DNA of 64,000 bases from positions 434,001 to 498,000 of the forward strand of contig NZ_PDNV01000001.1 of assembly GCF_002849615.1 (NCBI RefSeq), in the 5' to 3' direction. Both the position numbers and the translations under genes were made by a program. Below, piece by piece: positions 1 to 64,000 of the stretch; position 1 is the stretch's first letter; each line of letters starts with the position of its first letter. The notes beneath the pieces are model-generated. The model was not told the origin of the DNA and ran no database searches. It saw nothing but the letters and a program-made list of their open reading frames with translations. The DNA comes from Pollutimonas nitritireducens (GTDB taxonomy: Bacteria > Pseudomonadota > Gammaproteobacteria > Burkholderiales > Burkholderiaceae_B).

Positions 1-1
1 G

Positions 2-331
2 GGTGGCGGCTCGGTGCGTATCCATCGTGCCGATGTGCAAAGCAAAGTGTTTGGTGCCCTGAATATCGGCCCCGAGGAAGCCCGCGAGAAATTCGGTTTC
101 CTGCTGGATGCCTTGCAGTACGGTGCGCCACCGCATGGCGGCGTGGCATTCGGCCTGGACCGTCTGGTCACCATGATGGCGGGCGCGGAATCCATACGCG
201 ACGTTATCGCGTTCCCCAAGACGCAACGCGCCCAATGCCTGCTCACGCAAGCGCCTTCTCCGGTCGACGAAAAACAGTTGCGCGAACTGCACATTCGTTT
301 GCGCAGCCCCGAAGCCAAACCAGCGCAGTAA
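2..331 (+). CDS. aspS: Aspartyl-tRNA synthetase, C-terminal part
   Basis: This is the 3' end of a gene that begins before the window; the frame is open from base 2. The residues GGSVRIHR, followed by a class II motif 3 ([13 protein letters not shown]) and the tail [17 protein letters not shown], are typical of bacterial-type AspRS, which charges tRNA-Asp in the cytoplasm. The motif 3 arginine (GLDR) that contacts ATP is present. A TAA stop closes it 15 bases before the next start. About 110 residues are visible, so the anticodon-binding and GAD domains cannot be checked. Confidence 0.95.
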
Positions 332-346
332 CAAGAGGGGGCCGCA

Positions 347-1201
347 GTGTCGGTAATCCGGGTCGTAAGCTATAACATTCACAAGGGTCGCTCGGCAATG
401 GGCAGCCGTGAGTCGTTGGCAGAATTGCGGCTCGGGCTTTATAACCTTGGCCCCGATCTGGCCTTTCTGCAGGAGGTCCAGGGCCGCAATCAATCCCGGT
501 CCAGCCTTCACGCCCAGCATGAGTCCTTGGGCGCCGTGCTTTGCATGGAAACCGCCTATGGTTGCAACGCCGTACGCGACCATACCGATCACGGCAACGC
601 CTTGCTATCGCGTTTTCCCATTCTGAAACACGAAAACCAGGACATTTCCGATCACAAGATGGAGCAGCGCGGGATCCTGCACGCGGTGGTCGAAATCGGC
701 AGTACACCCGTGCATTGCCTGGTGGTCCATCTGGGTTTGTTCGCCGGCGGGCGTTCGCGACAAGTGGCCGCCCTGGTCGAACGGATCAAGCGGCTGGTGC
801 CGGACGATGAGCCGGTGCTCGTCGCCGGCGACTTCAACGACTGGAACAATCGCCTGGCGCCATTGTTCGTCCAGCAATTGGGTTTGTACGAAGTGTTTGC
901 CATTGCGCCGCAAAATATCGAGCCCGGCAATTTGCGTGGATCGGTTGCGCGCTGGCGCGACGGCTTGCGTTCATTACCCAAGCCTTTGCCTTTGGCCCAG
1001 CAAGTACATCAGTTGGGCATCAACGGGGCGGCGCGCCTGATTCCTCCGCCACGCACCTTTCCCGCCGCGTTTCCCTGGCTGCGTCTCGACCGTATCTACC
1101 AGCGCGGTTTCGCGGTGCGCAGTGCACGGGTGCTGCACGGTTCGCCCTGGAAGCAGCTATCCGACCATGCTCCCCTGGTTGCCGAGCTTGAGTTGCCGTG
1201 A
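347..1201 (+). CDS. Endonuclease/exonuclease/phosphatase family protein
   Basis: A 284-residue protein of the Mg-dependent EEP (DNase I-like) superfamily. It shows the family motifs in order: SYNIHKG near the N-terminus, FLQEVQ (metal-binding Glu) near residue 40, GDFNDW near residue 160 and SDHAPLVAEL at the C-terminus (catalytic Asp-His). It starts at GTG, just after aspS. Its stop overlaps the start of the cardiolipin synthase gene by four bases (GTGA), so the two are probably translationally coupled. This pairing is common in betaproteobacteria and suggests a role in membrane lipid or phosphodiester metabolism. The actual substrate is not known from sequence. Confidence 0.85.
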   Translation: MSVIRVVSYNIHKGRSAMGSRESLAELRLGLYNLGPDLAFLQEVQGRNQSRSSLHAQHESLGAVLCMETAYGCNAVRDHTDHGNALLSRFPILKHENQDISDHKMEQRGILHAVVEIGSTPVHCLVVHLGLFAGGRSRQVAALVERIKRLVPDDEPVLVAGDFNDWNNRLAPLFVQQLGLYEVFAIAPQNIEPGNLRGSVARWRDGLRSLPKPLPLAQQVHQLGINGAARLIPPPRTFPAAFPWLRLDRIYQRGFAVRSARVLHGSPWKQLSDHAPLVAELELP

Positions 1202-2442
1202 ACGCTTCCATGGCGCGTAGAACATTGCGCTTGAAGTGGCACGAAGGCAATCATATTGAACTCCTGCGCAATGGCGAGGAATTTTTTCCCGCCCTTTGCG
1301 CCGCGATCTCGGCCGCCAAACGCAAGGTCCATCTGGAAACTTATATCTTCAACCTGGACAAGACCGGTTTTCTGGTACTGGATCATCTGCGGGACGCCTG
1401 CGCGCGAGGCATTAAAGTGCGCGTGGTGATCGATGGATTCGGGAGTCATGAGCATGCCAGGGAAATAGGTGCGAGGTTGGCCAGTATGGGAGCGCAATTC
1501 CGTGTCTATCGCCCGGAACCCACTGGTCTGCGCCATATGAAATTTGACCTGCGCCGCTTGCGCCGCCTGCACAGGAAAGTGACAGTGGTCGACGAGCGTG
1601 TCGCCTTCGTGGGCGGTATAAACATACTGGACGATTATGTGGACGTACCAGACGATGGAAAAGGCGCGCGTCCGCGGTTCGACTTTGCCGTGCGCCTGCA
1701 GGGCCCTATTGTGGACGACTTGGCACGCGCGCAGCGCGCCCTGTGGCTTCGTATGGCATGGCGGCGGCGCGACGACTGGGCGACTTTTTATCGGCGCTTG
1801 AAGGAATGGAGCAAGCGGCGCAGTTTGCGCGTGAAAGCTCCGGTCGTTCCACTGGACGGGCATGGACACCGGGCGGCGCTGCTATTGCGAGACAATCTGC
1901 GATTTCGCCAGACGATCGAAGATGCGTACCTGGGCACCATGGAAAATGCCCGTCACGACATTCTTATCGCCAATGCCTATTTCTTTCCTGGCCGACGCCT
2001 GCGCAAGGCGCTCGAAGACGCGGCCCGTCGGGGTGTAAGGGTGCGGCTGCTGTTGCAGGGACGGTCTGAATACCCCATGCAGTACCGGGCGGGCCGATAC
2101 ATGTATGCCAAGCTGCTGCACGATGGTATCGAGATCCACGAGTACATGGCCAGTTATCTGCATGCCAAGGTTGCGATCATGGACGACTGCGCCATGGTTG
2201 GCTCGTCCAATCTCGATCCCTTCAGTCTGCTGCTGGCCCGCGAAGCCAACATTTATATCCAGGATGCGCAATTCGCCGATGAGCTGAAGTCGGCGATCGA
2301 AACGGAACTCAAGAACAATGGCCAGATCGTCACCGAAGAGGCCTTGCAGGGCCGCGGCGTGATCGGACGCTGGATCGACGCCTTTTCGTACTTCATGCTG
2401 AGGGCAGGCGTAGCACTGACCGGCAAATCGTCAGAGTATTGA
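1198..2442 (+). CDS. clsB: Cardiolipin synthase B (phospholipase D family)
   Basis: A 414-residue phospholipase D superfamily protein with two HKD motifs: LHRKVTVVDERVAFVGG at about residue 122 and LHAKVAIMDDCAMVGSSN at about residue 321. ClsB-type enzymes lack the long N-terminal membrane region of ClsA and transfer phosphatidyl groups between phospholipids to make cardiolipin. The GTG start overlaps the upstream stop; an ATG four codons later is an alternative. The gene converges on the catabolic operon, whose last stop is 45 bases away. Confidence 0.88.
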   Translation: MNASMARRTLRLKWHEGNHIELLRNGEEFFPALCAAISAAKRKVHLETYIFNLDKTGFLVLDHLRDACARGIKVRVVIDGFGSHEHAREIGARLASMGAQFRVYRPEPTGLRHMKFDLRRLRRLHRKVTVVDERVAFVGGINILDDYVDVPDDGKGARPRFDFAVRLQGPIVDDLARAQRALWLRMAWRRRDDWATFYRRLKEWSKRRSLRVKAPVVPLDGHGHRAALLLRDNLRFRQTIEDAYLGTMENARHDILIANAYFFPGRRLRKALEDAARRGVRVRLLLQGRSEYPMQYRAGRYMYAKLLHDGIEIHEYMASYLHAKVAIMDDCAMVGSSNLDPFSLLLAREANIYIQDAQFADELKSAIETELKNNGQIVTEEALQGRGVIGRWIDAFSYFMLRAGVALTGKSSEY

Positions 2443-2487
2443 TCCCGGCACCACCGGTGTGTAGGGCAAGGCGATGGTGCCACTGGT

Positions 2488-3636
2488 TTACTTCAATAGC
2501 GTCCATTGACCGTCTTTGACGGTGATCAGTACACGCCCACGTTCGTCGAAGCCGCTGTGGTCTTGCGGACTCATGTTGTAGACGCCTTGCGTGGCGACCA
2601 ACTCGCGCGTGTTTTCCAGCGCGTCGCGCAGGGCGTTGCGGAATTCGGGCGTGCCAGGCTTGCCGGCCTTGGCCGCTTCAGGAATGGTATGTTCGAGCAG
2701 CAAGCCGGCGTCGAACACATTGGCGCCGAACGTAGCCGGTTTGCTGCCATGCAGCTCGGTGTATCGCGTCACATAGTCTTGTGCGATTTTCTTGGATGGA
2801 TTGCTGTCATCGATTTCCGGCAGGACCAGCATCAGGCCGGCGGCCAGTATGGTGCCTTCCACCTCTTTGCCGCCCAATTTCAGAAACGCCGGCAGGGCCG
2901 CCCCGTGGGTTTGATAGAACTGTCCTTTATAGCCTTGCTTGGCCAGCGTGGCCTGCGGTAACACGGCGGCGGTGCCGGTTCCAGCAATAAGCACAGCGTC
3001 GGGCTTGGCTGACAGTACCTTCAGCGCCTGGCCTGTCACCGAGTTGTCCGAGCGCTGGTAGCGCTCGACGGCGACGATCCTGATATTGTTTTCTTTGGCC
3101 AGATCGCCAAAGACCTTCAACCAGTTTTCGCCATAGGCATCGTTGAAGCCGATGAAGCCGGCCGATTTGACGCCGGCGCCGACCATATGGGCGACGAGCG
3201 CTTTGGCAATGAGGTCATCGTTCTGCGTCGCCTTGAACACCCACTTTTTCTCGGGCGTCATGGGCAGGATCACGGACGCGGTGCCAACGGGAGAAAGCAT
3301 GGGCGTGCCGGATTCGGCAATGAATTGAATGACTGCCATCGCATTGGGCGAACCGGTAGGACCGATGATGGCGTCGACTTTCTGTTCAGTGATGAGCTTC
3401 TTGAATATGGTGACGGTCTGAGTGGGATCGCTGGTGTCGTCCAGCGAGATATATTCGACCATCAGATCGCCGATCTTGGTGGGTAGCAGTGCAACGGTAT
3501 TCTTTTGCGGAATACCGACCATGGCCGTGGGGCCGGTCGCCGATGTGACCACGCCTATCTTGACCTGAGCCAATACGGGGGCGGTGGCCAGCGCGGCAAG
3601 CAGCGTTGCGACGTACGCAAGCGGTTTGAAGGACAT
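2488..3636 (-). CDS. ABC transporter substrate-binding protein, branched-chain amino acid/aromatic type (copy 1)
   Basis: A 382-residue periplasmic binding protein (Peripla_BP_6, LivJ/K-like) with a signal peptide ending near ATAPVLAQ. The mature start VKIGVVTSATGPTAMVGIPQ is typical of type I binding folds for amino acids, amides or aromatic acids. A GGAGAA ribosome site lies upstream of the ATG. It is the last gene of the catabolic operon and a close tandem paralogue of the next protein (4086-5234): both have 382 residues and most aligned positions are identical by eye. No permease or ATPase genes lie nearby, so it must use a transporter encoded elsewhere. The ligand is likely the aromatic substrate of the operon (inference). 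Confidence 0.88.
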   Translation of the reverse strand: MSFKPLAYVATLLAALATAPVLAQVKIGVVTSATGPTAMVGIPQKNTVALLPTKIGDLMVEYISLDDTSDPTQTVTIFKKLITEQKVDAIIGPTGSPNAMAVIQFIAESGTPMLSPVGTASVILPMTPEKKWVFKATQNDDLIAKALVAHMVGAGVKSAGFIGFNDAYGENWLKVFGDLAKENNIRIVAVERYQRSDNSVTGQALKVLSAKPDAVLIAGTGTAAVLPQATLAKQGYKGQFYQTHGAALPAFLKLGGKEVEGTILAAGLMLVLPEIDDSNPSKKIAQDYVTRYTELHGSKPATFGANVFDAGLLLEHTIPEAAKAGKPGTPEFRNALRDALENTRELVATQGVYNMSPQDHSGFDERGRVLITVKDGQWTLLK

Positions 3637-4085
3637 GGGCGGGTTCTCCGTTAATGAATAAATAGAGGGCGAGGCACGAGGCGTCAGCCTGCGGCAAACG
3701 TTGTTGCCTTCGGACGCCTATTCTAAACGGCATCGTCGATTTGTACTTGCTGCCGCATCAATCTTCCTGTTCATGTGCCTTCACCCTCAGTGCAGCAAGC
3801 CGGTGACAGGAGGTGCACAAACTGACATGTGTCGGTGCACACCGGCACACGACCTTGCACACCGAGGAACTTCGGAGTTTGCCGGCTTTCCTCCTGGTGT
3901 CATCAACGTAGTTACAGGCCGCGGTGAGGTGACTGGGTGCTTCTCTTGTAGCGCACCCGGATATCGATAAAATTGTCAGGCGGCGCTATGGAATTTCGCC
4001 GACTGAATGGCGGCGCCAGCAGATCCTTCAATGATCCTGAGGCCGAATCAACGCTAGTCCAACGCCAATTCGGCCTGCTCGCCAA
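3637..4085. other. Non-coding gap between duplicated binding-protein genes
   Basis: About 450 bases with no convincing gene. It holds the ribosome site of copy 1 next to 3637, two direct GGTGCACA repeats at 3812-3819 and 3834-3841 with a related TTGCACACC at about 3854, and a stem-loop at 4040-4076. The repeats could be an operator or promoter for separate expression of copy 1, but no clear promoter is seen. Confidence 0.5.
4040..4076 (-). terminator. Stem-loop downstream of binding-protein copy 2
   Basis: Perfect 9-base arms (AGGCCGAAT and ATTCGGCCT) are separated by 19 bases, starting 9 bases after the stop of the gene at 4086. There is no T-run on the minus strand, so this may be a weak terminator or an mRNA-stabilising hairpin that lets the upstream binding protein be made in excess. 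Confidence 0.4.
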
Positions 4086-5234
4086 CTACTTGACCAGGCG
4101 CCATTCTCCGTCTTTGACAGTAATCAGCTCGCGCCCACGGTCATCGAAGCCGCTATGATCCTCGGCGGTAATGTTGTATACGCCTTGCGTGGCGACCAGT
4201 TCGCGCGTCTTTTCAAGTGCATCCCGCAAAGCGCTGCGGAACTCTTTGGTGCCCGGTTTGGCGATTTTTGCCGCTTCGGGAATGGCCTGCTCGAGCAACA
4301 GCCCCGCATCGTACACATTGGCGCCGAAAGTCGCCGGGGCGCTGCCGTATTCCTTGGTGTAGCGTGCAATGTAGTCTTTGGCGACTTTCTTCGAAGGGTT
4401 GCTTTCGTCGATTTCGGGGAGGACCAGCATGAGGCTGGCGGCCAATATTGTTCCTTCGACTTCCTTGCCGCCAAGCTTCAGGAAAGCAGGCAGGGCCGCG
4501 CCGTGCGTTTGATAAAACTTGCCTTTGTAGCCTTGTTTGGCGAGGGTGGTCTCCGGCAGGACCGCTGCCGCCCCGGTGCCCGCAACCAGCACGGCGTCGG
4601 GATTCGCGGCCAGAACCTTCAGGGCCTGCCCTGTAACCGAGCTGTCCGAGCGCTGATAGCGCTCGGTTGCAATGAGTTTGATATTGTTTTTGGCGGCCAG
4701 ATCAGTAAAAACTTTCAGCCAGTTTTCGCCATAGGCATCGTTCAGTCCGATGAAGGCGGCCGTCTTGATGCCCGACTTCACCATATGGCCGACCAGCGCT
4801 TTTGCGATAATGTCATCGTTCTGCGTTGTTTTGAAGACCCATTTTTTTTCCGGCGACATAGGTAGTACGACCGATGCCGTGCCTACCGGAGCTAGCATTG
4901 GTGTGCCCGATTCAGCGGCAAACTGGATCACGCCCATGGCGTTGGGGGATCCGGACGGTCCGATCAGCGCATCGACTTTTTCCTCGGTAATCAGTTTCTT
5001 GAAGCTGGTCACTGATTGGGTTGGATCGCTGGCGTCGTCCAGCGAAATATATTGGACCGTCAGATCGCCGATTTTGCTGGGCAATAGCGCCACGGTATTT
5101 TTCTGTGGGATGCCTATCAGTGCGGTCGGGCCGGTTGCCGAGGTGACAACGCCTATTTTCACCTGCGCCAGAGTCGGGGTGATGCCAAGCGAGGCAAGGA
5201 TGACAGCAGAGATGGAAAGTTTTTTTAGTAGCAT
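4086..5234 (-). CDS. ABC transporter substrate-binding protein, branched-chain amino acid/aromatic type (copy 2)
   Basis: A 382-residue periplasmic binding protein with signal peptide MLLKKLSISAVILASLG and a mature start VKIGVVTSATGPTALIGIPQ. It is the tandem duplicate of the protein at 2488-3636, with differences spread along the length, so the duplication is old or the copies have diverged in specificity. A GGAGA ribosome site precedes the ATG. The SDR gene upstream ends 42 bases away, so it probably belongs to the same transcript. Presence in the operon suggests capture of the pathway substrate (inference). Confidence 0.88.
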   Translation of the reverse strand: MLLKKLSISAVILASLGITPTLAQVKIGVVTSATGPTALIGIPQKNTVALLPSKIGDLTVQYISLDDASDPTQSVTSFKKLITEEKVDALIGPSGSPNAMGVIQFAAESGTPMLAPVGTASVVLPMSPEKKWVFKTTQNDDIIAKALVGHMVKSGIKTAAFIGLNDAYGENWLKVFTDLAAKNNIKLIATERYQRSDSSVTGQALKVLAANPDAVLVAGTGAAAVLPETTLAKQGYKGKFYQTHGAALPAFLKLGGKEVEGTILAASLMLVLPEIDESNPSKKVAKDYIARYTKEYGSAPATFGANVYDAGLLLEQAIPEAAKIAKPGTKEFRSALRDALEKTRELVATQGVYNITAEDHSGFDDRGRELITVKDGEWRLVK

Positions 5235-5276
5235 GGGGTTGATCTCCGGTGGAAAAAGGAATGCTGCTTCTGCTTT

Positions 5277-6005
5277 CTAGATGGTTACCGAACTGATGCT
5301 TGCACCGCCGCAAACATAAAGCGTCTGACCGGTGATAAAGCTGTTTTCGGGGTCGGAAAAAAACATGACGGCCCGCGCCACGTCATCGACGCGGCCGAGG
5401 CGTTGTACGGGGATGCCTCGTGCGATACTTTTTTCGCGGTCGCTATGTGCGGGAATGACGTCGTAAAACATGTCGGTTTGGACTGGGCCCGGGGCCACGA
5501 CGTTGACCGTAATGCCTTTCGGGGCAAGTTCCAGCGCCCATGTCCGCGCCATGCCTATCATGCCTGCCTTGGTGGCCGAGTAGGCGGTTCGAGTGGGCAA
5601 GCCCAGCGCCCCCCGCGATGACATCAATACGATACGGCCAAAACACCTGTTCTCCATGCCGGGCAATACAGCCTGGACAAGCGAAATGGCCGCTCCCAGG
5701 TGAATCTGCGTCAGGCCTTGGAGGTCGTCAAGCGAGACGTCGCGCAGCAGCTTGGGCCAGATCACGCCCGCGTTGTGGATGACATGGCTCACTGGGTATT
5801 GCTGTGCGATGTCCGCGCTGGCCTGTGTGGTGGCCTGGGCATCCAGCAGATCCACCTGTACGGAATGCAGCCTCGGGTGGATGAATTCGGGTGCGCGGCG
5901 CGCCATGGAAATCACCTCATAATCCGCTTCCAGCATCTGGCGGCAAATCTCGGCGCCTATGCCGGCGCTTCCTCCGGTCACCACGGCTATACGACGATCG
6001 GTCAC
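5277..6005 (-). CDS. SDR family NAD(P)-dependent oxidoreductase
   Basis: A 242-residue classical short-chain dehydrogenase. It has the nucleotide motif VTGGSAGIGAE (TGxxxGIG) near residue 9, HNAGV near residue 85, the catalytic Ser in MSSRGALG and the YSATKAG active site (YxxxK) near residue 146, so it should be active. It follows the cyclase-family gene after a 13-base gap. In the inferred indole pathway it could reduce or oxidise a hydroxy/keto intermediate, but family membership alone does not fix the substrate. Confidence 0.85.
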   Translation of the reverse strand: MTDRRIAVVTGGSAGIGAEICRQMLEADYEVISMARRAPEFIHPRLHSVQVDLLDAQATTQASADIAQQYPVSHVIHNAGVIWPKLLRDVSLDDLQGLTQIHLGAAISLVQAVLPGMENRCFGRIVLMSSRGALGLPTRTAYSATKAGMIGMARTWALELAPKGITVNVVAPGPVQTDMFYDVIPAHSDREKSIARGIPVQRLGRVDDVARAVMFFSDPENSFITGQTLYVCGGASISSVTI

Positions 6006-6018
6006 GTTGCTTCTCCGC

Positions 6019-6810
6019 TTAAGTCGATGATGAGGGCGTCAGCGCCAGGACACGCAAAGGGCTTCCTGAACCACTGCGGATCTTCAAGGGTGCCGAGAAA
6101 ATGACAGCACCTTTTGGCGGCAGCTGATCGAGGTTGGCCATGCATTGCAGGCCATAGCGATTGTTGCCATGCATGAAGTAGTGGCAAGGAAAGGGAGGGT
6201 CGAGATGCTGCGCCTGTCCTGCATCGGTGCCGACGGATTCGGTACCGAATCCGTGTACGTCGCGCTCTTTGATCAGCCAGGGAACGACGTCGGCATTGGG
6301 ACCTGGTGAATGGGCCCCGTCTTCTTTCTGATTAAGATATTCAGTGCGCTTTTCGCGCTTGGACCAGTCGGTGCGCATGAAAACCCAGCACCTGGCCGGT
6401 ATCTCGCCGTGCTGTGCTTCCCATTGCTTGACGAAGTCTATCGTCAGCAGGAAGTCCGGATTATCTTCAGATTCGCGCGAGCAGTCGATCACGCAAGCCT
6501 CGGCGATGAAGGCGTCGAGTGGAATGGTGTCGACGCAATTATTGGGCTGGTCTTTGCCGGTTATCCAGTGTACGGGCGCATCGAAATGGGTGCCGGTATG
6601 TTCGGACATCGAAAAATTATTCCAGTACCAGGCCGGTCCGCGTTCATCGTAGCGGGAGATCTCTTCGATGCGAAATGGCCAGGCTTGGCCGAATTCGGGC
6701 GGCAGGACGATAGTGGGAAAGTCCGGCGTCAGGGTTTCGGTCAGATCGACCATTCTTATTTTGCCGGACAAAAGTTCGGCCATGAACTGGGTCAGTACGG
6801 TGCTTGTCAT
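6019..6810 (-). CDS. Cyclase family protein (isatin hydrolase/kynurenine formamidase-like)
   Basis: A 263-residue member of the metal-dependent cyclase family (PF04199). The hallmark HTGTHFDAPVHW is present near residue 63, and the C-terminal half keeps the family pattern HYFMHGNNRYGLQCMANLDQ. The open frame extends further upstream, but ATG at 6810 is the best start because it has AGGAGA five bases ahead and lies just past the stop of the preceding gene. The family includes kynurenine formamidase and isatin hydrolase, both of which hydrolyse an amide of an anthranilate-type compound. In this operon isatin hydrolysis to isatinate is an attractive role (inference). Confidence 0.8.
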   Translation of the reverse strand: MTSTVLTQFMAELLSGKIRMVDLTETLTPDFPTIVLPPEFGQAWPFRIEEISRYDERGPAWYWNNFSMSEHTGTHFDAPVHWITGKDQPNNCVDTIPLDAFIAEACVIDCSRESEDNPDFLLTIDFVKQWEAQHGEIPARCWVFMRTDWSKREKRTEYLNQKEDGAHSPGPNADVVPWLIKERDVHGFGTESVGTDAGQAQHLDPPFPCHYFMHGNNRYGLQCMANLDQLPPKGAVIFSAPLKIRSGSGSPLRVLALTPSSST

Positions 6811-6821
6811 CAGGTCTCCTT

Positions 6822-8063
6822 TCATGCGCCCAGCTCGCGTTCCAGACCTTTGGGGTTGTCGTGCAAACGTGCCAGGAATTCTTGTGCGATATCGCCCACA
6901 TAGACATCTTCGACGCCGTCCTGCAGCGCGCGCACGATGGCGGCGGCTATGGCACTGGGATTCACACGGGGCGGGGGAGTCAGCTGTTCCCACTCGTGGT
7001 CGATGGGGCCTGAAAATATATTGAGCACCCGGATGCCGGATTGCAGGAATTCGTTGCGCAGGCATTGCGACACCGACAGCGCCGCCGCCTGGGATGCCGA
7101 CCAGATGCCGCGCGACGCCAGGTTGAGATGGGCGTAGATGGACATGATGTTCACCCACGCGACCGCACTGTTCACGCCATCGGCCGCACGGCTGGCCATT
7201 GCTGGACCGAATTGCTGTGCAAGTCGCATGAGGCCCATGCAGTTGACGTCGAGGGCTTCATGAGCTTTACCCAAGTTACGATTGTGAAGTATGCCGCCTT
7301 CGCGCTCGTAGCCCGTGGTGTTGACCAGGATATCGACCTTGCCGCCTATTGACCGCGAAAGGCGTTCGACCGAGTCGGAATCGGTGATATCCAGGTCCTG
7401 TCGCTGTACGCGCTCATCCGTGCACAGAATGTCGAATCTGTCGGAAACCTGCCAGCGTCGCGATTCTCCGGCAAACACCGTCGTGGCGCCTGCCGCCAGC
7501 AACGCGTCGATGGTCGCGAGCCCTACGGCTGATTTACCGTCGGTGACCAGCACGCGACGAAACTTGGGGTCGCACGACGTTTCGCGCACTATTTTGTCGT
7601 CTGCCATGTTCGGGGTCGCCTGTTGTGGGAGTGCAAGAATGACGGCCTGTCCGCTGCGGTCCAGCTTGAGCGCCAGACGAACGTTGTCGCCGTCGCGGCA
7701 GTCGCCATGGACATGAGCAACGACGGAAGGGCCGACCGCCATCTTCACCGTGCCGATGCGCCATGGAATCCGCTCGCGGAAATATAGGTCGTTGCTGTGG
7801 TGCAAGGTGGTCGTGACCAGTAATTGGCCCGTCGGGTCGACGGCTTGCCAGCTCAAGCGATCCGACAGGCAGACGTGGCAAACTTCACGGGGAGGGTACT
7901 GGACGGCATTGCATTCCTGGCATACCTGCAAATCGAACCGTCCGGCGGCCGCTGCGGCGGTAAGGCCCAATGCGCGGCGGCTGCGCGCGCCGGGCGGGAG
8001 CGTGGCCTGCCGTGTGCGCGCCAGCGGATTCTTGCGAGGCGGTCGGGTGAGGGCCTGGGTCAT
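6822..8063 (-). CDS. Fusion of DUF35 OB-fold/zinc-ribbon domain with a degenerate SDR domain
   Basis: A 413-residue two-domain protein. Residues about 35-160 are a DUF35 domain: a rubredoxin-like zinc ribbon (CQEC and CHVC) followed by an OB fold. Residues about 175-390 look like a short-chain dehydrogenase, but the nucleotide motif is altered (VTDGKSAVG) and the YxxxK active site reads WSASQ, so Tyr and Lys are lost; the SDR half is probably not a reductase. ATG at 8063 has AGGAG upstream and overlaps the stop of the thiolase-like gene (ATGA). DUF35 proteins often bind thiolase-like partners, for example Ltp2 in steroid side-chain cleavage, so a complex with the upstream product is likely. 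Confidence 0.8.
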   Translation of the reverse strand: MTQALTRPPRKNPLARTRQATLPPGARSRRALGLTAAAAAGRFDLQVCQECNAVQYPPREVCHVCLSDRLSWQAVDPTGQLLVTTTLHHSNDLYFRERIPWRIGTVKMAVGPSVVAHVHGDCRDGDNVRLALKLDRSGQAVILALPQQATPNMADDKIVRETSCDPKFRRVLVTDGKSAVGLATIDALLAAGATTVFAGESRRWQVSDRFDILCTDERVQRQDLDITDSDSVERLSRSIGGKVDILVNTTGYEREGGILHNRNLGKAHEALDVNCMGLMRLAQQFGPAMASRAADGVNSAVAWVNIMSIYAHLNLASRGIWSASQAAALSVSQCLRNEFLQSGIRVLNIFSGPIDHEWEQLTPPPRVNPSAIAAAIVRALQDGVEDVYVGDIAQEFLARLHDNPKGLERELGA

Positions 8064-9235
8064 GAGTCGCTCCTGGCCAGCAGGGCGGCTGCCGTGCAAA
8101 TACCGCGGTCATAGTTGATCATGCCAAATCCGCTGACCAGGCCCACCCGGGCGTTCGCCACCTGAGTGTCCCCAGCGTGGCCGGTAAGCTGGCGCAAGTT
8201 CTCGACCATGCCCAGGTACCCGCCAGCCGCGCCAGCCTGCCCTACGGACAATTGTCCGCCATTGGTATTGAAGGGAAAACTTCCGTCGATAGTGAAGGTA
8301 TTGGCGCGCACGAATTCGGGCGCGCCACCTTTTTCGCAGAATCCGAGGTCCTCAATCTGCATCATGTTGATCACGGGATAGTCATCGTAGGCCTGCATGA
8401 CGTCGACGTCGGCCGGCCCCACTCCGGCGTGCTCATAAAATTCTTCCCGGTCCACTGTCCAGCCTCCGCGTGTCTGGATGACATCCTGCGTCCATGCGTT
8501 ATGCCGTTCGATCGTGGACAGGATCCGTACAAAAGGCAGTTGCAGTGCAAGGGCTTGTTCTTCACGCATGACCAGGAACGCATCTGCACCTGCGCATGGC
8601 ATCACGCAATCGAACAGATGTATCGGATCGGTGATTTCCCGTGCGTCCAGATATTGCCGCAGCGTCAGCGGCTTTTTCATCAGCGCATGGCGATAGTGCA
8701 GGGCATTGTCGCGCTGTGCGACGCACAGCTTGCCGAAGTCTTCACGCGTCGCGCCGGTTTGTTGCATATAGTGCTTAGTCAGCAAGGCGAAGCTGGCGTT
8801 GGGACCGCCTGCGCCATAAGGATAGACCGCGTCCTGTGCGAAGCGCGAAAATTGGCTGACCGTATTTCGAAACGAATCGACCTGGTTTGCGTCGCCGGCA
8901 AGGCAGGCGACAATGCTGGCGTCGCCCGCCTGGACGGCACGGGCGGCGCGGCGCAGGCCGATGACGCCGCTGGCGCCACCCATGGGGATATGGTCCAGCC
9001 ATCGTGGGCTCATGCCCAGGTGTTGTGTGAGTCCGACCGCTGTGTCCGGGGCAAGGGTGAAGCTCGATACGCACATCCCATCGATATCGTGCTTGGCGAT
9101 GCCTGCTTCACGCAGCAGTGCGCCCAATGCCCTGCCCAGCCACCAATGTGCGCTGTTGATCGAATATCGCTGATAGGGCACGGTGATCGGTACGGTGGCG
9201 ACAATGCCTTCATACCCGGCGCGGCGCGGCCTCAT
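8060..9235 (-). CDS. Thiolase-like protein, probable acyl-CoA retro-aldolase (Ltp2/SCP-x type)
   Basis: A 391-residue thiolase-fold protein of the lipid-transfer/SCP-x group. Where thiolases carry the nucleophilic Cys it reads IPMGGASGVIG, and the usual GHPxG catalytic His site reads SVGQAGAAGG, so both residues are replaced. The C-terminal GFGMINYDRG is typical of the non-thiolytic branch. The steroid enzyme Ltp2 in this branch works as an aldolase with a DUF35 partner, and here a DUF35 gene follows with a four-base overlap. ATG at 9235 overlaps the stop of the ligase gene. Inferred role: split a 3-hydroxyacyl-CoA into a ketone and acetyl-CoA. Confidence 0.8.
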   Translation of the reverse strand: MRPRRAGYEGIVATVPITVPYQRYSINSAHWWLGRALGALLREAGIAKHDIDGMCVSSFTLAPDTAVGLTQHLGMSPRWLDHIPMGGASGVIGLRRAARAVQAGDASIVACLAGDANQVDSFRNTVSQFSRFAQDAVYPYGAGGPNASFALLTKHYMQQTGATREDFGKLCVAQRDNALHYRHALMKKPLTLRQYLDAREITDPIHLFDCVMPCAGADAFLVMREEQALALQLPFVRILSTIERHNAWTQDVIQTRGGWTVDREEFYEHAGVGPADVDVMQAYDDYPVINMMQIEDLGFCEKGGAPEFVRANTFTIDGSFPFNTNGGQLSVGQAGAAGGYLGMVENLRQLTGHAGDTQVANARVGLVSGFGMINYDRGICTAAALLARSDS

Positions 9236-10899
9236 GCGACCGGTTCCTGTCGTTTTTTCAGCGCACGGGTGTCGATGCACATCGGGCTGCCGGGCAGGGT
9301 CCGAGCCAGCGTTTTCAACTCGCCACGCTGCACTTTGTTGGTGATGGTCAAGGGCAGCTCGGGGACAAAGGCGATATAGCCGGGCACTTTGTAGTACGCC
9401 AGCTGGGTCAGACTCCACGTTGCAATGTCGTGGGCAAGTTCCGCCGCCCGGGCGGCGTCCCGTGCGGCGTCCCGGTCGGCGTCCATGGGTGCATGGCTCA
9501 CGATGCAGGCCAATACTTCGTCGCCCCGGAGTTCGTCCGGCACCGCCGCGACGGCAACGGCCTTCACCGCAGGATGCTGCAGCAACACGCTTTCCACTTC
9601 GACGGCCGCGATGTTTTCTCCGCTACGTCGAATCACGTTCTTCTTGCGATCGACAAAATGCAGGAAGCCTTGCCGGTTGCGTCGGACGATATCGCCGGTG
9701 TGGAACCAGCCGTCCTGCCAGGCCAACCGGGTTGCCGCGTCGTCTTTCAGATAGGCGGCAAAGAAGCCGAACCTGGGGTCGGGACCGGCATGTCTGACCA
9801 GCAGCTCGCCATTTTCGTCGGCCGCCGTGGACTCGCCGGCATCGTTGACGATACGTACCTGAATATCGTCGCTCTCTTTGCCGAAACAGCTTGAACCGAC
9901 AAAGCGCGGCTCATGGTTGGCAATGATCACGGCGCCCGCCCCGGTTTCGGTCATGGCCCAGGCTTCCAGCAACGGGAAGCCGAAACGCTGCTCGAAAGCG
10001 GCGTGCAATGACCGGTCGACGCCTGCGCCAAAACCCATGCGCACGTGATGCGCGCGATCTTCGTCTGTTGCCTGCGCCTGCATCAAAATGGCGGGCATGA
10101 CGCCCAGGTAATGGATTATCGTCGCGCGCGATTCGCGTACCGTATCCCACCACGTTCCTGGATGGAAGCGGTCAATGGAAATCAGGCATCCGCCTATCAC
10201 GACCATTGCCATCACCGAATACGCCATGGCATTCATGTGTACCAGCGGTAACGGGGTAAGCATGCGGTCTACGCCTGGATGCAGGGTTGCAAGTCCGCCG
10301 GCTTTGGCATACCAATGGCCAGCGGCCAGGAAATACTCGTTAGGCAGTATGCAGCCTTTCGGGCGCCCCGTGGTGCCAGAGGTATAGAGCAAAGCGCATT
10401 CCGTCGAACTGTCGACAAGAGCGGCAGCCAATGGGGCGACGCTGGGCGCAGCGGGCGGCAGTTCGTCCGTGCCCATGATCAACAGTTTGCTTCCCGCTGC
10501 CTGCGCGGCGGAACGCAGCAGGGCGTGGCGTTTGGGCAGCGCGACGGCCAGCACGATTTCCGAATGATCGATAAGGTATTCCAGCTCCGCTGCACGCATG
10601 TCGACATTGATTGGCACCACCGAGACGCCCAAAGCGTTCAGGGCGAACCAGTGCAGAATGAAGGCAGGCCGATTCTCGAGCAACACGCCAACGCGATGGC
10701 CATGGCCATAATTGGCGGCCTGGAAGGCCGCCTTGAGCGTCTCGATTTCGACGAGCGCATCCTGGTAGCTGATTTCGCCAGCCGCAATGCCGTATATCGC
10801 TGCGGTTTCGGGTGTCACGCACAGGAAGGGATGGCTTGGCCACCTTAGAGCGGCGTCGGTAAAGGCCTGATATACCGTCGTAGACAATGAGGGCCTCAT
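9232..10899 (-). CDS. Acyl-CoA synthetase (AMP-forming, class I adenylate-forming)
   Basis: A 555-residue AMP-dependent ligase that activates a carboxylic acid to its CoA thioester in the cytoplasm. It shows the P-loop LLYTSGTTGRPKG near residue 165, AWAMTETGAG, the hinge region GWFHTGDIVRRNRQGFLHFV with RKKNVIRRSGENIAAVEVE, and a C-terminal lysine in TNKVQRGELK. The longer open frame starts earlier, but ATG at 10899 shares its A with the TGA stop of the beta-subunit gene (TGATG), which fixes the start by coupling. The context suggests an aryl-acetate such as indole-3-acetate or its oxidised form as substrate (inference). Confidence 0.87.
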   Translation of the reverse strand: MRPSLSTTVYQAFTDAALRWPSHPFLCVTPETAAIYGIAAGEISYQDALVEIETLKAAFQAANYGHGHRVGVLLENRPAFILHWFALNALGVSVVPINVDMRAAELEYLIDHSEIVLAVALPKRHALLRSAAQAAGSKLLIMGTDELPPAAPSVAPLAAALVDSSTECALLYTSGTTGRPKGCILPNEYFLAAGHWYAKAGGLATLHPGVDRMLTPLPLVHMNAMAYSVMAMVVIGGCLISIDRFHPGTWWDTVRESRATIIHYLGVMPAILMQAQATDEDRAHHVRMGFGAGVDRSLHAAFEQRFGFPLLEAWAMTETGAGAVIIANHEPRFVGSSCFGKESDDIQVRIVNDAGESTAADENGELLVRHAGPDPRFGFFAAYLKDDAATRLAWQDGWFHTGDIVRRNRQGFLHFVDRKKNVIRRSGENIAAVEVESVLLQHPAVKAVAVAAVPDELRGDEVLACIVSHAPMDADRDAARDAARAAELAHDIATWSLTQLAYYKVPGYIAFVPELPLTITNKVQRGELKTLARTLPGSPMCIDTRALKKRQEPVA

Positions 10900-11393
10900 C
10901 ACATGAATAATTGAATGCTGCGCAATGCGGCGTCGCAATTGACCAGATCCACGCGCTTTTGAGTGATGCGCAGTTCGCTGTCGACTGTGATCAGCTCGAA
11001 GGTGGACCAACCTGCATAGATCGTTTGCAGATCTTGCCGACTCTCCACATAGTGAAAGGCCGCACGCACCACGTATTGTCCCTGCTCGGGCTTATGTTCC
11101 GGGTGATCGGTCTCGACTGTAGGCTGTTGCACGAGGTGATGGCTGCGGCTTCTTGGTTGTTGCGAATACGTGCGCTGGCCCGCCAGGCGCTCGACACGGA
11201 CGCGCAGCAATAGTTTGTCTTCATACATCAGCGAGCCCTGCAGCAACGGGTCGGTCTGGCCGTGTGTGAGCGGCATCCAGTAGTGACCGTCGTCGGTGAA
11301 GAGGGCAAGCCACTCTTCGAACTGTTGCTCATCGAGTAGCCGCGCCTCGCGATAGACGAAGGCGAAGAGCTGCTGGTCGTTGACAGGGCTCAT
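10899..11393 (-). CDS. Aromatic-ring-hydroxylating dioxygenase, beta (small) subunit
   Basis: A 164-residue SnoaL-like small subunit of a Rieske non-heme iron oxygenase. Family features include the N-terminal FVYREARLLDEQQFEEWLALF, the DDGHYWMP segment and a C-terminal beta-rich part ending KRVDLVNCDAALRS. It has no cofactor and holds the alpha subunits together. ATG at 11393 overlaps the stop of the alpha gene by four bases, so the two subunits are translated together. It corresponds in position and family to iadE of iad-type auxin loci (by analogy). Confidence 0.88.
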   Translation of the reverse strand: MSPVNDQQLFAFVYREARLLDEQQFEEWLALFTDDGHYWMPLTHGQTDPLLQGSLMYEDKLLLRVRVERLAGQRTYSQQPRSRSHHLVQQPTVETDHPEHKPEQGQYVVRAAFHYVESRQDLQTIYAGWSTFELITVDSELRITQKRVDLVNCDAALRSIQLFM

Positions 11394-12712
11394 GTGGACT
11401 CCTTCATGGTGGCCGTCATGTAGCGCGCCCAGGCCTGGTACTGGTTGCGCATTTGCCATTCACTGGTGCCGTTGACGACTTCATTCTTGCGATTGGCCTC
11501 GTCGGGGTCGTACAGCCGGGCGACATTGACCCACTCGCGACCTCTGCTGTGCAATCCGTGCTGCGAACGTTCGTAAACCTCGTGATCGTCGTGCCCGACC
11601 ACCGACGTGGGCGCGTTGATGAGGCGGTTGTACATCAAGGTGCGCTCCAGGAGTTTATCGGGCGCTCCGACCAGCCGGAAGGTCCATGATTCCACGAGCG
11701 TCTTGTTGGCGCCCAGGGGCTTGAAGATACGCAGGGTCTGAATGGGACCCTTGACCATGATATTGGGGAAATAGGTGGTGTTGTGTCGGGTGTTGGCCAG
11801 GATTTCCGCGGCGCGTTCGTGGCCATAGGCCTGGTTCATGGCCTCAAGATAGCCTGGCACTTCCGAATACGCAGCATGAATGGAGTTATGGACGCCGGTG
11901 TGGCCATGACCGTTCTCCCAGACCCGGATGCCCATGCCTTCAAAGAACTCATAGGATGAAATAAAGGGGGCGAATTGCTCAACCGCCATTGGTTTGGGCG
12001 TTCCTTCGGGTGCTTCCTCCCACACGCGTACTGCCGTCCCTGCCGATGATTCATGCGCCACCATGGGGTGGCAGGTGTCAGTCTGGTTGTCGACCAGCAT
12101 TTTCCAATTGCAATCGTGCATGTAGCGCAGCACCCCCCCAGCGACCTCGAGCTTGCCTTCGGGCGAGCGCTCTATCATGTTGTCCAGTGTCGACAGGGAC
12201 TCGCCGAAGAATTCATCAAATGACTGGCCCTCGGGGCTGAGGCGACAAAAAACGAAATCACGGTAGTCGCGTACGTTTTCCACAGCGGCCATGCCGTGGC
12301 TGGCTTCGCAGTCATTGAATGTTTCGGGGTCGTAGCCTTTCTTCAAGGGAATCGAAAGCAGCTTGCCGTCGGTTTTGAATGTCCACGCATGGTAAGGACA
12401 CCGGAAGAACTTGCCGGTGTTGCCGCAGGCGTCGCCGGCGACCTTCACGCCTTTGTGCGGGCAGCGATTATGCAGGACTTTGATGGTTTTGTCGGTATGC
12501 CGCACCATTACCACGGGCTGGTCGCCCACTGTGGTGGTGTAGAAATCACCGCTATTTGGAATCTGGCTGCCATGCCCGACGTATACCCAGGTATTGGCAA
12601 ACAAGTGCTCCATTTCCAGCTCGAAGATTTCTTCGCTGATGAAGATATCCCGATGTACCTCGGTGGGACGCACGAGGGTGTCAATGGCAGCAGGATTATT
12701 GCGGTAGTTCAT
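11390..12712 (-). CDS. Aromatic-ring-hydroxylating dioxygenase, alpha (Rieske) subunit
   Basis: A 440-residue Rieske oxygenase large subunit. The Rieske [2Fe-2S] ligands are in CPHKG and CPYHAW at about residues 82-105, and the mononuclear iron site is VDNQTDTCHPMVAH near residue 210 (Asp, His-x4-His). It should add O2-derived hydroxyls to an aromatic or heteroaromatic ring. ATG at 12712 was chosen; GTG at 12721 is possible and neither has a strong ribosome site. It is preceded by its reductase gene and followed by the beta subunit. By family and neighbourhood it is iadD-like, the enzyme known to be needed for indole-3-acetate degradation in Variovorax. Confidence 0.88.
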   Translation of the reverse strand: MNYRNNPAAIDTLVRPTEVHRDIFISEEIFELEMEHLFANTWVYVGHGSQIPNSGDFYTTTVGDQPVVMVRHTDKTIKVLHNRCPHKGVKVAGDACGNTGKFFRCPYHAWTFKTDGKLLSIPLKKGYDPETFNDCEASHGMAAVENVRDYRDFVFCRLSPEGQSFDEFFGESLSTLDNMIERSPEGKLEVAGGVLRYMHDCNWKMLVDNQTDTCHPMVAHESSAGTAVRVWEEAPEGTPKPMAVEQFAPFISSYEFFEGMGIRVWENGHGHTGVHNSIHAAYSEVPGYLEAMNQAYGHERAAEILANTRHNTTYFPNIMVKGPIQTLRIFKPLGANKTLVESWTFRLVGAPDKLLERTLMYNRLINAPTSVVGHDDHEVYERSQHGLHSRGREWVNVARLYDPDEANRKNEVVNGTSEWQMRNQYQAWARYMTATMKEST

Positions 12713-12728
12713 GTCGGGCACCTATGAA

Positions 12729-13706
12729 TCAAAGGTCTAATACCAGGCGGTCGGAATGGCTCCGTGAAACGCAAATCTGCATGACCTGGCCTGCTTTGCG
12801 TTCCGGGTCGGAAAGGTAGTAGTCGCGATGATCGGGGGTTCCTTCCAGCACTGTCGCCTGGCAGACCCCGCATTCCCCGCGCCTGCAGTCGTACATTGGA
12901 TCGCAGCCGGCCTCTTCCAGTACTTCAAGTATGGTTTTATCCGCAGGGATGTGCAGCATCCGGCCGGACTGGCGCAACTCAAGATCGAAGGCTTTGTCGC
13001 CCGGCAGGGCCGCGGCGTTGTTGAACAGCTCGAAATGAACATGCGATTGCGGCCATTGCCTGTCACGTGATTGATGGATGACAGCGTCGATGAGCCCTTT
13101 CGGTCCGCAAACATATAAATGCTGATTGGGTCCAACCTGCTGCAACAGATCGGAAAGCGCAAGCTGGGTTGTTTCGTCGTCGTCGGCGTGAACCCGCAAC
13201 GCGTCGCCATGCTGGGCGGTGAGTTCTTCCAGAAATGCCATCTGATCACGACGGCGACCGTAATAGTGAAGCTGGAATGGATGCTGCGCTTGCTTCAGCG
13301 CCGTTGTCATCGAGATGATGGGCGTGATGCCGATGCCGCCCGCGATCAGCACGGTGCGCGGTTCGTCAGATGCCAGGTCGTGCAGTGGAAAATCGTTCTG
13401 CGGGCCTTCCACCTCGAGTGTGTCGCCGATCTGCAGGCTATGCATATGCCGGGACCCGCCTGTACCAGGTTCTTCCAGGCGCACACTTATGCGGTAGCGC
13501 CGGGGGAAGTCGAACGCGGAGTTGTCGGTGTCCAGGCACACAAGAGAATAGCAGCGAGGCACTTTCTGCCCAGGGATGCTGACCTTCAAGTGGGCACCGG
13601 CGGTGAACCTGGGCAATGCCTGCTTGCCGGCGGCTTCGAGGAATAGTGAGCGGATAATCGGCGTTTCGACGTGTATTTCGACGACCGTCAGATTCAAATG
13701 GGCCAT
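12729..13706 (-). CDS. Oxygenase reductase (FMN/NAD, C-terminal plant-type [2Fe-2S])
   Basis: A 325-residue electron-transfer protein of the phthalate dioxygenase reductase/VanB type. It has, in order, a flavin domain (RCYSLV near residue 51), an NAD domain (GGIGITPIISM near residue 118) and a plant-type ferredoxin domain with CRRGECGVC plus a distal Cys. It moves electrons from NAD(P)H to the Rieske subunit. Its start overlaps the end of iorB by 13 bases, and a GGAGAA site lies about ten bases ahead. It sits directly before the oxygenase alpha gene, which identifies its partner. Confidence 0.9.
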   Translation of the reverse strand: MAHLNLTVVEIHVETPIIRSLFLEAAGKQALPRFTAGAHLKVSIPGQKVPRCYSLVCLDTDNSAFDFPRRYRISVRLEEPGTGGSRHMHSLQIGDTLEVEGPQNDFPLHDLASDEPRTVLIAGGIGITPIISMTTALKQAQHPFQLHYYGRRRDQMAFLEELTAQHGDALRVHADDDETTQLALSDLLQQVGPNQHLYVCGPKGLIDAVIHQSRDRQWPQSHVHFELFNNAAALPGDKAFDLELRQSGRMLHIPADKTILEVLEEAGCDPMYDCRRGECGVCQATVLEGTPDHRDYYLSDPERKAGQVMQICVSRSHSDRLVLDL

Positions 13707-15268
13707 GGTATGTCTCGTTTCTCCGGGCTCAGGGCTTTGTCCAGCAGTTCGTCCAGTTTCAATCCTTCGTCGTCGGCAAGCGCCGCCGCCAGCAAGGCCC
13801 GCAGCGTGCCCGCTGCGTCAGGCTGCCCCGTCAGATGCCCGACCGCGCTGCTAAGCCGTTGGTACTTGCTGTTGCCACGTTCATGTGTGTCGCTATAGCC
13901 TTTGACCAGCCGCCGGCAATTGACGACTTCGACCGCAAGCTCATAGTCATGCTCGACAGTTCGGGCAACCAGTCCCAGCCATTGCTCAAGACTGTTGGTT
14001 TCCACGTGATGACGCAAGGTGGCGCGCCGGAAGCGTCGCATCCCGGCCAGGGAGTACAGCAAAAGAAAACCGCCCAAGGTGCCGCTGCGCAGAAATCGTC
14101 CTTTGCGCAAAAAGCGGCTAAGGTAGCGGCCCGCCGCGGGTGAGTTTTCAATCGCCCGGCCCAGTGCGACGGGAAGGGTTCCGCACACCTCGTCAAGACG
14201 TGGGTGCATATATTCGGTGGTGTAAACCAACTGATCTGGTTGCGCGCCGACCTCGGTGCGGACGCGCTCGAAACGGGCGCTGCGGGTTTTGAGGTCGGCC
14301 ACGCGAATGACGTCGTCGTAGGACATGGACACCGCGACATATCGTGCAGCCGCGCAGGTAAGCGCCCAAGCTTTGCCCGGCCCGCCAAACTGTGTATCCA
14401 GTTTGCAGATGCGGCGCATATGCTCCATGTATTCGCTGGCATAGGGCACATCCTGGAATTCGAGGGTGCGGCGCAAGCCGGCGACCATCATGGGCTGGGC
14501 CTGCAGCGGGAAGTGCTGCTTCAGGTCATCGAGCAGGAACTGCACGTGTGGACTTTCGGCGTGTTCGGGAACGCCGGGCATAGGGCGACCGGTGTCGATA
14601 GCGGCCGGGGCGGCAAGCGCCTGGGCCGCCGCGTCGAATCCCAGGGCGAAAGCGTTCAAACTGGGGTCGACGCCCACGCCCGCGCGGCGGATGGTTTGTT
14701 CATAGTCGGCACGGCTGAACGGCAGGGTGGCGCTGCCGGCGATGGCCCCAAATAGACTTGCACTGATAATGCTGCCTGCCTGCTCGGCCAGTGCCTGAAG
14801 ATCAAAACAATAGAATCTTTTTGCGGCCTGGTTACCGGCCTTGATCACCTTGTTGGGATCGGCAATGCCATTGCCGTGTGCCGCTTTTTCCGCCACAGCA
14901 TAGCTGCGGTGCGACGAAGAGATCAATGTCGTGCGGTCGGGAGTGACCAGGCCGCGTTGAATTGCCCTGCCACCTTCCATGAGCTCGGCGGCGACCACCA
15001 GGTCGACATCGCCGGGCGTGGGCATCATTGCCAGCGCGGGATCTCGTCCGGCTGCCTTGACCGTCGATTCGGGCAGCATTTCGAGATAGTAAATCGTGGC
15101 GCCGGTGCGTTGAGCCACGCCGGGGACGGAGGTGGTCTGGGCCCACCAATCGGCGTGTTCCGCCATATCGACGATCCAGTCGGCCAGGACGCCGCCACCT
15201 TGCCCGCCCATGGCAAGAATGGCAATCTTGATCGGGGTGCCGGAGCGGAACAGGGTTCGATCGGTCAT
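13694..15268 (-). CDS. iorB: Indolepyruvate ferredoxin oxidoreductase subunit beta family
   Basis: A 524-residue protein. The first 200 residues are the gamma-type 2-oxoacid:ferredoxin oxidoreductase domain, starting IAILAMGGQGGGVLADWIVD. The remaining 300 residues form an extra helical domain found in the long aerobic IorB proteins. With IorA it should decarboxylate an aryl-pyruvate to the aryl-acetyl-CoA. It starts ten bases after the iorA stop. Archaeal IorB is about 200 residues, so this is the long proteobacterial form. The function of the extra domain is not clear from sequence. Confidence 0.85.
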   Translation of the reverse strand: MTDRTLFRSGTPIKIAILAMGGQGGGVLADWIVDMAEHADWWAQTTSVPGVAQRTGATIYYLEMLPESTVKAAGRDPALAMMPTPGDVDLVVAAELMEGGRAIQRGLVTPDRTTLISSSHRSYAVAEKAAHGNGIADPNKVIKAGNQAAKRFYCFDLQALAEQAGSIISASLFGAIAGSATLPFSRADYEQTIRRAGVGVDPSLNAFALGFDAAAQALAAPAAIDTGRPMPGVPEHAESPHVQFLLDDLKQHFPLQAQPMMVAGLRRTLEFQDVPYASEYMEHMRRICKLDTQFGGPGKAWALTCAAARYVAVSMSYDDVIRVADLKTRSARFERVRTEVGAQPDQLVYTTEYMHPRLDEVCGTLPVALGRAIENSPAAGRYLSRFLRKGRFLRSGTLGGFLLLYSLAGMRRFRRATLRHHVETNSLEQWLGLVARTVEHDYELAVEVVNCRRLVKGYSDTHERGNSKYQRLSSAVGHLTGQPDAAGTLRALLAAALADDEGLKLDELLDKALSPEKRDIPWPI

Positions 15269-15278
15269 GGATTCGGAT

Positions 15279-17501
15279 TTATAAGGAGCATTCGTTCATG
15301 CCGGCGTCACGGCGCGACTGCAGGTAATGGATGAACCGGCCGCGCATGCGCGCCAAGAATCTATCCCAGCGGCTGGGGTTATGTACGAGGTCAGCCCGGT
15401 AAAAAGAAGGACACAGCACGGCGGCGTGGGCCACTTCACCGCAGTTGCCACAGCCTACGCAGCTGTTGTCGATATGGGCGACAGGGTCTTCCTTCAGCGG
15501 GTCGCCGCTATCCTTGACCGTCAGCGATGGACAGCCCGATAGGCGGATACAGGCATGATCGCCGTTACAGACATCGGGATCGACCCCGAAACGTTCCTTG
15601 ATGACGCGCTGTCCATCCTTTACAGCCTTGTTGAACAGGGGTTTTTCGCGCCGCTGCTTGTTCAACATGCACTCTGACTGCGCAATGATGACTTTTGGGC
15701 CTTTTTCAGATGTGGTCAATGCCTCTTCGATGGTGGCCTGGACCTTGGCGACGTCGTAGGTCCGGTCCAGCGTGCGCAGCCATTTCACCCCTACGCCGCG
15801 TACGGCATTCTCGATGGAGTTGTTGGTGGAACGATGCGTATTGCCCGCGCGCGAGGACAAGATGTCTTGCCCGCCGGTGGCCGCGGAGTAAAAGTTGTCG
15901 ATAATAATGATGACGCCGTCATATTTATTGAAGACGGCGTTGCCCACACCCGATGCCAGGCCGTTATGCCAGAAACCGCCATCGCCCATGATGGAAATGG
16001 GTCGCTTGGCCGACGGGACATTGAATGCCGCGATGCTCGACGCCCCCAGTCCATATCCCATGGTGGTCGCACCCAGGTTGAAGGGCGGAAGTATGGAGAA
16101 AAGGTGGCACCCGATGTCGCAGGCAATGTGATGATCGCCGAGGTTTTTTTGCGCGAGAGTGAGGGCTGAGAACACCGGCCGCTCGGGGCAGCCGGTGCAG
16201 AATCCGGCGGGTCGCGCGGGTACCACGTGCGCCAGCCCGTCGGCGGCGGCCGAGGAATTGGGCGTGGGCTGAAAGGTGATGATTCTTTCTTTTACCGTGG
16301 GACGCGCTGCCTGGGACACGGACATACGGGCGCCGACATCTTCGTTTGCCGGCCTGATGACAGGAAGAAGTTCCCGCTTGTGGGCCGCCAGGAAACCCTG
16401 AAGGCCGTCTCGTATGGCAACCGTTGTGTATTCCCCTGCCACAGGCAGGTAGTCTTTGCCTGCCAATGCCGTGGCAATGCCAGCCTGGCGCAGGATAGTG
16501 TTCAGATTCTGTTCAATGTAATTGGGCTGGCCTTCTTCAATAAGCAGCACCGCCTTTTTATCCCGACAGAACGCCTGGACCTCGTCGTCGATGACGGGGT
16601 AGGTTATGTTCATCACGTATAGCGGGATTCGGCTATTGCCGAAATGATCGGCCAGACCCAATAATTGCAAAGAACGGATCACGCCGTTGTACAAGCCGCC
16701 TTGCAGGATGATTCCAATATCCTTTTGATCGCCCTCGAAAAACTCGTTCAGCTGTTTTACTTTGATGAACTCGGCGGCGGCCGGCCATCGCGATGTTATT
16801 TTTTCATGTTCGTGCAGGAAAGACGCAGGAGGCAGGACGATGCGACTGACATCGCGTACCGGGTTCTCCAGCGCCTGGCGCAGTGTGAAAGCGGGGCGCT
16901 GATTGTCTTTGGCGATGAAACGCCCGTGTACATGGCACCCGCGTATGCGTAATTGCAGGATGACGGGCGTGTTGCTTGCCTCGGATAACTGAAAGCCATC
17001 TTCGACAGCCTTGACCATGCTTTCCAGGTTGGGGCGCGGGTCGAGCAACCAGATTTGCGATTTCATGGCAAATGCGTGGGTGCGCTCTTGCATGATGGAT
17101 GAGCCCTCACCGTAGTCCTCACCTACGATGACCAGTGCGCCGCCGGTGACGCCGCCGGAGGCCAGGTTTGCCAAGGCGTCCGAGGCCACGTTGGTGCCGA
17201 CTGTGGACTTCCATGTGACGGCGCCGCGTATGGGGTACATGACGGAAGCGGCGAGCGTGGCCGCAGCGGTGGCTTCCGATGCACTGGCTTCAAAGTGCAC
17301 ACCCAGCTCGTCCAAAATTTCCTGGGCATCCGCCAGCACATCCATCAGATGGGAAATGGGAGAGCCCTGGTAGCCTGCGACATAGCCGACTCCGGATTGC
17401 AACAAGGCTTTGGTCACAGCCAGGATTCCTTCGCCACGGAATTCTTCCCCCGCCCCGATACGAAGTTGTTGTACTTCCTTCTTGAACGAGCGTTCAGCCA
17501 T
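15279..17501 (-). CDS. iorA: Indolepyruvate ferredoxin oxidoreductase subunit alpha
   Basis: A 740-residue 2-oxoacid:ferredoxin oxidoreductase large subunit. The N-terminal half is the pyrimidine-binding domain (SGVGYVAGYQGSPISHLMDV). The thiamine-diphosphate site is GDGGFWHNGLASGVGNAVFN near residue 500 with IDNFYSAATGG. The C-terminus has iron-sulfur cysteines (CVGCGNC and further Cys in HACIRLSGCPS). ATG at 17501 has AGGAGA four bases ahead; the longer frame lacks support. As first gene of the operon it faces the MarR gene across an AT-rich promoter region. It links tryptophan-derived indolepyruvate to the CoA-dependent pathway (inference). Confidence 0.88.
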   Translation of the reverse strand: MAERSFKKEVQQLRIGAGEEFRGEGILAVTKALLQSGVGYVAGYQGSPISHLMDVLADAQEILDELGVHFEASASEATAAATLAASVMYPIRGAVTWKSTVGTNVASDALANLASGGVTGGALVIVGEDYGEGSSIMQERTHAFAMKSQIWLLDPRPNLESMVKAVEDGFQLSEASNTPVILQLRIRGCHVHGRFIAKDNQRPAFTLRQALENPVRDVSRIVLPPASFLHEHEKITSRWPAAAEFIKVKQLNEFFEGDQKDIGIILQGGLYNGVIRSLQLLGLADHFGNSRIPLYVMNITYPVIDDEVQAFCRDKKAVLLIEEGQPNYIEQNLNTILRQAGIATALAGKDYLPVAGEYTTVAIRDGLQGFLAAHKRELLPVIRPANEDVGARMSVSQAARPTVKERIITFQPTPNSSAAADGLAHVVPARPAGFCTGCPERPVFSALTLAQKNLGDHHIACDIGCHLFSILPPFNLGATTMGYGLGASSIAAFNVPSAKRPISIMGDGGFWHNGLASGVGNAVFNKYDGVIIIIDNFYSAATGGQDILSSRAGNTHRSTNNSIENAVRGVGVKWLRTLDRTYDVAKVQATIEEALTTSEKGPKVIIAQSECMLNKQRREKPLFNKAVKDGQRVIKERFGVDPDVCNGDHACIRLSGCPSLTVKDSGDPLKEDPVAHIDNSCVGCGNCGEVAHAAVLCPSFYRADLVHNPSRWDRFLARMRGRFIHYLQSRRDAGMNECSL

Positions 17502-17590
17502 GGTCTCTCCTGGCACTATTTCGGGCAGTCGGCAGGGCGGACATCCGGCCTGATACTTTGATCCGGGGGCCGCGGGCAACGAGTCATAAT

Positions 17591-17619
17591 ACTTTAGGCT
17601 TCAATCTAATTGCCGTCAA
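17591..17619 (-). promoter_or_regulatory. Candidate sigma-70 promoter for the catabolic operon
   Basis: On the minus strand TTGACG (17619-17614) and TAAAGT (17596-17591) are separated by exactly 17 bases, pointing toward iorA about 90 bases downstream. The palindrome at 17627-17638 lies just upstream of the -35 element. Confidence 0.45.
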
Positions 17620-17626
17620 TAAAAAC

Positions 17627-17638
17627 ATGAATATTCAT
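17627..17638. promoter_or_regulatory. Perfect 12-base palindrome ATGAATATTCAT, possible MarR operator
   Basis: ATGAATATTCAT is fully self-complementary and lies in the divergent region between iorA and the MarR gene. MarR dimers usually bind short AT-rich palindromes of this kind next to their own gene. Binding is inferred. Confidence 0.45.
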
Positions 17639-17702
17639 ATATAAACAAAATTTAGTATAGATAACAGCGATTTGGGTATAAGTGCTTACCATTATTTTTC
17701 TA

Positions 17703-17721
17703 GCGAAATGAGCCGTTTCGC
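17703..17721. promoter_or_regulatory. Inverted repeat GCGAAA-N7-TTTCGC before the MarR gene
   Basis: Six-base perfect arms with a 7-base spacer lie 19 bases before the MarR ATG, a position suited to autoregulation. No good ribosome site is visible between it and the ATG. Confidence 0.4.
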
Positions 17722-17739
17722 ATTAAAATTGAAAGCCAT

Positions 17740-18219
17740 ATGCAGAAGAGTCCGAAAATTGTGCAGGGTACAGAATCCCCATCAAGGCAAGCGATAGGCT
17801 CGTCCCGTTTTGTGCACCGATACCTTGCTTCTGTCTTGGCGCAGGCCAGCCATCGCATCTCTGCCGAGTTCCACGTCGAGGTCAGGAAGGCCGGACTGAC
17901 CGTGACGGAATGGCGGGTGCTGGGTAGCCTTGTCGAAGGCGATGGCGAAACCGTGGGTCAACTGGCCAGGCTGGCGGTCACTAAGCAGCCCACCCTAAGC
18001 AAGGTGTTGCCGCGCCTGCAAGAACAGGGCTACGTCAGCATGCAGGCGTCACGGCTCGATCGGCGCCAGACGCTGGTAAGTATCACACCGAAGGGCGCTA
18101 AATTGATTCATGGCCTATGCGAGCAAGCCATGGAGCATCAGCGCCGAGTACTGGAAAAACTGGATCCCGATCATGCGGACAGACTGGTCGATATGTTGCG
18201 CGCCATCATTTCGCGGTGA
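17740..18219 (+). CDS. MarR family transcriptional regulator
   Basis: A 159-residue winged-helix regulator. The helix-turn-helix lies at about residues 70-95 (TVGQLARLAVTKQPTLSKVL) and the wing at QASRLDRRQTLVSITPKG with the conserved DxR. The N- and C-terminal helices form the dimer and ligand pocket. It is divergent from the iorA-led operon, with candidate operators between them. MarR proteins of this kind repress aromatic degradation operons until the substrate binds, and iad-type auxin loci are controlled by a MarR repressor that binds indole-3-acetate. That this one senses an indolic acid is inference. Confidence 0.9.
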   Translation: MQKSPKIVQGTESPSRQAIGSSRFVHRYLASVLAQASHRISAEFHVEVRKAGLTVTEWRVLGSLVEGDGETVGQLARLAVTKQPTLSKVLPRLQEQGYVSMQASRLDRRQTLVSITPKGAKLIHGLCEQAMEHQRRVLEKLDPDHADRLVDMLRAIISR

Positions 18220-18240
18220 ACTTTTAAAACGCGGTTTCGT

Positions 18241-18284
18241 CTAATGTGGTATTAGCAGTCTGCAAGCCAGAGTGCTAATATTAG
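18241..18284. promoter_or_regulatory. Cluster of CTAAT/ATTAG inverted repeats upstream of rpoH
   Basis: CTAAT (18241) and ATTAG (18251) form a repeat with a 5-base spacer. TATTAGCA (18250-18257) and TGCTAATA (18273-18280) form an 8-base perfect repeat, and CTAATATTAG (18275-18284) is a palindrome. The group lies 30-75 bases before rpoH and could be an operator, or an RNA hairpin after the MarR gene. Confidence 0.4.
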
Positions 18285-18316
18285 ATAACACCAATCTTTG
18301 AAGGATCGTCCAGCCT

Positions 18317-19201
18317 ATGAACCATAGTACCCAATCCTTGGCGATGACCAACCAGCAGTTGGCCATGGCCATTTCCAATCCTGGTGCGCTGGGCACGATC
18401 GAGGCCTACATAAGCGCTGTCAATCGTCTGCCCATGCTCACACAAGAGCAGGAATTGGCATTGGGTAAGCGTTTGCGCGACGAATCCGACCTCGATGCGG
18501 CTCGCCAGCTCATCACCTCGCACCTGCGCCTGGTAGTATCCATTGCGCGACAGTATCTCGGATATGGTCTGGCTCATGCCGATCTCATCCAAGAAGGTAA
18601 TGTTGGGCTCATGAAGGCCGTCAAACGTTTCGACCCCGATCGTGGCGTACGGTTGGTTTCGTTTGCGGTGCACTGGATCAAAGCCGAAATCCACGAGTAC
18701 ATCGTGCGCAATTGGCGCATGGTCAAGGTGGCCACCACCAAGGCGCAACGCAAGCTGTTTTTCAACCTGCGGCGCATGCGTCCCGATGGCCAGACACTCG
18801 ATCCCGACCAGGTCGATACAATTGCGCGCGAGCTCAATGTCCGACCGGAAGATGTCAGCGAAATGGAAGTGCGCATGTCCGGCCGAGAAATGGCCCTTGA
18901 AGCGCCCGGCGACGACGATGACGCGTATGCGCCCATTTCGTACTTGTCCGACGAGGGGCACCAGGAACCTTCAAGCATACTGGAACGCCGCGCGCTCGAT
19001 GCCTTGCAGGGCGCCGGGCTTACCGATGCCGTTGAAGGCCTCGATCCGCGATCGCGCCGTATCGTGCAGGCGCGCTGGCTGCAAGACGATGGCGGGTCCA
19101 CCTTGCATGACCTCGCCGCCGAATTCGGCGTTTCGGCCGAACGCATACGCCAGATCGAAGTGGCCGCTTTCAAGAAGCTGCGCATTGCCCTGACGTCGTA
19201 A
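18317..19201 (+). CDS. rpoH: RNA polymerase sigma-32 factor (heat shock)
   Basis: A 294-residue sigma-70 family protein. Region 1.2/2.1 begins at ALGTIEAYISAVNRLPMLT. Region 2 contains LRLVVSIARQYLGYGLAHAD and GLMKAVKRFDPDRGVRLVSFAVHWI. The RpoH-specific box is QRKLFFNLRRM near residue 145, and region 4 ends with a helix-turn-helix (TLHDLAAEFGVSAERIRQIE). It directs transcription of chaperone and protease genes. It is transcribed alone and followed by a terminator hairpin. ATG at 18317 is used; a second ATG ten codons later is possible. Confidence 0.96.
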   Translation: MNHSTQSLAMTNQQLAMAISNPGALGTIEAYISAVNRLPMLTQEQELALGKRLRDESDLDAARQLITSHLRLVVSIARQYLGYGLAHADLIQEGNVGLMKAVKRFDPDRGVRLVSFAVHWIKAEIHEYIVRNWRMVKVATTKAQRKLFFNLRRMRPDGQTLDPDQVDTIARELNVRPEDVSEMEVRMSGREMALEAPGDDDDAYAPISYLSDEGHQEPSSILERRALDALQGAGLTDAVEGLDPRSRRIVQARWLQDDGGSTLHDLAAEFGVSAERIRQIEVAAFKKLRIALTS

Positions 19202-19202
19202 G

Positions 19203-19225
19203 TTGTCGTAACGACAAGTTTTTTT
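19203..19225 (+). terminator. Rho-independent terminator after rpoH
   Basis: A short stem TTGTCG-TAA-CGACAA is followed by seven T residues, starting two bases after the rpoH stop. Confidence 0.8.
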
Positions 19226-19289
19226 ACATTTGAATTAGAGAAAAGTCGAACTAATCCGCATACACGTTGACTAATTATTTATAGACAAT

Positions 19290-19403
19290 GTGTTTGCCGT
19301 GCGATGCGCGAGCCATTCGTCTATCGTCCGCTTCGGCTTCTCCTCTTCCCCTCCCTTTTGAAGCGGATGTTTATGGGACACCTCCAGGTGTCCCGTTTTT
19401 TTT
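19290..19403 (+). ncRNA. Candidate small RNA between rpoH and the antiporter gene
   Basis: This stretch lies between two rho-independent terminators and has no open frame of note. A possible -10 box TATAGA (19280-19285) precedes it, with no good -35, and a strong GC stem with eight T residues closes it. The middle contains CU-rich runs (TCCTC at 19341, CCCCTCCC at 19348) that resemble anti-Shine-Dalgarno loops of regulatory RNAs. The 5' end is a guess, and leader RNA of another unit is an alternative. Confidence 0.3.
19375..19403 (+). terminator. Strong rho-independent terminator
   Basis: GGGACACCT-CC-AGGTGTCCC is a perfect 9-base stem followed by G and eight T residues. No protein gene lies between the rpoH terminator and this one, so it must end some other transcript. 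Confidence 0.8.
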
Positions 19404-19496
19404 ATCGGCCCGCTACGCAGAATAGTACGGGCAGCGGCTCTGGCGCGAAAAAAAGCGATATCCTAGCAAGGCATTTACGCGTTGCAAGGATGGGAT

Positions 19497-22037
19497 ATGC
19501 AAATAGGGCATCTGGTGTTTGGCCTGGCCGGTCTGCTGGCCATGGTCTCTTTCATGCCGCCGGTCGCGGGACGACTGCGCTTACCCTATTCGGTACTGCT
19601 TGCTATCGTTGGATTCGTGTTAGGCCTGATCATCCATGTGCACAGCTGGGCGCCTCTGGTCATGTCGGATTTTCTTGATTCGCTCCAGCAGTTCGAGGTG
19701 TCTTCGGAGACCTTTCTCTTCGTTTTCCTGCCCATTCTTTTATTCGAAACCGCCCTTGCCCTGAACGTGCGTCGGTTGATGGATGACATCGGACCCATCC
19801 TGATGATGGCCATTGTCGCCGTCATTGTGTGCACGGTGGCGGTGGGATTCTCCCTGGACAGTGTTTCCGGCTATGGATTGGTGGTATGCCTGATGCTGGG
19901 GGCCATTGTGGCGACGACGGATCCTATTGCGGTGGTCGGCGTCTTTCGCGAGGTGGGCGCACCCAAGCGTCTCACGACCCTGGTGGAAGGCGAATCCCTA
20001 TTCAATGACGCCGCCTCCATCGCGCTGTATTCGGTATTGGTGACCATGCTGTCGGGCGGCGGTGACCTCTCGGTCGGCCATGTGTTTTACCGTTTCGTTT
20101 TCAGCTTTGTCGGGGGCGGGGTGGCAGGTTTCCTGATGGGGCGCCTGGCCAGCGGACTGTTTATCTGGCTGCGCGGTTGGCCGACTGCGGAAGTCACGCT
20201 CACCATCGCGCTGGCGTACCTTACCTTTTATATTTCGGAGCACTACCTGGGTGTTTCGGGTGTGGTCGCCACGGTCATTGCCGGCCTGGTGGTCGGCTCC
20301 AGCGGCCGCACCCGAATGTCTCCCACGACGTTCGAGCAGTTGTCGGCATCCTGGTCCCAATTCGGCTTCTGGGCCAACTCCCTGATATTCGTTTTCGCCG
20401 CCATGCTGATCCCGCGCATGATCGCCGCGATCACCTGGACCCAGGTTTTGCTGATACTGCTGGTCTTTGTCGTCACGTTGGCGGCGCGGGCTGTGATGGT
20501 CTTCGGTGTCCTTCCCGTGTTGGGACTTACGCGGCTGGGCACCAAGGTGAGCCCCGCCTATCGGGTGGTGATGTGGTGGGGTGGACTGCGCGGGGCGGTC
20601 TCACTGGCGCTGGCCCTTGCCGTGACCGAGCAGGAGAATATTCCGTATGAGGCGCGCCAATTCATTGCCGTGGCAACCACTGGGTTCGTGTTGATGACCC
20701 TGTTCATAAACGGGATCAGCCTGCGTCCTTTGATACGCCGGCTCCGCCTGAACGAGCTTTCTCCCTTCGACCGTACGTTGCGCAACCAGGCCTTGGTCAT
20801 TGCCCTGGAAGACCTGCGTACCAGGACCGACGAAATTGCGGCCCACGAGAACATAGGAAGCGACGTTCAGGGGCGCGTGCACGCCGTGTTCGACGCCGCA
20901 CAAGCCAGCGTGGACGGCAGTGAAATCCGGCAGTTGTCGCACGAGCAAAAAGTCTCGATGGGCCTGGCCATCCTGGCGTCGCGCGAAGAGGAAATGTTCT
21001 TCGACACGTTGAAAGCCCAGGTGGTGGATTGGCGTACAGCGGAATCGCTATTGGCGCGCGCGGAGCGCATGCGCGAGGCTGTGCGATCGGGTGGACTGGA
21101 CGGCTTTGATGCCGCCATCGCGGCCGATGTACGTTACTCGACGGCATTCCGATTGTCGTTGCGCGTGCACCACCTTTTCGGCTTCCAGAGCTGGCTCGCG
21201 CGTGAGCTGGCCAAGCGCTTTGCCAATCTGATCAACAAACGGTCGGTGGCGCAGCGGCTTATCCAGTTCGCCGAAAAGGAAATACAGCCGCTGCTAGGGG
21301 TGGAAGCCACCGCGGCCATCATCAAGGCCCACCGCCGCCGTCTGTCGTTGCTTGAAACCGCATTGCAGGCGTTGAACCTGCAGTACCCGCTCTTTGCACA
21401 TTGGCTCCAGGAATCGTATCTGGGACGAATGGCACGGGCGCTGGAGCGTTCGCACTATCGCGACATGCTATCCCACTTTCTCATCACCGGGGAGATGTAC
21501 GCGGATCTGAGCAAGCAAATCGATCAGCGCTGGAGCCACATAGACAAGCGTCCCGCGCTGGATATCGCGATGAGTGCAGCCGAATTGATCAAGCGCGTAC
21601 CCATGTTTGAAGGCTTGTCCGCCGAGTCGTTGAGATTTGTGGCCAGACTGCTGAAACCCAGGCTCGCCGTACCCGATCAGGAAATCGCGATGCAGATAGG
21701 CCGCACGCGCGTCATGTATTTCGTGGCTTCGGGCGCGGTGACCATACACTTGCCGGATCAGACGACGGTGGAACTCGGCACCGGGGAAATCTTCGGAGAA
21801 ATGGCACTTGCTGCTGCCACTGAATTCGAAGCCAGGGTGACATCGCTGGGGTACAGCCGTTTGCTCATGCTGACTGAAGGCGATTTCGCTACATTGCTGG
21901 CGCGGGATCCTGCTTTGCGCGAAAAAATCGATGCGGTGGTCAAGCAGCGTTTGCGTGCGCTGGAAGTGTGGCAGCAGTTCCAGTCTGGCGCGCGCCAGCA
22001 TGAAGCGCTGCCGGAACTGAGCACGAAGCCTTTATAG
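19497..22037 (+). CDS. Na+/H+ antiporter (CPA1/NhaP type) with C-terminal cyclic-nucleotide-binding domain
   Basis: An 846-residue inner-membrane cation/proton exchanger. Residues about 1-420 hold roughly a dozen membrane segments; the CPA1 motif ATTDPIAVVGVFREVG and the LVEGESLFNDAASIALYSVL active site (the ND pair) are present. A long soluble middle region follows. The last 130 residues are a cyclic-nucleotide-binding-like domain (MFEGLSAESLRFVARLL, GEIFGEMAL). ATG at 19497 has AAGGA six bases ahead, so it is preferred over the TTG 15 bases upstream. Plant SOS1-like exchangers share this layout, suggesting nucleotide-gated regulation. It overlaps the convergent sco gene by six bases. Confidence 0.88.
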   Translation: MQIGHLVFGLAGLLAMVSFMPPVAGRLRLPYSVLLAIVGFVLGLIIHVHSWAPLVMSDFLDSLQQFEVSSETFLFVFLPILLFETALALNVRRLMDDIGPILMMAIVAVIVCTVAVGFSLDSVSGYGLVVCLMLGAIVATTDPIAVVGVFREVGAPKRLTTLVEGESLFNDAASIALYSVLVTMLSGGGDLSVGHVFYRFVFSFVGGGVAGFLMGRLASGLFIWLRGWPTAEVTLTIALAYLTFYISEHYLGVSGVVATVIAGLVVGSSGRTRMSPTTFEQLSASWSQFGFWANSLIFVFAAMLIPRMIAAITWTQVLLILLVFVVTLAARAVMVFGVLPVLGLTRLGTKVSPAYRVVMWWGGLRGAVSLALALAVTEQENIPYEARQFIAVATTGFVLMTLFINGISLRPLIRRLRLNELSPFDRTLRNQALVIALEDLRTRTDEIAAHENIGSDVQGRVHAVFDAAQASVDGSEIRQLSHEQKVSMGLAILASREEEMFFDTLKAQVVDWRTAESLLARAERMREAVRSGGLDGFDAAIAADVRYSTAFRLSLRVHHLFGFQSWLARELAKRFANLINKRSVAQRLIQFAEKEIQPLLGVEATAAIIKAHRRRLSLLETALQALNLQYPLFAHWLQESYLGRMARALERSHYRDMLSHFLITGEMYADLSKQIDQRWSHIDKRPALDIAMSAAELIKRVPMFEGLSAESLRFVARLLKPRLAVPDQEIAMQIGRTRVMYFVASGAVTIHLPDQTTVELGTGEIFGEMALAAATEFEARVTSLGYSRLLMLTEGDFATLLARDPALREKIDAVVKQRLRALEVWQQFQSGARQHEALPELSTKPL

Positions 22038-22634
22038 CAACTGCCTGATATCGCTGGCGATGTCTTTTGCCGACGTGTTGCCGCTGACCAGTACCCGGGC
22101 TTCGCCGTCCTGATCAAGAATGTAGAAGGACGAGGCGTGATCCATGCCGTATTGGTCGGCCGTACCGCCCGGCGACTTGGCATAATAGGCCTTGAACGAT
22201 TTGGCGGTCTTGCCGAGCTGTTCCGGCGTGCCCGTTAGCCCCACGAATGAAGGGTTGAACGCCTTGACATAGGCAGATAGCACTTCCGGCGTATCACGCG
22301 CTGGATCGACACTGACCATCAGTACTTGCACCTTGGAGGCATCGCTACCCAGCAGATCCATGGTTTCTGAGAGTTCCGCCATGGCAGTGGGGCATACGTC
22401 CGGGCATTGGGTAAAGCCGAAGAACACCACGGCGACCTTGCCTTTGTAGTCAGCCAGCGTACGCGGCTTGCCGCTGTCGTCGATCATGTCCAGGTCGCGG
22501 CCCAGCTGGGTACCCGTGATGTCCGAGCCCTGGAATGCCAGCTCTTTCTTGCCGCAAGCGGCCAAGGCGGTCGATACCGCCAACGCTGCGGTGGCGGCTA
22601 AAAGAATGCGACGCTTGCTTGAAAAACCAGACAT
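22032..22634 (-). CDS. SCO1/SenC family copper chaperone lipoprotein
   Basis: A 200-residue thioredoxin-like protein that delivers copper to the CuA site of cytochrome oxidase. It begins with a lipoprotein signal (STALAACGKK, lipobox Cys near residue 27). The copper ligands are CPDVC in GFTQCPDVCPTAM and the distal His in GMDHASSFYILD. ATG at 22634 has GAGG upstream; the longer frame is not supported. It is the last gene of the cox assembly set, after ctaB, and its stop overlaps that of the antiporter on the other strand. Confidence 0.92.
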   Translation of the reverse strand: MSGFSSKRRILLAATAALAVSTALAACGKKELAFQGSDITGTQLGRDLDMIDDSGKPRTLADYKGKVAVVFFGFTQCPDVCPTAMAELSETMDLLGSDASKVQVLMVSVDPARDTPEVLSAYVKAFNPSFVGLTGTPEQLGKTAKSFKAYYAKSPGGTADQYGMDHASSFYILDQDGEARVLVSGNTSAKDIASDIRQLL

Positions 22635-22653
22635 GAATACCTCGTGGTGTGAA

Positions 22654-23544
22654 TCAGATGAATGCAACCCAATGGTCTACCAGTAGTGCGCCAAACAACA
22701 ACGCCAGATACAGGATGGAGAAGCGGAAGAGCTTGCGCGATAGCTCGTCGGAATACTCTTTATATAGACGCCAGGCGTACGAAATGAACAGACCGCTGAG
22801 GATGATGGCGGCCACCAAATACACCAGGCCGCTCATGCGCACGACATAAGGAAGAAGCGTAGCGGCGAAAAGCACAAAGCTGTAGAGCAGGATATGCAAG
22901 CGCGTAAACTGCTTTCCATGGGTGACGGGCAACATGGGCAGGCCTGATTTGGCGTAATCGTTGTTGCGGTACAGGGCTAGCGCCCAGAAATGGGGTGGCG
23001 TCCAGATGAAAATGATCAGGACCAGTACCCATGCCTCGGCCGGCACGGCGTTGGCAATAGTTGCCCACCCAAGCGCGGGTGGCATAGCCCCCGACAAGCC
23101 GCCGATCACAATATTCTGCGGTGTAAGAGGCTTCAGGATGATGGTATAGATAATGGCGTAGCCGACGAAAGTAGCGAAGGTCAGCCACATGGTCAGTGGA
23201 TTGACCAGGGTGTATAGCACCAGCATGCCCAGCCCGCCCAGCAGCCCGGAAAGAATAATCACTTGCAAGTTGCTGATGGTGCCGCGCGCGGTGCCGCGTC
23301 GGGCTGTGCGCAGCATGCGGGCGTCGATCTCTTGTTCAATCAGGCAGTTCACGGCAAATGCCGCGGCGGCCAGCAGCCAGATGCCGACGGTGCCGGCCGC
23401 GACCTTGCCCATGTCGGGCAGACCGGGGCTGGCCAGGAACATGCCTATCACAGCACAGAAGACGGCAAGCTGCGTGACGCGCGGTTTGGTCAGGACAAGA
23501 TATTGCCGAAAAATGGCGGGCGTTGGGGCGGGAACGGAAGTCAT
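22654..23544 (-). CDS. ctaB: Protoheme IX farnesyltransferase (heme O synthase)
   Basis: A 296-residue UbiA-family membrane prenyltransferase (also named cyoE). It adds a farnesyl group to heme b to form heme O for the oxidase. Start [20 protein letters not shown] and the conserved motif [19 protein letters not shown] near residue 66 are diagnostic, with several hydrophobic segments after. Its ATG overlaps the ctaA stop (ATGA). It works with CtaA, which turns heme O into heme A. Confidence 0.94.
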
Positions 23545-24557
23545 GCCGGTATTTTAGCCCTATAGTCGTCGCGCGACAGGCGCACCAGAAGAGTGACGCA
23601 GGCCAGGACCAAGCCCGCTGCGCCGCCGTTATGCAATACAGCGATCAGGAGTGGCCACTGGAAGAAAATGGTGGTCAGCCCTGTCAGCAACTGGGCCAAT
23701 AACAAAGCCAGAACCAGCTTTGCAGGATCACGCAGGCCGGGCTCCGCCAGCATCTTTGCCGCGAGTATACCCAAGTAGGCAAACACGATGAACGCGAAAT
23801 TGCGGTGCACCCAGTGTATGGCGGTGAGGGCGGACTGGGATATGAATTCGCCCGAGGGCAACAGGCCCAGGCCGCGAATCAGCGAGTAGCCACCTTCAAA
23901 ATCCATGGGTGGAACCCATACCCCATGGCATTTCGGAAAATCCATGCAGGCCAGCGCCGCATAGTTCGTGCTGACCCAGCCTCCCAGGGCTATCTGAATA
24001 AATAGCAGCATGACCCCGAGCACCATCCAGGGACGCCAACGCAGTGCTTGCAAGGTGAGCGGCTGATGGAGCTTTTCGCGGGCAGCCAACCAGGTCATGA
24101 GCGCCAGCAGGATCATGCCGCCCAGCAAGTGGCTGGTGACGACGACAGGCATCAGTTGATGCGTGACGGTCCAGGCACCGAATGCGCCCTGTATGCAGAC
24201 GGCAATCAACGTCACAATGGCCAGGCGCGGCGTGTGACCCAACTGAGCGCGATAGCGCCAGGCCATGTAGACGATGCCGATGATCATCATGCCCAGTATG
24301 GAGCCGACATAGCGGTGGATCATCTCGATCCAGGCCTTGGAGAAACTGACCGCGCCATGCGGCATTGCTTGCAGCGCCTGTTCGATATGGCCGCTGGCAC
24401 CGATAGGCGTGATCTTTCCATAACAGCCCGGCCAGTCGGGACAACCCAGTCCCGAATCGGTAAGGCGTACAAAGGCGCCGAACATGATCAGGTCCAGCGT
24501 CAGGAACCAAGTCAGAAACACCAGTTTCCGGTAGCGCTTGATAATTCTTTCCTGCAT
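23541..24557 (-). CDS. ctaA: Heme A synthase (COX15/CtaA family)
   Basis: A 338-residue multi-span membrane protein that oxidises heme O to heme A. It begins with a membrane segment followed by the family motif [19 protein letters not shown] near residue 30. His residues in [11 protein letters not shown] and in the later [12 protein letters not shown] are the expected heme ligands. It overlaps ctaB by four bases and follows the SCO-like protein gene after six bases, so all belong to one unit. Confidence 0.94.
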
Positions 24558-24563
24558 GCCTGA

Positions 24564-25208
24564 TCAACCTATGCGTGAATTGCGTATCAATTTCCGGATG
24601 TCGTCGCGGACTGAAACGGGATCGGCATCGGCGGGAAACTCAAGCATGAGGTTGCCCAGCGGATCTATGATCCACATCGGTGCCTTCAGCGCCGCCTCGC
24701 GTTCGGCGGCACTGGCCTGGGGAGCCAGGTAATTGGCGAGCTTTTCAGGATCGGCACGCAGCATATGGGTGCCTACATAGGCCTGCTTAATCTGCTCAGA
24801 AACAGGGGCACCGTCTGTCAGGAACCAGACGCGTGCCAGGCGCTCAACGTTCTTGCCCTGGCTGGCGTGCGAATTGCGCAGAATGAATAGTTTTTCTACA
24901 CAAGATTCGGGACAGGCGCCCTCATCGGCGCTGACCAGCAGCCATTTCCCGCGCAAAGTGTTCAGATCGAAGGGCTGGCCGTCGAGGGTGGTCAGCGGCA
25001 ATGCGGCGGCTTCAGGCATGGGCCTTTGCGGCTGTATCAGTTCGCCATAGGCGGTGGATTCTGCCGGACGCAGTCCCAGGGCCGGCACATAATAAGCCAG
25101 CAAGGCAAGAACCAGCGGCGCCAGGCAGAGTGCCAGAATCACGAACAAAGGTGCCTTCGACCGCAGTCGTGAGGGCTGTTTGGGTGGAACTTGAGTAGGG
25201 CTGACCAC
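24564..25208 (-). CDS. Membrane-anchored SCO-like thioredoxin-fold protein (oxidase assembly, hypothetical)
   Basis: A 214-residue protein with one membrane segment (residues 20-42) and a periplasmic thioredoxin-like domain. CPESC near residue 98 is a CxxxC pair like that of SCO proteins, and LTTLDGQPFDLNTLRGKWLLV resembles the SCO start. I do not see the SCO distal-His motif clearly, so copper binding is unsure. Start is GTG with AGGA seven bases ahead. Its place between surf1 and ctaA points to a role in cytochrome oxidase maturation. Confidence 0.75.
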   Translation of the reverse strand: MVSPTQVPPKQPSRLRSKAPLFVILALCLAPLVLALLAYYVPALGLRPAESTAYGELIQPQRPMPEAAALPLTTLDGQPFDLNTLRGKWLLVSADEGACPESCVEKLFILRNSHASQGKNVERLARVWFLTDGAPVSEQIKQAYVGTHMLRADPEKLANYLAPQASAAEREAALKAPMWIIDPLGNLMLEFPADADPVSVRDDIRKLIRNSRIG

Positions 25209-25217
25209 GATGTTTCC

Positions 25218-26027
25218 TTACAAGGTCGGAGGCTTAATTTTTCGGCGCAAGACGCGCCATACAATAACCAGCCAGGCGCCAGCAGCTATGGCGGCGAAGC
25301 CAAACCACTGCAACGCATAGCCACGGTTCTTGTCGGAATCCAGTGACGGCTCCGGCCATTCCTGCAGCAATGGTGTGCCCGACTGCACATCGGCGGCGAG
25401 CGCACTGGATTCAGCGGACTGGGCCAGCACTGTGGGCAGAAAGTTCAGTCCGGCTGCCTTGCCATAGGCTTCGATGTCCAGGTTCTGCACTTTCGGCACG
25501 GGTGTTGTCGTATCGGGCAAGGCGGATGGCAACTGGCTGGCATCGTCCTGAGACAAAGACATTAACTCAAAAAGCCGAGGTACGCGTTCCAACAACTGGC
25601 CGCTGACGGTTTGCGGGCCGGCTGGGGCAGGAATCACCGGCACGGTTTCGCCGGGACGCATGGGCCGGGCCATCCAGCCGCGCAGCACCAGAATGGCGGA
25701 ATTACTTGCCTCATCAACAAGCAGTGGCGTGGCTACCCAGTAACCTGGCCGGCCCTGGTAGTTGCGGTTCTCGAGTAGTACAGTGAGTGGATGCAGCCAC
25801 ACTCCCTGGGCGCTTGCCGGTCGCCACGGCACGAGTTCCGTGGCGGGTGTGCTGGCGTCCAGATGCAATGCAGCTGTGCTTCGGCCGGCTTGTATGGCAG
25901 CCTTGATGGCTTCACGTTGGCCAGCCCGATCCAGCTGCCAATTGCCCAGCGATGCGAACACAACCGCCATGATGCCCAGCAAGATTAATGCGGCAATAAT
26001 GCGAAAACCAGTGTGTGTACGGGCCAT
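25218..26027 (-). CDS. SURF1 family cytochrome oxidase assembly protein
   Basis: A 269-residue protein with one membrane segment at each end (residues 10-29 and about 240-258), a periplasmic middle part and the family signatures LGNWQLDRAGQREA, NRNYQGRPGYWVATPL and LRGWM. SURF1 helps insert heme A into subunit I. It is the first gene of the surf1-SCO-like-ctaA-ctaB-sco unit and is divergent from a small membrane protein gene, the two ATGs being 34 bases apart. Confidence 0.92.
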   Translation of the reverse strand: MARTHTGFRIIAALILLGIMAVVFASLGNWQLDRAGQREAIKAAIQAGRSTAALHLDASTPATELVPWRPASAQGVWLHPLTVLLENRNYQGRPGYWVATPLLVDEASNSAILVLRGWMARPMRPGETVPVIPAPAGPQTVSGQLLERVPRLFELMSLSQDDASQLPSALPDTTTPVPKVQNLDIEAYGKAAGLNFLPTVLAQSAESSALAADVQSGTPLLQEWPEPSLDSDKNRGYALQWFGFAAIAAGAWLVIVWRVLRRKIKPPTL

Positions 26028-26061
26028 GTCTGCAATAATTCCACTTTCAGCGGAGGGCGTA

Positions 26062-26268
26062 ATGCGTTTTGTAGTAATCCTGGCGTTCCTGGGTATTGTC
26101 GGAAGTCTGGCGTCCGCGCTGTTCTATCTGATGCGCGACAAGGGCGGGACCAATCGTACCGTGAACGCTTTGACCGTACGCATCGGGTTGTCGATAGCGT
26201 TGTTTCTATTTGTGCTGTTCGCCCATTACATGGGCTGGATCCAGAGTACCGGCATATCCGCGGGTTGA
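26062..26268 (+). CDS. Twin transmembrane protein (DUF2909-like)
   Basis: A 68-residue protein with two hydrophobic segments (residues 3-23 and 40-60) joined by a short charged loop MRDKGGTNRT. The ATG has GGAGG eight bases ahead. Small twin-membrane proteins of this type recur inside cox clusters of beta- and gammaproteobacteria beside surf1, always in the opposite direction; their function is unknown. A bidirectional terminator follows. Confidence 0.8.
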   Translation: MRFVVILAFLGIVGSLASALFYLMRDKGGTNRTVNALTVRIGLSIALFLFVLFAHYMGWIQSTGISAG

Positions 26269-26284
26269 CATAAATCGCCATCCA

Positions 26285-26315
26285 GAAAAAAGGCTGGCAA
26301 TGCCAGCCTTTTTTT
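26285..26315. terminator. Bidirectional rho-independent terminator
   Basis: GGCTGG-CAATG-CCAGCC is flanked by A6 on the left and T7 on the right, so it can stop both the small membrane gene on the plus strand and coxC on the minus strand. It separates the structural cox operon from the assembly operon. Confidence 0.85.
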
Positions 26316-26331
26316 CGGGCATCGCTTCTGT

Positions 26332-27207
26332 TTAGAACCAATACACGAACAGATACAAGCCCAGCCATACAACGTCAACAAAGTGCCAATACCATGCAGC
26401 GCCTTCGAACCCGAAGTGATGCGAAGCGGTGAAGTGCCCTTTGATGAGACGGAACAGGATCACCGTCAGGAACGTGGCGCCCAATATGACGTGGAAGCCG
26501 TGAAAACCGGTAAGCATGTAGAACAGTGAGCCGTACGCGCCAGAATCAAAGCGCAGGTTCAGGTCCTGGTAGGCGTGCATGTATTCATAGCTCTGGACAC
26601 CTACGAAAGTGAAGCCCAGGATGACCGTAAGCGCGACCCAGAAAATTGCTTTGCCGCGATGGCTGGCGCGCAGTGCATGGTGCGCAATGGTCAGTGTCAG
26701 GCCGGAGGTCAACAGCAGAGCCGTGTTGATCGTAGGCAGCCAGAACGGACCAACGGTCTTGAATGCCGGTACAACGCCGGCAGGCCCCAGGTTGGGCCAC
26801 GTTCCGGAGAAGTTAGGCCATAGCAATGTTTGGTGGTCGATATTGCTGAGCCATGGTGTAGTCACTTCGCGGGTGTACCAGAGCGAACCAAAGAATGCGG
26901 CAAAGAACATCACTTCGGAGAAAATGAACCAGGCCATGCTCCAGCGGTAGGAATGATCGACGCGGGCGTTGTTCATCCCGCCTTCGGATTCGCGTATGGC
27001 GTCGCCGAACCAGCCAAACAGCACCACGAAAAGGCCAAGAATACCGACGATGAACAGCCAGAAGCCCACTTCATAGCTATTGATCCAGAAGGCGGCACCC
27101 AGCAGAGCCAGCAGCAAGCAGAAACTTGCGCGTACGGGATGTACTGAATCGGCAGGCACGTAGTAGTAAGGTGCCTCGTTGCCCTGAGCCAAGTGACTTG
27201 CACTCAT
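26332..27207 (-). CDS. coxC: Cytochrome c oxidase subunit III
   Basis: A 291-residue membrane protein with about seven helices. Typical segments are YYVPADSVHPVRASFCLLLA, WSMAWFIFSEVMFFAAFFGS (with the conserved Glu) and FHGFHVILGATFL, ending in WYWHFVDVVWLGLYLFVYW. It completes the aa3-type oxidase that reduces O2 to water. It ends the coxB-coxA-small protein-DUF2970-coxC operon and is followed by a terminator. Confidence 0.96.
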   Translation of the reverse strand: MSASHLAQGNEAPYYYVPADSVHPVRASFCLLLALLGAAFWINSYEVGFWLFIVGILGLFVVLFGWFGDAIRESEGGMNNARVDHSYRWSMAWFIFSEVMFFAAFFGSLWYTREVTTPWLSNIDHQTLLWPNFSGTWPNLGPAGVVPAFKTVGPFWLPTINTALLLTSGLTLTIAHHALRASHRGKAIFWVALTVILGFTFVGVQSYEYMHAYQDLNLRFDSGAYGSLFYMLTGFHGFHVILGATFLTVILFRLIKGHFTASHHFGFEGAAWYWHFVDVVWLGLYLFVYWF

Positions 27208-27243
27208 GGTGTTCTCCTGATGCGAATTATTAAATTGAAAATG

Positions 27244-27468
27244 CTAGGTCAAATAGAAAATAAACCAGCGGGCAGCCATGATCAAGGCCACTACGAAGAC
27301 GATGGCGGCCAGCACGCCAGCCAGAATCAGATGCACCGGGTTGAGCTTGGAAATGTCTTCGGTATAACCCTTGCCCTTGCGTACGCCAAAAAAGCCCCAG
27401 GCCACGGCCTTCAGTGTCTGGAAAAAGTTCAGCTTGCGCCGGGAAAGCTCGTGGATATCTCGCGTCAT
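27244..27468 (-). CDS. DUF2970 family small membrane protein
   Basis: A 74-residue protein. Its first half is amphipathic (FFQTLKAVAWGFFGVRKGKG) and the second half has one membrane segment. Proteins of this family sit before coxC in most betaproteobacterial cox clusters; no function is known. The ribosome site GGAGG lies inside the end of the preceding small gene, only six bases upstream, implying coupling. Confidence 0.88.
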   Translation of the reverse strand: MTRDIHELSRRKLNFFQTLKAVAWGFFGVRKGKGYTEDISKLNPVHLILAGVLAAIVFVVALIMAARWFIFYLT

Positions 27469-27474
27469 GCCGGG

Positions 27475-27588
27475 CTAGCCTCCACCCAGTGACCCACCGC
27501 GCCAGAAGGTCCACGCGACGATCGTCAGCACAATGATGACAAGTACGATGGCGGTGTGGCGGTTCTTCCGGCGTTGTTCGGGTGTCAT
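27475..27588 (-). CDS. Cytochrome oxidase small assembly protein
   Basis: A 37-residue single-span protein starting MTPEQRRKNRHTAIVLVIIV. Its charged N-terminus, one hydrophobic helix and Gly-rich tail match the tiny protein usually found between coxA and ctaG in betaproteobacteria. It starts ten bases after the coxA stop. The ctaG gene expected next is missing: DUF2970 follows at once. Confidence 0.8.
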   Translation of the reverse strand: MTPEQRRKNRHTAIVLVIIVLTIVAWTFWRGGSLGGG

Positions 27589-27597
27589 TGATTTACC

Positions 27598-29196
27598 TTA
27601 CTTGACAACGGGGGGGACAACAAAGGTATGGAAAGGTGCGGGCGAAGGCACGGTCCATTCCAGACCCGTTGCGCCCTCCCAGGGCTTAGCCGGGGCGGGT
27701 TTTCCGTGCCCGGCATACGAGCGCAGGATGACGAACAGGAATATCAGTTGCGACAGGCCGAACCAGAAGGCGCCAATCGTTGCGATTTGATTGAAATCGG
27801 TGAATTGGGCCGAGTAGTCGGCATAACGGCGTGGCATTCCGGCCAGCCCCAGGAAGTGCATGGGGAAGAACGTGATGTTGAACGAAATCATGCTGGACCA
27901 GAAGTGCGTTTTGGCCAATTTCTCGTTGTACATGCGGCCTGTCCACTTCGGCATCCAGTAATAGGCGCCGGCGAACATGCCGAACAGCGACCCGGCCACC
28001 ATCACATAATGGAAGTGGGCGATGACGTAGTAGGTATCATGGACCGCAATATCGATAGGCGCAACTGCCAGAATAAGGCCAGTGAAGCCACCGATGGTGA
28101 ACACAAAGATGAAGCCGATGGCGAATAGCATGGGCGTTTCAAACGTCATGGAGCCGCGCCACATGGTGGCTACCCAGTTGAATACTTTCACGCCCGTGGG
28201 AATGGAAATCAGCATGGTTGCGTACATGAAGTACAGCTGTCCGGTAACCGGCATGCCGGTTGAGAACATGTGGTGAGCCCATACCAGGAAGGAGAGAATG
28301 GCAATGGCTGCGGTGGCATATACCATCGAGGCATAGCCGAACAGTTGCTTGCGGGCAAATGCAGGAACCACGGCGGACACGATGCCGAAGGCCGGCAGGA
28401 TCATGACGTAGACTTCGGGATGGCCGAAGAACCAGAATACGTGCTGGTACAGGACCGGATCACCGCCGGCGGCGGCGTTAAAGAAGCTGGTGCCGAAGTG
28501 GCGGTCGGTGAGCAACATGGTGACTGCCGCGGCCAGCACAGGCATGATTGCGATAAGCAGGTAGGCAGTGATGAGCCAGGTCCAGCAGAACAAAGGCATC
28601 TTCATCAGGGTCATGCCGGGAGCGCGCATGTTCAGGACGGTAACCACGATGTTGATGGCGCCCATGATGGAGGAGGCACCCAGGATGTGGACCGCGAAAA
28701 TGGTGAAGTCCATGCCGGGACCCATTTGCAGCGAGAGCGGCGCGTACATGGTCCAGCCGGCGGCATTGGCGCCGCCTGGAACGAAGAACGACGAGGTCAT
28801 CAGGATGGCGCCGATGGGCAACAACCAGAAGCTGAAGTTGTTCATGCGAGCGAAAGCCATATCGGACGCGCCGATTTGCAGGGGGATCATCCAGTTGGCA
28901 AAGCCCACAAATGCCGGCATGATCGCGCCGAAAATCATGATCAGGCCGTGCATGGTGGTGAATTGGTTGAAGAGTTCTGGCTGGAAGAACTGCAGGCCGG
29001 GCGAGAACAGTTCTGTGCGCACCAACAGTGCCAGCACGCCGCCTTCAAGCAGCATGCAGAACGAAAAGAGCAGGTACATGGTACCGATGTCTTTGTGATT
29101 GGTGGCAAATAGCCAGCGCCGCCAGCCGTGTGGCCGGTGGTCGTGGTCGTCGTGCCCGTGACTGGCTGGGACGTGATCGGCAGTAACGCTGCTCAT
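27598..29196 (-). CDS. coxA: Cytochrome c oxidase subunit I
   Basis: A 532-residue heme-copper oxidase catalytic subunit with twelve expected helices. FATNHKDIGTMYLLFS opens the core. CuB and heme ligands are seen in WFFGHPEVYV, WAHHMF and HDTYYVIAHFHYVM. The GHPEVY motif places it in the A1 family with the cross-linked Tyr. A His-rich N-terminal tail (SHGHDDHDHRPHG) precedes. It pumps protons at the inner membrane. Confidence 0.97.
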   Translation of the reverse strand: MSSVTADHVPASHGHDDHDHRPHGWRRWLFATNHKDIGTMYLLFSFCMLLEGGVLALLVRTELFSPGLQFFQPELFNQFTTMHGLIMIFGAIMPAFVGFANWMIPLQIGASDMAFARMNNFSFWLLPIGAILMTSSFFVPGGANAAGWTMYAPLSLQMGPGMDFTIFAVHILGASSIMGAINIVVTVLNMRAPGMTLMKMPLFCWTWLITAYLLIAIMPVLAAAVTMLLTDRHFGTSFFNAAAGGDPVLYQHVFWFFGHPEVYVMILPAFGIVSAVVPAFARKQLFGYASMVYATAAIAILSFLVWAHHMFSTGMPVTGQLYFMYATMLISIPTGVKVFNWVATMWRGSMTFETPMLFAIGFIFVFTIGGFTGLILAVAPIDIAVHDTYYVIAHFHYVMVAGSLFGMFAGAYYWMPKWTGRMYNEKLAKTHFWSSMISFNITFFPMHFLGLAGMPRRYADYSAQFTDFNQIATIGAFWFGLSQLIFLFVILRSYAGHGKPAPAKPWEGATGLEWTVPSPAPFHTFVVPPVVK

Positions 29197-29281
29197 GGTG
29201 GAACTCCTTCCTACTCAACCAGACGCCGCATGACGGCTATCCGGTAAAAACATTCGAATGTGTCTGTAACGTGCTATCGAC

Positions 29282-30439
29282 TTAGCGCAAGGCCTTGACG
29301 TTGGCAGGTTGAACAACGGGATCCTGACCTTTACCGGCATTGCCCCACGCGTTGCGGGAATAGCTGATCGCAGCGGCAATTTCGACATCGTTCAACTGAT
29401 CACGGAAGGCCGCCATGGCAGTGCCGGGACGTCCATTGAGCACGGTGAGGATTTGGTCTTTCATGGGGCCGAGCACTTGCTGGCTTCCGTCGAGGGCAGG
29501 GAATGTGCCCGGAAGGCCTTTTCCAGTTGCCTGGTGACAGGCTACACAGTTTGCAGTGTAAACCTGTTCACCGCGAGCGACGAGCTCTTCTTTGGTCCAT
29601 TCCTTGTTCGGATCGTCGGCCGCCGAAGCCATGGATTTCTTCTTTTCGGCTGACCATTTTTCGTAATCGGCTTGCGATACGACGTCAACGACGATGGGCA
29701 TGAAAGCGTGATCTTTACCACAGAGTTCAGCGCACTGGCCACGGTAGGTACCGATTTTCTCGGCGCGGAACCAGGTGTCGCGCAGGAATCCGGGCATCGC
29801 ATCTTGCTTTACGCCGAATTCCGGAATCATCCAAGAGTGAATGACGTCGTTGGCGGTAAGAACGATGCGTACCTTTTTGTTGACTGGAACGACAACGTGG
29901 TTGTCGACTTCCATCAGGTACAGGTCGGTGCGTGGAGCAGTACCTTCGATCTGTTCGCGCGGCGTCGCCAGGTTAGCCAGGAACTTGACGCCCTGGGCAG
30001 GACCGTCGAGGTATTCATAGCCCCATTTCCACTGATAGCCCGTAACCTTGATGGTAAGGTCGGAGCTGCTGGTGTCTTTCATGGCCACGACCGTGCGCGT
30101 GGCAGGCAATGCCATGGCGATCACGATGATGAAGGGAATGACGGTCCAGGCAATTTCAATACCTACGTGCTCGTGGAACTTCGCAGGCACGGCGCCGCGC
30201 GATTTGCGGTGCATGAAGATGGAGTAGAACATTACTCCGAACACGCCAACGAAAATCACGGCGCAGATGATAAGCATCATCCAGTGTATCCACATGATGT
30301 CCTGCGCGATCTGCGTTACTCCCTCGTGCAGATTGAGCTGATTGACCCTGGGGCCTCCCGGCATGTCCTTGACCTGCGCACCGGCAGCGCATGCCGTTAG
30401 CAATGCGCCAGTGCCCAGTAACCCTCTCAACTTCTTCAT
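29282..30439 (-). CDS. coxB: Cytochrome c oxidase subunit II with C-terminal cytochrome c domain
   Basis: A 385-residue subunit. A signal peptide (TACAAGAQ) and two membrane helices lead to the periplasmic CuA domain with RGQCAELCGKDHAFMPI near residue 229. The last 110 residues form a cytochrome c domain with the heme motif CVACH near residue 300, as in caa3-type enzymes. It accepts electrons and passes them to subunit I. It is the first gene of the cox operon, and an FNR-like box lies 36 bases upstream of its ATG. Confidence 0.96.
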   Translation of the reverse strand: MKKLRGLLGTGALLTACAAGAQVKDMPGGPRVNQLNLHEGVTQIAQDIMWIHWMMLIICAVIFVGVFGVMFYSIFMHRKSRGAVPAKFHEHVGIEIAWTVIPFIIVIAMALPATRTVVAMKDTSSSDLTIKVTGYQWKWGYEYLDGPAQGVKFLANLATPREQIEGTAPRTDLYLMEVDNHVVVPVNKKVRIVLTANDVIHSWMIPEFGVKQDAMPGFLRDTWFRAEKIGTYRGQCAELCGKDHAFMPIVVDVVSQADYEKWSAEKKKSMASAADDPNKEWTKEELVARGEQVYTANCVACHQATGKGLPGTFPALDGSQQVLGPMKDQILTVLNGRPGTAMAAFRDQLNDVEIAAAISYSRNAWGNAGKGQDPVVQPANVKALR

Positions 30440-30474
30440 GCTGACCTCGAAATACGACGTGTTCTGGACGAATG

Positions 30475-30488
30475 TTGACTTTGATCAA
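30475..30488. promoter_or_regulatory. FNR/Anr-like box upstream of coxB
   Basis: TTGAC-TTTG-ATCAA matches the FNR consensus TTGAT-N4-ATCAA in nine of ten positions. It sits 36 bases before the coxB ATG, where a bound regulator could block transcription when oxygen is low. The gap 30440-30698 holds no gene. Confidence 0.5.
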
Positions 30489-30698
30489 ACGGAGTGATCG
30501 GGAAAACACCGAACGAACACATAATTATTGAACGGCAGGTTTAAAATGTTGTACGTTGGGTAATACCTGCTCGAATCACCTATAGACCGCGGAATTATAG
30601 CGAACAAGCGCTGACGATGGGCTGATTCAGCGTCAAAGGCTTGAACAGGCTCGCGCCCGAACATGCGTAAGTAACCCAGCATCTACTACAATTATTGC

Positions 30699-31532
30699 AT
30701 GAAAGATGCACCCGCCCATGCACTGACGCTCGCCATAGACGCGCGTTATCAAACACTTGCAAAACGAATTCAACACCTGCCACCCACCGGATCGCGACCG
30801 TTGACGGTCGCTGGAAAGGTCGCGGGCTGGATTACCGCCAAGGCGACCCGTCACCTGGTCGGCCTGCCCGGCATATATGTTGAAGACGAAGCGGTGCACA
30901 TCACCGCCGCTGCCGGGCAACGCAAATCCCTGAATACGGTATTGGCGGAATTGGCCGTGGCGCTCAGGGACGCGGGTTGTCTGCGCACGTGGAGGGACGA
31001 GCTGCTGGATGTCGTCGGCGAAGGGCGCCGCCTGGCAGTCATCGAACGAGCTGCCGTGCGCCCCCTGGGGCTGCTGACCAGGGCGGTGCATTTGAACGCA
31101 TGGACGCCCGAGGGCAAGCTGTGGATCGCACGCCGCGCCTTAAGCAAGTCGACTGATCCCGGCATGTGGGATACGCTGGTCGGCGGGCTGGCCGGCGCCG
31201 GGGAAAGCCTTGATGTTTCTTTGTTGCGGGAAAGCAACGAAGAGGCCGGACTGATCGCCAGCGACATCGAGGACAGGTCTCCTTTGCGCATTATCCTGCG
31301 CATGCACCGACGCCTGCCGGAAGGCTATCAGGTCGAGGACGTGCTTGTCAGTGACTGCATCCTGCATGAATCGGTGACGCCTAGAAACCTGGACGGCGAA
31401 GTCAGTGAGATCCGGCAAGTCGACATCGATGAATTGTGGGCGATGGTCGAGTCGGGCGAGTTTACGCGGGAGGCCGAGCTGGTCATTCTCGAAGGTTTGC
31501 GCAAGCGGGTGCGCGAAGGACTTATCCGGTAG
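30699..31532 (+). CDS. Nudix hydrolase with N-terminal DUF4743 domain
   Basis: A 277-residue protein. The first 115 residues form the DUF4743-type N-terminal domain. The Nudix box is GLAGAGESLDVSLLRESNEE followed by AGL at about residues 163-186 and matches Gx5Ex7REUxEExGU. The domain pair is found in thiamine-pyrophosphokinase-like Nudix proteins of yeast and proteobacteria that hydrolyse nucleoside- or thiamine-linked diphosphates; the substrate here is not determinable. It is divergent from coxB, with no strong ribosome site seen. Confidence 0.86.
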   Translation: MKDAPAHALTLAIDARYQTLAKRIQHLPPTGSRPLTVAGKVAGWITAKATRHLVGLPGIYVEDEAVHITAAAGQRKSLNTVLAELAVALRDAGCLRTWRDELLDVVGEGRRLAVIERAAVRPLGLLTRAVHLNAWTPEGKLWIARRALSKSTDPGMWDTLVGGLAGAGESLDVSLLRESNEEAGLIASDIEDRSPLRIILRMHRRLPEGYQVEDVLVSDCILHESVTPRNLDGEVSEIRQVDIDELWAMVESGEFTREAELVILEGLRKRVREGLIR

Positions 31533-31660
31533 CGCCGAGTGCTGGGCTCCACGGCCATTAGACGGCGGCCCGGGTTCAGTTTAAGCTAGCGTGAGACCTG
31601 GTCCGGCGCACATAACGGTACGCAGCCAGGGTCCCCTACGATTGTGCTCAAGGAGGCGAC

Positions 31661-32398
31661 ATGGTCACTCAAAACAACAATCCGTTTGTATTGCCCGGTT
31701 TCGGTCAAACCGGCGATATGGCCCAGAACCCACTTATCGCCAGCATGGAGATGATGCGCCAGGCCTGGCAAGGGCTGGCAAGCGCCGGCGGCGCGAATGC
31801 CGGTGCAATGGCGGCGCCTATTTCAGTCGAAGACCTCGAGCGGCGCATCAGCGATTTGCGAGCTGTGGAAAACTGGCTGCGCCTGAACCTGTCCATGCTC
31901 TCCAGCACCATACAGGGGCTTGAAGTACAGCGTTCAACCATTGCCACCCTTAAGTCGTTCATGACATCGGCGACCGCCGCAGCAAGCGCCCCGAACGGAC
32001 CGTCACCACTGGAAGTGGCGCTGGGCATGGTGGCGCCTGCCTCGCAAGGCAGCGGGTCGTCGTCGGCCGCTGCCACGGGCAAGGGCAACAGCGAGCCGTC
32101 CAAAGACACGGCCGAAAGCAATGCCGCCGGGACGACCGCCGCCGCCCAGGCATGGTGGGACATGGTGCAAAAGCAATTCGACACGCTGGCGGCGGCTACA
32201 ACCGCGACCCTGCAGGGCGCCGAGGCGGTGAAGACTGCGGCGCAACAGGCAGCTTCAAGTGTGTCGGCCGACTCGACCTTGGGCAAGGGCAGAACCAAGG
32301 CACAAGGTGCCACCGCGAGCCAGTCCCCGGCGCCGCGAAAAGCCGCGGCCAAGAAAGCAACGACGCGCAAGCGGGCGCCGGCCGCGCGAAAGCCATAA
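31661..32398 (+). CDS. phaM: PhaM-type polyhydroxyalkanoate granule regulatory protein
   Basis: A 245-residue protein with a hydrophobic N-terminal PLIASMEMMRQAWQGLA segment, a conserved PISVEDLERRISDLRAVENW stretch near residue 52, a low-complexity Ala/Ser/Thr middle and a Lys/Arg/Ala-rich tail (RKAAAKKATTRKRAPAARKP). This is the layout of PhaM, which binds DNA through its basic tail, activates PHB synthase and controls granule number. AAGGAGG precedes the ATG. It implies that the organism stores PHA. glmU follows after 27 bases. Confidence 0.82.
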   Translation: MVTQNNNPFVLPGFGQTGDMAQNPLIASMEMMRQAWQGLASAGGANAGAMAAPISVEDLERRISDLRAVENWLRLNLSMLSSTIQGLEVQRSTIATLKSFMTSATAAASAPNGPSPLEVALGMVAPASQGSGSSSAAATGKGNSEPSKDTAESNAAGTTAAAQAWWDMVQKQFDTLAAATTATLQGAEAVKTAAQQAASSVSADSTLGKGRTKAQGATASQSPAPRKAAAKKATTRKRAPAARKP

Positions 32399-32425
32399 TT
32401 CTTTACTCATTTTTTAAGTAATTTC

Positions 32426-33802
32426 ATGCTCAATATTGTTATTCTTGCCGCCGGTCTGGGCAAACGCATGCAGTCCGATTTACCAAAAGTATTGCACCCG
32501 CTGGCCGGCAAACCCATGCTCGCCCATGTCCTGGACAACGCTAGGCAGCTTGGGCCGGACCGTATCATCATCGTGGTAGGACATGGCGCCGATCGCGTCA
32601 AGGCGGCGTTTGCCGATCAGGCGGACCTGCACTTCGTCATGCAAGTTCCGCAGCATGGCACCGCGCATGCCGTGCAGCAGGCGGCCGGCCTTTTGCTCGA
32701 AGGGCAAGCGGCCGCGCAGGACGCCACGCTGGTGCTGTATGGCGATGTCCCTCTGGTGCAGACCGGGACCTTCCAGCGGCTGTTGGAGGCAAGGGGACAA
32801 GGCATGGCGGTGCTCACCGAGACATTGGCCGATCCCACCGGTTATGGCCGCATCGTACGAAACGATAGCGGCGAAGTGCTGCGTATCGTCGAGCACAAAG
32901 ATGCCACGCCAGCCGAGCACGCCATCGCCGAGGTGAATACTGGCATTCTGGTTGCCCCCACGGGCCGGCTCAAAAACTGGCTTACACGCATCAACAACAA
33001 TAACGCCCAGGGTGAGTACTACCTTACCGATGTGGTCGGGCTTTCTGTGCAGGACGGTTTGCCGGTGCATGCCGCGCAGCCTTCAGCGGGCTGGGAAACG
33101 CTGGGCGTGAACAGCCGTATCCAGCAGGCACAACTGGAACGCGATTGGCAGGGCGAGCAAGCCCGCCGGTTACTGGAAAAGGGCGTTACGCTGGCCGACC
33201 CCGCTCGTTTCGATTTGCGCGGTTCGCTGGACTGCGGCCGCGATGTCTCCATTGACGTCGGTTGCGTTTTTGAAGGTGTGGTCAAGCTGGCCGACGGTGT
33301 CCGCATCGGCCCGCATTGCGTCATCAAAGACGCCGTCATCGGCGCGGGCACGCATGTCGAAGCCTTCAGCCATATCCAGGAAGCGACGATTGCCGATGAG
33401 GCACGCATAGGACCATACGCGCGCCTGCGGCCGGGTGCCGATATCGGCACGCAAGCCCACGTCGGCAATTTCGTGGAAATCAAGAAAAGCCAGCTGGGTA
33501 AAGGTTCAAAAGCCAATCACCTTGCCTATATCGGCGATGCCGTAATAGGGCAACGCGTGAACATAGGCGCTGGCACCATTACCTGCAACTACGACGGCGT
33601 GAACAAGTCGCAGACCATCATCGAGGACGACGCCTTCATCGGATCGGACACTCAACTGGTGGCGCCGGTACGGGTCGGTCGTGGCGCTACGCTGGGTGCC
33701 GGCACGACCTTGACCAAAGACGCGCCTCCGGACCAGTTGACCATATCACGATCGGTGCAGCAGACTATCAAGAGTTGGGTGCGTCCCGTCAAGAAGTCCT
33801 GA
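32426..33802 (+). CDS. glmU: Bifunctional UDP-GlcNAc pyrophosphorylase / glucosamine-1-phosphate N-acetyltransferase
   Basis: A 458-residue enzyme for UDP-GlcNAc supply to the cell wall and LPS. The N-terminal domain opens with [20 protein letters not shown] (nucleotide binding) and has GEYYLTDV. The C-terminal half is a left-handed beta-helix of hexapeptide repeats, with the acetyltransferase region [19 protein letters not shown] and [13 protein letters not shown]. It acts after GlmS (also in this window) and GlmM. Confidence 0.97.
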
Positions 33803-33804
33803 CC

Positions 33805-35193
33805 GTGCCTGACGCTGCACCTCGGCCGAGGCCCACGAATCTGCCTGACGGATTGCCCACGCCTGAACGCTATTGGGCCGCGCTCGGCTTGTTGCTGGCC
33901 ATCACCATCACGGTGCTGGATTCCAGCATGGCCAACGTCGCCTTGCCGGCCATTGCCCATCAGTTGGAAATCGATCCAGCCGCCGTGGTGTGGGTGGTCA
34001 TCGCCTACAACCTGACGGTGGTGGTCTCCTTATTGCCGCTATCGGCCGTGGCCGAGCGCATCGGCTTCCGGCGCATGTTCGCGATCGGCATGACCATATT
34101 CCTGCTCTCGTCGATCACATCGGCCATGTCGAACTCTTTGCTGACGTTGACACTGTCGCGCATTGTGCAAGGATTGGGTTCCGCCATGCTGATGTGCATG
34201 TTTGGCGGCTTGGTGCGCAATACCTATCCGCTCAACAAACTGGGAACGGGCATCAGTGTCAACGCCATGACGGTGGGGGTGATGGCGGTATTGGGTCCCA
34301 CAGTAGGTGCATTCATCCTGCAACTGGCATCATGGCAGTGGATATTCCTCGTCAATATCCCGATAGGCGTCGCCGCTTATTTTTGCATCCGCTTCCTGCC
34401 CGAGGTACCACGCAGTCGGGGTCGGTTCGACTGGATCGCCTGTGCGCTGAGTGTGCCGGTATTTGGCTTGTCGATCGTGGGACTGGATGCGATTGTCAAG
34501 AATCCCACGCGTGCCGCGCTTTGCCTGATCGTGGCGGGCCTGGCCGGATGGATATTGGTACGGCGTTCGCGCGGACAGGTTGCGCCCATCGTTCCCATCG
34601 ATTTGCTGCGCATTACGCCTATTGCATACGCCGTCGGTGCATCGGCATTTTCATTTGCCGCACAGATGGCGGCGTTTGTCTCGCTGCCCTTCTATTTTCA
34701 CCAGGAGCTCGCTTTTTCCTTCGGCGATGTCGGCCTCTTGCTGGGCGCCTGGTCGATAGGCGTTGCAGTCATGGCGCCCGTTGCGGGACTCCTGTCGAAT
34801 CGCTGCTCCATTGCCGTGTTGTGCGGTATTGGCGCGGCGGGGATGGCGACGGGACTGTTCTGGGTCATCATGCTTCCGGCCGGCGCAGCCTTCGGATGGT
34901 TGATGGCGGCGATGCTGATGGGCGGCGTGGGTTTCGGGTTTTTCCAGACACCCAACAATCGGGCGATGTTGGCCGGCGCGCCACGGCATCGCAGCGGTGC
35001 GGCCGGCGGCATGCAGGCCACCACCCGCGTCTTCGGCCAGAGCTTTGGCACCGCCCTGGTTGCCATCGCCTTCAATGTCAGCCAGACGCAAGGCGCCGTG
35101 CTGGGTGTATCGGCCGCCATCACCTGCGCCCTGATCGCGGTGGTTATCAATATCTGGCGGCAGTTGAATCCTTCCCTGGACCTGGAGCTCTAA
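33805..35193 (+). CDS. MFS transporter, DHA2 (EmrB/QacA) drug-proton antiporter type
   Basis: A 462-residue major facilitator protein with 12-14 hydrophobic segments. The DHA2 signature ITVLDSSMANVALPAIA lies in the first helix and the motif A-like AVAERIGFRRMFAIG in loop 2-3; GPTVGAFILQLASWQWIFLVNIPIG is motif C. GTG at 33805, two bases after the glmU stop, is the likely start; a TTG inside glmU is possible. No ribosome site is clear, so coupling to glmU is probable. Substrate unknown. Confidence 0.85.
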   Translation: MPDAAPRPRPTNLPDGLPTPERYWAALGLLLAITITVLDSSMANVALPAIAHQLEIDPAAVVWVVIAYNLTVVVSLLPLSAVAERIGFRRMFAIGMTIFLLSSITSAMSNSLLTLTLSRIVQGLGSAMLMCMFGGLVRNTYPLNKLGTGISVNAMTVGVMAVLGPTVGAFILQLASWQWIFLVNIPIGVAAYFCIRFLPEVPRSRGRFDWIACALSVPVFGLSIVGLDAIVKNPTRAALCLIVAGLAGWILVRRSRGQVAPIVPIDLLRITPIAYAVGASAFSFAAQMAAFVSLPFYFHQELAFSFGDVGLLLGAWSIGVAVMAPVAGLLSNRCSIAVLCGIGAAGMATGLFWVIMLPAGAAFGWLMAAMLMGGVGFGFFQTPNNRAMLAGAPRHRSGAAGGMQATTRVFGQSFGTALVAIAFNVSQTQGAVLGVSAAITCALIAVVINIWRQLNPSLDLEL

Positions 35194-35199
35194 ACCATC

Positions 35200-36261
35200 A
35201 TGCGCATACTGCAGATGAATTTCGAACGCGGCTGGCGGGGCGGCGAGCGACAAACCTTGCTGAGCATGCGGCAGTTCCGGGATGCCGGGCATGACGTATC
35301 GCTGCTGGCGCGTCGCGGGGGCGAGCTTGCCCGCCAGGCCATAGCCCAGGGATTCACAGTGCATGAGCCGGCCAACGTGCCGGCACTATGCGGCTTTCTC
35401 GTTCGTCATGGCCGCCGCTACGATATTTTGCATGCGCAAACCGCCAATATGATGACCTGGCTGGCACTGCTGAAGCCTTTGCTGGGGCGCCGCGTCGTCT
35501 TCACTCGGCGGACCGCTTTCCCGGTAAAACGGCGCGAACGCCAGACTGCCTGGAAGTGGCGTAGGGCCGACGTGCTTGTTGCCATCAGCCAGGCTGCGGC
35601 TTCAGAGCCGCGTCGACTTGGCCTGGTGGCAAGCATCATCCCGAGCGCCATCGAGGTTAAAGCATTGGACCAAGGACACATTGCAGCATTTACCCGGCAA
35701 TTTGACCTGGCCGATAAACGAGTGCTTGCCACCGCAGCCGCATTAACCGCCGACAAAGACCCTTGCACGTTGATACGGGCTGTACATCGCCTGCACCAGT
35801 TGCGCAGCGATTTTGTGTTTTTGCATTTGGGGGCGGGCGGTGGATCAGAATCAGAAGCACGCGCACTGGTGCGCGAGCTGAGCCTCGAGAATATCTATTT
35901 GTTCGCGGGTTTCCAGTCCGGCATCGATGATCTGTACCGGCTCATGGACGTATTCGTCCTGAGCTCCCGAAGCGAGGCTTTGGGCACGAGTGTGCTGGAT
36001 GCGTTCTTGTACTCGGTTCCCGTCGTCGCCACCAATGCAGGCGGGCTGGCTGAAATCCTGGCGGGCGGCCGAGGAATCATGTGCGCGGCGGGCGATCACG
36101 AAGCGCTGGCGGCCGGCATGGACCGCGTATTAAATGATCGCAGCCTGCGGGCCAGCATGGTCGAGAACGCACGCGACTATGTCTTGCGTGAGCACGATGC
36201 CGGCGTCATGGCCAAGCGTTACCTGGTGCAGTACCAACGTTTGATCGACCGGAACACCTAG
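35200..36261 (+). CDS. Glycosyltransferase family 4 protein
   Basis: A 353-residue GT-B glycosyltransferase. The N-terminal domain has a Gly-rich donor-entry loop (FERGWRGGERQTLLSM) and ILHAQTANM; the C-terminal domain has AALTADKDPCTLIRAV and the conserved FVLSSRSEALGTSVLDAFLY region containing the EALGTS-type ExxxxxxxE donor-binding motif. It transfers a sugar from a nucleotide donor, probably in LPS or glycolipid assembly. It starts six bases after the MFS stop and belongs to that unit. Confidence 0.85.
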   Translation: MRILQMNFERGWRGGERQTLLSMRQFRDAGHDVSLLARRGGELARQAIAQGFTVHEPANVPALCGFLVRHGRRYDILHAQTANMMTWLALLKPLLGRRVVFTRRTAFPVKRRERQTAWKWRRADVLVAISQAAASEPRRLGLVASIIPSAIEVKALDQGHIAAFTRQFDLADKRVLATAAALTADKDPCTLIRAVHRLHQLRSDFVFLHLGAGGGSESEARALVRELSLENIYLFAGFQSGIDDLYRLMDVFVLSSRSEALGTSVLDAFLYSVPVVATNAGGLAEILAGGRGIMCAAGDHEALAAGMDRVLNDRSLRASMVENARDYVLREHDAGVMAKRYLVQYQRLIDRNT

Positions 36262-36272
36262 GCATTGTCGGG

Positions 36273-36767
36273 TCAGTTTCCTTTTCTTGCGAGCGTCATG
36301 CGCGTCTCGAACTTGCTTCGATGCATGGAGAAAAACGTTCGGACATTGCGCACATTGGCGCGAGAAGTGAACGTCCGATGCGCCAGTGCGTGGTAGGCAG
36401 GCATGTCAGCCACCTGCGCAATCACAATGAAGTCGGGCCCGGGCGACACGCGATAGCACTGCAGAATGGCGGGATCGTCGGCCAGGCTTGCTTCAAACGC
36501 ATCTAGATGCTCGGCGGTTTGCACGTCCATCGTGATTTCAATAATGGCAGTCAGCCCTTGACCGACTTTTTGGGGGTCGAGGATGGCGACCTGTTTGTGG
36601 ATGATGCCTTCCTGTATAAGGCGGCGGACACGCCGCAGGCAGGTCGGGGGCGAGGCGTGCACAAGCTGTGCAAGGTCCTGATTGGTCATGGAGTTGTCGG
36701 CTTGTAGGTGTTCGAGTATCCGAAGGTCGAGCTCGTCGAGCTCCAGGGGAGCAGTAGGTTCCGTCAT
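36273..36767 (-). CDS. Lrp/AsnC family transcriptional regulator
   Basis: A 164-residue regulator. The N-terminal helix-turn-helix is LDLRILEHLQADNSMTNQDL followed by PPTCLRRVRRLIQEG. The C-terminal half is the RAM ligand domain (VDVQTAEHLDAFEASLADD-type, with GPDFIVIAQV). It is convergent with the glycosyltransferase and divergent from glmS. Lrp proteins respond to amino acids; no target is evident beyond its own AT-rich promoter. Confidence 0.92.
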   Translation of the reverse strand: MTEPTAPLELDELDLRILEHLQADNSMTNQDLAQLVHASPPTCLRRVRRLIQEGIIHKQVAILDPQKVGQGLTAIIEITMDVQTAEHLDAFEASLADDPAILQCYRVSPGPDFIVIAQVADMPAYHALAHRTFTSRANVRNVRTFFSMHRSKFETRMTLARKGN

Positions 36768-36914
36768 TTATTTCTATTCACTATTCAATTTGAAATAAAA
36801 TTACATAGTAAGCTAGTATGGAAATAAAATACCATTTATGCCTTCAATAAGAAACCTTATTTCTTTCAATGTTGCGCACAATAGCCTTTCTTTGACATCG
36901 GCCGGAGTTTATCT
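36768..36914. promoter_or_regulatory. AT-rich divergent promoter region between lrp-like gene and glmS
   Basis: The stretch is markedly AT-rich and has two direct GAAATAAAA repeats, at 36792 and 36821, one of them inside TGGAAATAAAATACCA. This suits binding by the Lrp-type protein. No unambiguous promoter could be placed. Confidence 0.4.
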
Positions 36915-38747
36915 ATGTGCGGAATTGTTGGCGCAGTGGCGCAACGCGACATCACCCCTGTTCTTCTGGAAGGGCTTAAACGCCTGGAATACCGTGGATA
37001 CGACTCCTGCGGCGTGGCCGTGTACGCCGATGGTGAATTGCGGCGCGCGCGCAGTACAGAGCGGGTTGCCGAACTCCAGTCGCAAGTCGAAAAAGACAAG
37101 GTCGCTGGCTTCACAGGAATTGCACATACCCGCTGGGCGACCCATGGCGCCCCCGCCACCCACAATGCCCATCCCCATTTTTCCGGCCATGCCAAGAGCT
37201 CGCCCCGCATCGCGCTCGTGCATAACGGCATTATCGAGAATCACGACGAACTTCGCGAAGAACTGCAGGCCGCGGGTTATGTATTCGAAAGCCAGACCGA
37301 CACCGAGGTCATCGCACATCTGGTCGATCACCTGTATGCCGGTGATCTTCGTGACGCGGTGCAGCAGGCAATCCGTCGTCTTTCGGGCGCCTACGCCATT
37401 GCCGTATTCTGCCGCGACGAACCCCACCGAGTAGTCGGCGCACGCCACGGATCGCCACTGGTCGTGGGCCGTGGCGTCAATGAAAACTTCCTGGCATCCG
37501 ATGCATTAGCGCTGGCCGGCACCACCGATCAGATCATCTATCTTGAAGATGGCGACGTCGTCGACCTACAACTGGCACGAGTATGGATCACCGACAGCGA
37601 CGGTCGTGCCGTGGACCGCGAAGTCCACACCGTGCAAGTGCACACAGGAGCGGCCGAGCTAGGGCCATATCGCCACTACATGCAGAAGGAAATTTTCGAG
37701 CAGCCGCGCGCCGTGGCCGACACCCTGCAAGACATTGAAAGCATTACGCCGGAACTGTTTGGCGACCAAGCCTATAAAGTGTTCAAGGACATCGACAACG
37801 TGTTGATTCTGGCTTGCGGCACCAGCTATTACGCCGGATTGACCGCACGCTACTGGATAGAATCCATCGCCAAGATACCGGTGAACGTTGAAATCGCCAG
37901 CGAATACCGTTATCGCGACAGCGTGCCCAACCCGCGCAGCCTAGTCGTCACCATTTCCCAGTCCGGCGAAACCGCCGACACCCTTGCCGCCTTAAAACAC
38001 GCACGCGGCCTGGGCATGGAACACACCCTGACGATCTGCAACGTTGCCACCAGTGCCATGGTGCGTGAATGCAAACTGGCCTACATCACGCGCGCAGGCG
38101 TGGAAATCGGCGTGGCGTCCACCAAAGCGTTTACCACGCAGCTGACCGCCTTGTTCTTGCTGGCGTTGGCCTTGGCCCAGGCCAAGGACCAATTGAGTGA
38201 AGTGAAAGAGGCGGAGTCCTTGAAAGCGCTGCGCCACCTGCCGGTTGCCATCGGAGCCGTACTGGCGTTGGAACCGCAGATCATGGCCTGGGCCGACCGC
38301 TTTGCCAGCAAGGAAAACGCCTTGTTCCTGGGGCGCGGCATGCACTATCCCATTGCCCTGGAAGGCGCGTTAAAGCTTAAGGAAATCAGCTACATTCATG
38401 CCGAGGCTTATCCCGCGGGTGAATTGAAGCATGGTCCGCTGGCGTTGGTGACGGAAGCCATGCCTGTGGTCACGATCGCACCGCGGGATGAACTGCTGGA
38501 AAAGTTGAAATCCAATATGCAGGAGGTCCATGCGCGCGGCGGTGAGCTGTATGTATTCGCCGATGCCGATACCAGGATTGGAAGCAGCGAAGGGATACAC
38601 GTGATTCGCATGCCGGAGAATTACGGGAAATTGTCGCCTATTCTGCACACGATACCGCTGCAGTTGCTGGCGTATCACACGGCGTGCGCGAGAGGGACTG
38701 ATGTGGATAAGCCGCGGAATTTGGCGAAGAGTGTGACGGTGGAGTAG
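36915..38747 (+). CDS. glmS: Glutamine-fructose-6-phosphate aminotransferase (isomerizing)
   Basis: A 610-residue enzyme that makes glucosamine-6-phosphate. It starts MCGIVGAV, with Cys2 becoming the N-terminal nucleophile of the glutaminase domain; [10 protein letters not shown] and NAHPH complete that site. Two SIS domains follow ([13 protein letters not shown], and AVEIGVAST-like [14 protein letters not shown]), ending in the conserved [16 protein letters not shown] lies eight bases before the ATG. The region after the stop is the site where the accessory DNA begins, as often at the 3' end of glmS. Confidence 0.97.
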
Positions 38748-39534
38748 GCGGCGTGGAAATGCAGTCGGTTTTGAAGTGCAGAAATAAAGTCCGCCCTTTG
38801 GAAATAAAGTCCGCCTTTTCCAAATTCGTCCAATACTCGTTCAACCGTAGCTAAGATCCTATAAAGCGTGGGCATAATCTGCCATTTTGGTTTGCATGAA
38901 TCGATGCGGTGTTAATTGCCGAAACGGAAATTTGCCGATCGATAAAAGATATTCCTTTCGCCCTTTGCGAATTTACGACATAAATGCGCTTAAGTTTTAG
39001 TCTCACTATGAGCGGAGTGGTGTTTTGGCCCAAAAAGGTAGATGCACCCGTGCACTATTTGGCTTAGATTGGGGAGTTGCGACCCTGCTGATGGAGAGTG
39101 CAGTCAGTGGCTGCATTCGACCCACAAGGGAAGGCTAGGTTGCGACTGTTATGTGGCCATTGATGGCAGGGAGCTGATAGCCAGATCGATGCAGTGGATT
39201 CGCAAGGTATGCCCAAATCGGCACTTGTCTCAATGACTTCTGGCCCACCAATTGCAGTTCGTCGCGGCCTATGCCATGTGTCACCTGTTGCACCAGGGGC
39301 AGACGCTGCGACCTTTGCAGGAGAAGACGGCTAGATAGTCACGCCCAGAGTCATCGCAGTGCGCGCGGGCAAAGCCGTGTGCGAAGATGCCGCATTAGAT
39401 CGTTGCCAGTGATGTCGTAAAGGTGCAGCAGGCAGCGTCAGCTAATTAACGGACGCAAACAGTACTTCCAATTGAGGCTGGTGTGCCACCGATGTGGGTG
39501 AATTGGAGGTTATGTGCCTCCATGCGACTTCTTC
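38748..39534. other. Gene-free stretch downstream of glmS
   Basis: About 790 bases without a convincing gene. It contains a tandem repeat of GAAATAAAGTCCGCC at 38781-38795 and 38801-38815 (20-base period) and a hairpin TGGAGG-N7-CCTCCA at 39504-39522 beside the hsdR fragment. Short open frames (for example 39042-39236) have no recognisable family. I saw no tRNA or clear Tn7 end. Confidence 0.5.
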
Positions 39535-41805
39535 TTAACTTGCTGTCTTTAGCTCGATACCACCCCGAAGAAGAAAGTCACTCAGCAGATTAGAAGCTTT
39601 GATGTTGACCCGGAACATCGGCAGCGGCTTACCTTCTAGGCCTTCAAAGTAGGCCATTGCCTTTTGCTGATCCAGCGTTCCCCGCAGGTCATCAAAGCGG
39701 CCATATTCATTGAGATTGGATTCAGTGAGCTGGGTATTCATCAGGGCGATGAGCTTCGCTGGGTCCAGGCCGAGGCAAGAGACGATGGCCGCAATTTTCT
39801 CGTTCACGGCCTCTGCTTTGTAGTCGCTCAAGTAGTCGTGGAAGGTGCAGCATGGGTCGATCTGCACATCACCGCGCTGGATGTCGCGGAGAAAGATTTC
39901 GGCGATTTTTTGGTCTTCCTGTGAGAGCGATGTAAATGAGCGGTGCAAATCGGCCAAAGTGGCTTCCTTGGCTTGCTGATCGCCGCTTTGCAGCACTTTG
40001 AGATATTTTTCAAAGCGCGCGTTCATGTAGTCGGCGTCGATCTTGCCTGTGTCGATTTCGGTTATATGGCTATCAATATCGAAGGGAATATCCTCGCTGC
40101 CACCGCCGCCGCCACTGCCGCCGAGTTCTTTGTAGCGTTGCAGTAGCGTCAGATAGTGATGCTGGCTAAGGGCCAGCTGGACCCGCGTCGCGGGGTCTTC
40201 ACCAAACTCATAAACCGATTTCTCCCAGCTAAAGCCTTGGATCTTCGCAGCCTCTAAGATGGCGCTGAATTGGTTGAACTCCTTGGCAAAGGCCGCACGC
40301 GCTGCAAGGTCGTCCGGTAGCTTGGTGAAGTCCTCGATGCCTGCTGCGCTGAAGATGGCGTCGATTTCAGCAAAGCTAGCATTCATCCGCTCCAGGTTCA
40401 TCGGCAACCGATCGGCGAACAGGCCAATCGGTTTGTCGCCGGAATAAAGTTTCACGGCGGCCTCGACATTGCGCGTCATCGTATGGGGCTTGCGGTAGTA
40501 GCGGATGCTGCCAAAGGGCTTGTCTGGCCCGAACAGGCGATTGGTGCGCGAGAACGCCTGAATGATGTTTTCGTATTCCAGCAGCTTGTCGAGGTAGAGC
40601 GTATTCACCCATTTCGAGTCGAAACCGGTGAGCATCTGATTCACTACGATCAATAGGTCAAGTCGCTTGCCCGGCTCGGCCTCGATACGAATATAGGCCT
40701 TTTTATGCGCGAGGCGGTAGGCCAAGTCTTCCTTGAATTTCGCGTGCGTTCCGAGGTCAAACTTCTGCCCGTAGGCGGCGTTGTAATCCTCCAGAATCTC
40801 GACAAGTCCGTCCGTTTTAAACGCCGGATCACAGCCGCCGTCTTCGTCACTGATATTCGGATCAAAAAGTGCGGTGATCTTCAGCGCCGGGCACCGCGCC
40901 TTCATTAGGCGGTAGTAGGTGATGGCCTCTAGGATGCTGCTGGTGGCAAAGATGGCGTGGAATTTACTGCCTTGGCTCAGGGTCTCCCAGTTTGCTGCCA
41001 TGTCGTCTATCACCGCATCCTGGTGCTGGGCGTGGCGGTATTGGCTGTTGGGCAGATGGTCTTCGATGCCTTTTTGATAGACGCCCGAAGCATCCCGATA
41101 CCCCGCCATCGGCACATCGTTCATGTAACGATTGAAGACTTTCTTTTTCGCCGTATCGGCCAGCGCTTCAGTCACCGTTGTGGCTTTGGCTTTTTCCAGC
41201 GCAACGGCCTGCCGTAGGTCACGGTCGCGATAGGTGAGCATTTGGTACGGATCGAAGCCGAGGACGTTCTTGTCACGAATACCGTCGGCGATGCTGTAGC
41301 GGTGCAGCTCATCGCCGAACACATCGGTGGTGGTGTTGTCCTTGCGGACGTTCTCCTTGTGGATGGGCGTGCCGCTGAAGCCGAACAAGATCGCGCCGGA
41401 AAAGCTCTTTTTGATATCAATGAGCATGTCGCCAAACGTGGAGCGGTGACATTCATCAACGATGAACACGATGCGCTTGGCGCGCATGGTATCCAGATCG
41501 TGCGCCTTGAGGCCGTCTTCTTCATCCTTGAGCCTGCTCATCTTCTGGATGGAGCTGACGATCAGGGTATCGACGGGATCGGTGCTTTTGAGCTTCTTGA
41601 CGAGAATGCCTGTGTGTTCCGTGGCCTGCACCTCGTTGCCGTCTCCGGCGAAATCACGGTAGGCCAGTAGCGTCTGCGTGCCCAGCTCGATACGGTCAAG
41701 CAAAAACACCACCTTGTCTGCGTCTTTGGAATTGGCGATGAGTTGGGCAGACTTGAAGCTGGTCATCGTCTTGCCTGATCCGGTGGTGTGCCAGATGTAT
41801 CCTCG
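39535..41805 (-). pseudogene. hsdR: Type I restriction enzyme R subunit (HsdR), 5'-truncated
   Basis: The frame reads about 760 residues of an HsdR motor and C-terminal region: Walker A HTTGSGKTMTS at the very start, DECHRS (DEAD-box variant), FSGTP, and the helicase C part IIQAFSRTNRLFG. The N-terminal nuclease domain (about 250 residues with the PD-(D/E)xK site) is missing, because the sequence joins a thiolase fragment at about 41800 in another frame. No hsdM or hsdS is nearby. The remnant cannot be a working restriction enzyme. Confidence 0.82.
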
Positions 41806-42489
41806 CGCAGCTTCTTCATCATCTCGCATATCGACATCACGACGTAGCTGTTGCCAGGTCCGCCGTAATAGGGTAAGCCGCCGGTCACAGTCAGCCCCCT
41901 GGGGTCGTCTTCGGAAATCCCCAACTCCTTGCAGGTGATCTCAACGGCGGAAGGAAAACAGCTGTATAGGTCGAAGTGATCGATATCGTCGATGCTTAAT
42001 CCTGCCATCTCTAACGCCGATCGAGACGCGATTCGGACCGCGGGCGACGAGCAAAGGTCGGCCTTTTCTGTCACGAACCAATGGTCGTTGGCATCAGCAT
42101 ATCCATGGAGGAACACCCATTTTTCCCTCGGAATCCATTTCGCCCCTTACGATCTTCTCAGACGCCCAATTTGCAGCGTACTGGGGCATGTTGCCGCTGT
42201 ACCAGGTGTAAACATTCCGCTTAGGCGTGATGTTCAGCCGGTTGGCAACACTCTTTGGGGGATTCGTAGAGCTTCCAAAGCCATGGCTAAATCGTGGCGA
42301 CGTATCAGCATGCGACCGAATCACAACCAGCGTATCGATACTGTCTCTGAACGCTTCGGACTGCGTGTCGGCCAGCGCAAGGTCGGCTGCTTCAGCCAAC
42401 AAATCATATCTTGACCTGTCGGTGCGGGGCACTCGGCCCCGATCTGTGATGCAGCCAACACCAACAATAATTGGCGTTCTCGGATTCAT
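41790..42489 (-). pseudogene. Acetyl-CoA acetyltransferase (thiolase family), internally deleted and 3'-truncated
   Basis: ATG at 42489 starts MNPRTPIIVGVG and runs about 115 residues with normal thiolase sequence (YSGNMPQYAANWASEKI). At about 42120 the frame shifts and resumes far downstream in the family (WVFLHGYADANDHWFVTEKA to PYYGGPGNSYVVMSICEMM), so roughly 100-150 residues including an active-site region are deleted. The 3' end then merges into the hsdR fragment. It lay after a tctC gene in the original unit. Confidence 0.78.
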
Positions 42490-42500
42490 ATTCCCTTCCC

Positions 42501-43382
42501 TCAGTTCGGCTTGATGTTGGCTTGCTGGATAACTTGACCCCACCGAGGAATTTCACTCTTAACGAATGCCTTGCTTTCGGCTGCGTTGGAATTGATGACG
42601 CGACCGCCAATGGTGCTGACTTTCTCGTTGACTGCAGCGGAGTTCAAGCTTGTGGAAATCGACTTTTCGATTCTTTCCGTGACTTTCGGATCAAGGCCCT
42701 TAGGTGCTGCAAGGCCGAACCACGCTTCCTTCACAGGCAGGTCATACCCTAACTCTGAAAGCGTGGGCACGTCCGGCAACATAGTCAGCCTGTCTTTCGA
42801 CGTCACCGCCAGCACGGTCACTTTGCCGGTGGGGATGTGTTGTGCGATTGAAGAATAGCTGCTGATGCCAAGCGGCGCGTGACCGCCGAGGACATCGGTG
42901 ACAGCGGGCGCCTCGCCCTTGTACGGGATATGCGAAACCTCAATCTGCGCAGCATTCGTGAAGCTCTCGGCCATCAAGTGAACCGCAGTACCGTAGCCGC
43001 CGTTTGCCATGCTGAGCTTTTCGCCGCCGCCCTCGGCTCTTTTCATCAAGTCTTCAAAAGACTTAAGTCCGGAACTCTCACTGGCAATGATCATGTAGGG
43101 TACGGCGAACATCACGGCCAACTGGTCAAAGTCGCTTTCCGGGTCGTAGCCGATATCTTTATAAAGAAACTTGTTGGCCGCCATGGTGCCGTTTGTCGTG
43201 ACTCCGAGGGTGTAGCCGTCAGGAGCCGCCTGGCTCAGGAACTTGGCCCCAAGGCTGCCGCCCACGCCTGGCTTGTTCTCCACAATGATCGTTTGGCCCA
43301 GGTCGTTTGACATCTCCTGAGCGACGATGCGACTAACCACATCGGTAATTCCGCCCGCAGCAAACGGTACGATGACTCTCAA
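42501..43382 (-). pseudogene. Tripartite tricarboxylate transporter substrate-binding protein (TctC/Bug), lacking signal peptide
   Basis: The frame encodes 293 residues of a Bug-family binding protein: RVIVPFAAGGITDVVSRIVA, IIVENKPGVGGSLGAKFL, HIPYKGEAPAVTDVLGG and PDVPTLSELGY. Just upstream the same frame reads YPNKSL, the usual mature N-terminus, but a TGA stop comes directly before it and no signal peptide or ribosome site is found. The protein could not be exported, so the gene is probably 5'-damaged. It precedes the broken thiolase by 11 bases. Confidence 0.75.
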
Positions 43383-43860
43383 CGATTTGTTGGGGTATCA
43401 CAGCGTAAATACCGGTCTTCAGTGTTAGGGTCGGATTTGCCTGTATGGGTCTGCCGAATGTGCAGAAGAACGCGCGGGCATCAGACCGGACCACGTTTCC
43501 ATCATGAAATCCGTTTAGTATTCATTCTGGAATGCTCGCATATCGCGTCCTTACGCTTGCCAATTTGACTATTTTCTTCGGCCCCTTGTCGTTTATACAG
43601 AACAACCCCATATTCACCATAATGAGCACATGCCGATGGTGTAAGCAAGGACTATGCCAGTTCGTCATCACTTCTTTGAATTTCCAGTTGATTCTGATGG
43701 AATCCGTTCAGCAAAGCCGTGCTGCGACCGCACAGTTGCAGCAACACTATGTCTAGTTTTATGACACAATGTCCGGTATAAAGACACGATGTGTCTTGTC
43801 TGTGTCGTTTCGAGTCTCGGGAGCCCGACAAGGTGAGTAAGTGCACTGGGAACCTTGCTA
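43383..43860. other. Gene-free stretch between tctC remnant and IS4-family remnant
   Basis: About 480 bases, AT-richer than its surroundings, with no recognisable gene on either strand. The right part should contain one end of the IS4-type element, but I could not identify its inverted repeat. Confidence 0.4.
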
Positions 43861-44668
43861 TTACCCACATCTTTTGACGATTTGCGCGCCCAGTAGCAAA
43901 TCGCTAAGCCGACGCATGCCTCTCCAGATAAACAAGTTGCCCGGAGGCGGATCATGTGCTCGCGCGAGATAGCCGCCAAGCCGAGCGAGGCAAATCAGGT
44001 AGTCTTTCAGACGAGACTGGTGCGTTAACGGCGTGTGCCACTGCTGCGATATCTTGCGCAAGACGAGTCTTTCGCAGGCGGTAAATGCCACCTCGGGTGG
44101 TGCTCTGGGGGCCGAGCGCTGAATCATGGTGAGCCAGAAGATACGCCAGCTCACAATGCAGCACAGGGCGATCAGGTTAACGCGACGTTGCGCCGTGCGA
44201 AGCTTGGACTGCTCAACCCTGCAGCCTGATTTCAGGATGTAGTGGAACACTTCGGTTTTCCAGCGTAATGCATACCAACGCAGCTTCTCGATGGCCTCGG
44301 TTCGAGTGCATACCGGCATATCCGTTACCAGCTTCCAGCCGATGGGATCTCGCCCTTTAGGCTTGTCCTTTTCTCGAGCGTGAATGACGGTCGCCGTCAA
44401 TTCAGGATACCGGCTGCGCTTAGCGCGCGACGGCAGAAGGCGCAAACGCACATCTCCTGCGCCACTGTGTGCGTGCCATCGCCACAGAGCCGATCAGCAC
44501 ACGTGCGCACCAGAAAGTGTGTGCCTAACTCTTGAGCGGTACTGAATAATTCATAGATGTCGCATTCATGATCGCCAACGTGAATGCATTCATCTGGGCA
44601 ACCTAGCAATGCTGTTGATTGCTGCACGTTTTGCAACCAGCGGATACTGTCCTTTTGCTCAATTGGGT
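43861..44668 (-). pseudogene. IS4/Tn5-family transposase, frameshifted and 5'-truncated
   Basis: Two overlapping frames cover the middle and end of a Tn5-type transposase. The first (from 44660) reads EQKDSIRWLQNVQQ, CIHVGDHECDIYELF and FLVRTCADR; the second reads GWKLVTDMPV, LRWYALRWKTEVFHYILKSG (the YREK-like region with the catalytic Glu) and VNLIALCCIVSWRIFWL. A frameshift lies near 44400. The N-terminal third is lost where IS21-type end repeats begin. It is a dead element. Confidence 0.75.
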
Positions 44669-44796
44669 ATTCCGGCCTATCGTGACCGGCCATTCTGGTC
44701 CATCGCGACCACCCATTCCGGTCTATCGTGACCGATTTCCGGGGACACCGGAATCGGCGGTCATGATGCCGGAATCAGCGGTCACGATACCGGAAC
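44669..44796. repeat. Two head-to-tail IS21-type ends (arrays of terminal repeats)
   Basis: Three direct copies of a 20-22 base unit begin at 44669, 44692 and 44715 (23-base spacing; example ATTCCGGTCTATCGTGACCG). Three copies in inverted orientation follow, ending at 44754, 44775 and 44796 (21-base spacing; example GGTCACGATACCGGAAC). IS21 ends carry such multiple repeats, so this looks like the right end of one element touching the left end of the element that carries istA. Confidence 0.6.
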
Positions 44797-44895
44797 GGCG
44801 TCGTATCGCGCAGGAATGATGTTACGCATATAGCAACCAACCGAGTACGCTGCCAGCTTTTGTCTGGAGACAGCGTGCCGGTATTAAGGATCACT

Positions 44896-45780
44896 ATGCG
44901 TAAGATAAAAGACGTACTGCGTTTAAAGCTGGACGCCAAGCTCTCGCACCAGCAGATCGCCACGGCGCTGGGCATTTCAAAGGGTGTCGTCACCAAGTAT
45001 GTCGGCTTGGCGGGCGCGGCAGGCCTAGACTGGCCGACCGTGCAAGCATTGGACGAAGCCGCCCTGAAGCGGCGCCTGCTGGGGGCCCCAGAACAGCCCC
45101 GCGACCACGTGCAGCCGGACTACGGGCGCCTGCACCAGGCGCTGCGCCACAAGGGCATGACATTGATGCTGCTGAGGGAGGAGCGCCGCGCCGACCACGC
45201 CGATGCGCACACCTACAGCTACTCGCAGTTCTGCGAGAATTACCGACGCTTCGCCAAGCAACTTAAGCACTCGATGCGTCAGATACACCGGGCCGGCGAG
45301 AAGCTGTTCATCGACTACGCGGGCCCCACCATTGCGCTGACCGACGGCAGTCGCGCCCACATCTTCGTGGGGGCGCTGGGCGCCTCGAGCTATACCTATG
45401 CCTGTGCCACGCCGCGTGAAACGATGGCCGACTGGATCGAATCGACGGCTCGCGCGCTGGCCTTCATCGGGGGTTGTCCGCAGTTGATCGTACCGGATAA
45501 CCCGCGCGCCATGATCTCGCAGGCAGATCGCTACGAGCCGCGCAGCAACGACACAGTGCTCGACTTCGCACGCCACTATGGCACGTCGATCCTTCCGGCG
45601 CGGCCCCGTCATCCGCAGGACAAAGCCAAAGCGGAGTTGGCCGTTCAAGTGGTCGAACGCTGGATCATGGCGCGGCTGCGCCACCAGAAGTTCGCCAGCG
45701 TGCACGAGGTCAATACGGCGATGGCGCCGTTGCTTACGCGTCTGAATGACAAGCCGTTCCAGAAGCTGCCGGGCAGCATC
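44896..45780 (+). pseudogene. istA: IS21 family transposase IstA, 3'-truncated
   Basis: ATG at 44896 opens MRKIKDVLRLKLDAKLSHQQ, a helix-turn-helix N-terminus of IstA. The DDE integrase core is visible: FIDYAGPTIALTDG (first Asp), QLIVPDNPRAMIS (second Asp) and HPQDKAKAELAVQVVERWI (Glu). At about residue 295 (NDKPFQKLPGS) the IstA sequence stops matching, and the frame continues as antisense of xdhC up to 46092. Full IstA is about 500 residues and istB should follow; both the tail and istB are absent. Confidence 0.82.
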
Positions 45781-46830
45781 GAATGGGCCTTCTGTTGCAA
45801 CGAGATCGTCGGTCCGCGTGGCTGCAGCTTCTTGCTGTTTCTTGGCCTGAGCGACGGACCATTCGCGAGGCAGACGTATGCCGTTTTTAACGGCAAGTAT
45901 TTCCGCCATCACGCTTACGGCGATTTCGGCCGGCGTCTTGCTGCCGATGTAGATTCCCACGGGGCCCCGAAGGCGTTCGAGCGACGCCTGCGTCTCGTCG
46001 AAATGCTCGATCATCCGGGCGCGCCGGCTGTCGTTGTTGCGTCGCGAGCCAATGGCACCCACGTAGAATGCGGAGCTGCGAAGCGCCTCTAGTAGTGCCA
46101 GGTCATCGAGCTTTGGATCGTGGCTGAGCGCGACGATGCAGCTGCGCTGATCGGGGCGGAAGGCTACGACCGCATCGTCGGGCATTTCGACGACTTTCTG
46201 CACGCCAGGTAATGACCATGCATCCATGTATTCCACCCGTGGATCGCATATCGTCACGGAGAATCCGTTGAACAGCGCCATCGTGGACAGGTACTCGGTT
46301 AGCATTCCCGCTTCGATCAGGAGCATGCGGTACTCGGGGCCGAAGATACTCGTGAGGTAGCTGCCATCGAACCGCAGCTGTTCGGGTGCATCGGCATGTT
46401 CGAGTGTGACGCTCCCGTCGAGACAGCAGACAGTGCGGCGCACAAGCTCGCCGGTCTCCAGCCTTCGCACTAGCTCGCCCAATGATTCGTGTTGCGGGCC
46501 GAACTCCAGCAGCAGTTCCAGTGTGCCGCCGCACGGAAGCCCGAACCGGTGCGCTTCGTCGGCACTCACGCCATAGCGCAGCACTTGTGGAGACTCGCAA
46601 GGAATACCTTGTACTCCGTGAGCGCGTGTATAGCGGAAAATCAGATCGTCCTCGATACATCTTCCGGAGACGGAGCCCACGGCGCGCCCATCCTCGCGTA
46701 ACGCCATCATTGCCCCTACCGGCCGTGGTGAGGATCCCCAGGTTCTAATGACTGTCGCCAGCAGAGCCCGATGACCGTCAGCGCGCCAGTCCCGCAAGGT
46801 GCGCAGGACGCCGACATCAATAGTTTCCAT
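45780..46830 (-). CDS. xdhC: XdhC/CoxI family molybdenum-cofactor maturation protein, 3' end lost in IS21
   Basis: ATG at 46830 starts about 350 residues of an XdhC/CoxI protein: LLATVIRTWGSSPRPVGAMM and VGSVSGRCIEDDL near the N-terminus, then a Rossmann-like C-terminal domain with VGAIGSRRNN and GIYIGSKTPAEIAVSVMAEI. These proteins bind and sulfurate Moco for xanthine-dehydrogenase-type enzymes. The natural stop is gone: the frame runs on through antisense istA to 45025, giving a 612-residue chimera. The start overlaps the mocA-like stop by 14 bases, so they once formed an operon. It may still fold, since the core is nearly complete. Confidence 0.75.
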
Positions 46831-47235
46831 TCGCCTCTCTCTCGTTTGGCTGGCTTCGAGCACGAAGTAGCGCTTCTGCGTTGGCTAAGTCCTCCATCGT
46901 ATCCACGTCCATCACAATGCCCATGTCATCCAGGGGTAGATCCAGCACCGCGCCAGATGAACGGCGGTTTCTTACTACGGTTGCGGCGCCAGTATCGCTG
47001 GACAGATGCATCAGCGCATTGAAGCATTCCGCTCCAAACCCGACGGGGTGGCCCTGGCGTTCGCGCCAGCTCGGCACGACAACGTATGCGGCGCTAGTGC
47101 CTGCGCCACACAGCGCAAACTTTTTGATGTGATCAAAGGCGAGTCACTTGGCAAGATGAGCCATCCCGGTGCTTCGGCCGTGGCGGCTACTCCTGCGGCG
47201 ATGGAGTCACCCATGCTCGACCCGGCTGCATGGGT
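46817..47235 (-). pseudogene. MocA/MobA-like molybdopterin nucleotidyltransferase, truncated and frameshifted
   Basis: The 5' part reads MGDSIAAGVAATAEAPGWLI followed by LPSDSPLI, and the 3' part, in another frame, reads PSWRERQGHPVGFGAECF and DVDTMEDLANAEALL. The shift lies near 47085. Sequence before 47235, which should hold the GGxSxRMG nucleotide-binding start, is not recognisable. The product would attach CMP or GMP to molybdopterin and partner XdhC, which follows directly. Confidence 0.72.
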
Positions 47236-47730
47236 GTCAGGAGGCTCAACGCTGTGCTTTTTAAAAGCGTATCAACCGTTAGATTTAAACACGGTGCTGT
47301 TTATAGATGGTATGCGGTTATGAGCAACATTCATGAAAGGATGCTCTCTTCGGGTCTCCGCCAGTGGCGATTTGTCAATATCGTCGTTACCCAATTTTGG
47401 GTTTTAGCGTCGATCTAGAGCGGGCGTGACGGTTTGACGGCACTTACTTTGCAGGGGAATAAGCGATAAGCCGGAAAGCAGTGGCGGGCTCATTGTGGCA
47501 GCCATTCAACTCTCCATCATGCCGGGAGTGCACAGGGCGGATTGCTCCTGGATCACATGCCGATCGCGGCAACGCTGCTCGGCGGTAGGGCTCTTTTGGT
47601 TCTGGCGTCGCTTATTGTCGGGAATGGTGGCCATGTCAAATCACAAGCTTTCTAATCGATGATAAATCGAAGACTACTATCAAACCAAATATTTGCCATG
47701 GTATTTGTCGGAGCCAATTGTGCTGGGTGA
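47236..47730. other. Gene-free stretch
   Basis: About 500 bases in which no frame on either strand matches a family I know. It separates the Moco remnant genes from the RES-like remnant and is likely decayed DNA. Confidence 0.4.
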
Positions 47731-48215
47731 TCACACATCACTCGAGGACTTCACGCCGACGTCAAAAAGCATGTACGCTTGAGCTGTGAAGTCCGTACAG
47801 GCCTTGCGCATGGGGAAAGTACGTCCAGAGCCAGAGCTAGAGCGCCCGGGCGCGTGTGCGCGGTAGATGGATTTTTGTCTGTCGCAAAAAGCAAACGGTT
47901 CCAAGTCTGTGGCGACCATTCCCATTAATGTCCAAGTTAACGGCTCGTAGCGCGTTGGTGAAGATGGGCGAACTCATGTGCAGCGCGCCCTGCAGGTCGC
48001 GCCCCAGGGTCACGCAGTAGAATTTGGCGATGGCTTCCCGTTCAGTGCTCGCTGCATACAGCGTGGGGATAACAGCGCCAGTATCCGCCTGGCGGAGCGG
48101 ACTGAACCTACCATTACCCAACTCCGAGTCATTAAACCGGTTCGCCGCGTACTTGCCGCTATCTCGATCATACGGCCGCCACCAATGTCGCTGTGGAAGA
48201 CAAGTGTATTTGCCG
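47731..48215 (-). pseudogene. RES-domain protein remnant
   Basis: Reading leftwards from about 48170, one frame gives YAANRFNDSELGNGRFSPLR and then TGAVIPTLYAASTEREAIA, which matches the core of RES-domain toxins that consume NAD+. The frame then reads LHMSSPIFTNALRAVNLD and breaks, with no proper start and no normal C-terminus. No DUF2384 antitoxin gene is seen. It is probably a decayed toxin-antitoxin locus. Confidence 0.42.
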
Positions 48216-48404
48216 AGTGCAGGTTCTTCTTGTAATTGACACGCCGGCGACTATCCGCAAGGCCTATACACATGTGATGCAACCTGGCATTGAACTTGCT
48301 TCGAATTATTTTAAGGAAAATTACCAAGTAAGGTTTTCTTCCCAGGGTCCACGGCGTTTAGTACGATCCGATGGGGCGGTAGTGAACTTGTGTAGAGGAA
48401 TCGT

Positions 48405-49592
48405 ATGTCCGGTCCGTTATCTGGAATCAAGATCGTTGATCTAACGTCAATGGTGATGGGGCCCTATGCCACGCAAATTTTCGGTGACATGGGTGCCGAC
48501 GTAATCAAAGTGGAAAGCCCCCAGGGCGACATCATGCGACATATGGGCGTCGGCCGTAGCGAAGCGATGGGGCCAATTCATTTGGCCGTCAACCGCAACA
48601 AAAAAAGCCTGATGCTCAATCTGCGTTTACCCGCTGCACATGAGGCGCTACTCCGAGTTATCGAAAAGGCTGATGTTTTCGTGCACTCCATGCGTCCTGC
48701 TGCGATTGAACGTCTCCATCTGGATTATTCGCGGATCAAGGAGATCAATCCAAACATTGTTTATTGCGGCGCCTATGGCTTTGGCAAGGACGGCCCTTAT
48801 GCTGAAGAACCTGCTTACGATGACATGATTCAGGGGCTTTCAGGCCTGTGCGCCGTCAACGCGGGTTTGGCAGGCGAACCGCGCTTCACACCCTCTATCG
48901 TTGCGGACAAGGTTGCAGGCCTTACCATTGCATACAGCGTTCTTGGCGCGTTGTTCCATAAGCTTCGGACGGGGGAGGGGCAGAGCATTGAAGTACCCAT
49001 GTTCGAATCCTTCACGTCGTTCATGCTGGTCGAGCATATGGGAGAGCGCACGTTTGACCCCACAAAGGGTGCCGCAGGCTACTCGCGCGTACTCAGCCAG
49101 CTTCGCAAACCTCACCGTACCCAAGATGGCTATTTATGCGTGTTGCCGTACACCGACAAGAACTGGCAGGATTTCTTCAGATTGGTCGATCGCAATGATT
49201 TGGCGACAGACGACCGTTACGCGACGGCAAACAGTCGCAGTCAAAATTATGAAAGCTTATATAAGACCCTTGGCGAAATCCTGGCGCAGCGCACATCGGA
49301 AGAATGGCTCAGTCGATTGAAACCGCTCAGTATTCCGGTGGCCAGGGTCAATACGCTTGAGGATCTATTCGCTGACCCACACCTGTCTGCGGTAGGTTTG
49401 TTCAGTCAAATGTCGCACCCAAGCGAGGGTGCGGTGACACAGATGCGGCCGCCCGTCAGCTTCGAAAAAACACCTAGCGAAATTACACGCCTGGCGCCAT
49501 GCTTGGGCGAGCACAGCCGCGAGGTACTTGCCGAAGCGGGTCTTTCGGACAGTGAGATCGCGGCCCTCGTCGAAGCTGGCGCAACGTGCTAA
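48405..49592 (+). CDS. CaiB/BaiF family (class III) CoA-transferase, copy A
   Basis: A 395-residue class III CoA-transferase. It opens SGPLSGIKIVDLTSMVMGPY and has IFGDMGADVIKVESPQGD and NRNKKSLMLNL. The expected catalytic Asp lies in IVADKVAG. Such enzymes move CoA between acyl groups, often making an aryl- or alkylsuccinyl-CoA or activating a hydroxy acid. AGAGGA precedes the ATG. It begins the accessory catabolic island and is unlike copies B and C in detail, so it probably serves a different acid. Confidence 0.9.
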   Translation: MSGPLSGIKIVDLTSMVMGPYATQIFGDMGADVIKVESPQGDIMRHMGVGRSEAMGPIHLAVNRNKKSLMLNLRLPAAHEALLRVIEKADVFVHSMRPAAIERLHLDYSRIKEINPNIVYCGAYGFGKDGPYAEEPAYDDMIQGLSGLCAVNAGLAGEPRFTPSIVADKVAGLTIAYSVLGALFHKLRTGEGQSIEVPMFESFTSFMLVEHMGERTFDPTKGAAGYSRVLSQLRKPHRTQDGYLCVLPYTDKNWQDFFRLVDRNDLATDDRYATANSRSQNYESLYKTLGEILAQRTSEEWLSRLKPLSIPVARVNTLEDLFADPHLSAVGLFSQMSHPSEGAVTQMRPPVSFEKTPSEITRLAPCLGEHSREVLAEAGLSDSEIAALVEAGATC

Positions 49593-49644
49593 CAACAGGT
49601 AAGCGTTAATAAGAAATTAAGCACGCCAAACCCGGAGACTGTAT

Positions 49645-50217
49645 ATGGTAGCCACTTCACATTTTCTTTCCAAGCCTCAGTCCCCCAGGAAAGCAGCACA
49701 TTCACGCACAATCCATCTTCAGGCCTATGAGCGTCAAGATGGCCTTTGGGATCTGGAGGCATTGATCGAGGACCTGAAGGCAGAACCCTTCACTTCACAG
49801 GCCTCACACTTTGATTGTGGCGTACCAATCCATTTGATGGCGTTGCGAATTACGATCAACCAAAACATGGATGTGCTGTACGCTGAAGCCAGCATGCAGC
49901 GGATGCCATTCTCTACCGTCTGTCCGGAGGCTGGAGTGAGTGTCGAGCGATTGGTAGGCGCGAACCTGCTCAAAAGCTTCCGTAAGGAAATCTCAAAGCG
50001 AATTCCATTGCACGAGCGCTGCTCGCACCTTTCAGAGCTTGCCGCGTTACTGCCTACTCTGGCCGTGCAAACAATGATGCCCAGAAGGAAGGCCTGTGAA
50101 GAGAGTGACTCTTCAGGACCACGCCCTTTAAAGATCGGCGGATGCCTTGCGTGGAGAGAGGACGGTCCGCTGGTTCTAAAGTACCACCCAAACTGGTATC
50201 GCGAGCCAGATCAATAG
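49645..50217 (+). CDS. DUF2889 domain-containing protein
   Basis: A 190-residue soluble protein with the DUF2889 features: RTIHLQAYERQDGLWDLEAL near the N-terminus, HLMALRITINQNMDV in the middle and LLKSFRKEISKRIPLHERCS plus HLSELAALLPTLAVQT near the end. The ATG has GGAG seven bases ahead. The family is found in betaproteobacterial degradation clusters, often with CoA-transferases, but its biochemical role is not known to me. A Cys and His in the HERCSHL segment are conserved in the family and might bind a metal (inference). Confidence 0.82.
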   Translation: MVATSHFLSKPQSPRKAAHSRTIHLQAYERQDGLWDLEALIEDLKAEPFTSQASHFDCGVPIHLMALRITINQNMDVLYAEASMQRMPFSTVCPEAGVSVERLVGANLLKSFRKEISKRIPLHERCSHLSELAALLPTLAVQTMMPRRKACEESDSSGPRPLKIGGCLAWREDGPLVLKYHPNWYREPDQ

Positions 50218-50409
50218 AAAGACAGCGTTGCAAACTCTGCTCTGCACTAAAACTCGCATGTGTCGTTGACGCACACAGTTTGCTCTGCCTAGAGTCACTT
50301 TCTTGAGGGGTCCCATGTTCAGCACGCGTCTATATCTGGTGCCAGACGGCTCGTTGATCTGGCACAGGATTTGCGTAACAGTGGGAATGATTCACAAGGA
50401 AGGCAACTG

Positions 50410-51657
50410 ATGCAGACCGACACACAGGACGGACAGAACACTAAAGACAATCGCCCGCTTGCGGGCATCCGCGTCCTGGATTTGACGCGGGTTTTCTCAG
50501 GGCCGTGGGGCACGCAGATTCTTGGAGATCTGGGGGCAGACGTTATCAAGGTAGAACAGCCAGGTCGTGGAGATGATCAGCGCCGCCTAGGGCCTCCATT
50601 TCTGTTGGATGGCGATGGCTGTCCCACTGAAGAATCAAGCTATTACCTGAGCGTCAACCGCAACAAGCGATCTGTCGCACTGGATATCAAGACTAAAGAA
50701 GGTCGAGACGCCGTTTTGAAGCTCGCAGGGAAAAGCGATGTGTTCGTAGAAAACTTTAAGGTTGGCAATCTTAGTAAGTATGGTCTTGATTACGAGAGCA
50801 TCTCACGCATAAATCCTCGCATCATCTATTGTTCGATCAGTGGATATGGCCAAACAGGCCCGCGCAGCAGTCAGATGGGTTATGACACCGTAATGCAGGC
50901 GATGTGCGGCCTGATGAGCGTAACCGGCAAGCCGGACGAAGAGCCCGGCGGCGAGCCGCTGAAAGTAGGGCTGGTTATGTCTGACATGATGGCAGGGACC
51001 TACGCAGCCATGGCTATTCAGGCAGCGCTTTATGCACGAGACACGCGGGACGAAGCGCGTGGTCAGTACATTGATATTTCGATGTTCGACGCCCAGTTGG
51101 CCGCTATGTCGCACCAGGCCAGTCACTATCTAGTTTCTGGAAAAACGCCTGCACGTTTTGGTAATGGCGCGCCCTCTGTGTCCCCATCAAATGTCTTCAC
51201 ATGCTCCGACGGAAAGATCGTAATCGTATCCGGGAACGATGCTCAGTTTCGCAGGCTATGTGAGATGCTAGATCTGCCCACGCTGATCGACGATATCCGC
51301 TACCAGAGCAATAGCTTTCGCGTCATTAATCGCCAGCCTCTCAAAGAAGCGATTGAAGAACGGCTAAGGTCGAACAAAAAATCTTATTGGTTGGCGTTAT
51401 TGACTAACGCAAACCTTGTCGCCGGCCCGATTAATACGCTGAGCGAAGCTTTAGCTGATCCACAAGCCGGAGCGCGGGAGATCGTCAAACATGTGAAGCA
51501 TATCAGCGGCGGAATTGTCCCTTTGATCGCTTCGCCCATGCGTATGTCCGCGACGCCACTTGATCGCTATCTCGCCCCACCCACGTGCGGACAACATACG
51601 GAAGAGGTGTTGGCGGAACTACTCGACATACCGCCCGGCACAATCAATAACGCCTGA
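50410..51657 (+). CDS. CaiB/BaiF family (class III) CoA-transferase, copy B
   Basis: A 415-residue class III CoA-transferase. Key parts are GIRVLDLTRVFSGPWGTQIL, DLGADVIKVEQPGRGDD, NRNKRSVALDI and SGYGQTGP; the catalytic Asp is expected in VMSDMMAG. ATG at 50410 follows an AAGG site; the longer frame is not supported. It is followed after 15 bases by a TctC binding protein gene, so the pair probably handles the same imported acid. Confidence 0.9.
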   Translation: MQTDTQDGQNTKDNRPLAGIRVLDLTRVFSGPWGTQILGDLGADVIKVEQPGRGDDQRRLGPPFLLDGDGCPTEESSYYLSVNRNKRSVALDIKTKEGRDAVLKLAGKSDVFVENFKVGNLSKYGLDYESISRINPRIIYCSISGYGQTGPRSSQMGYDTVMQAMCGLMSVTGKPDEEPGGEPLKVGLVMSDMMAGTYAAMAIQAALYARDTRDEARGQYIDISMFDAQLAAMSHQASHYLVSGKTPARFGNGAPSVSPSNVFTCSDGKIVIVSGNDAQFRRLCEMLDLPTLIDDIRYQSNSFRVINRQPLKEAIEERLRSNKKSYWLALLTNANLVAGPINTLSEALADPQAGAREIVKHVKHISGGIVPLIASPMRMSATPLDRYLAPPTCGQHTEEVLAELLDIPPGTINNA

Positions 51658-51672
51658 CAACAGGAGAAAACA

Positions 51673-52629
51673 ATGAGCTATCGCTTCATACTTTCGGCGA
51701 TCTTCGCGATCACGCTGCCACTTACTGCAGTTGGGCAAAACGCGCCGACAAGAATCATCGTGCCATTCACGGCAGGGGGCGCTACAGACACGCTCGCACG
51801 AGGACTTGCTAGTCGCCTGTCCGAGGCTTGGGATCGCCCGGTAGTGGTAGAAAACAAGCCAGGCGCGGCTGGAACCATTGGGTCACGGCAGGTCGCACTT
51901 TCGTCGCCTGATGGAAACACACTGCTCATCGTAGCGAGCGGACATGCAACCAATGAGCTGGTCCATGAAAAATTGCCGTATAAAACGCTCGACGATTTTA
52001 CGCCCATCGCACAGATAGTCGACGTGCCAAACGTGCTACTGGTTCCCAAGAACAGTCCGTACCAAAACGTCATGCAATTGATCGCGGCTTCAAAAGAAGC
52101 GCCCGATTTACTCTCATATGGCACTTCTGGTATCGGCACCTCTGTCCATCTGGCTGGTGAGCTTTTCAAAGCTATGAGCGGCGCGAAGATGGAGCCCGTG
52201 TTTTTCAAGGGGGATTCCGAGTCCCTATCCAATGTTGTAGGAGAGCATGTACCCGTCAGCGTCAATACCGTTCCTGGTGCTAAAGGACAAATTGATGCAG
52301 GCAAAGTGCGAGCGCTCGCTGTAACGTCGCAACAACGGGTACCAATTCTTGAAGATACGCCCACGATCAGCGAGGCAGGTGTTCCCGGGTATGAGGTGAG
52401 TACATGGTTTGGAATCTTGGGACCTAAAGGCATGGATCCTGACGAGGTGAAACGTATAAATGCAGACATCCGTACCGCCATGACGAACACTGAAGTCGTC
52501 AAGCAGTTAAGTGACAGGGGCATGATTGTCAAAATTGGCTCGCCATCTGATTTCGATCAATTAATACGCAATGAAATCGACAAGTGGCGCCCGATCATAG
52601 GAAGTATGGATATGCGTGGGAAAAACTGA
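51673..52629 (+). CDS. Tripartite tricarboxylate transporter substrate-binding protein (TctC/Bug)
   Basis: A 318-residue periplasmic binding protein with a signal peptide ending LTAVGQ. The Bug motifs TRIIVPFTAGGATDTLARGL, VVENKPGAAGTIGSRQVA and DTPTISEAGVPGYEV are present. GGAGAAAA precedes the ATG. No TctA/TctB membrane subunits are in the window, as is common for the many orphan Bug proteins of Alcaligenaceae. It lies between CoA-transferases B and C. Confidence 0.9.
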   Translation: MSYRFILSAIFAITLPLTAVGQNAPTRIIVPFTAGGATDTLARGLASRLSEAWDRPVVVENKPGAAGTIGSRQVALSSPDGNTLLIVASGHATNELVHEKLPYKTLDDFTPIAQIVDVPNVLLVPKNSPYQNVMQLIAASKEAPDLLSYGTSGIGTSVHLAGELFKAMSGAKMEPVFFKGDSESLSNVVGEHVPVSVNTVPGAKGQIDAGKVRALAVTSQQRVPILEDTPTISEAGVPGYEVSTWFGILGPKGMDPDEVKRINADIRTAMTNTEVVKQLSDRGMIVKIGSPSDFDQLIRNEIDKWRPIIGSMDMRGKN

Positions 52630-52677
52630 TCGTTATCACAATCAACAACCATTTCCTCTCACATACTGAGTACGACA

Positions 52678-53907
52678 ATGAACCTTCTCGACAAACTGCC
52701 GCAATTGCCATATTCCGACGGATTAAACTTTCTTCAAGGAGTAACGGTACTGGATCTGACGACCTCCATTGCCGGCCCATACAGTACCCAACTGCTGGGC
52801 GACCTCGGAGCGGAGATTATCAAAGTTGAAAGGCGCGATGGTGGGGATGATGCTCGCCACTGGGGGCCGCCTTTCCTGAACAACGAGTCGTTGTGGTTCA
52901 TCAGCGCCAACAGGAATAAAGAAAGCCTGACCCTCGACCTGACGCTCCCGGCGGGCCGGAGGATCCTTCATGAACTGGTCAAGCAGGCTGACGTTATCGT
53001 GATGAATACGGCCTCTCGTATCCAGGCTAAGCTGGGCATAGACTACCAAACCCTTCACGCCATCAACCCATCGCTGATTCACGTCTCGATTACGGGTTTT
53101 GGTTTGGAAGGCGTAGGGGCCGATCTGCCTTGCTATGATTTGATCGCCGAAGGGTACTCCGGCATCATGGATCTGACCGGAGAGGCCGCTCGCTCACCTC
53201 AGAAAATCGGGACGCCGGCATCCGACCTGCTTGCTGGCCAAGATGCTGCGCTGGCCATACTCGCGGCTTTACATGGGCGTCAGCGTACCGGTTCGGGTAC
53301 CCAGATCGATATTTCAATGGTGGCCAGTTCCACACGATTCATGGCGTCCCGCATCGTTCCCTACCTCGGGTCCGGCAAACTACCCAGACGGTCCGGCGGC
53401 ACTGACTCAGTGGTCGCTATCTATCAGGTTTTCGAGACGGCTGATTATCCCATCACGCTCGGTCTTGGAAACGATGCAATTTGGCATCGCTTCTGGACGG
53501 CGGTTGGCCAGCCAGAATACGGTATGCAAGACTCTCTTAGTTCCAACATCAAGCGCTGCGAGCTGCGCCAGGACATTGTCGCCAAGATCGCTAAAATTCT
53601 GGCCGAGTATCCGCGCGAAAAATGGCTGGACTTGTTCGCACGGCATAGGATTCCCGCAGGACCAATCAACACGTTGGCACAACTGGTCGATGACCCTCTG
53701 GTGCAAGCGAATAACCAACTCTACTGCCTGGATGGCCCATCAGGACCGATTCCTCAAGTGGGACTCGGTATTCGTTTTGATGGGGCCAGCGAGACCGCGC
53801 GTCGCGCTCCACCGAAACTTGGCGAAGATACGGAACGAATCCTTCGAGAGCGCCTTGTCATGTCAGCAGACGATATTGCGGATTTGAGGAAAGCGAAGGT
53901 GATTTGA
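52678..53907 (+). CDS. CaiB/BaiF family (class III) CoA-transferase, copy C
   Basis: A 409-residue class III CoA-transferase with GVTVLDLTTSIAGPYSTQLL, DLGAEIIKVERRDGGDD, SANRNKESLTLDL and SITGFG-like text; the catalytic Asp is expected in ASDLLAG. It follows the TctC gene after 48 bases with only a weak ribosome site. Some type III enzymes work as alpha/beta hetero-oligomers, so copies B and C may form one complex, but this cannot be shown here. Confidence 0.9.
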   Translation: MNLLDKLPQLPYSDGLNFLQGVTVLDLTTSIAGPYSTQLLGDLGAEIIKVERRDGGDDARHWGPPFLNNESLWFISANRNKESLTLDLTLPAGRRILHELVKQADVIVMNTASRIQAKLGIDYQTLHAINPSLIHVSITGFGLEGVGADLPCYDLIAEGYSGIMDLTGEAARSPQKIGTPASDLLAGQDAALAILAALHGRQRTGSGTQIDISMVASSTRFMASRIVPYLGSGKLPRRSGGTDSVVAIYQVFETADYPITLGLGNDAIWHRFWTAVGQPEYGMQDSLSSNIKRCELRQDIVAKIAKILAEYPREKWLDLFARHRIPAGPINTLAQLVDDPLVQANNQLYCLDGPSGPIPQVGLGIRFDGASETARRAPPKLGEDTERILRERLVMSADDIADLRKAKVI

Positions 53908-54220
53908 TTGGTGACTATAGGTTGATTACAAAGAAGATTCTCGAGTCTTTATGTGCGTCGCAGAGGCATCTTTTTTATTTTTACCAGTCACTACCACCTC
54001 ATGCTTCTAACTATAGGCGCATTTTTCACCGCTCCGGGCCGACAAGGGACTCAGAAAAATGTTGATATTTAGAGCGCTGAAGAATCATCGTATCGGTACA
54101 GGGGGCGAATTTCCCCCGAGAAACCGAGGTTCAGTGAAATCAACGGCATAACGTGTTATGCCGCGCTTGACGTGTGTTCGAAGCGAGGCCGACGGCGAAA
54201 ATTTCATAACGAGAGACTAT
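53908..54220. other. Gene-free stretch with a GC hairpin
   Basis: About 310 bases without a gene. It contains the hairpin GGGGG-CGAATTT-CCCCC near 54101-54117, with no T-run, and a ribosome site for the thioesterase gene at the end. An ATG at 54158 could extend that gene. Confidence 0.4.
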
Positions 54221-54667
54221 ATGGTAGTTGAGCGACAAGAGTCTGAAATACATTCAGAAAATAATTGGGCAAAGCCTAACTTCGGGGCGATCTTAGGTTT
54301 TATCCATGAAGAAGCGCCGAATGAGAGGGCGATGGTCAGGCTTGATGTGCAATCCGAGCATTGCAATTTGCGAGGTATGGTTCATGGTGGCGTGCTGATG
54401 TCCTTGATGGACGCCACAGGGCTGTGGGCGGGTGTACCTAAAGGCGAAGCCGTGCCAAGCGCGGCAACGGTGAGCCTTAACTGCAGCTTTCTGCGGGGAG
54501 CTAAACGGGGCGAAACAACGTCGTTGCGGGCGGAAGCCTTGGTGACCAAGCGGGGCCGGGCGCTTCACTTCGCGTCGGTTTCGGTCTATGGCATGCCGCA
54601 GAACACGCTCCTTGCTACAGGTCAAGGCATTTATAGCTGGGGCGCAACGTCAAACCCAAGCGCCTGA
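54221..54667 (+). CDS. PaaI-type hotdog-fold thioesterase
   Basis: A 148-residue hotdog thioesterase. The family core is HCNLRGMVHGGVLMSLMDAT near residue 47, with the HGG motif and the helical Asp that form the active site, and PSAATVSLNCSFLRGAKRG follows. It should release CoA from aryl- or acyl-CoA esters. ATG at 54221 has GAGAG upstream; an in-frame ATG at 54158 would add 21 residues. Its place near CoA-transferases suggests it rescues CoA from dead-end thioesters. Confidence 0.85.
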   Translation: MVVERQESEIHSENNWAKPNFGAILGFIHEEAPNERAMVRLDVQSEHCNLRGMVHGGVLMSLMDATGLWAGVPKGEAVPSAATVSLNCSFLRGAKRGETTSLRAEALVTKRGRALHFASVSVYGMPQNTLLATGQGIYSWGATSNPSA

Positions 54668-54800
54668 AGTAAATGTGTTTGTTTCAACGTCACTATAAGA
54701 GCCTCAAAAAAGCCCGGCTCAACCGGTCAGTGCAACACCTTAGATTTATTGATCGAATAAGATATGGAGGGATGTGCAATGGCCTGTGCTTATGGAGCCA

Positions 54801-54915
54801 TGATTGATGAGCGCAAAACGCGAATCTGGCAACTGTGGCGACAGCGCCGCCCTTGATTGATATTGCCCGTGATATTGAGAAGCCCCCTGCGACCGTCTAT
54901 TCTTACCTTACGTAA
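54801..54915 (+). pseudogene. Transposase N-terminal remnant (IS30-like), frameshifted
   Basis: The text DERKTRIWQLWRQ followed, after a frameshift, by APLIDIARDIEKPPATVYSYL resembles the helix-turn-helix start of IS30-like transposases. It ends at a stop at 54913-54915. The rest of 54668-55060 contains no recognisable gene. Confidence 0.4.
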
Positions 54916-55060
54916 AGCTTATTGATCGAGAGTATGCTGCCCTCCTAGATGGAGCAAGCGTACTTCATCAAACAGGGCTAAGGTATTTTCGATTTTGATT
55001 AAATAATGATTAGCATTCTTTTGCTCAAGCGCAAGCATAAAATTTCGAGCGTTGACACTG

Positions 55061-55753
55061 ATGACCCCCTTTGAGAACTCAAACAAGCTAGCATTGCTAG
55101 ATTACTTAATGACCGCTCGGCACAGTTGCCGGGCCTTTCTGCCGCAACTGGTTACTCGCGATGTAATCATGCAAATTCTACTGACATCCCAACAAACGGC
55201 ATCGTGGTGCAACGCTCAGCCATGGCGCGTTTATGTCGTTAGCGGAGATCCGTTGGAAGCTCTCCGCGCCGACTTAATTCGTTGCGCAGAGGAGGGTCGA
55301 CGCCCGAACCCAGAGCTGGATTGGCCGCGTGAATACCGAGATGTCTTCCAAGCGCGTCGACGCGAATGCGGCTGGCTACTTTATGGGGCTGTAGGCATCG
55401 AGAAAGGCGACCGGGCAGGCTCTGCAGAGCAGGCCCGCGAAAACTTCCGATTGTTTGGCGCCCCTCACCTCGCCGTAGTCACAAGCCCTGACGTTCTAGG
55501 TACGCATGGTTGCATCGACACCGGCGGCTGGGTGTCAAACTTCATGCTCACCTCTGTCGCACATGGGGTAGGGACGATTGCCCAAGCGGCGCTTGCTTCG
55601 TGGCCGGACGTTTTACGCAAGCATCTGCCGATCGAGGCCGATCAACGTATCGTTTGCGGCATCTCCTTCGGCTATGCGGACAATATACATCCCGCCAACG
55701 GATTTCGGACGACGCGGGCTCCCTTGGGCGAGGTCGTGACGTGGGTCGACTGA
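55061..55753 (+). CDS. Nitroreductase family protein
   Basis: A 230-residue FMN-dependent nitroreductase-like protein. RHSCRAFLPQLVTRDVIMQI matches the FMN-binding start, ASWCNAQPWRVYVVSG the second conserved block, and the C-terminal GISFGYAD the last. These enzymes reduce nitro groups, quinones or enones with NAD(P)H. ATG at 55061 is used rather than the TTG nine bases earlier; no clear ribosome site is seen. It stands alone between remnants, so the substrate is open. Confidence 0.85.
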   Translation: MTPFENSNKLALLDYLMTARHSCRAFLPQLVTRDVIMQILLTSQQTASWCNAQPWRVYVVSGDPLEALRADLIRCAEEGRRPNPELDWPREYRDVFQARRRECGWLLYGAVGIEKGDRAGSAEQARENFRLFGAPHLAVVTSPDVLGTHGCIDTGGWVSNFMLTSVAHGVGTIAQAALASWPDVLRKHLPIEADQRIVCGISFGYADNIHPANGFRTTRAPLGEVVTWVD

Positions 55754-56333
55754 GCAACGCCCCGTCAAGCAATTAGTTAGATCCGTCCGATCTCTTGGAG
55801 TGGCGACATGAAGACTCGGACAAGGTCAACCGCAGTTTGCCGGGCCGATCAAAGCCATAATCGAAGAACCTTCAGCCTTTGATTATCAAACGGTGGCGTA
55901 GCTACTGCGTTTTTATGAGGACACCATGCAGCGCAGTCTTGCAGCTCACGCTAACGAGTAAGAAAACGAGCCGTTGACTTTAGGCCTCGCAGCCAGGCAA
56001 TACAACTGCAGCCGAAATTTCCTTGGGTGTGCGCAGCCATGGAGGGGGTCATTAATGGCCTTATCACGAGACGACGTCATGGCTCGATTCGTACCTAGAC
56101 GCGAATCAGAGACGGCTGAGCAGTCAAACTGTTTTTTACGAACACACCGTCGCATTTGCCAAATACACTGTCCACCCATGCCAACGATATTCACGTCAGA
56201 TTAGCAAACGAGCAGACCCATAGGCTCGTATGTAATTGCGAACGCTGGCGCTTGGTCCAAACGAGGTTCTGCAGGTTGGCACGCAAGTTGCGTTAATCCG
56301 AATAACATAATTTGGATTAACGGAGAAAGCTCG
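55754..56333. other. Gene-poor stretch with decayed frame
   Basis: About 580 bases. A frame around 55830-55962 (PIKAIIEEPSAFDYQTVA, one in-frame TAG, then RFYEDTMQRSLAAHAN) looks like the end of a former gene that I cannot name. Nothing else is supported. A ribosome site for the next, broken gene lies at its end. Confidence 0.4.
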
Positions 56334-56574
56334 ATGTATATGAACGACACATTGAGGGGTCGCGTCGCCTTGATCACCGGCAGCGGCTCGGGGATCGGTC
56401 TTGAAATCGCCACCATCTATGTTCGCCTGGGCGCGAGCGTAATGCTTACGGGACGGAATGAGGCAGGATGTGGCAAATGCCGCTGTTTACCTCGCCTCGG
56501 ATTTCGCTACCTATGTCACCGGCGAAAGTTTGATCGTCGATGGTGGCCGGTGGTTGAAATACGTGGCCGCGTGA
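56334..56574 (+). pseudogene. SDR family oxidoreductase with large internal deletion
   Basis: CGGAGAAAG precedes the ATG. The first 45 residues are a normal SDR start (VALITGSGSGIGLEIATIYV, GASVMLTGRN). The sequence then jumps, in another frame, to a normal SDR C-terminus (VANAAVYLASDFATYVTGES and LIVDGGRW, stop at 56572). About 160 residues including the YxxxK site are lost. The junction lies near 56460. Confidence 0.8.
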
Positions 56575-56834
56575 CATCTCTTCCTGGAAATCTTCCGCAC
56601 AGCGATGATAATCGCTACCGCGCCGTCCGCGCTCCACACCACCTTCAAATATTGTAAACCACTCAATCTGGCGAACCTATTGCTCGCGGTCCGCTGGTAT
56701 ACGCGATTATGGGTGGCCTGCAATACGCAAGCACCATCACTGGCGGAACACCCTCTCAGGAAATGACGGCGACCCTGCTATATCGTCGGCTGGGCTACTA
56801 AATAAATAACGCAGGAACATCTAAGGCAAACGGC
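56575..56834. other. Short gene-free stretch with a 3' gene remnant
   Basis: A frame ending at about 56801 reads GGLQYASTITGGTPSQEMTA then TLLYRRLGY and stops. It looks like the C-terminus of a lost gene of unknown family. The rest carries no signal I can name. Confidence 0.35.
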
Positions 56835-58232
56835 ATGAATGAAACTCTGTACGAGAAGGTCTGGAACGCTCACACGATTTTGCAGGGCGACGATGGACAG
56901 TCACTACTGCATGTTGGGCGCCACTTAGTGCAAGATGGCTCTCTTCATGCCTTCGAGTTCTTGCAAGCCCGCGGCATCGGGGTGCGTCGACCTGACCAGA
57001 CGTTCGCCACGCCCGATCATGGCGTCTCGACCCAAAGACGCGACATTGCCGCGATCAAAGATCCAGACCAACGGCGCGCGGTCGATTTGCTGGCCCAAAA
57101 TGCGGCAAAGTTCGGTATTGTCCACTTCGCTCTTGGCGATCCGCGCCAGGGCATCGTGCATGTCGTCGGCCCCGAACAGGGTCTTACGCAGCCCGGCATG
57201 CTCCTGGTTTGCGGGGACTCCCACACATCTACCCATGGCGCGCTCGGTGCCCTTGCCTTCGGCCTCGGCGCTAGCGACATTTTGCACGTGCTCGCGACCC
57301 AGACAACATGGCAAAAACGATCGAAGACAATGCGGGTCACGATTGATGGCAACCTCTCCTCGGGAGTCACAGCCAAAGACCTGATACTGAAGATTATCGC
57401 CAGGATCGGCGCCAATGGCGCCACGGGCCATGTCATCGAGTACGCCGGCGCAACAATACGCGCTATGTCCATTGAAGAGCGACTAACCATATGCAATATG
57501 TCAATCGAAGCTGGCGCCCGGGCGGGCATGATAGCCCCTGACGAAACGACCTACACATATATGGAAGGCCGTCCGTTCACGCCCAAGGGAGCGCAGTGGG
57601 AGCGCGCACTCGCCTACTGGCGTACCTTGCCCTCTGATCCCGACGCCATTTTCGACAAAGAAATCCATCTGGACGCGAGCGCAGTAGCCCCCATGGTGAC
57701 ATGGGGAAACAGTCCCGAAGATGCTCTGCCGGTTGACGCCCACGTTCCTGATCCTGCAACCGAGTCTAATCCTCAACGACGGGCATATATGCTACGAACG
57801 CTGAAGTATATGGGGCTGGAGCCCGGCATGGCACTCACCGATATCCAAGTCGACCAAGTGTTCATCGGATCATGCACCAATGCACGCCTTGAAGATTTGC
57901 GCGCCGCATCAAGCATCGCAAAAGGAGGTCGGGCGGTAATCCCAGCTCTGGTCTCTCCGGGGTCAACAGCCGTAAGGCTTGCCGCTGAAGCTGAGGGACT
58001 GGACAGAATATTTCGTGATGCTGGCTTCACCTGGGGCGAATCGGGCTGTTCGATGTGTGTAGGAATGAACGGCGACATCGTTGCACCCGGAAAGCGGTGC
58101 GCATCAACGTCCAATCGCAATTTCGTCGGCCGTCAGGGCACTGATAGCCGCACGCACCTCCTCAGCCCCGCAATGGCAGCCGCAGCGGCGCTCACTGGCC
58201 GCATCACAGACATACGCAAATTCGGAGCCTGA
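56835..58232 (+). CDS. leuC: 3-Isopropylmalate dehydratase-like large subunit
   Basis: A 465-residue aconitase-family large subunit. FATPDHGVST, GDSHTSTHGALGALAFGLG and ATGHVIEYAG are conserved, and the [4Fe-4S] ligands are seen in IGSCTNARLEDL and GCSMCVGMN. The usual product is LeuC of leucine synthesis, which isomerises 2- and 3-isopropylmalate by dehydration and rehydration. The setting, with CoA-transferases, TctC proteins and alcohol and aldehyde dehydrogenases, suggests a catabolic hydro-lyase for another hydroxy-diacid (inference). The small subunit gene starts one base after its stop. Confidence 0.85.
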   Translation: MNETLYEKVWNAHTILQGDDGQSLLHVGRHLVQDGSLHAFEFLQARGIGVRRPDQTFATPDHGVSTQRRDIAAIKDPDQRRAVDLLAQNAAKFGIVHFALGDPRQGIVHVVGPEQGLTQPGMLLVCGDSHTSTHGALGALAFGLGASDILHVLATQTTWQKRSKTMRVTIDGNLSSGVTAKDLILKIIARIGANGATGHVIEYAGATIRAMSIEERLTICNMSIEAGARAGMIAPDETTYTYMEGRPFTPKGAQWERALAYWRTLPSDPDAIFDKEIHLDASAVAPMVTWGNSPEDALPVDAHVPDPATESNPQRRAYMLRTLKYMGLEPGMALTDIQVDQVFIGSCTNARLEDLRAASSIAKGGRAVIPALVSPGSTAVRLAAEAEGLDRIFRDAGFTWGESGCSMCVGMNGDIVAPGKRCASTSNRNFVGRQGTDSRTHLLSPAMAAAAALTGRITDIRKFGA

Positions 58233-58233
58233 T

Positions 58234-58884
58234 ATGGAAATTTTTACGGTCCTCGAAGGCATAGCCGCTCCTATCGATCAAACTGTGGATACCGATCAAC
58301 TATTGCCGTCGCGCTTCCTGCGCCGACCGCGCAAGGATGGGTATCAGAACTTCCTGCTACACGATCTACGTTTTCATGCCGACGGAAGCGAGAAACCTGA
58401 TTTCGTGCTCAATAAGAAGCCCTTCCGCAAGGCCTGCATCCTGGTCGGAGAGCGCAATTTTGGCACGGGATCCAGTCGGGAACATGCTCCATGGGGCCTG
58501 ACCGACTATGGCATCCGCTGCGTGATTGCCGCAGATTTCGGCGATATTTTTTTTCAAAATGCGCTCAAAATCGGTTTGCTTCCAGTAAAGCTAGACATTG
58601 AGCAATGCACGACGCTACGCGAACAACTGCACGCAAATCCCGGGGCAAGCATGCGAGTCGACTTGCCCCTGCAATTGGTCACCAGTCCCGACGGCACGAC
58701 CTACCATTTCGAACTAGACGCTTTCCGCAAGCGCTGTCTGCTCGAGGGCCTGGACGACATCGGTATCACCTTGCAGCAAGATGCTGAAATCACTGCATTT
58801 GAACAGGCCTATCGTAAAAAATACGACTGGCTTTTCGACATCCCTTCAGACACTTCCCAAATCAATTCCACTCAGGAAGGTTAA
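58234..58884 (+). CDS. leuD: 3-Isopropylmalate dehydratase-like small subunit
   Basis: A 216-residue small subunit. DTDQLLPSRFLRRPRKDGYQ near residue 20 and the substrate-loop region NFGTGSSREHAPWGLTDYGI near residue 75 are diagnostic, as are FGDIFFQNALKIGLLPVKL. ATG at 58234 follows the large-subunit stop directly; a longer frame inside the large subunit is not used. It forms the heterodimeric hydro-lyase with the previous product. At this length and with IRCVIAADFGDIF it is a bacterial LeuD type rather than an archaeal short form. Confidence 0.87.
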   Translation: MEIFTVLEGIAAPIDQTVDTDQLLPSRFLRRPRKDGYQNFLLHDLRFHADGSEKPDFVLNKKPFRKACILVGERNFGTGSSREHAPWGLTDYGIRCVIAADFGDIFFQNALKIGLLPVKLDIEQCTTLREQLHANPGASMRVDLPLQLVTSPDGTTYHFELDAFRKRCLLEGLDDIGITLQQDAEITAFEQAYRKKYDWLFDIPSDTSQINSTQEG

Positions 58885-58889
58885 CTACC

Positions 58890-59444
58890 ATGGCATTTTT
58901 CAAGTCTATTCCCGCACATGTCGGTCCACCCCATGTGTACATGCAATATCCCGAAATATATGGCCCCTGGTCCAGCATGAGCGAGGCGTTGATGAACGGC
59001 CCCTCCTCGTTAAACCAGGGGGAGCGAGAACTGATCTTTGCCTACTCGGCAGGATTGGCACGGTGCGAAATGGTGTACGTGGCGCATTCCGAGGTCGCAT
59101 ATGCTTGGGGAATTGAAAACGGTTTGGTAGACCCTCTGCTCAAAGACCTAGACACAGCACCTGTAGAAGATCGTCTGAAGCCCTTGCTGGCCTTCGTTCG
59201 AAAATTGACATTGACGCCCAGCGAAATTTCCCAGACCGATGCGGATGCTGTGTTTGATGCTGGATGGGATGAAAAGGCGCTACACGATGCCATCGCCGTG
59301 ACGGGTCGAGCCAAATTTATGGTGTGTATTGCCCAAGGTTTCGGGTTCAAGCCCATGTCTCGCGAAAAGGCCGCACTTCGCGCTAAAGAGCGAGTTGAAA
59401 AAGGTTACGTCAACCTTTACCCCGTATTTCAAGAAAAACAATAA
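58890..59444 (+). CDS. Carboxymuconolactone decarboxylase/AhpD-like protein
   Basis: A 184-residue all-helical protein of the CMD/AhpD superfamily, recognisable from LNQGERELIFAYSAGLARCE with VYVAHSEVAYAWG and the second-half DAGWDEKALHDAIAVTGRAK. AhpD-type peroxidases have CxxC; here only one Cys remains (CEMVYVAH, second Cys replaced by Val), so simple disulfide peroxidase chemistry is unlikely. AGGAAGG precedes the ATG. It follows the dehydratase small subunit by five bases and is probably in the same transcript. Exact reaction unknown. Confidence 0.78.
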   Translation: MAFFKSIPAHVGPPHVYMQYPEIYGPWSSMSEALMNGPSSLNQGERELIFAYSAGLARCEMVYVAHSEVAYAWGIENGLVDPLLKDLDTAPVEDRLKPLLAFVRKLTLTPSEISQTDADAVFDAGWDEKALHDAIAVTGRAKFMVCIAQGFGFKPMSREKAALRAKERVEKGYVNLYPVFQEKQ

Positions 59445-59728
59445 AACTTTAGTGGTGGGCCACTTCGTCAGCGGCCCACCACAGTCCCGACTACAGGCGT
59501 ATGCCAAACACACACTATTGTTCTCGGAACAAACATTGCGAGGCAAGCGCTACAGCGGATCTATTGTCAAACTATCAGGAGCGCCGCATGTTTTAAACGT
59601 ATTGGCACAAACTTTGCTTGTTTCAACCCATATGGGACGGCTAATAGACGTGCCTACTGAGCATGTGGTTAACACCATAAGAATCAGGTAATTAAATACC
59701 TGCCCACTACAGAAGGAGACAATCCAAA

Positions 59729-59845
59729 ATGAACGTCAAGTTCTTCCTGACCGTCCTATCAAGCGTGTCTGTTGTGTGTGGTCTCGGATTCGCAACGACA
59801 TCGGCAAATGCTGCAAACGCTTTTCCCGCCAAAAAGCAGACATGA
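59729..59845 (+). pseudogene. TctC-type binding protein remnant (signal peptide only)
   Basis: AAGGAG precedes ATG at 59729. The 38 residues are a good signal peptide (FFLTVLSSVSVVCGLGFA) then ATTSANAANAFPAKKQT and a stop. FPAK is the usual mature N-terminus of a Bug protein, so the rest was lost. The intact TctC gene at 59980 follows. The stretch 59445-59728 before it holds no gene. Confidence 0.6.
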
Positions 59846-59979
59846 AGTGGCTCGTAAGCGAACTCAATTTATCCAGCCAATAGCACCAAGCCATGCCGCC
59901 TCTGTTCACGATAACCAATATCGGACTCACCGGTAGCGTCATTAAGTAAATCAAACTATTCAAACGAGAGACAAACACA

Positions 59980-60960
59980 ATGAACTTAAAAAAAATACCC
60001 CGACTTCTGCTTACCGGTACCGTCTTGCTACTTGCCAGCGCTACTTCAGCGTATGCAACCGACTCGTTTCCATCCCAACCTGTTCGCATCATCGTCGGTT
60101 CTGCACCCGGAGGCCTGCTTGATATTACGACACGCGTTGTGGCCCAGAGAATGGGGGAAGTGCTGGGCCAGAGTGTGATAGTGGAAAATCGACCAGGTGC
60201 AGGCACCGTTATTGCAACTCGGGGGGTAAAAGCCGCTGCCGCAGATGGATACACCTTGATTTCTGCGACCACTTCGATTGCAATGCAGCCAGCAGTAAGG
60301 TTGAATCCAGGCTATGACTTGCTCAAGGACTTCACCGGCATCGGCCCGATGACGCGTGCTCCGCTTTTGATGTTGGCGCGGCCCAATGCCTCTATGGATT
60401 CCCTGGCAGATTTTATGTCTCTCGCCAAAGCGCAGCCTGGCAAACTGACCTATGCTTCCTCCGGTATCGGAGGCTCAATTCATTTAGGCACGGCTTCTTT
60501 CGCTCAAGCAGCCGGATTGAATCTGTCCCACATTCCGTACAAAGCTAATTCAACAGCGTGGCCCGACGTAATCGGAGGACGTGTTGACACAATCTTCGAG
60601 CCCTACGGCAGCGCCGCGCCCATGCTGCAGGACGGGCGGTTAAAGGCAATCGGCATTACATCGACAAAGCGTCTAAAAGTACTTCCAGATGTACCGACAA
60701 TGGCAGAATCTGGTGTCCCAAGTTACAACTATTATATTTGGCTCGGTATGTTCGCGCCGGCAGGAACGCCGCCGGACGTGGTTCAGCGTCTATCGAAAGC
60801 ACTACAAGAAACAATGGCGACGCCCGAATTGCAAAAGCGTTTTGCTGACGAAGGCTCTGAATCTATGCTGATGTCCGCGGACGAATTCAACCAATTTATT
60901 AAGCAAGAAACGGAAGCGGTGTCGAAGCTGGTCACCGACCTGGGCGTGCCCAAACAGTAA
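59980..60960 (+). CDS. Tripartite tricarboxylate transporter substrate-binding protein (TctC/Bug)
   Basis: A 326-residue periplasmic binding protein with a signal peptide ending SATSAYAT. SQPVRIIVGSAPGGLLDITT, VIVENRPGAGTVIATRGV, LSHIPYKANSTAWPDVIGG and PDVPTMAESGVPSYNYY are Bug-family blocks. The ATG is preceded by a weak GAGAG site. It follows the remnant of another Bug gene and precedes the GMC oxidoreductase, so its ligand may be the substrate or product of that enzyme (inference). Confidence 0.9.
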   Translation: MNLKKIPRLLLTGTVLLLASATSAYATDSFPSQPVRIIVGSAPGGLLDITTRVVAQRMGEVLGQSVIVENRPGAGTVIATRGVKAAAADGYTLISATTSIAMQPAVRLNPGYDLLKDFTGIGPMTRAPLLMLARPNASMDSLADFMSLAKAQPGKLTYASSGIGGSIHLGTASFAQAAGLNLSHIPYKANSTAWPDVIGGRVDTIFEPYGSAAPMLQDGRLKAIGITSTKRLKVLPDVPTMAESGVPSYNYYIWLGMFAPAGTPPDVVQRLSKALQETMATPELQKRFADEGSESMLMSADEFNQFIKQETEAVSKLVTDLGVPKQ

Positions 60961-61045
60961 TTTTGCAAAGCGACATTGGCATGTCGCCATATACGCGACG
61001 GCCAATCCGCTGGTGTCTATGTTCACTTTTAAGGAGGATACCGGC

Positions 61046-61078
61046 ATGTGTTCATCAGAGGATGGTATTAGTGGATAA
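61046..61078 (+). CDS. Ten-residue leader ORF overlapping the GMC oxidoreductase start
   Basis: The strongest ribosome site in this area, AAGGAGG (61031-61037), is placed eight bases before ATG at 61046. That ATG opens MCSSEDGISG and stop TAA at 61076-61078, in a different frame from the enzyme and across its start at 61062. It may be a coupling leader or a chance frame. Confidence 0.35.
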   Translation: MCSSEDGISG

Positions 61079-62720
61079 CTATGTTGTGAATACGTCGACA
61101 GATAGCTTTGACTTCATTATCGTCGGAGCCGGATCGGCAGGTTGTGTGGTGGCCAGTCGCCTTTCCGAACAACCGGACTGCCGCGTGCTGCTACTCGAGG
61201 CCGGCCCGCCGGCTGATAACTTCTGGATCCGCACTCCTGCCGGAATGGCCAAGATGTTCAAGTCAGAGCGCTACAACTGGCGTTTTCACACGGAACCTGT
61301 TCCGACACTGGGTAATCGCAAGCTCTACTGGCCACGCGGCAAGGCACTCGGTGGCAGCAGTGCTATCAACGGAATGGTTTATTGCAGAGGCAATCGGGAT
61401 GATTATGACCTCTGGGCGCGTCTTGGCAACTCTGGTTGGAGTTGGGATGAGGTCCTGCCTTACTTCAAGCGTTCAGAAAACAACATGCGAGGAGCCACCC
61501 CATACCATGGCGGCGAAGGTCCGCTGGTTGTCAGTGACCCGGTGGTCAAACACCCCTCTATCACCGATTTCGTTGAAGCCGCGCGTCGCACTGGCATTCC
61601 GCAAATTGACGACTTCACTGGTGTTGAGCAGGAAGGGACAGGCATCCTGCAAGCCAATATTCGCAATGGTATGCGGCAGTCTGCTTATGACGCGTTCATT
61701 GCCCCCGTGCGTCACAGGCCCAACCTGGTCGTACGTACCGGCGTTCATGTACGTCGCGTTCTGTTCAAAGACAAAGAAGCTACTGGCGTTGAGGTACTTG
61801 AGAACGGCCAAGTTCTTGCCTACCAAGCGCGACAAGAGGTGGTTATGTCCGCAGGCGCGCTCGCTTCGCCCCAATTGCTGATGCTTTCTGGCATTGGCGA
61901 TGGCGAGGCCTTGCAACGTCACGGGATACAGACCGTGATGCATACCCCCGGCGTGGGCCGCAATCTTCAAGACCATTTTACCGCCCGCCTCCAGGCACTG
62001 TGCACACCCGAAAGTTCGTATAACGCCGACCTGAATGGCTGGCGCAAATATATGCAAGGCTTGCGCTATATCCTGACCAAAAGCGGCTATCTCGCGCTTT
62101 CCTCTTCCCAGGCCGCCGCCTTCGTCAAGAGCGGGCCAGAGATCGATTTTGCCGACCTGGAAATCAGCTTCCGACCTATGACGTTCACGTACAAAGATAC
62201 CGGTGTAGTAGAAGTGGACAATTATCACGCAATAGGAGCCTCCGTATATCGCGTAAGGCCTGCCTCGCGCGGTGAGATCCAGCTGCGATCCGCCGATCCA
62301 TTGCAGGCTCCGGCATTCATACCTAACTACCTTGAGGCGGCAGAAGACGTCGAGGCAATGCTCTCGGGTTTGCGGATTCTACGTTCCATTCTGGCGACCG
62401 ATCCCATGGCATCTCGCATCGTGAAAGAACTCGTCCCGGGGCCCTCAGTTACGACAGATGAGCAACTGATCGACTTCATGCGACGTGAGGGCCACTGCGC
62501 ATACCATCCGGCAGGGTCATGCAAAATGGGTAATGACGCCATGGCTGTCGTTGACGAACGCTTGCGCGTGCGCGGTGTCCGTCGCTTGCGTGTGGTGGAC
62601 GCCTCTATCATGCCTACCGTGACTTCCGGCAATACGAACGCACCAACCATCATGATCGGTGAAAAGGGTGCCGATATGATTCGCGCCGATACGCTAAAAA
62701 CGAGCACTTTCGCCGCTTGA
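61062..62720 (+). CDS. GMC family FAD-dependent alcohol oxidoreductase
   Basis: A 552-residue flavoprotein of the glucose-methanol-choline family. It shows DFIIVGAGSAGCVVASRLSE (FAD dinucleotide motif), WPRGKALGGSSAINGMVYCR (GMC signature 1), GALASPQLLMLSGIGDG (signature 2) and the active-site HPAGSCKMG with the C-terminal VTSGNTNAPTIMIGEKGADM. It oxidises an alcohol to an aldehyde. ATG at 61062 has only AGAGG touching it, so the start is uncertain; GTG at 61071 is an alternative. An aldehyde dehydrogenase follows after 72 bases, giving an alcohol-aldehyde-acid pair. Confidence 0.9.
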   Translation: MVLVDNYVVNTSTDSFDFIIVGAGSAGCVVASRLSEQPDCRVLLLEAGPPADNFWIRTPAGMAKMFKSERYNWRFHTEPVPTLGNRKLYWPRGKALGGSSAINGMVYCRGNRDDYDLWARLGNSGWSWDEVLPYFKRSENNMRGATPYHGGEGPLVVSDPVVKHPSITDFVEAARRTGIPQIDDFTGVEQEGTGILQANIRNGMRQSAYDAFIAPVRHRPNLVVRTGVHVRRVLFKDKEATGVEVLENGQVLAYQARQEVVMSAGALASPQLLMLSGIGDGEALQRHGIQTVMHTPGVGRNLQDHFTARLQALCTPESSYNADLNGWRKYMQGLRYILTKSGYLALSSSQAAAFVKSGPEIDFADLEISFRPMTFTYKDTGVVEVDNYHAIGASVYRVRPASRGEIQLRSADPLQAPAFIPNYLEAAEDVEAMLSGLRILRSILATDPMASRIVKELVPGPSVTTDEQLIDFMRREGHCAYHPAGSCKMGNDAMAVVDERLRVRGVRRLRVVDASIMPTVTSGNTNAPTIMIGEKGADMIRADTLKTSTFAA

Positions 62721-62792
62721 TGCCGCTAACAAGGTTGCCCTGCCGCACGTGCGGCGGCACCATAACAAACGCTATTTTTAAGGATGACCACG

Positions 62793-64000
62793 ATGACGGC
62801 CACACAGAATTCCTCCACCGTTAGCACCCTGGCCCCCGGTCACCAGAAAGCGCTGAACTGGATCAAGTCCGGAACCAAGCGGCTTCTGATTGGAGGGAAA
62901 TGGGTAGAGTCTCAATCGGGCAAGACTTTTGCAACAGTTAATCCGGCAACGGGCGAAACTTTGACTCACATAGCAGAAGCAGGCAGCGCCGATATCGACG
63001 CCGCTGTAGTTGTCGCCCGGCGTGCATTTGAATCATCCTCATGGACTGGGATCTCACCGCATGCCCGCACCCGCCTGCTGCTCAAGATCGCAGAGCTGGT
63101 CGATCAAAATGCAGAAGAGCTGGCAGTGCTGGAAACCCTGGACATGGGAGCACCACTCTCCGCCAATATCGCCCGGTCGGCGCAAGTCGCCGAAATCTTC
63201 CGCTATTACGCTGGGTGGCCAACAAAGATCTTTGGCACCACCAATCCCATGGACGCATCCCGCTTCCAGTACATGCTGCGCGAACCAGTGGGCGTATGCG
63301 GCTTGATTAATGCCTGGAACGTGCCTTTGGTCATGGCAGCAAACAAAATTGCACCCGCGCTCGCTTGCGGCAACACGGCGGTGCTTAAACCGGCCGAACA
63401 GGCCTCGCTGACCACTTTGCGCCTGGCCGAACTGATCGAAGAAGCTGGCATACCGCCGGGTGTACTTAATATTGTTCCGGGCTTTGGCGCGACGGCAGGT
63501 GCTGCGATTGCAGCACACCCGGATATCGACAAGGTTGCCTTTACCGGATCAACCGACGTGGGCCGACAAATACTTGTTGCCTCCACAGGGAATATGAAGA
63601 AAGTATCGCTCGAACTTGGCGGCAAGTCTCCGAATATCATCTTCCCCGATGCAGATATCGACAGGGCATTGACGGTTGCGGTGGATGCGTTCTGCAAGAA
63701 CTCCGGCCAGATATGCTCTGCTGGAACCCGCCTGTTCGTACATGAGAGCCTGGTCGAACAGGCCACTGAGCAAGTATCTAAAATGGCAGCCACCTACAAG
63801 GTCGGCTCGCCCTTCGAGGCAGATACCCAGTTAGGCCCCCTTATCTCGGAGAAGCAAATGGAGCGGGTACTGTCTTACATTGATGTGGGCCAGAGCGAAG
63901 GTGCGCAGTTGGTCCTGGGCGGCGAGCGCATGGGTGACGTGGGCTACTTCGTGACGCCAACTGTTTTCAGCAGCGTCACCAATAAGATGGCTATCGCGCA
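62793..64000 (+). CDS. Aldehyde dehydrogenase family protein, partial
   Basis: The frame is open to the end of the window and gives about 400 residues. It has NAWNVPLVMAANKIAPALAC, FTGSTDVGRQIL, the catalytic Glu in VSLELGGKSPNI and the catalytic Cys in NSGQICSAGTRL. It oxidises an aldehyde to an acid with NAD(P). ATG at 62793 is preferred over ATG at 62784, which overlaps the AAGGA site. It likely oxidises the product of the GMC enzyme. The C-terminal end lies outside the window. Confidence 0.93.
   Translation, partial: MTATQNSSTVSTLAPGHQKALNWIKSGTKRLLIGGKWVESQSGKTFATVNPATGETLTHIAEAGSADIDAAVVVARRAFESSSWTGISPHARTRLLLKIAELVDQNAEELAVLETLDMGAPLSANIARSAQVAEIFRYYAGWPTKIFGTTNPMDASRFQYMLREPVGVCGLINAWNVPLVMAANKIAPALACGNTAVLKPAEQASLTTLRLAELIEEAGIPPGVLNIVPGFGATAGAAIAAHPDIDKVAFTGSTDVGRQILVASTGNMKKVSLELGGKSPNIIFPDADIDRALTVAVDAFCKNSGQICSAGTRLFVHESLVEQATEQVSKMAATYKVGSPFEADTQLGPLISEKQMERVLSYIDVGQSEGAQLVLGGERMGDVGYFVTPTVFSSVTNKMAIA

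Follow-up and report, generated by a model that had tools for sequence, protein, structure and literature searches.

In the window (the whole 64,000-nucleotide stretch of Pollutimonas nitritireducens DNA that was analysed), an entire iad operon was found at 2488-18219 by domain searches and PDB matches, consisting of iadR/ABCDEFGHIJ and genes for two binding proteins. The features were as follows.

2488-3636, minus strand: second solute-binding protein, same family as the iadK-type one (Peripla_BP_6)
4086-5234, minus strand: iadK-type solute-binding protein (Peripla_BP_6; best PDB match 3sg0)
5277-6005, minus strand: iadJ, intact SDR dehydrogenase (motifs TGGSAGIG and YSATK; role from excerpts of PMC12633357)
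6019-6825, minus strand: iadI, Cyclase-family protein, predicted isatin hydrolase (5nna, E 1.7e-112)
6822-8063, minus strand: iadH, DUF35 partner of IadG with an SDR domain without YxxxK (zf-ChsH2, OB_ChsH2_C, SDR)
8060-9235, minus strand: iadG, thiolase-fold, probable Sal/Ltp2-like retro-aldolase with YDDY motif (sequence, fold, motif)
9232-10899, minus strand: iadF, AMP-forming acyl-CoA ligase (AMP-binding, AMP-binding_C)
10899-11393, minus strand: iadE, Rieske oxygenase beta subunit (Ring_hydroxyl_B; start from the ATGA overlap with iadD)
11390-12721, minus strand: iadD, Rieske oxygenase alpha subunit (PDB matches 9o71, 7yls)
12729-13706, minus strand: iadC, flavin/[2Fe-2S] reductase for IadDE (Pfam FAD_binding_6, NAD_binding_1, Fer2)
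13694-15268, minus strand: iadB, IorB-family subunit (POR and DUF6537; NF006179, 699.9 bits, cut-off 348)
15279-17501, minus strand: iadA, thiamine-diphosphate 2-oxoacid oxidoreductase alpha subunit of the IorA family (TPP_enzyme_C; TIGR03336 below cut-off)
17625-17640, no strand: candidate IadR operator, inverted repeat with core palindrome ATGAATATTCAT
17740-18219, plus strand: iadR, MarR-family repressor, divergent from iadA (best PDB match 7kfo, E 8.5e-32)

Several starts in the open reading frame list were too long, and likelier ones were chosen by overlap and homology (iadG 9235, iadH 8063, iadI 6825, iadE 11393, iadF about 10899 and iadA 17501). Pfam and profile searches recovered each gene named in the original prediction, in the order given there, and its assignment to the iad type was borne out by the top PDB matches, V. 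paradoxus IadD (9o71) for IadD and MarR_73 of V. paradoxus (7kfo) for IadR. The iadD gene adjoined iadE, both being homologous to characterised IadDE, and among the PDB matches of the iadK-type protein 7ylt, which we take to be IadK2, ranked seventh (E 6e-78). The iadA and iadB genes (iorA/iorB), which excerpts of PMC9613470 give as exclusive markers of iad versus iac, were both identified by domain and profile searches, and none of the iacA, iacB and iacI families was found among the genes scanned at 347-22037 (Pfam). The candidate IadR operator was an imperfect 8+8 inverted repeat with an exact 6+6 core, and its location matched that published for MarR_73, in the iadR-iadA gap (excerpts of PMC9613470). 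Similar exact palindromes were present in 7 of the 11 relatives' iadR-iadA gaps examined and absent in L009, L037, L029 and the Variovorax-like locus L144. In Variovorax, IadR is reported in print to derepress with IAA. Judged from its sequence, the locus is a complete iad operon, a kind already known.

Of at least 597 relatives in the contig scan, the best 80 were retained, and the named Variovorax and Bradyrhizobium loci therefore fell outside the set; L144 was recognised by its IadD. Within these best 80 of at least 597, 57 loci were at least 19 kb long, among which 41 carried iadA, iadB, iadD (IadD at no less than 55%) and iadG, and 26 showed the order R-A-B-C-D-E-F-G-H-I-J-K. Because it recurs across these long related loci, the gene set is not a product of chance. 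Six long loci of the same set having IadD lacked iadA within the stretch. The plasmid search with IadG covered 40 of 543 records among the matches listed.

For the front end, IadD matched 9o71 (E 1.4e-185, 57.5% identity) and 7yls (E 1.6e-184), the latter presumably from the other Variovorax IadDE study, and the next PDB match followed at E 7e-44. With both so far ahead, the Rieske alpha subunit was not closest to a non-indolic enzyme, the outcome that the original prediction had named as contrary to it. The reductase IadC was of the PDR type. Of 61 aligned IadJ sequences, 60 had the catalytic Tyr and Lys and the other was gapped there. The proposal that the Rieske enzyme makes dioxindole-3-acetate alone is not supported: according to excerpts of a 2025 preprint (PMC12633357), IadCDE is a monooxygenase yielding C10H9NO3, and in Variovorax C10H9NO4 (dioxindole-3-acetate) requires IadJ, the SDR completing the oxidation. 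IadF, presumed to be a dioxindole-3-acetate--CoA ligase, would then form dioxindole-3-acetyl-CoA, a tertiary beta-hydroxyacyl-CoA.

The window IadI was 60.7% identical to isatin hydrolase A (5nna/5nnb) and held 7/7 catalytic residues, and the IadI copy in the R. aggregatum iad operon was identical at 248 of 257 positions to the crystallised isatin hydrolase A 5nnb. In the family alignment, six key positions, those of the Mn ligands and the Asp-His-His triad, were conserved in 79/79 sequences and Gln219 (Glu in KynB) in 78/79. The Labrenzia enzyme hydrolyses isatin (excerpts of PMC6117287). IadI looks like an isatin hydrolase, as had been predicted for the cyclase-family gene, and would open isatin to isatinate. 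The route to isatin is not new, since isatin was in print earlier as an intermediate for Bradyrhizobium and Variovorax (excerpts of PMC9613470).

IadA carried a C-terminal CxxCxxC motif and scored 273 bits against a curated IOR_alpha cut-off of 650.9, so that iorA is a family name and not a verified function; the cut-off of the beta-subunit model was reached. The single PF01855 match in the own genome lay outside the window, so this Pfam model does not mark IadA, and neither IadA nor IadB matched any PDB sequence at E 0.001. Of the 23 places at which an isatin hydrolase gene lay away from iadG, 15 had an IadA-type gene no more than 10 kb off (8 of 15 genera), frequently accompanied by a PRK08255-type monooxygenase, and at these 15 places no IAA oxygenase, ligase or aldolase (iadCDEFGH) was matched. 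This combination spanned Proteobacteria and at least one actinobacterium, and the own genome carries a PRK08255 cluster. The occurrence of IadA beside isatin hydrolase without iadG suggests that IadAB may oxidise isatinate to anthraniloyl-CoA; the reaction would be an oxidative decarboxylation, and the cell's own PRK08255-type monooxygenase/reductase cluster could take up the product.

The original prediction, that IorAB brings indolepyruvate into the pathway in the form of indoleacetyl-CoA, is probably wrong, and we consider it unlikely. It agrees with the family name, with the concern of iad loci with indoles, and with the distribution of IadA-family genes, which were present in 12/13 IadG-positive versus 37/386 IadG-negative genomes of the order, some of the latter genes having no isatin gene nearby. 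It also agrees with the formation of anthranilate from iadC-K2 without iadAB. However, indoleacetyl-CoA would lead nowhere at the 15 places described above, and in a Deinococcus plasmid cluster lacking IorAB a decarboxylase-type ThDP enzyme directly follows isatin hydrolase; indolepyruvate feeding was rejected as the main role. In V. paradoxus deltaHS33, genes 77-53 are deleted, iadA being gene 72 and iadC gene 70 (excerpts of PMC9613470). When this strain received iadC-K2 without iadAB, anthranilate was fully restored, and C8H7NO3 (the isatinate formula) and C7H7NO piled up (excerpts of PMC12633357). IadAB is thus dispensable for anthranilate under the preprint's conditions, and the accumulation, although in line with an isatinate role for IadAB, might be due to overexpression alone. 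Among the open-access literature matches listed, none paired isatinate with indolepyruvate ferredoxin oxidoreductase; when isatin hydrolase was paired with indolepyruvate, salicylyl-CoA 5-hydroxylase or 2-aminobenzoyl-CoA, only the last was matched, by an indole review which, as excerpted, leaves the two unlinked.

The nearest solved relative of IadG was the steroid aldolase Sal (CtSal, 9myr), which came top in both the phmmer and the Foldseek search (TM 0.82; predicted model with pLDDT 79.7). Ltp2 (6ok1) took third place in the sequence ranking and fourth in the fold ranking, with a putative thiolase (4u4e) and, by fold, thiolase 7yvy placed between. Gly87 occupied the thiolase nucleophile site, aligned to Cys of 7yvy; Tyr283 of the YDDY motif corresponded to the catalytic Tyr of YDxx and sat at the His of HDAF in 7yvy; and Gln333 stood at the His of GHP, each in 81/81 sequences. 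The known general acids were also replaced in 81/81 (Asp285 for Sal Cys304, Gln333 for Ltp2 Tyr344), so IadG is said to work like Sal and Ltp2 and is not classed as either. Since IadG is nearest to Sal and has the invariant Gly and YDDY, a retro-aldol reaction is favoured, and a thiolase role was rejected because the nucleophile Cys is Gly throughout. Moreover, thiolases need a beta-ketone, and a tertiary alcohol cannot be converted to one. With the DUF35 domain of IadH holding it, IadG probably cleaves dioxindole-3-acetyl-CoA to isatin and acetyl-CoA, which fits better than the published ketothiolase. The aldolase pair of the original prediction gains support here, and this step is its real addition; among the open-access literature matches listed, none paired dioxindole with an aldolase.

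In IadH, the four Cys of the zinc ribbon were conserved in 71/71 sequences, whereas YxxxK of the SDR domain was found in 0/71 (one row gapped there), against 60/61 for the catalytic pair of IadJ; the first Gly of TGxxxGxG was Asp in 69/71. Among the loci retained (the best 80 of at least 597), the DUF35-SDR fusion occurred in 70/78, and 7/78 with the DUF35 part had no SDR match. Given the missing YxxxK, IadH is probably no dehydrogenase; a working SDR was rejected, and the domain would be structural or vestigial. The 50 matches listed for the predicted IadH structure were SDR proteins only, with no DUF35 complex, probably because the SDR half dominates. Among the open-access literature matches listed for DUF35 with short-chain dehydrogenase, thiolase and fusion, only a bile-acid review (PMC8399759) held DUF35, short-chain dehydrogenase and thiolase together.

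Excerpts of the preprint take IadH as a dehydrogenase and C8H7NO2 as on-pathway (PMC12633357). In that scheme, IadG is a ketothiolase (EC 2.3.1.16), IadH an alcohol dehydrogenase, and the acetyl side chain is removed reductively to give dioxindole. Database annotation agrees, and C8H7NO2 is reported to build up when iadI is mutated and also in iadCDEFGH_JK2 (excerpts of PMC12633357), but the scheme is quite improbable in view of the Gly of IadG, the tertiary beta-carbon of the substrate and the SDR features of IadH, including Phe for Tyr in the Variovorax-like locus too. Another scheme, in which dioxindole arises from isatin through an unconventional reduction by the IadH SDR domain and is then the substrate of IadI, would accord with the dioxindole detected in iad strains (excerpts of PMC9613470) and with the retention of the fusion, yet it is very improbable, since Tyr and Lys were never kept together and all seven isatin-hydrolase residues are present in IadI. 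Under the retro-aldol reading, the published dioxindole (C8H7NO2) would be isatin reduced off pathway when IadI is absent. A non-indolic aromatic acid as the operon's substrate is not favoured and seems extremely improbable: the 57.5% identity of IadD leaves room for change, but IadD is far nearer IadD structures than any other solved Rieske enzyme, and isatin hydrolase and IadR lie within the same operon.

These results point to a likely joint reading, a complete iad operon for aerobic IAA breakdown through retro-aldol cleavage, isatin, isatinate and anthraniloyl-CoA. We also lean towards a portable isatin module, composed of IadAB (as isatinate/2-aminophenylglyoxylate oxidoreductase yielding anthraniloyl-CoA), isatin hydrolase and PRK08255, to which the auxin operon would add an oxygenase and a dehydrogenase at the front end, together with a new YDDY aldolase resembling Sal/Ltp2, whose DUF35 partner has a degenerate SDR. 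The iad pathway has a protective role in root development, and plant bacteria are being engineered to carry it; in excerpts of PMC12633357, the assignment of its middle and last steps is based on annotation. On the sequence evidence, two steps appear to have been wrongly assigned before, and a chemistry can be named for each of the open ones: retro-aldol cleavage, isatin hydrolysis and oxidative decarboxylation of isatinate. The published assignments to re-examine are IadG as ketothiolase, IadH as dehydrogenase and IadI as broad amidase, and iadAB, omitted from engineered iadC-K2 cassettes, is predicted to prevent isatinate build-up. A 2018 review still lists as a question whether indole breakdown truly passes through isatin (excerpts of PMC6221969), and the locus gives a handle on it.

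Compared with known systems, the window shares the order R/ABCDEFGHIJK with the iad operon of Variovorax paradoxus CL014/CL14 (also Achromobacter and Bradyrhizobium), and the gene-order comparison proposed earlier found it collinear gene for gene, from R to J, with L144, whose IadD is 94.3% identical to 9o71. Unlike the V. paradoxus operon, it has no permease or ATPase genes after the two binding proteins, beyond which an endonuclease/phosphatase-family gene and a ClsB-like gene lie on the other strand (347-2442). IadI shares the Mn ligands His69, His73 and Asp75 with isatin hydrolase A of Labrenzia (Roseibium) aggregata, and likewise His79, His207, Asp193 and Gln219. IadAB has the IorA/IorB domain make-up of indolepyruvate ferredoxin oxidoreductase IorAB, but IadA falls short of the curated IOR_alpha cut-off, and isatin hydrolase and PRK08255 are among its genomic partners. 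Sal-Shy (Comamonas) and Ltp2-ChsH2 (Thermomonospora) resemble IadG-IadH in the thiolase fold, the DUF35 partner and the catalytic Tyr of YDxx, and cleave beta-hydroxyacyl-CoA without thiolysis, as proposed for IadG. They differ in motif (YDCY or YDHF, against YDDY), in the partner, where DUF35 is fused to a MaoC domain and not to a degenerate SDR, and in substrate, which is a steroid and for IadG would be an oxindole.

The operon was found exactly where the original prediction had placed it, at 2488-18219, and gene calls and profile matches defined the following features:

17740-18219, + strand: MarR gene (iadR)
17501 down to 2488, - strand: twelve operon genes, most of which overlap or nearly touch

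The rpoH gene (sigma-32; 18317-19201) was on the same strand as iadR and started about 97 bp downstream of it. A ATGAATATTCAT palindrome was present in the iadR-iadA gap, and similar exact palindromes were found in 7 of the 11 relatives' gaps examined; it is regarded as a candidate operator only. Elsewhere in the window, a type I restriction enzyme R-subunit-like protein was encoded at 39535-41829, and three CoA-transferase family III genes formed one stretch of lower G+C at 48405-53907; after them, up to 62720, came genes for an aconitase-family protein, a TctC receptor and a GMC oxidoreductase.

The Rieske alpha subunit (IadD) matched V. paradoxus IadD (9o71, E 1e-185) and 7yls (E 2e-184), which we take to be the other Variovorax IadD entry, while the next solved relative reached only E 7e-44. 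The best PDB match of IadR was 7kfo, MarR_73, the Variovorax IadR. Both iadA and iadB, given as exclusive markers of iad loci in the consulted parts of PMC9613470, were present in the window. A Variovorax-like genome with an IadD 94.3% identical to 9o71 carried R/ABCDEFGHIJ in the same order. Among the best 80 of at least 597 related loci, 57 spanned ≥19 kb; 41 of these combined A, B, D and G, and 26 showed the whole order RABCDEFGHIJK. In the 399 sampled genomes of the order, own genome included, IadG was found at ≥56% identity in 13, and IadD at ≥50% in 10 of these 13 compared with 1 of the 386 others, among which a 14th IadG match (genome G387, 45%) was placed. The host genome (4.31 Mb) encoded an IadG sharing 93% identity with the Pollutimonas subterranea protein. 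The predicted iad identity was thus confirmed by the IadD and IadR matches, the two markers and the collinear gene order, and the locus is an additional example of an already known operon type.

For the front end, the consulted parts of PMC12633357 describe Variovorax IadCDE (reductase and Rieske subunits) as a monooxygenase giving C10H9NO3, and require the SDR protein IadJ for C10H9NO4, dioxindole-3-acetate; the IadCDE product had earlier been named oxIAA (PMC10374108, likewise in part). The original claim that the Rieske enzyme makes dioxindole-3-acetate therefore omitted the IadJ step. In the window IadJ, TGGSAGIG and YSATK were intact, and its Tyr and Lys were conserved in 60 of the 61 sequences aligned, with a gap at this site in the remaining row.

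Variant loci were also observed. L095:3257-11786 (genome G285, same order) had IadD (64%) and IadE (61%) but lacked F-G-H-I; the two genes were flanked by an amidase and a flavin amine oxidase, and the set resembles an indole-acetamide route to IAA. In the Rhizobiales loci L048, L058, L062, L063 and L071 an F-G-H-I cassette was present and the stretch contained no IadD match; the block of ligase, aldolase and isatin hydrolase genes can thus move independently of the Rieske enzyme. A full iad locus was present in Aromatoleum evansii KB740 (L029), a strain known for the anaerobic iaa pathway.

The best solved relatives of the cyclase-family protein IadI were isatin hydrolases (E 1.7e-112), with kynurenine formamidase at only E 5e-6, and all seven mechanism residues named in the consulted part of PMC6117287 were kept. 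In Roseibium (Labrenzia) aggregatum, iadI lay within an R-C-D-E-F-G-H-I-J operon and was identical to isatin hydrolase A (crystal structure 5nnb) at 248/257 positions; the main text of PMC6117287 contains neither "operon" nor "gene cluster". Judged by its sequence, IadI is an isatin hydrolase, as had been proposed from the window, whereas the consulted parts of the preprint PMC12633357 suppose a broad-specificity amidase. A second isatin hydrolase gene was located just upstream of iadA in L038, L041 and G388:C1:2273658-2274425.

The IorAB-type family acts on 2-oxo acids, a class that includes isatinate, which would be processed by IadAB. In two overlapping samples (399 genomes of the order and 378 of the phylum; stretches up to 10 kb either side), isatin hydrolase occurred at 23 places without an IadG match in the seen stretch, although in G647 a separate iadG lay about 11 kb off. 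An IadA-family gene was within 10 kb at 15 of the 23 places and in 8 of 15 genera; the sample was uneven, since 8 of the 15 places came from one genus, g245 (8/9 of its places). With about 60 IadA places across the 399 genomes and an assumed genome size of 3.7 Mb, the chance value was about 0.0008 per place. Nearby IadA was lacking at G352:C5 (judged from match lists, not fetched DNA), G204, G675 and G623 (stretches running into a contig end), G132, G151, G702 and G586:C49; in G204 an IadA gene adjoined a PRK08255 gene on a different contig (L103). Among plasmids picked because both proteins were listed, the pair occurred without auxin genes in the stretch in Paracoccus (I-MarR-A-B), Tritonibacter, Alloyangia, Sulfitobacter mediterraneus, the actinobacterium Tsukamurella, and Novosphingobium (16 bp apart, with an IadG match far away on the same plasmid). 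In Sulfitobacter W027, A-B and a second isatin hydrolase were about 22 kb from the D-to-J genes. Two plasmids had no IorA match and encoded a three-domain ThDP enzyme of decarboxylase type, which in Deinococcus directly follows isatin hydrolase and in Agrobacterium pusense lies on the opposite strand to iadG at a distance of about 2 kb.

PRK08255-type proteins, flavin monooxygenases fused to an OYE domain, presumably share the domain make-up of 2-aminobenzoyl-CoA monooxygenase/reductase. They were found at 10 of the 15 isatin hydrolase plus IadA places (several cut by the stretch end, one via its first domain only), and in the clusters of Caballeronia (A-B-thioesterase-PRK08255), Azospirillum (R-A-B-C-D-E-F-J-PRK08255) and Tsukamurella. 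The host protein scored 1386 bits against a cut-off of 1078, which was exceeded in 0 of 14 control genomes; its cluster, on another contig, also encoded an SDR, an enoyl-CoA hydratase, and benzoate-CoA-ligase-like and Rid-like proteins, the last two scoring below their cut-offs. A carotenoid-oxidase-like FAD protein (Amino_oxidase/NAD_binding_8; L109:5916-7475) was encoded between isatin hydrolase and IorA, with equivalents kept in the lone isatin clusters L100, L110, L111, L132-L139, L141 and L142, where it may make isatin.

A tree was built from 86 IadA sequences, with "iad" applied to rows having any IadG match in the stretch, even the weak ones of L105 and L113. One of its groups (63 rows, support 99) united iad rows with 16 of the 23 IadA from isatin hydrolase places without IadG. 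The sole row of this group without an isatin gene was Azospirillum, where isatin hydrolase is encoded beyond the stretch. Of the 23, the remaining 7 fell in adjacent groups that also contained iad rows and rows with no isatin gene, and L117 and L118 (no isatin genes) and a Verticiella copy lay outside everything on long branches. According to the consulted parts of PMC9613470, V. paradoxus deltaHS33 lacks genes 77-53, with iadA as gene 72 and iadC as gene 70; it therefore lacks iadA and the gene between iadA and iadC. C8H7NO3 and C7H7NO build up in this strain carrying iadC-K2 (PMC12633357, in part), and these are the formulae of isatinic acid and 2-aminobenzaldehyde. Against an isatinate role, iadC-K2 alone restores anthranilate (same source), and overexpression by itself could cause the build-up. 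IadA-family genes also occurred in 37 of 386 IadG-negative genomes of the order, some IadA-family genes adjoined alpha-hydroxy-acid oxidase or IS elements, and six long loci with IadD (L039, L042, L043, L049, L054, L055) had no iadA in the stretch, so the IadA step can be done otherwise. Proximity to isatin hydrolase is evidence of a common pathway rather than of a substrate. We read IorAB of iad loci as a putative enzyme for isatinate processing within a broader isatin module; the earlier proposal that it feeds in indolepyruvate is probably wrong, given IadA near isatin hydrolase without auxin genes in the stretch.

For side-chain removal, the consulted parts of PMC12633357 propose that IadG as ketothiolase and IadH as alcohol dehydrogenase take off the acetyl chain reductively. 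However, a thiolase requires a beta-ketone, which the tertiary alcohol at C3 of dioxindole-3-acetyl-CoA cannot form. IadG, modelled at pLDDT 79.7 and pTM 0.85, was nearest to Sal (9myr) by sequence and predicted fold; the putative thiolase 4u4e was second by both, and thiolase 7yvy third by fold. Aligned to 7yvy, IadG had Gly87 opposite the Cys, Gln333 opposite the His of GHP and Tyr283 opposite the His of HDAF; these 7yvy residues have the roles usual in thiolases. Y283, D284, D285, Y286, G87, Q328 and Q333 were each kept in 81/81 sequences (window plus the best 80 of at least 597 loci).

IadH supplies a DUF35 domain, the partner type used by Sal/Ltp2-like aldolases. This part was fused to an SDR in one frame in 70 of the 78 loci having it; 7 had no SDR match (L039, L042, L043, L049, L055, L056, L065; Alcaligenes, Paenalcaligenes, Schauerella and others among them), and L069 was cut by a contig end. 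Across 71 fused sequences, window included, the four zinc-ribbon Cys were kept in all, the YxxxK pair occurred together in none (one row gapped at the site), Trp replaced its Tyr in 45, and Asp the first Gly of TGxxxGxG in 69; Variovorax-like IadH had Phe for Tyr (GTFSASK). By these motifs IadH is no normal dehydrogenase, so that dioxindole (C8H7NO2), seen without iadI, is better read as isatin that would be reduced by another enzyme.

The retro-aldol cleavage first suggested from the window is thus a prediction well supported by substrate chemistry, likeness to Sal, active-site residues and the DUF35 partner. It was not met in the iad-paper parts consulted or in the literature matches listed, and the word "aldolase" was absent from PMC12633357 by word count. 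Same-fold retro-aldol enzymes, Ltp2 and Sal, cut steroid side chains (consulted parts of PMC12329534 and PMC11321319). Sal uses Cys304 as general acid, where IadG has Asp285, and Ltp2 uses Tyr344, where IadG has Gln333; being unlike both known aldolases in its general acid, IadG would represent a third active-site type.
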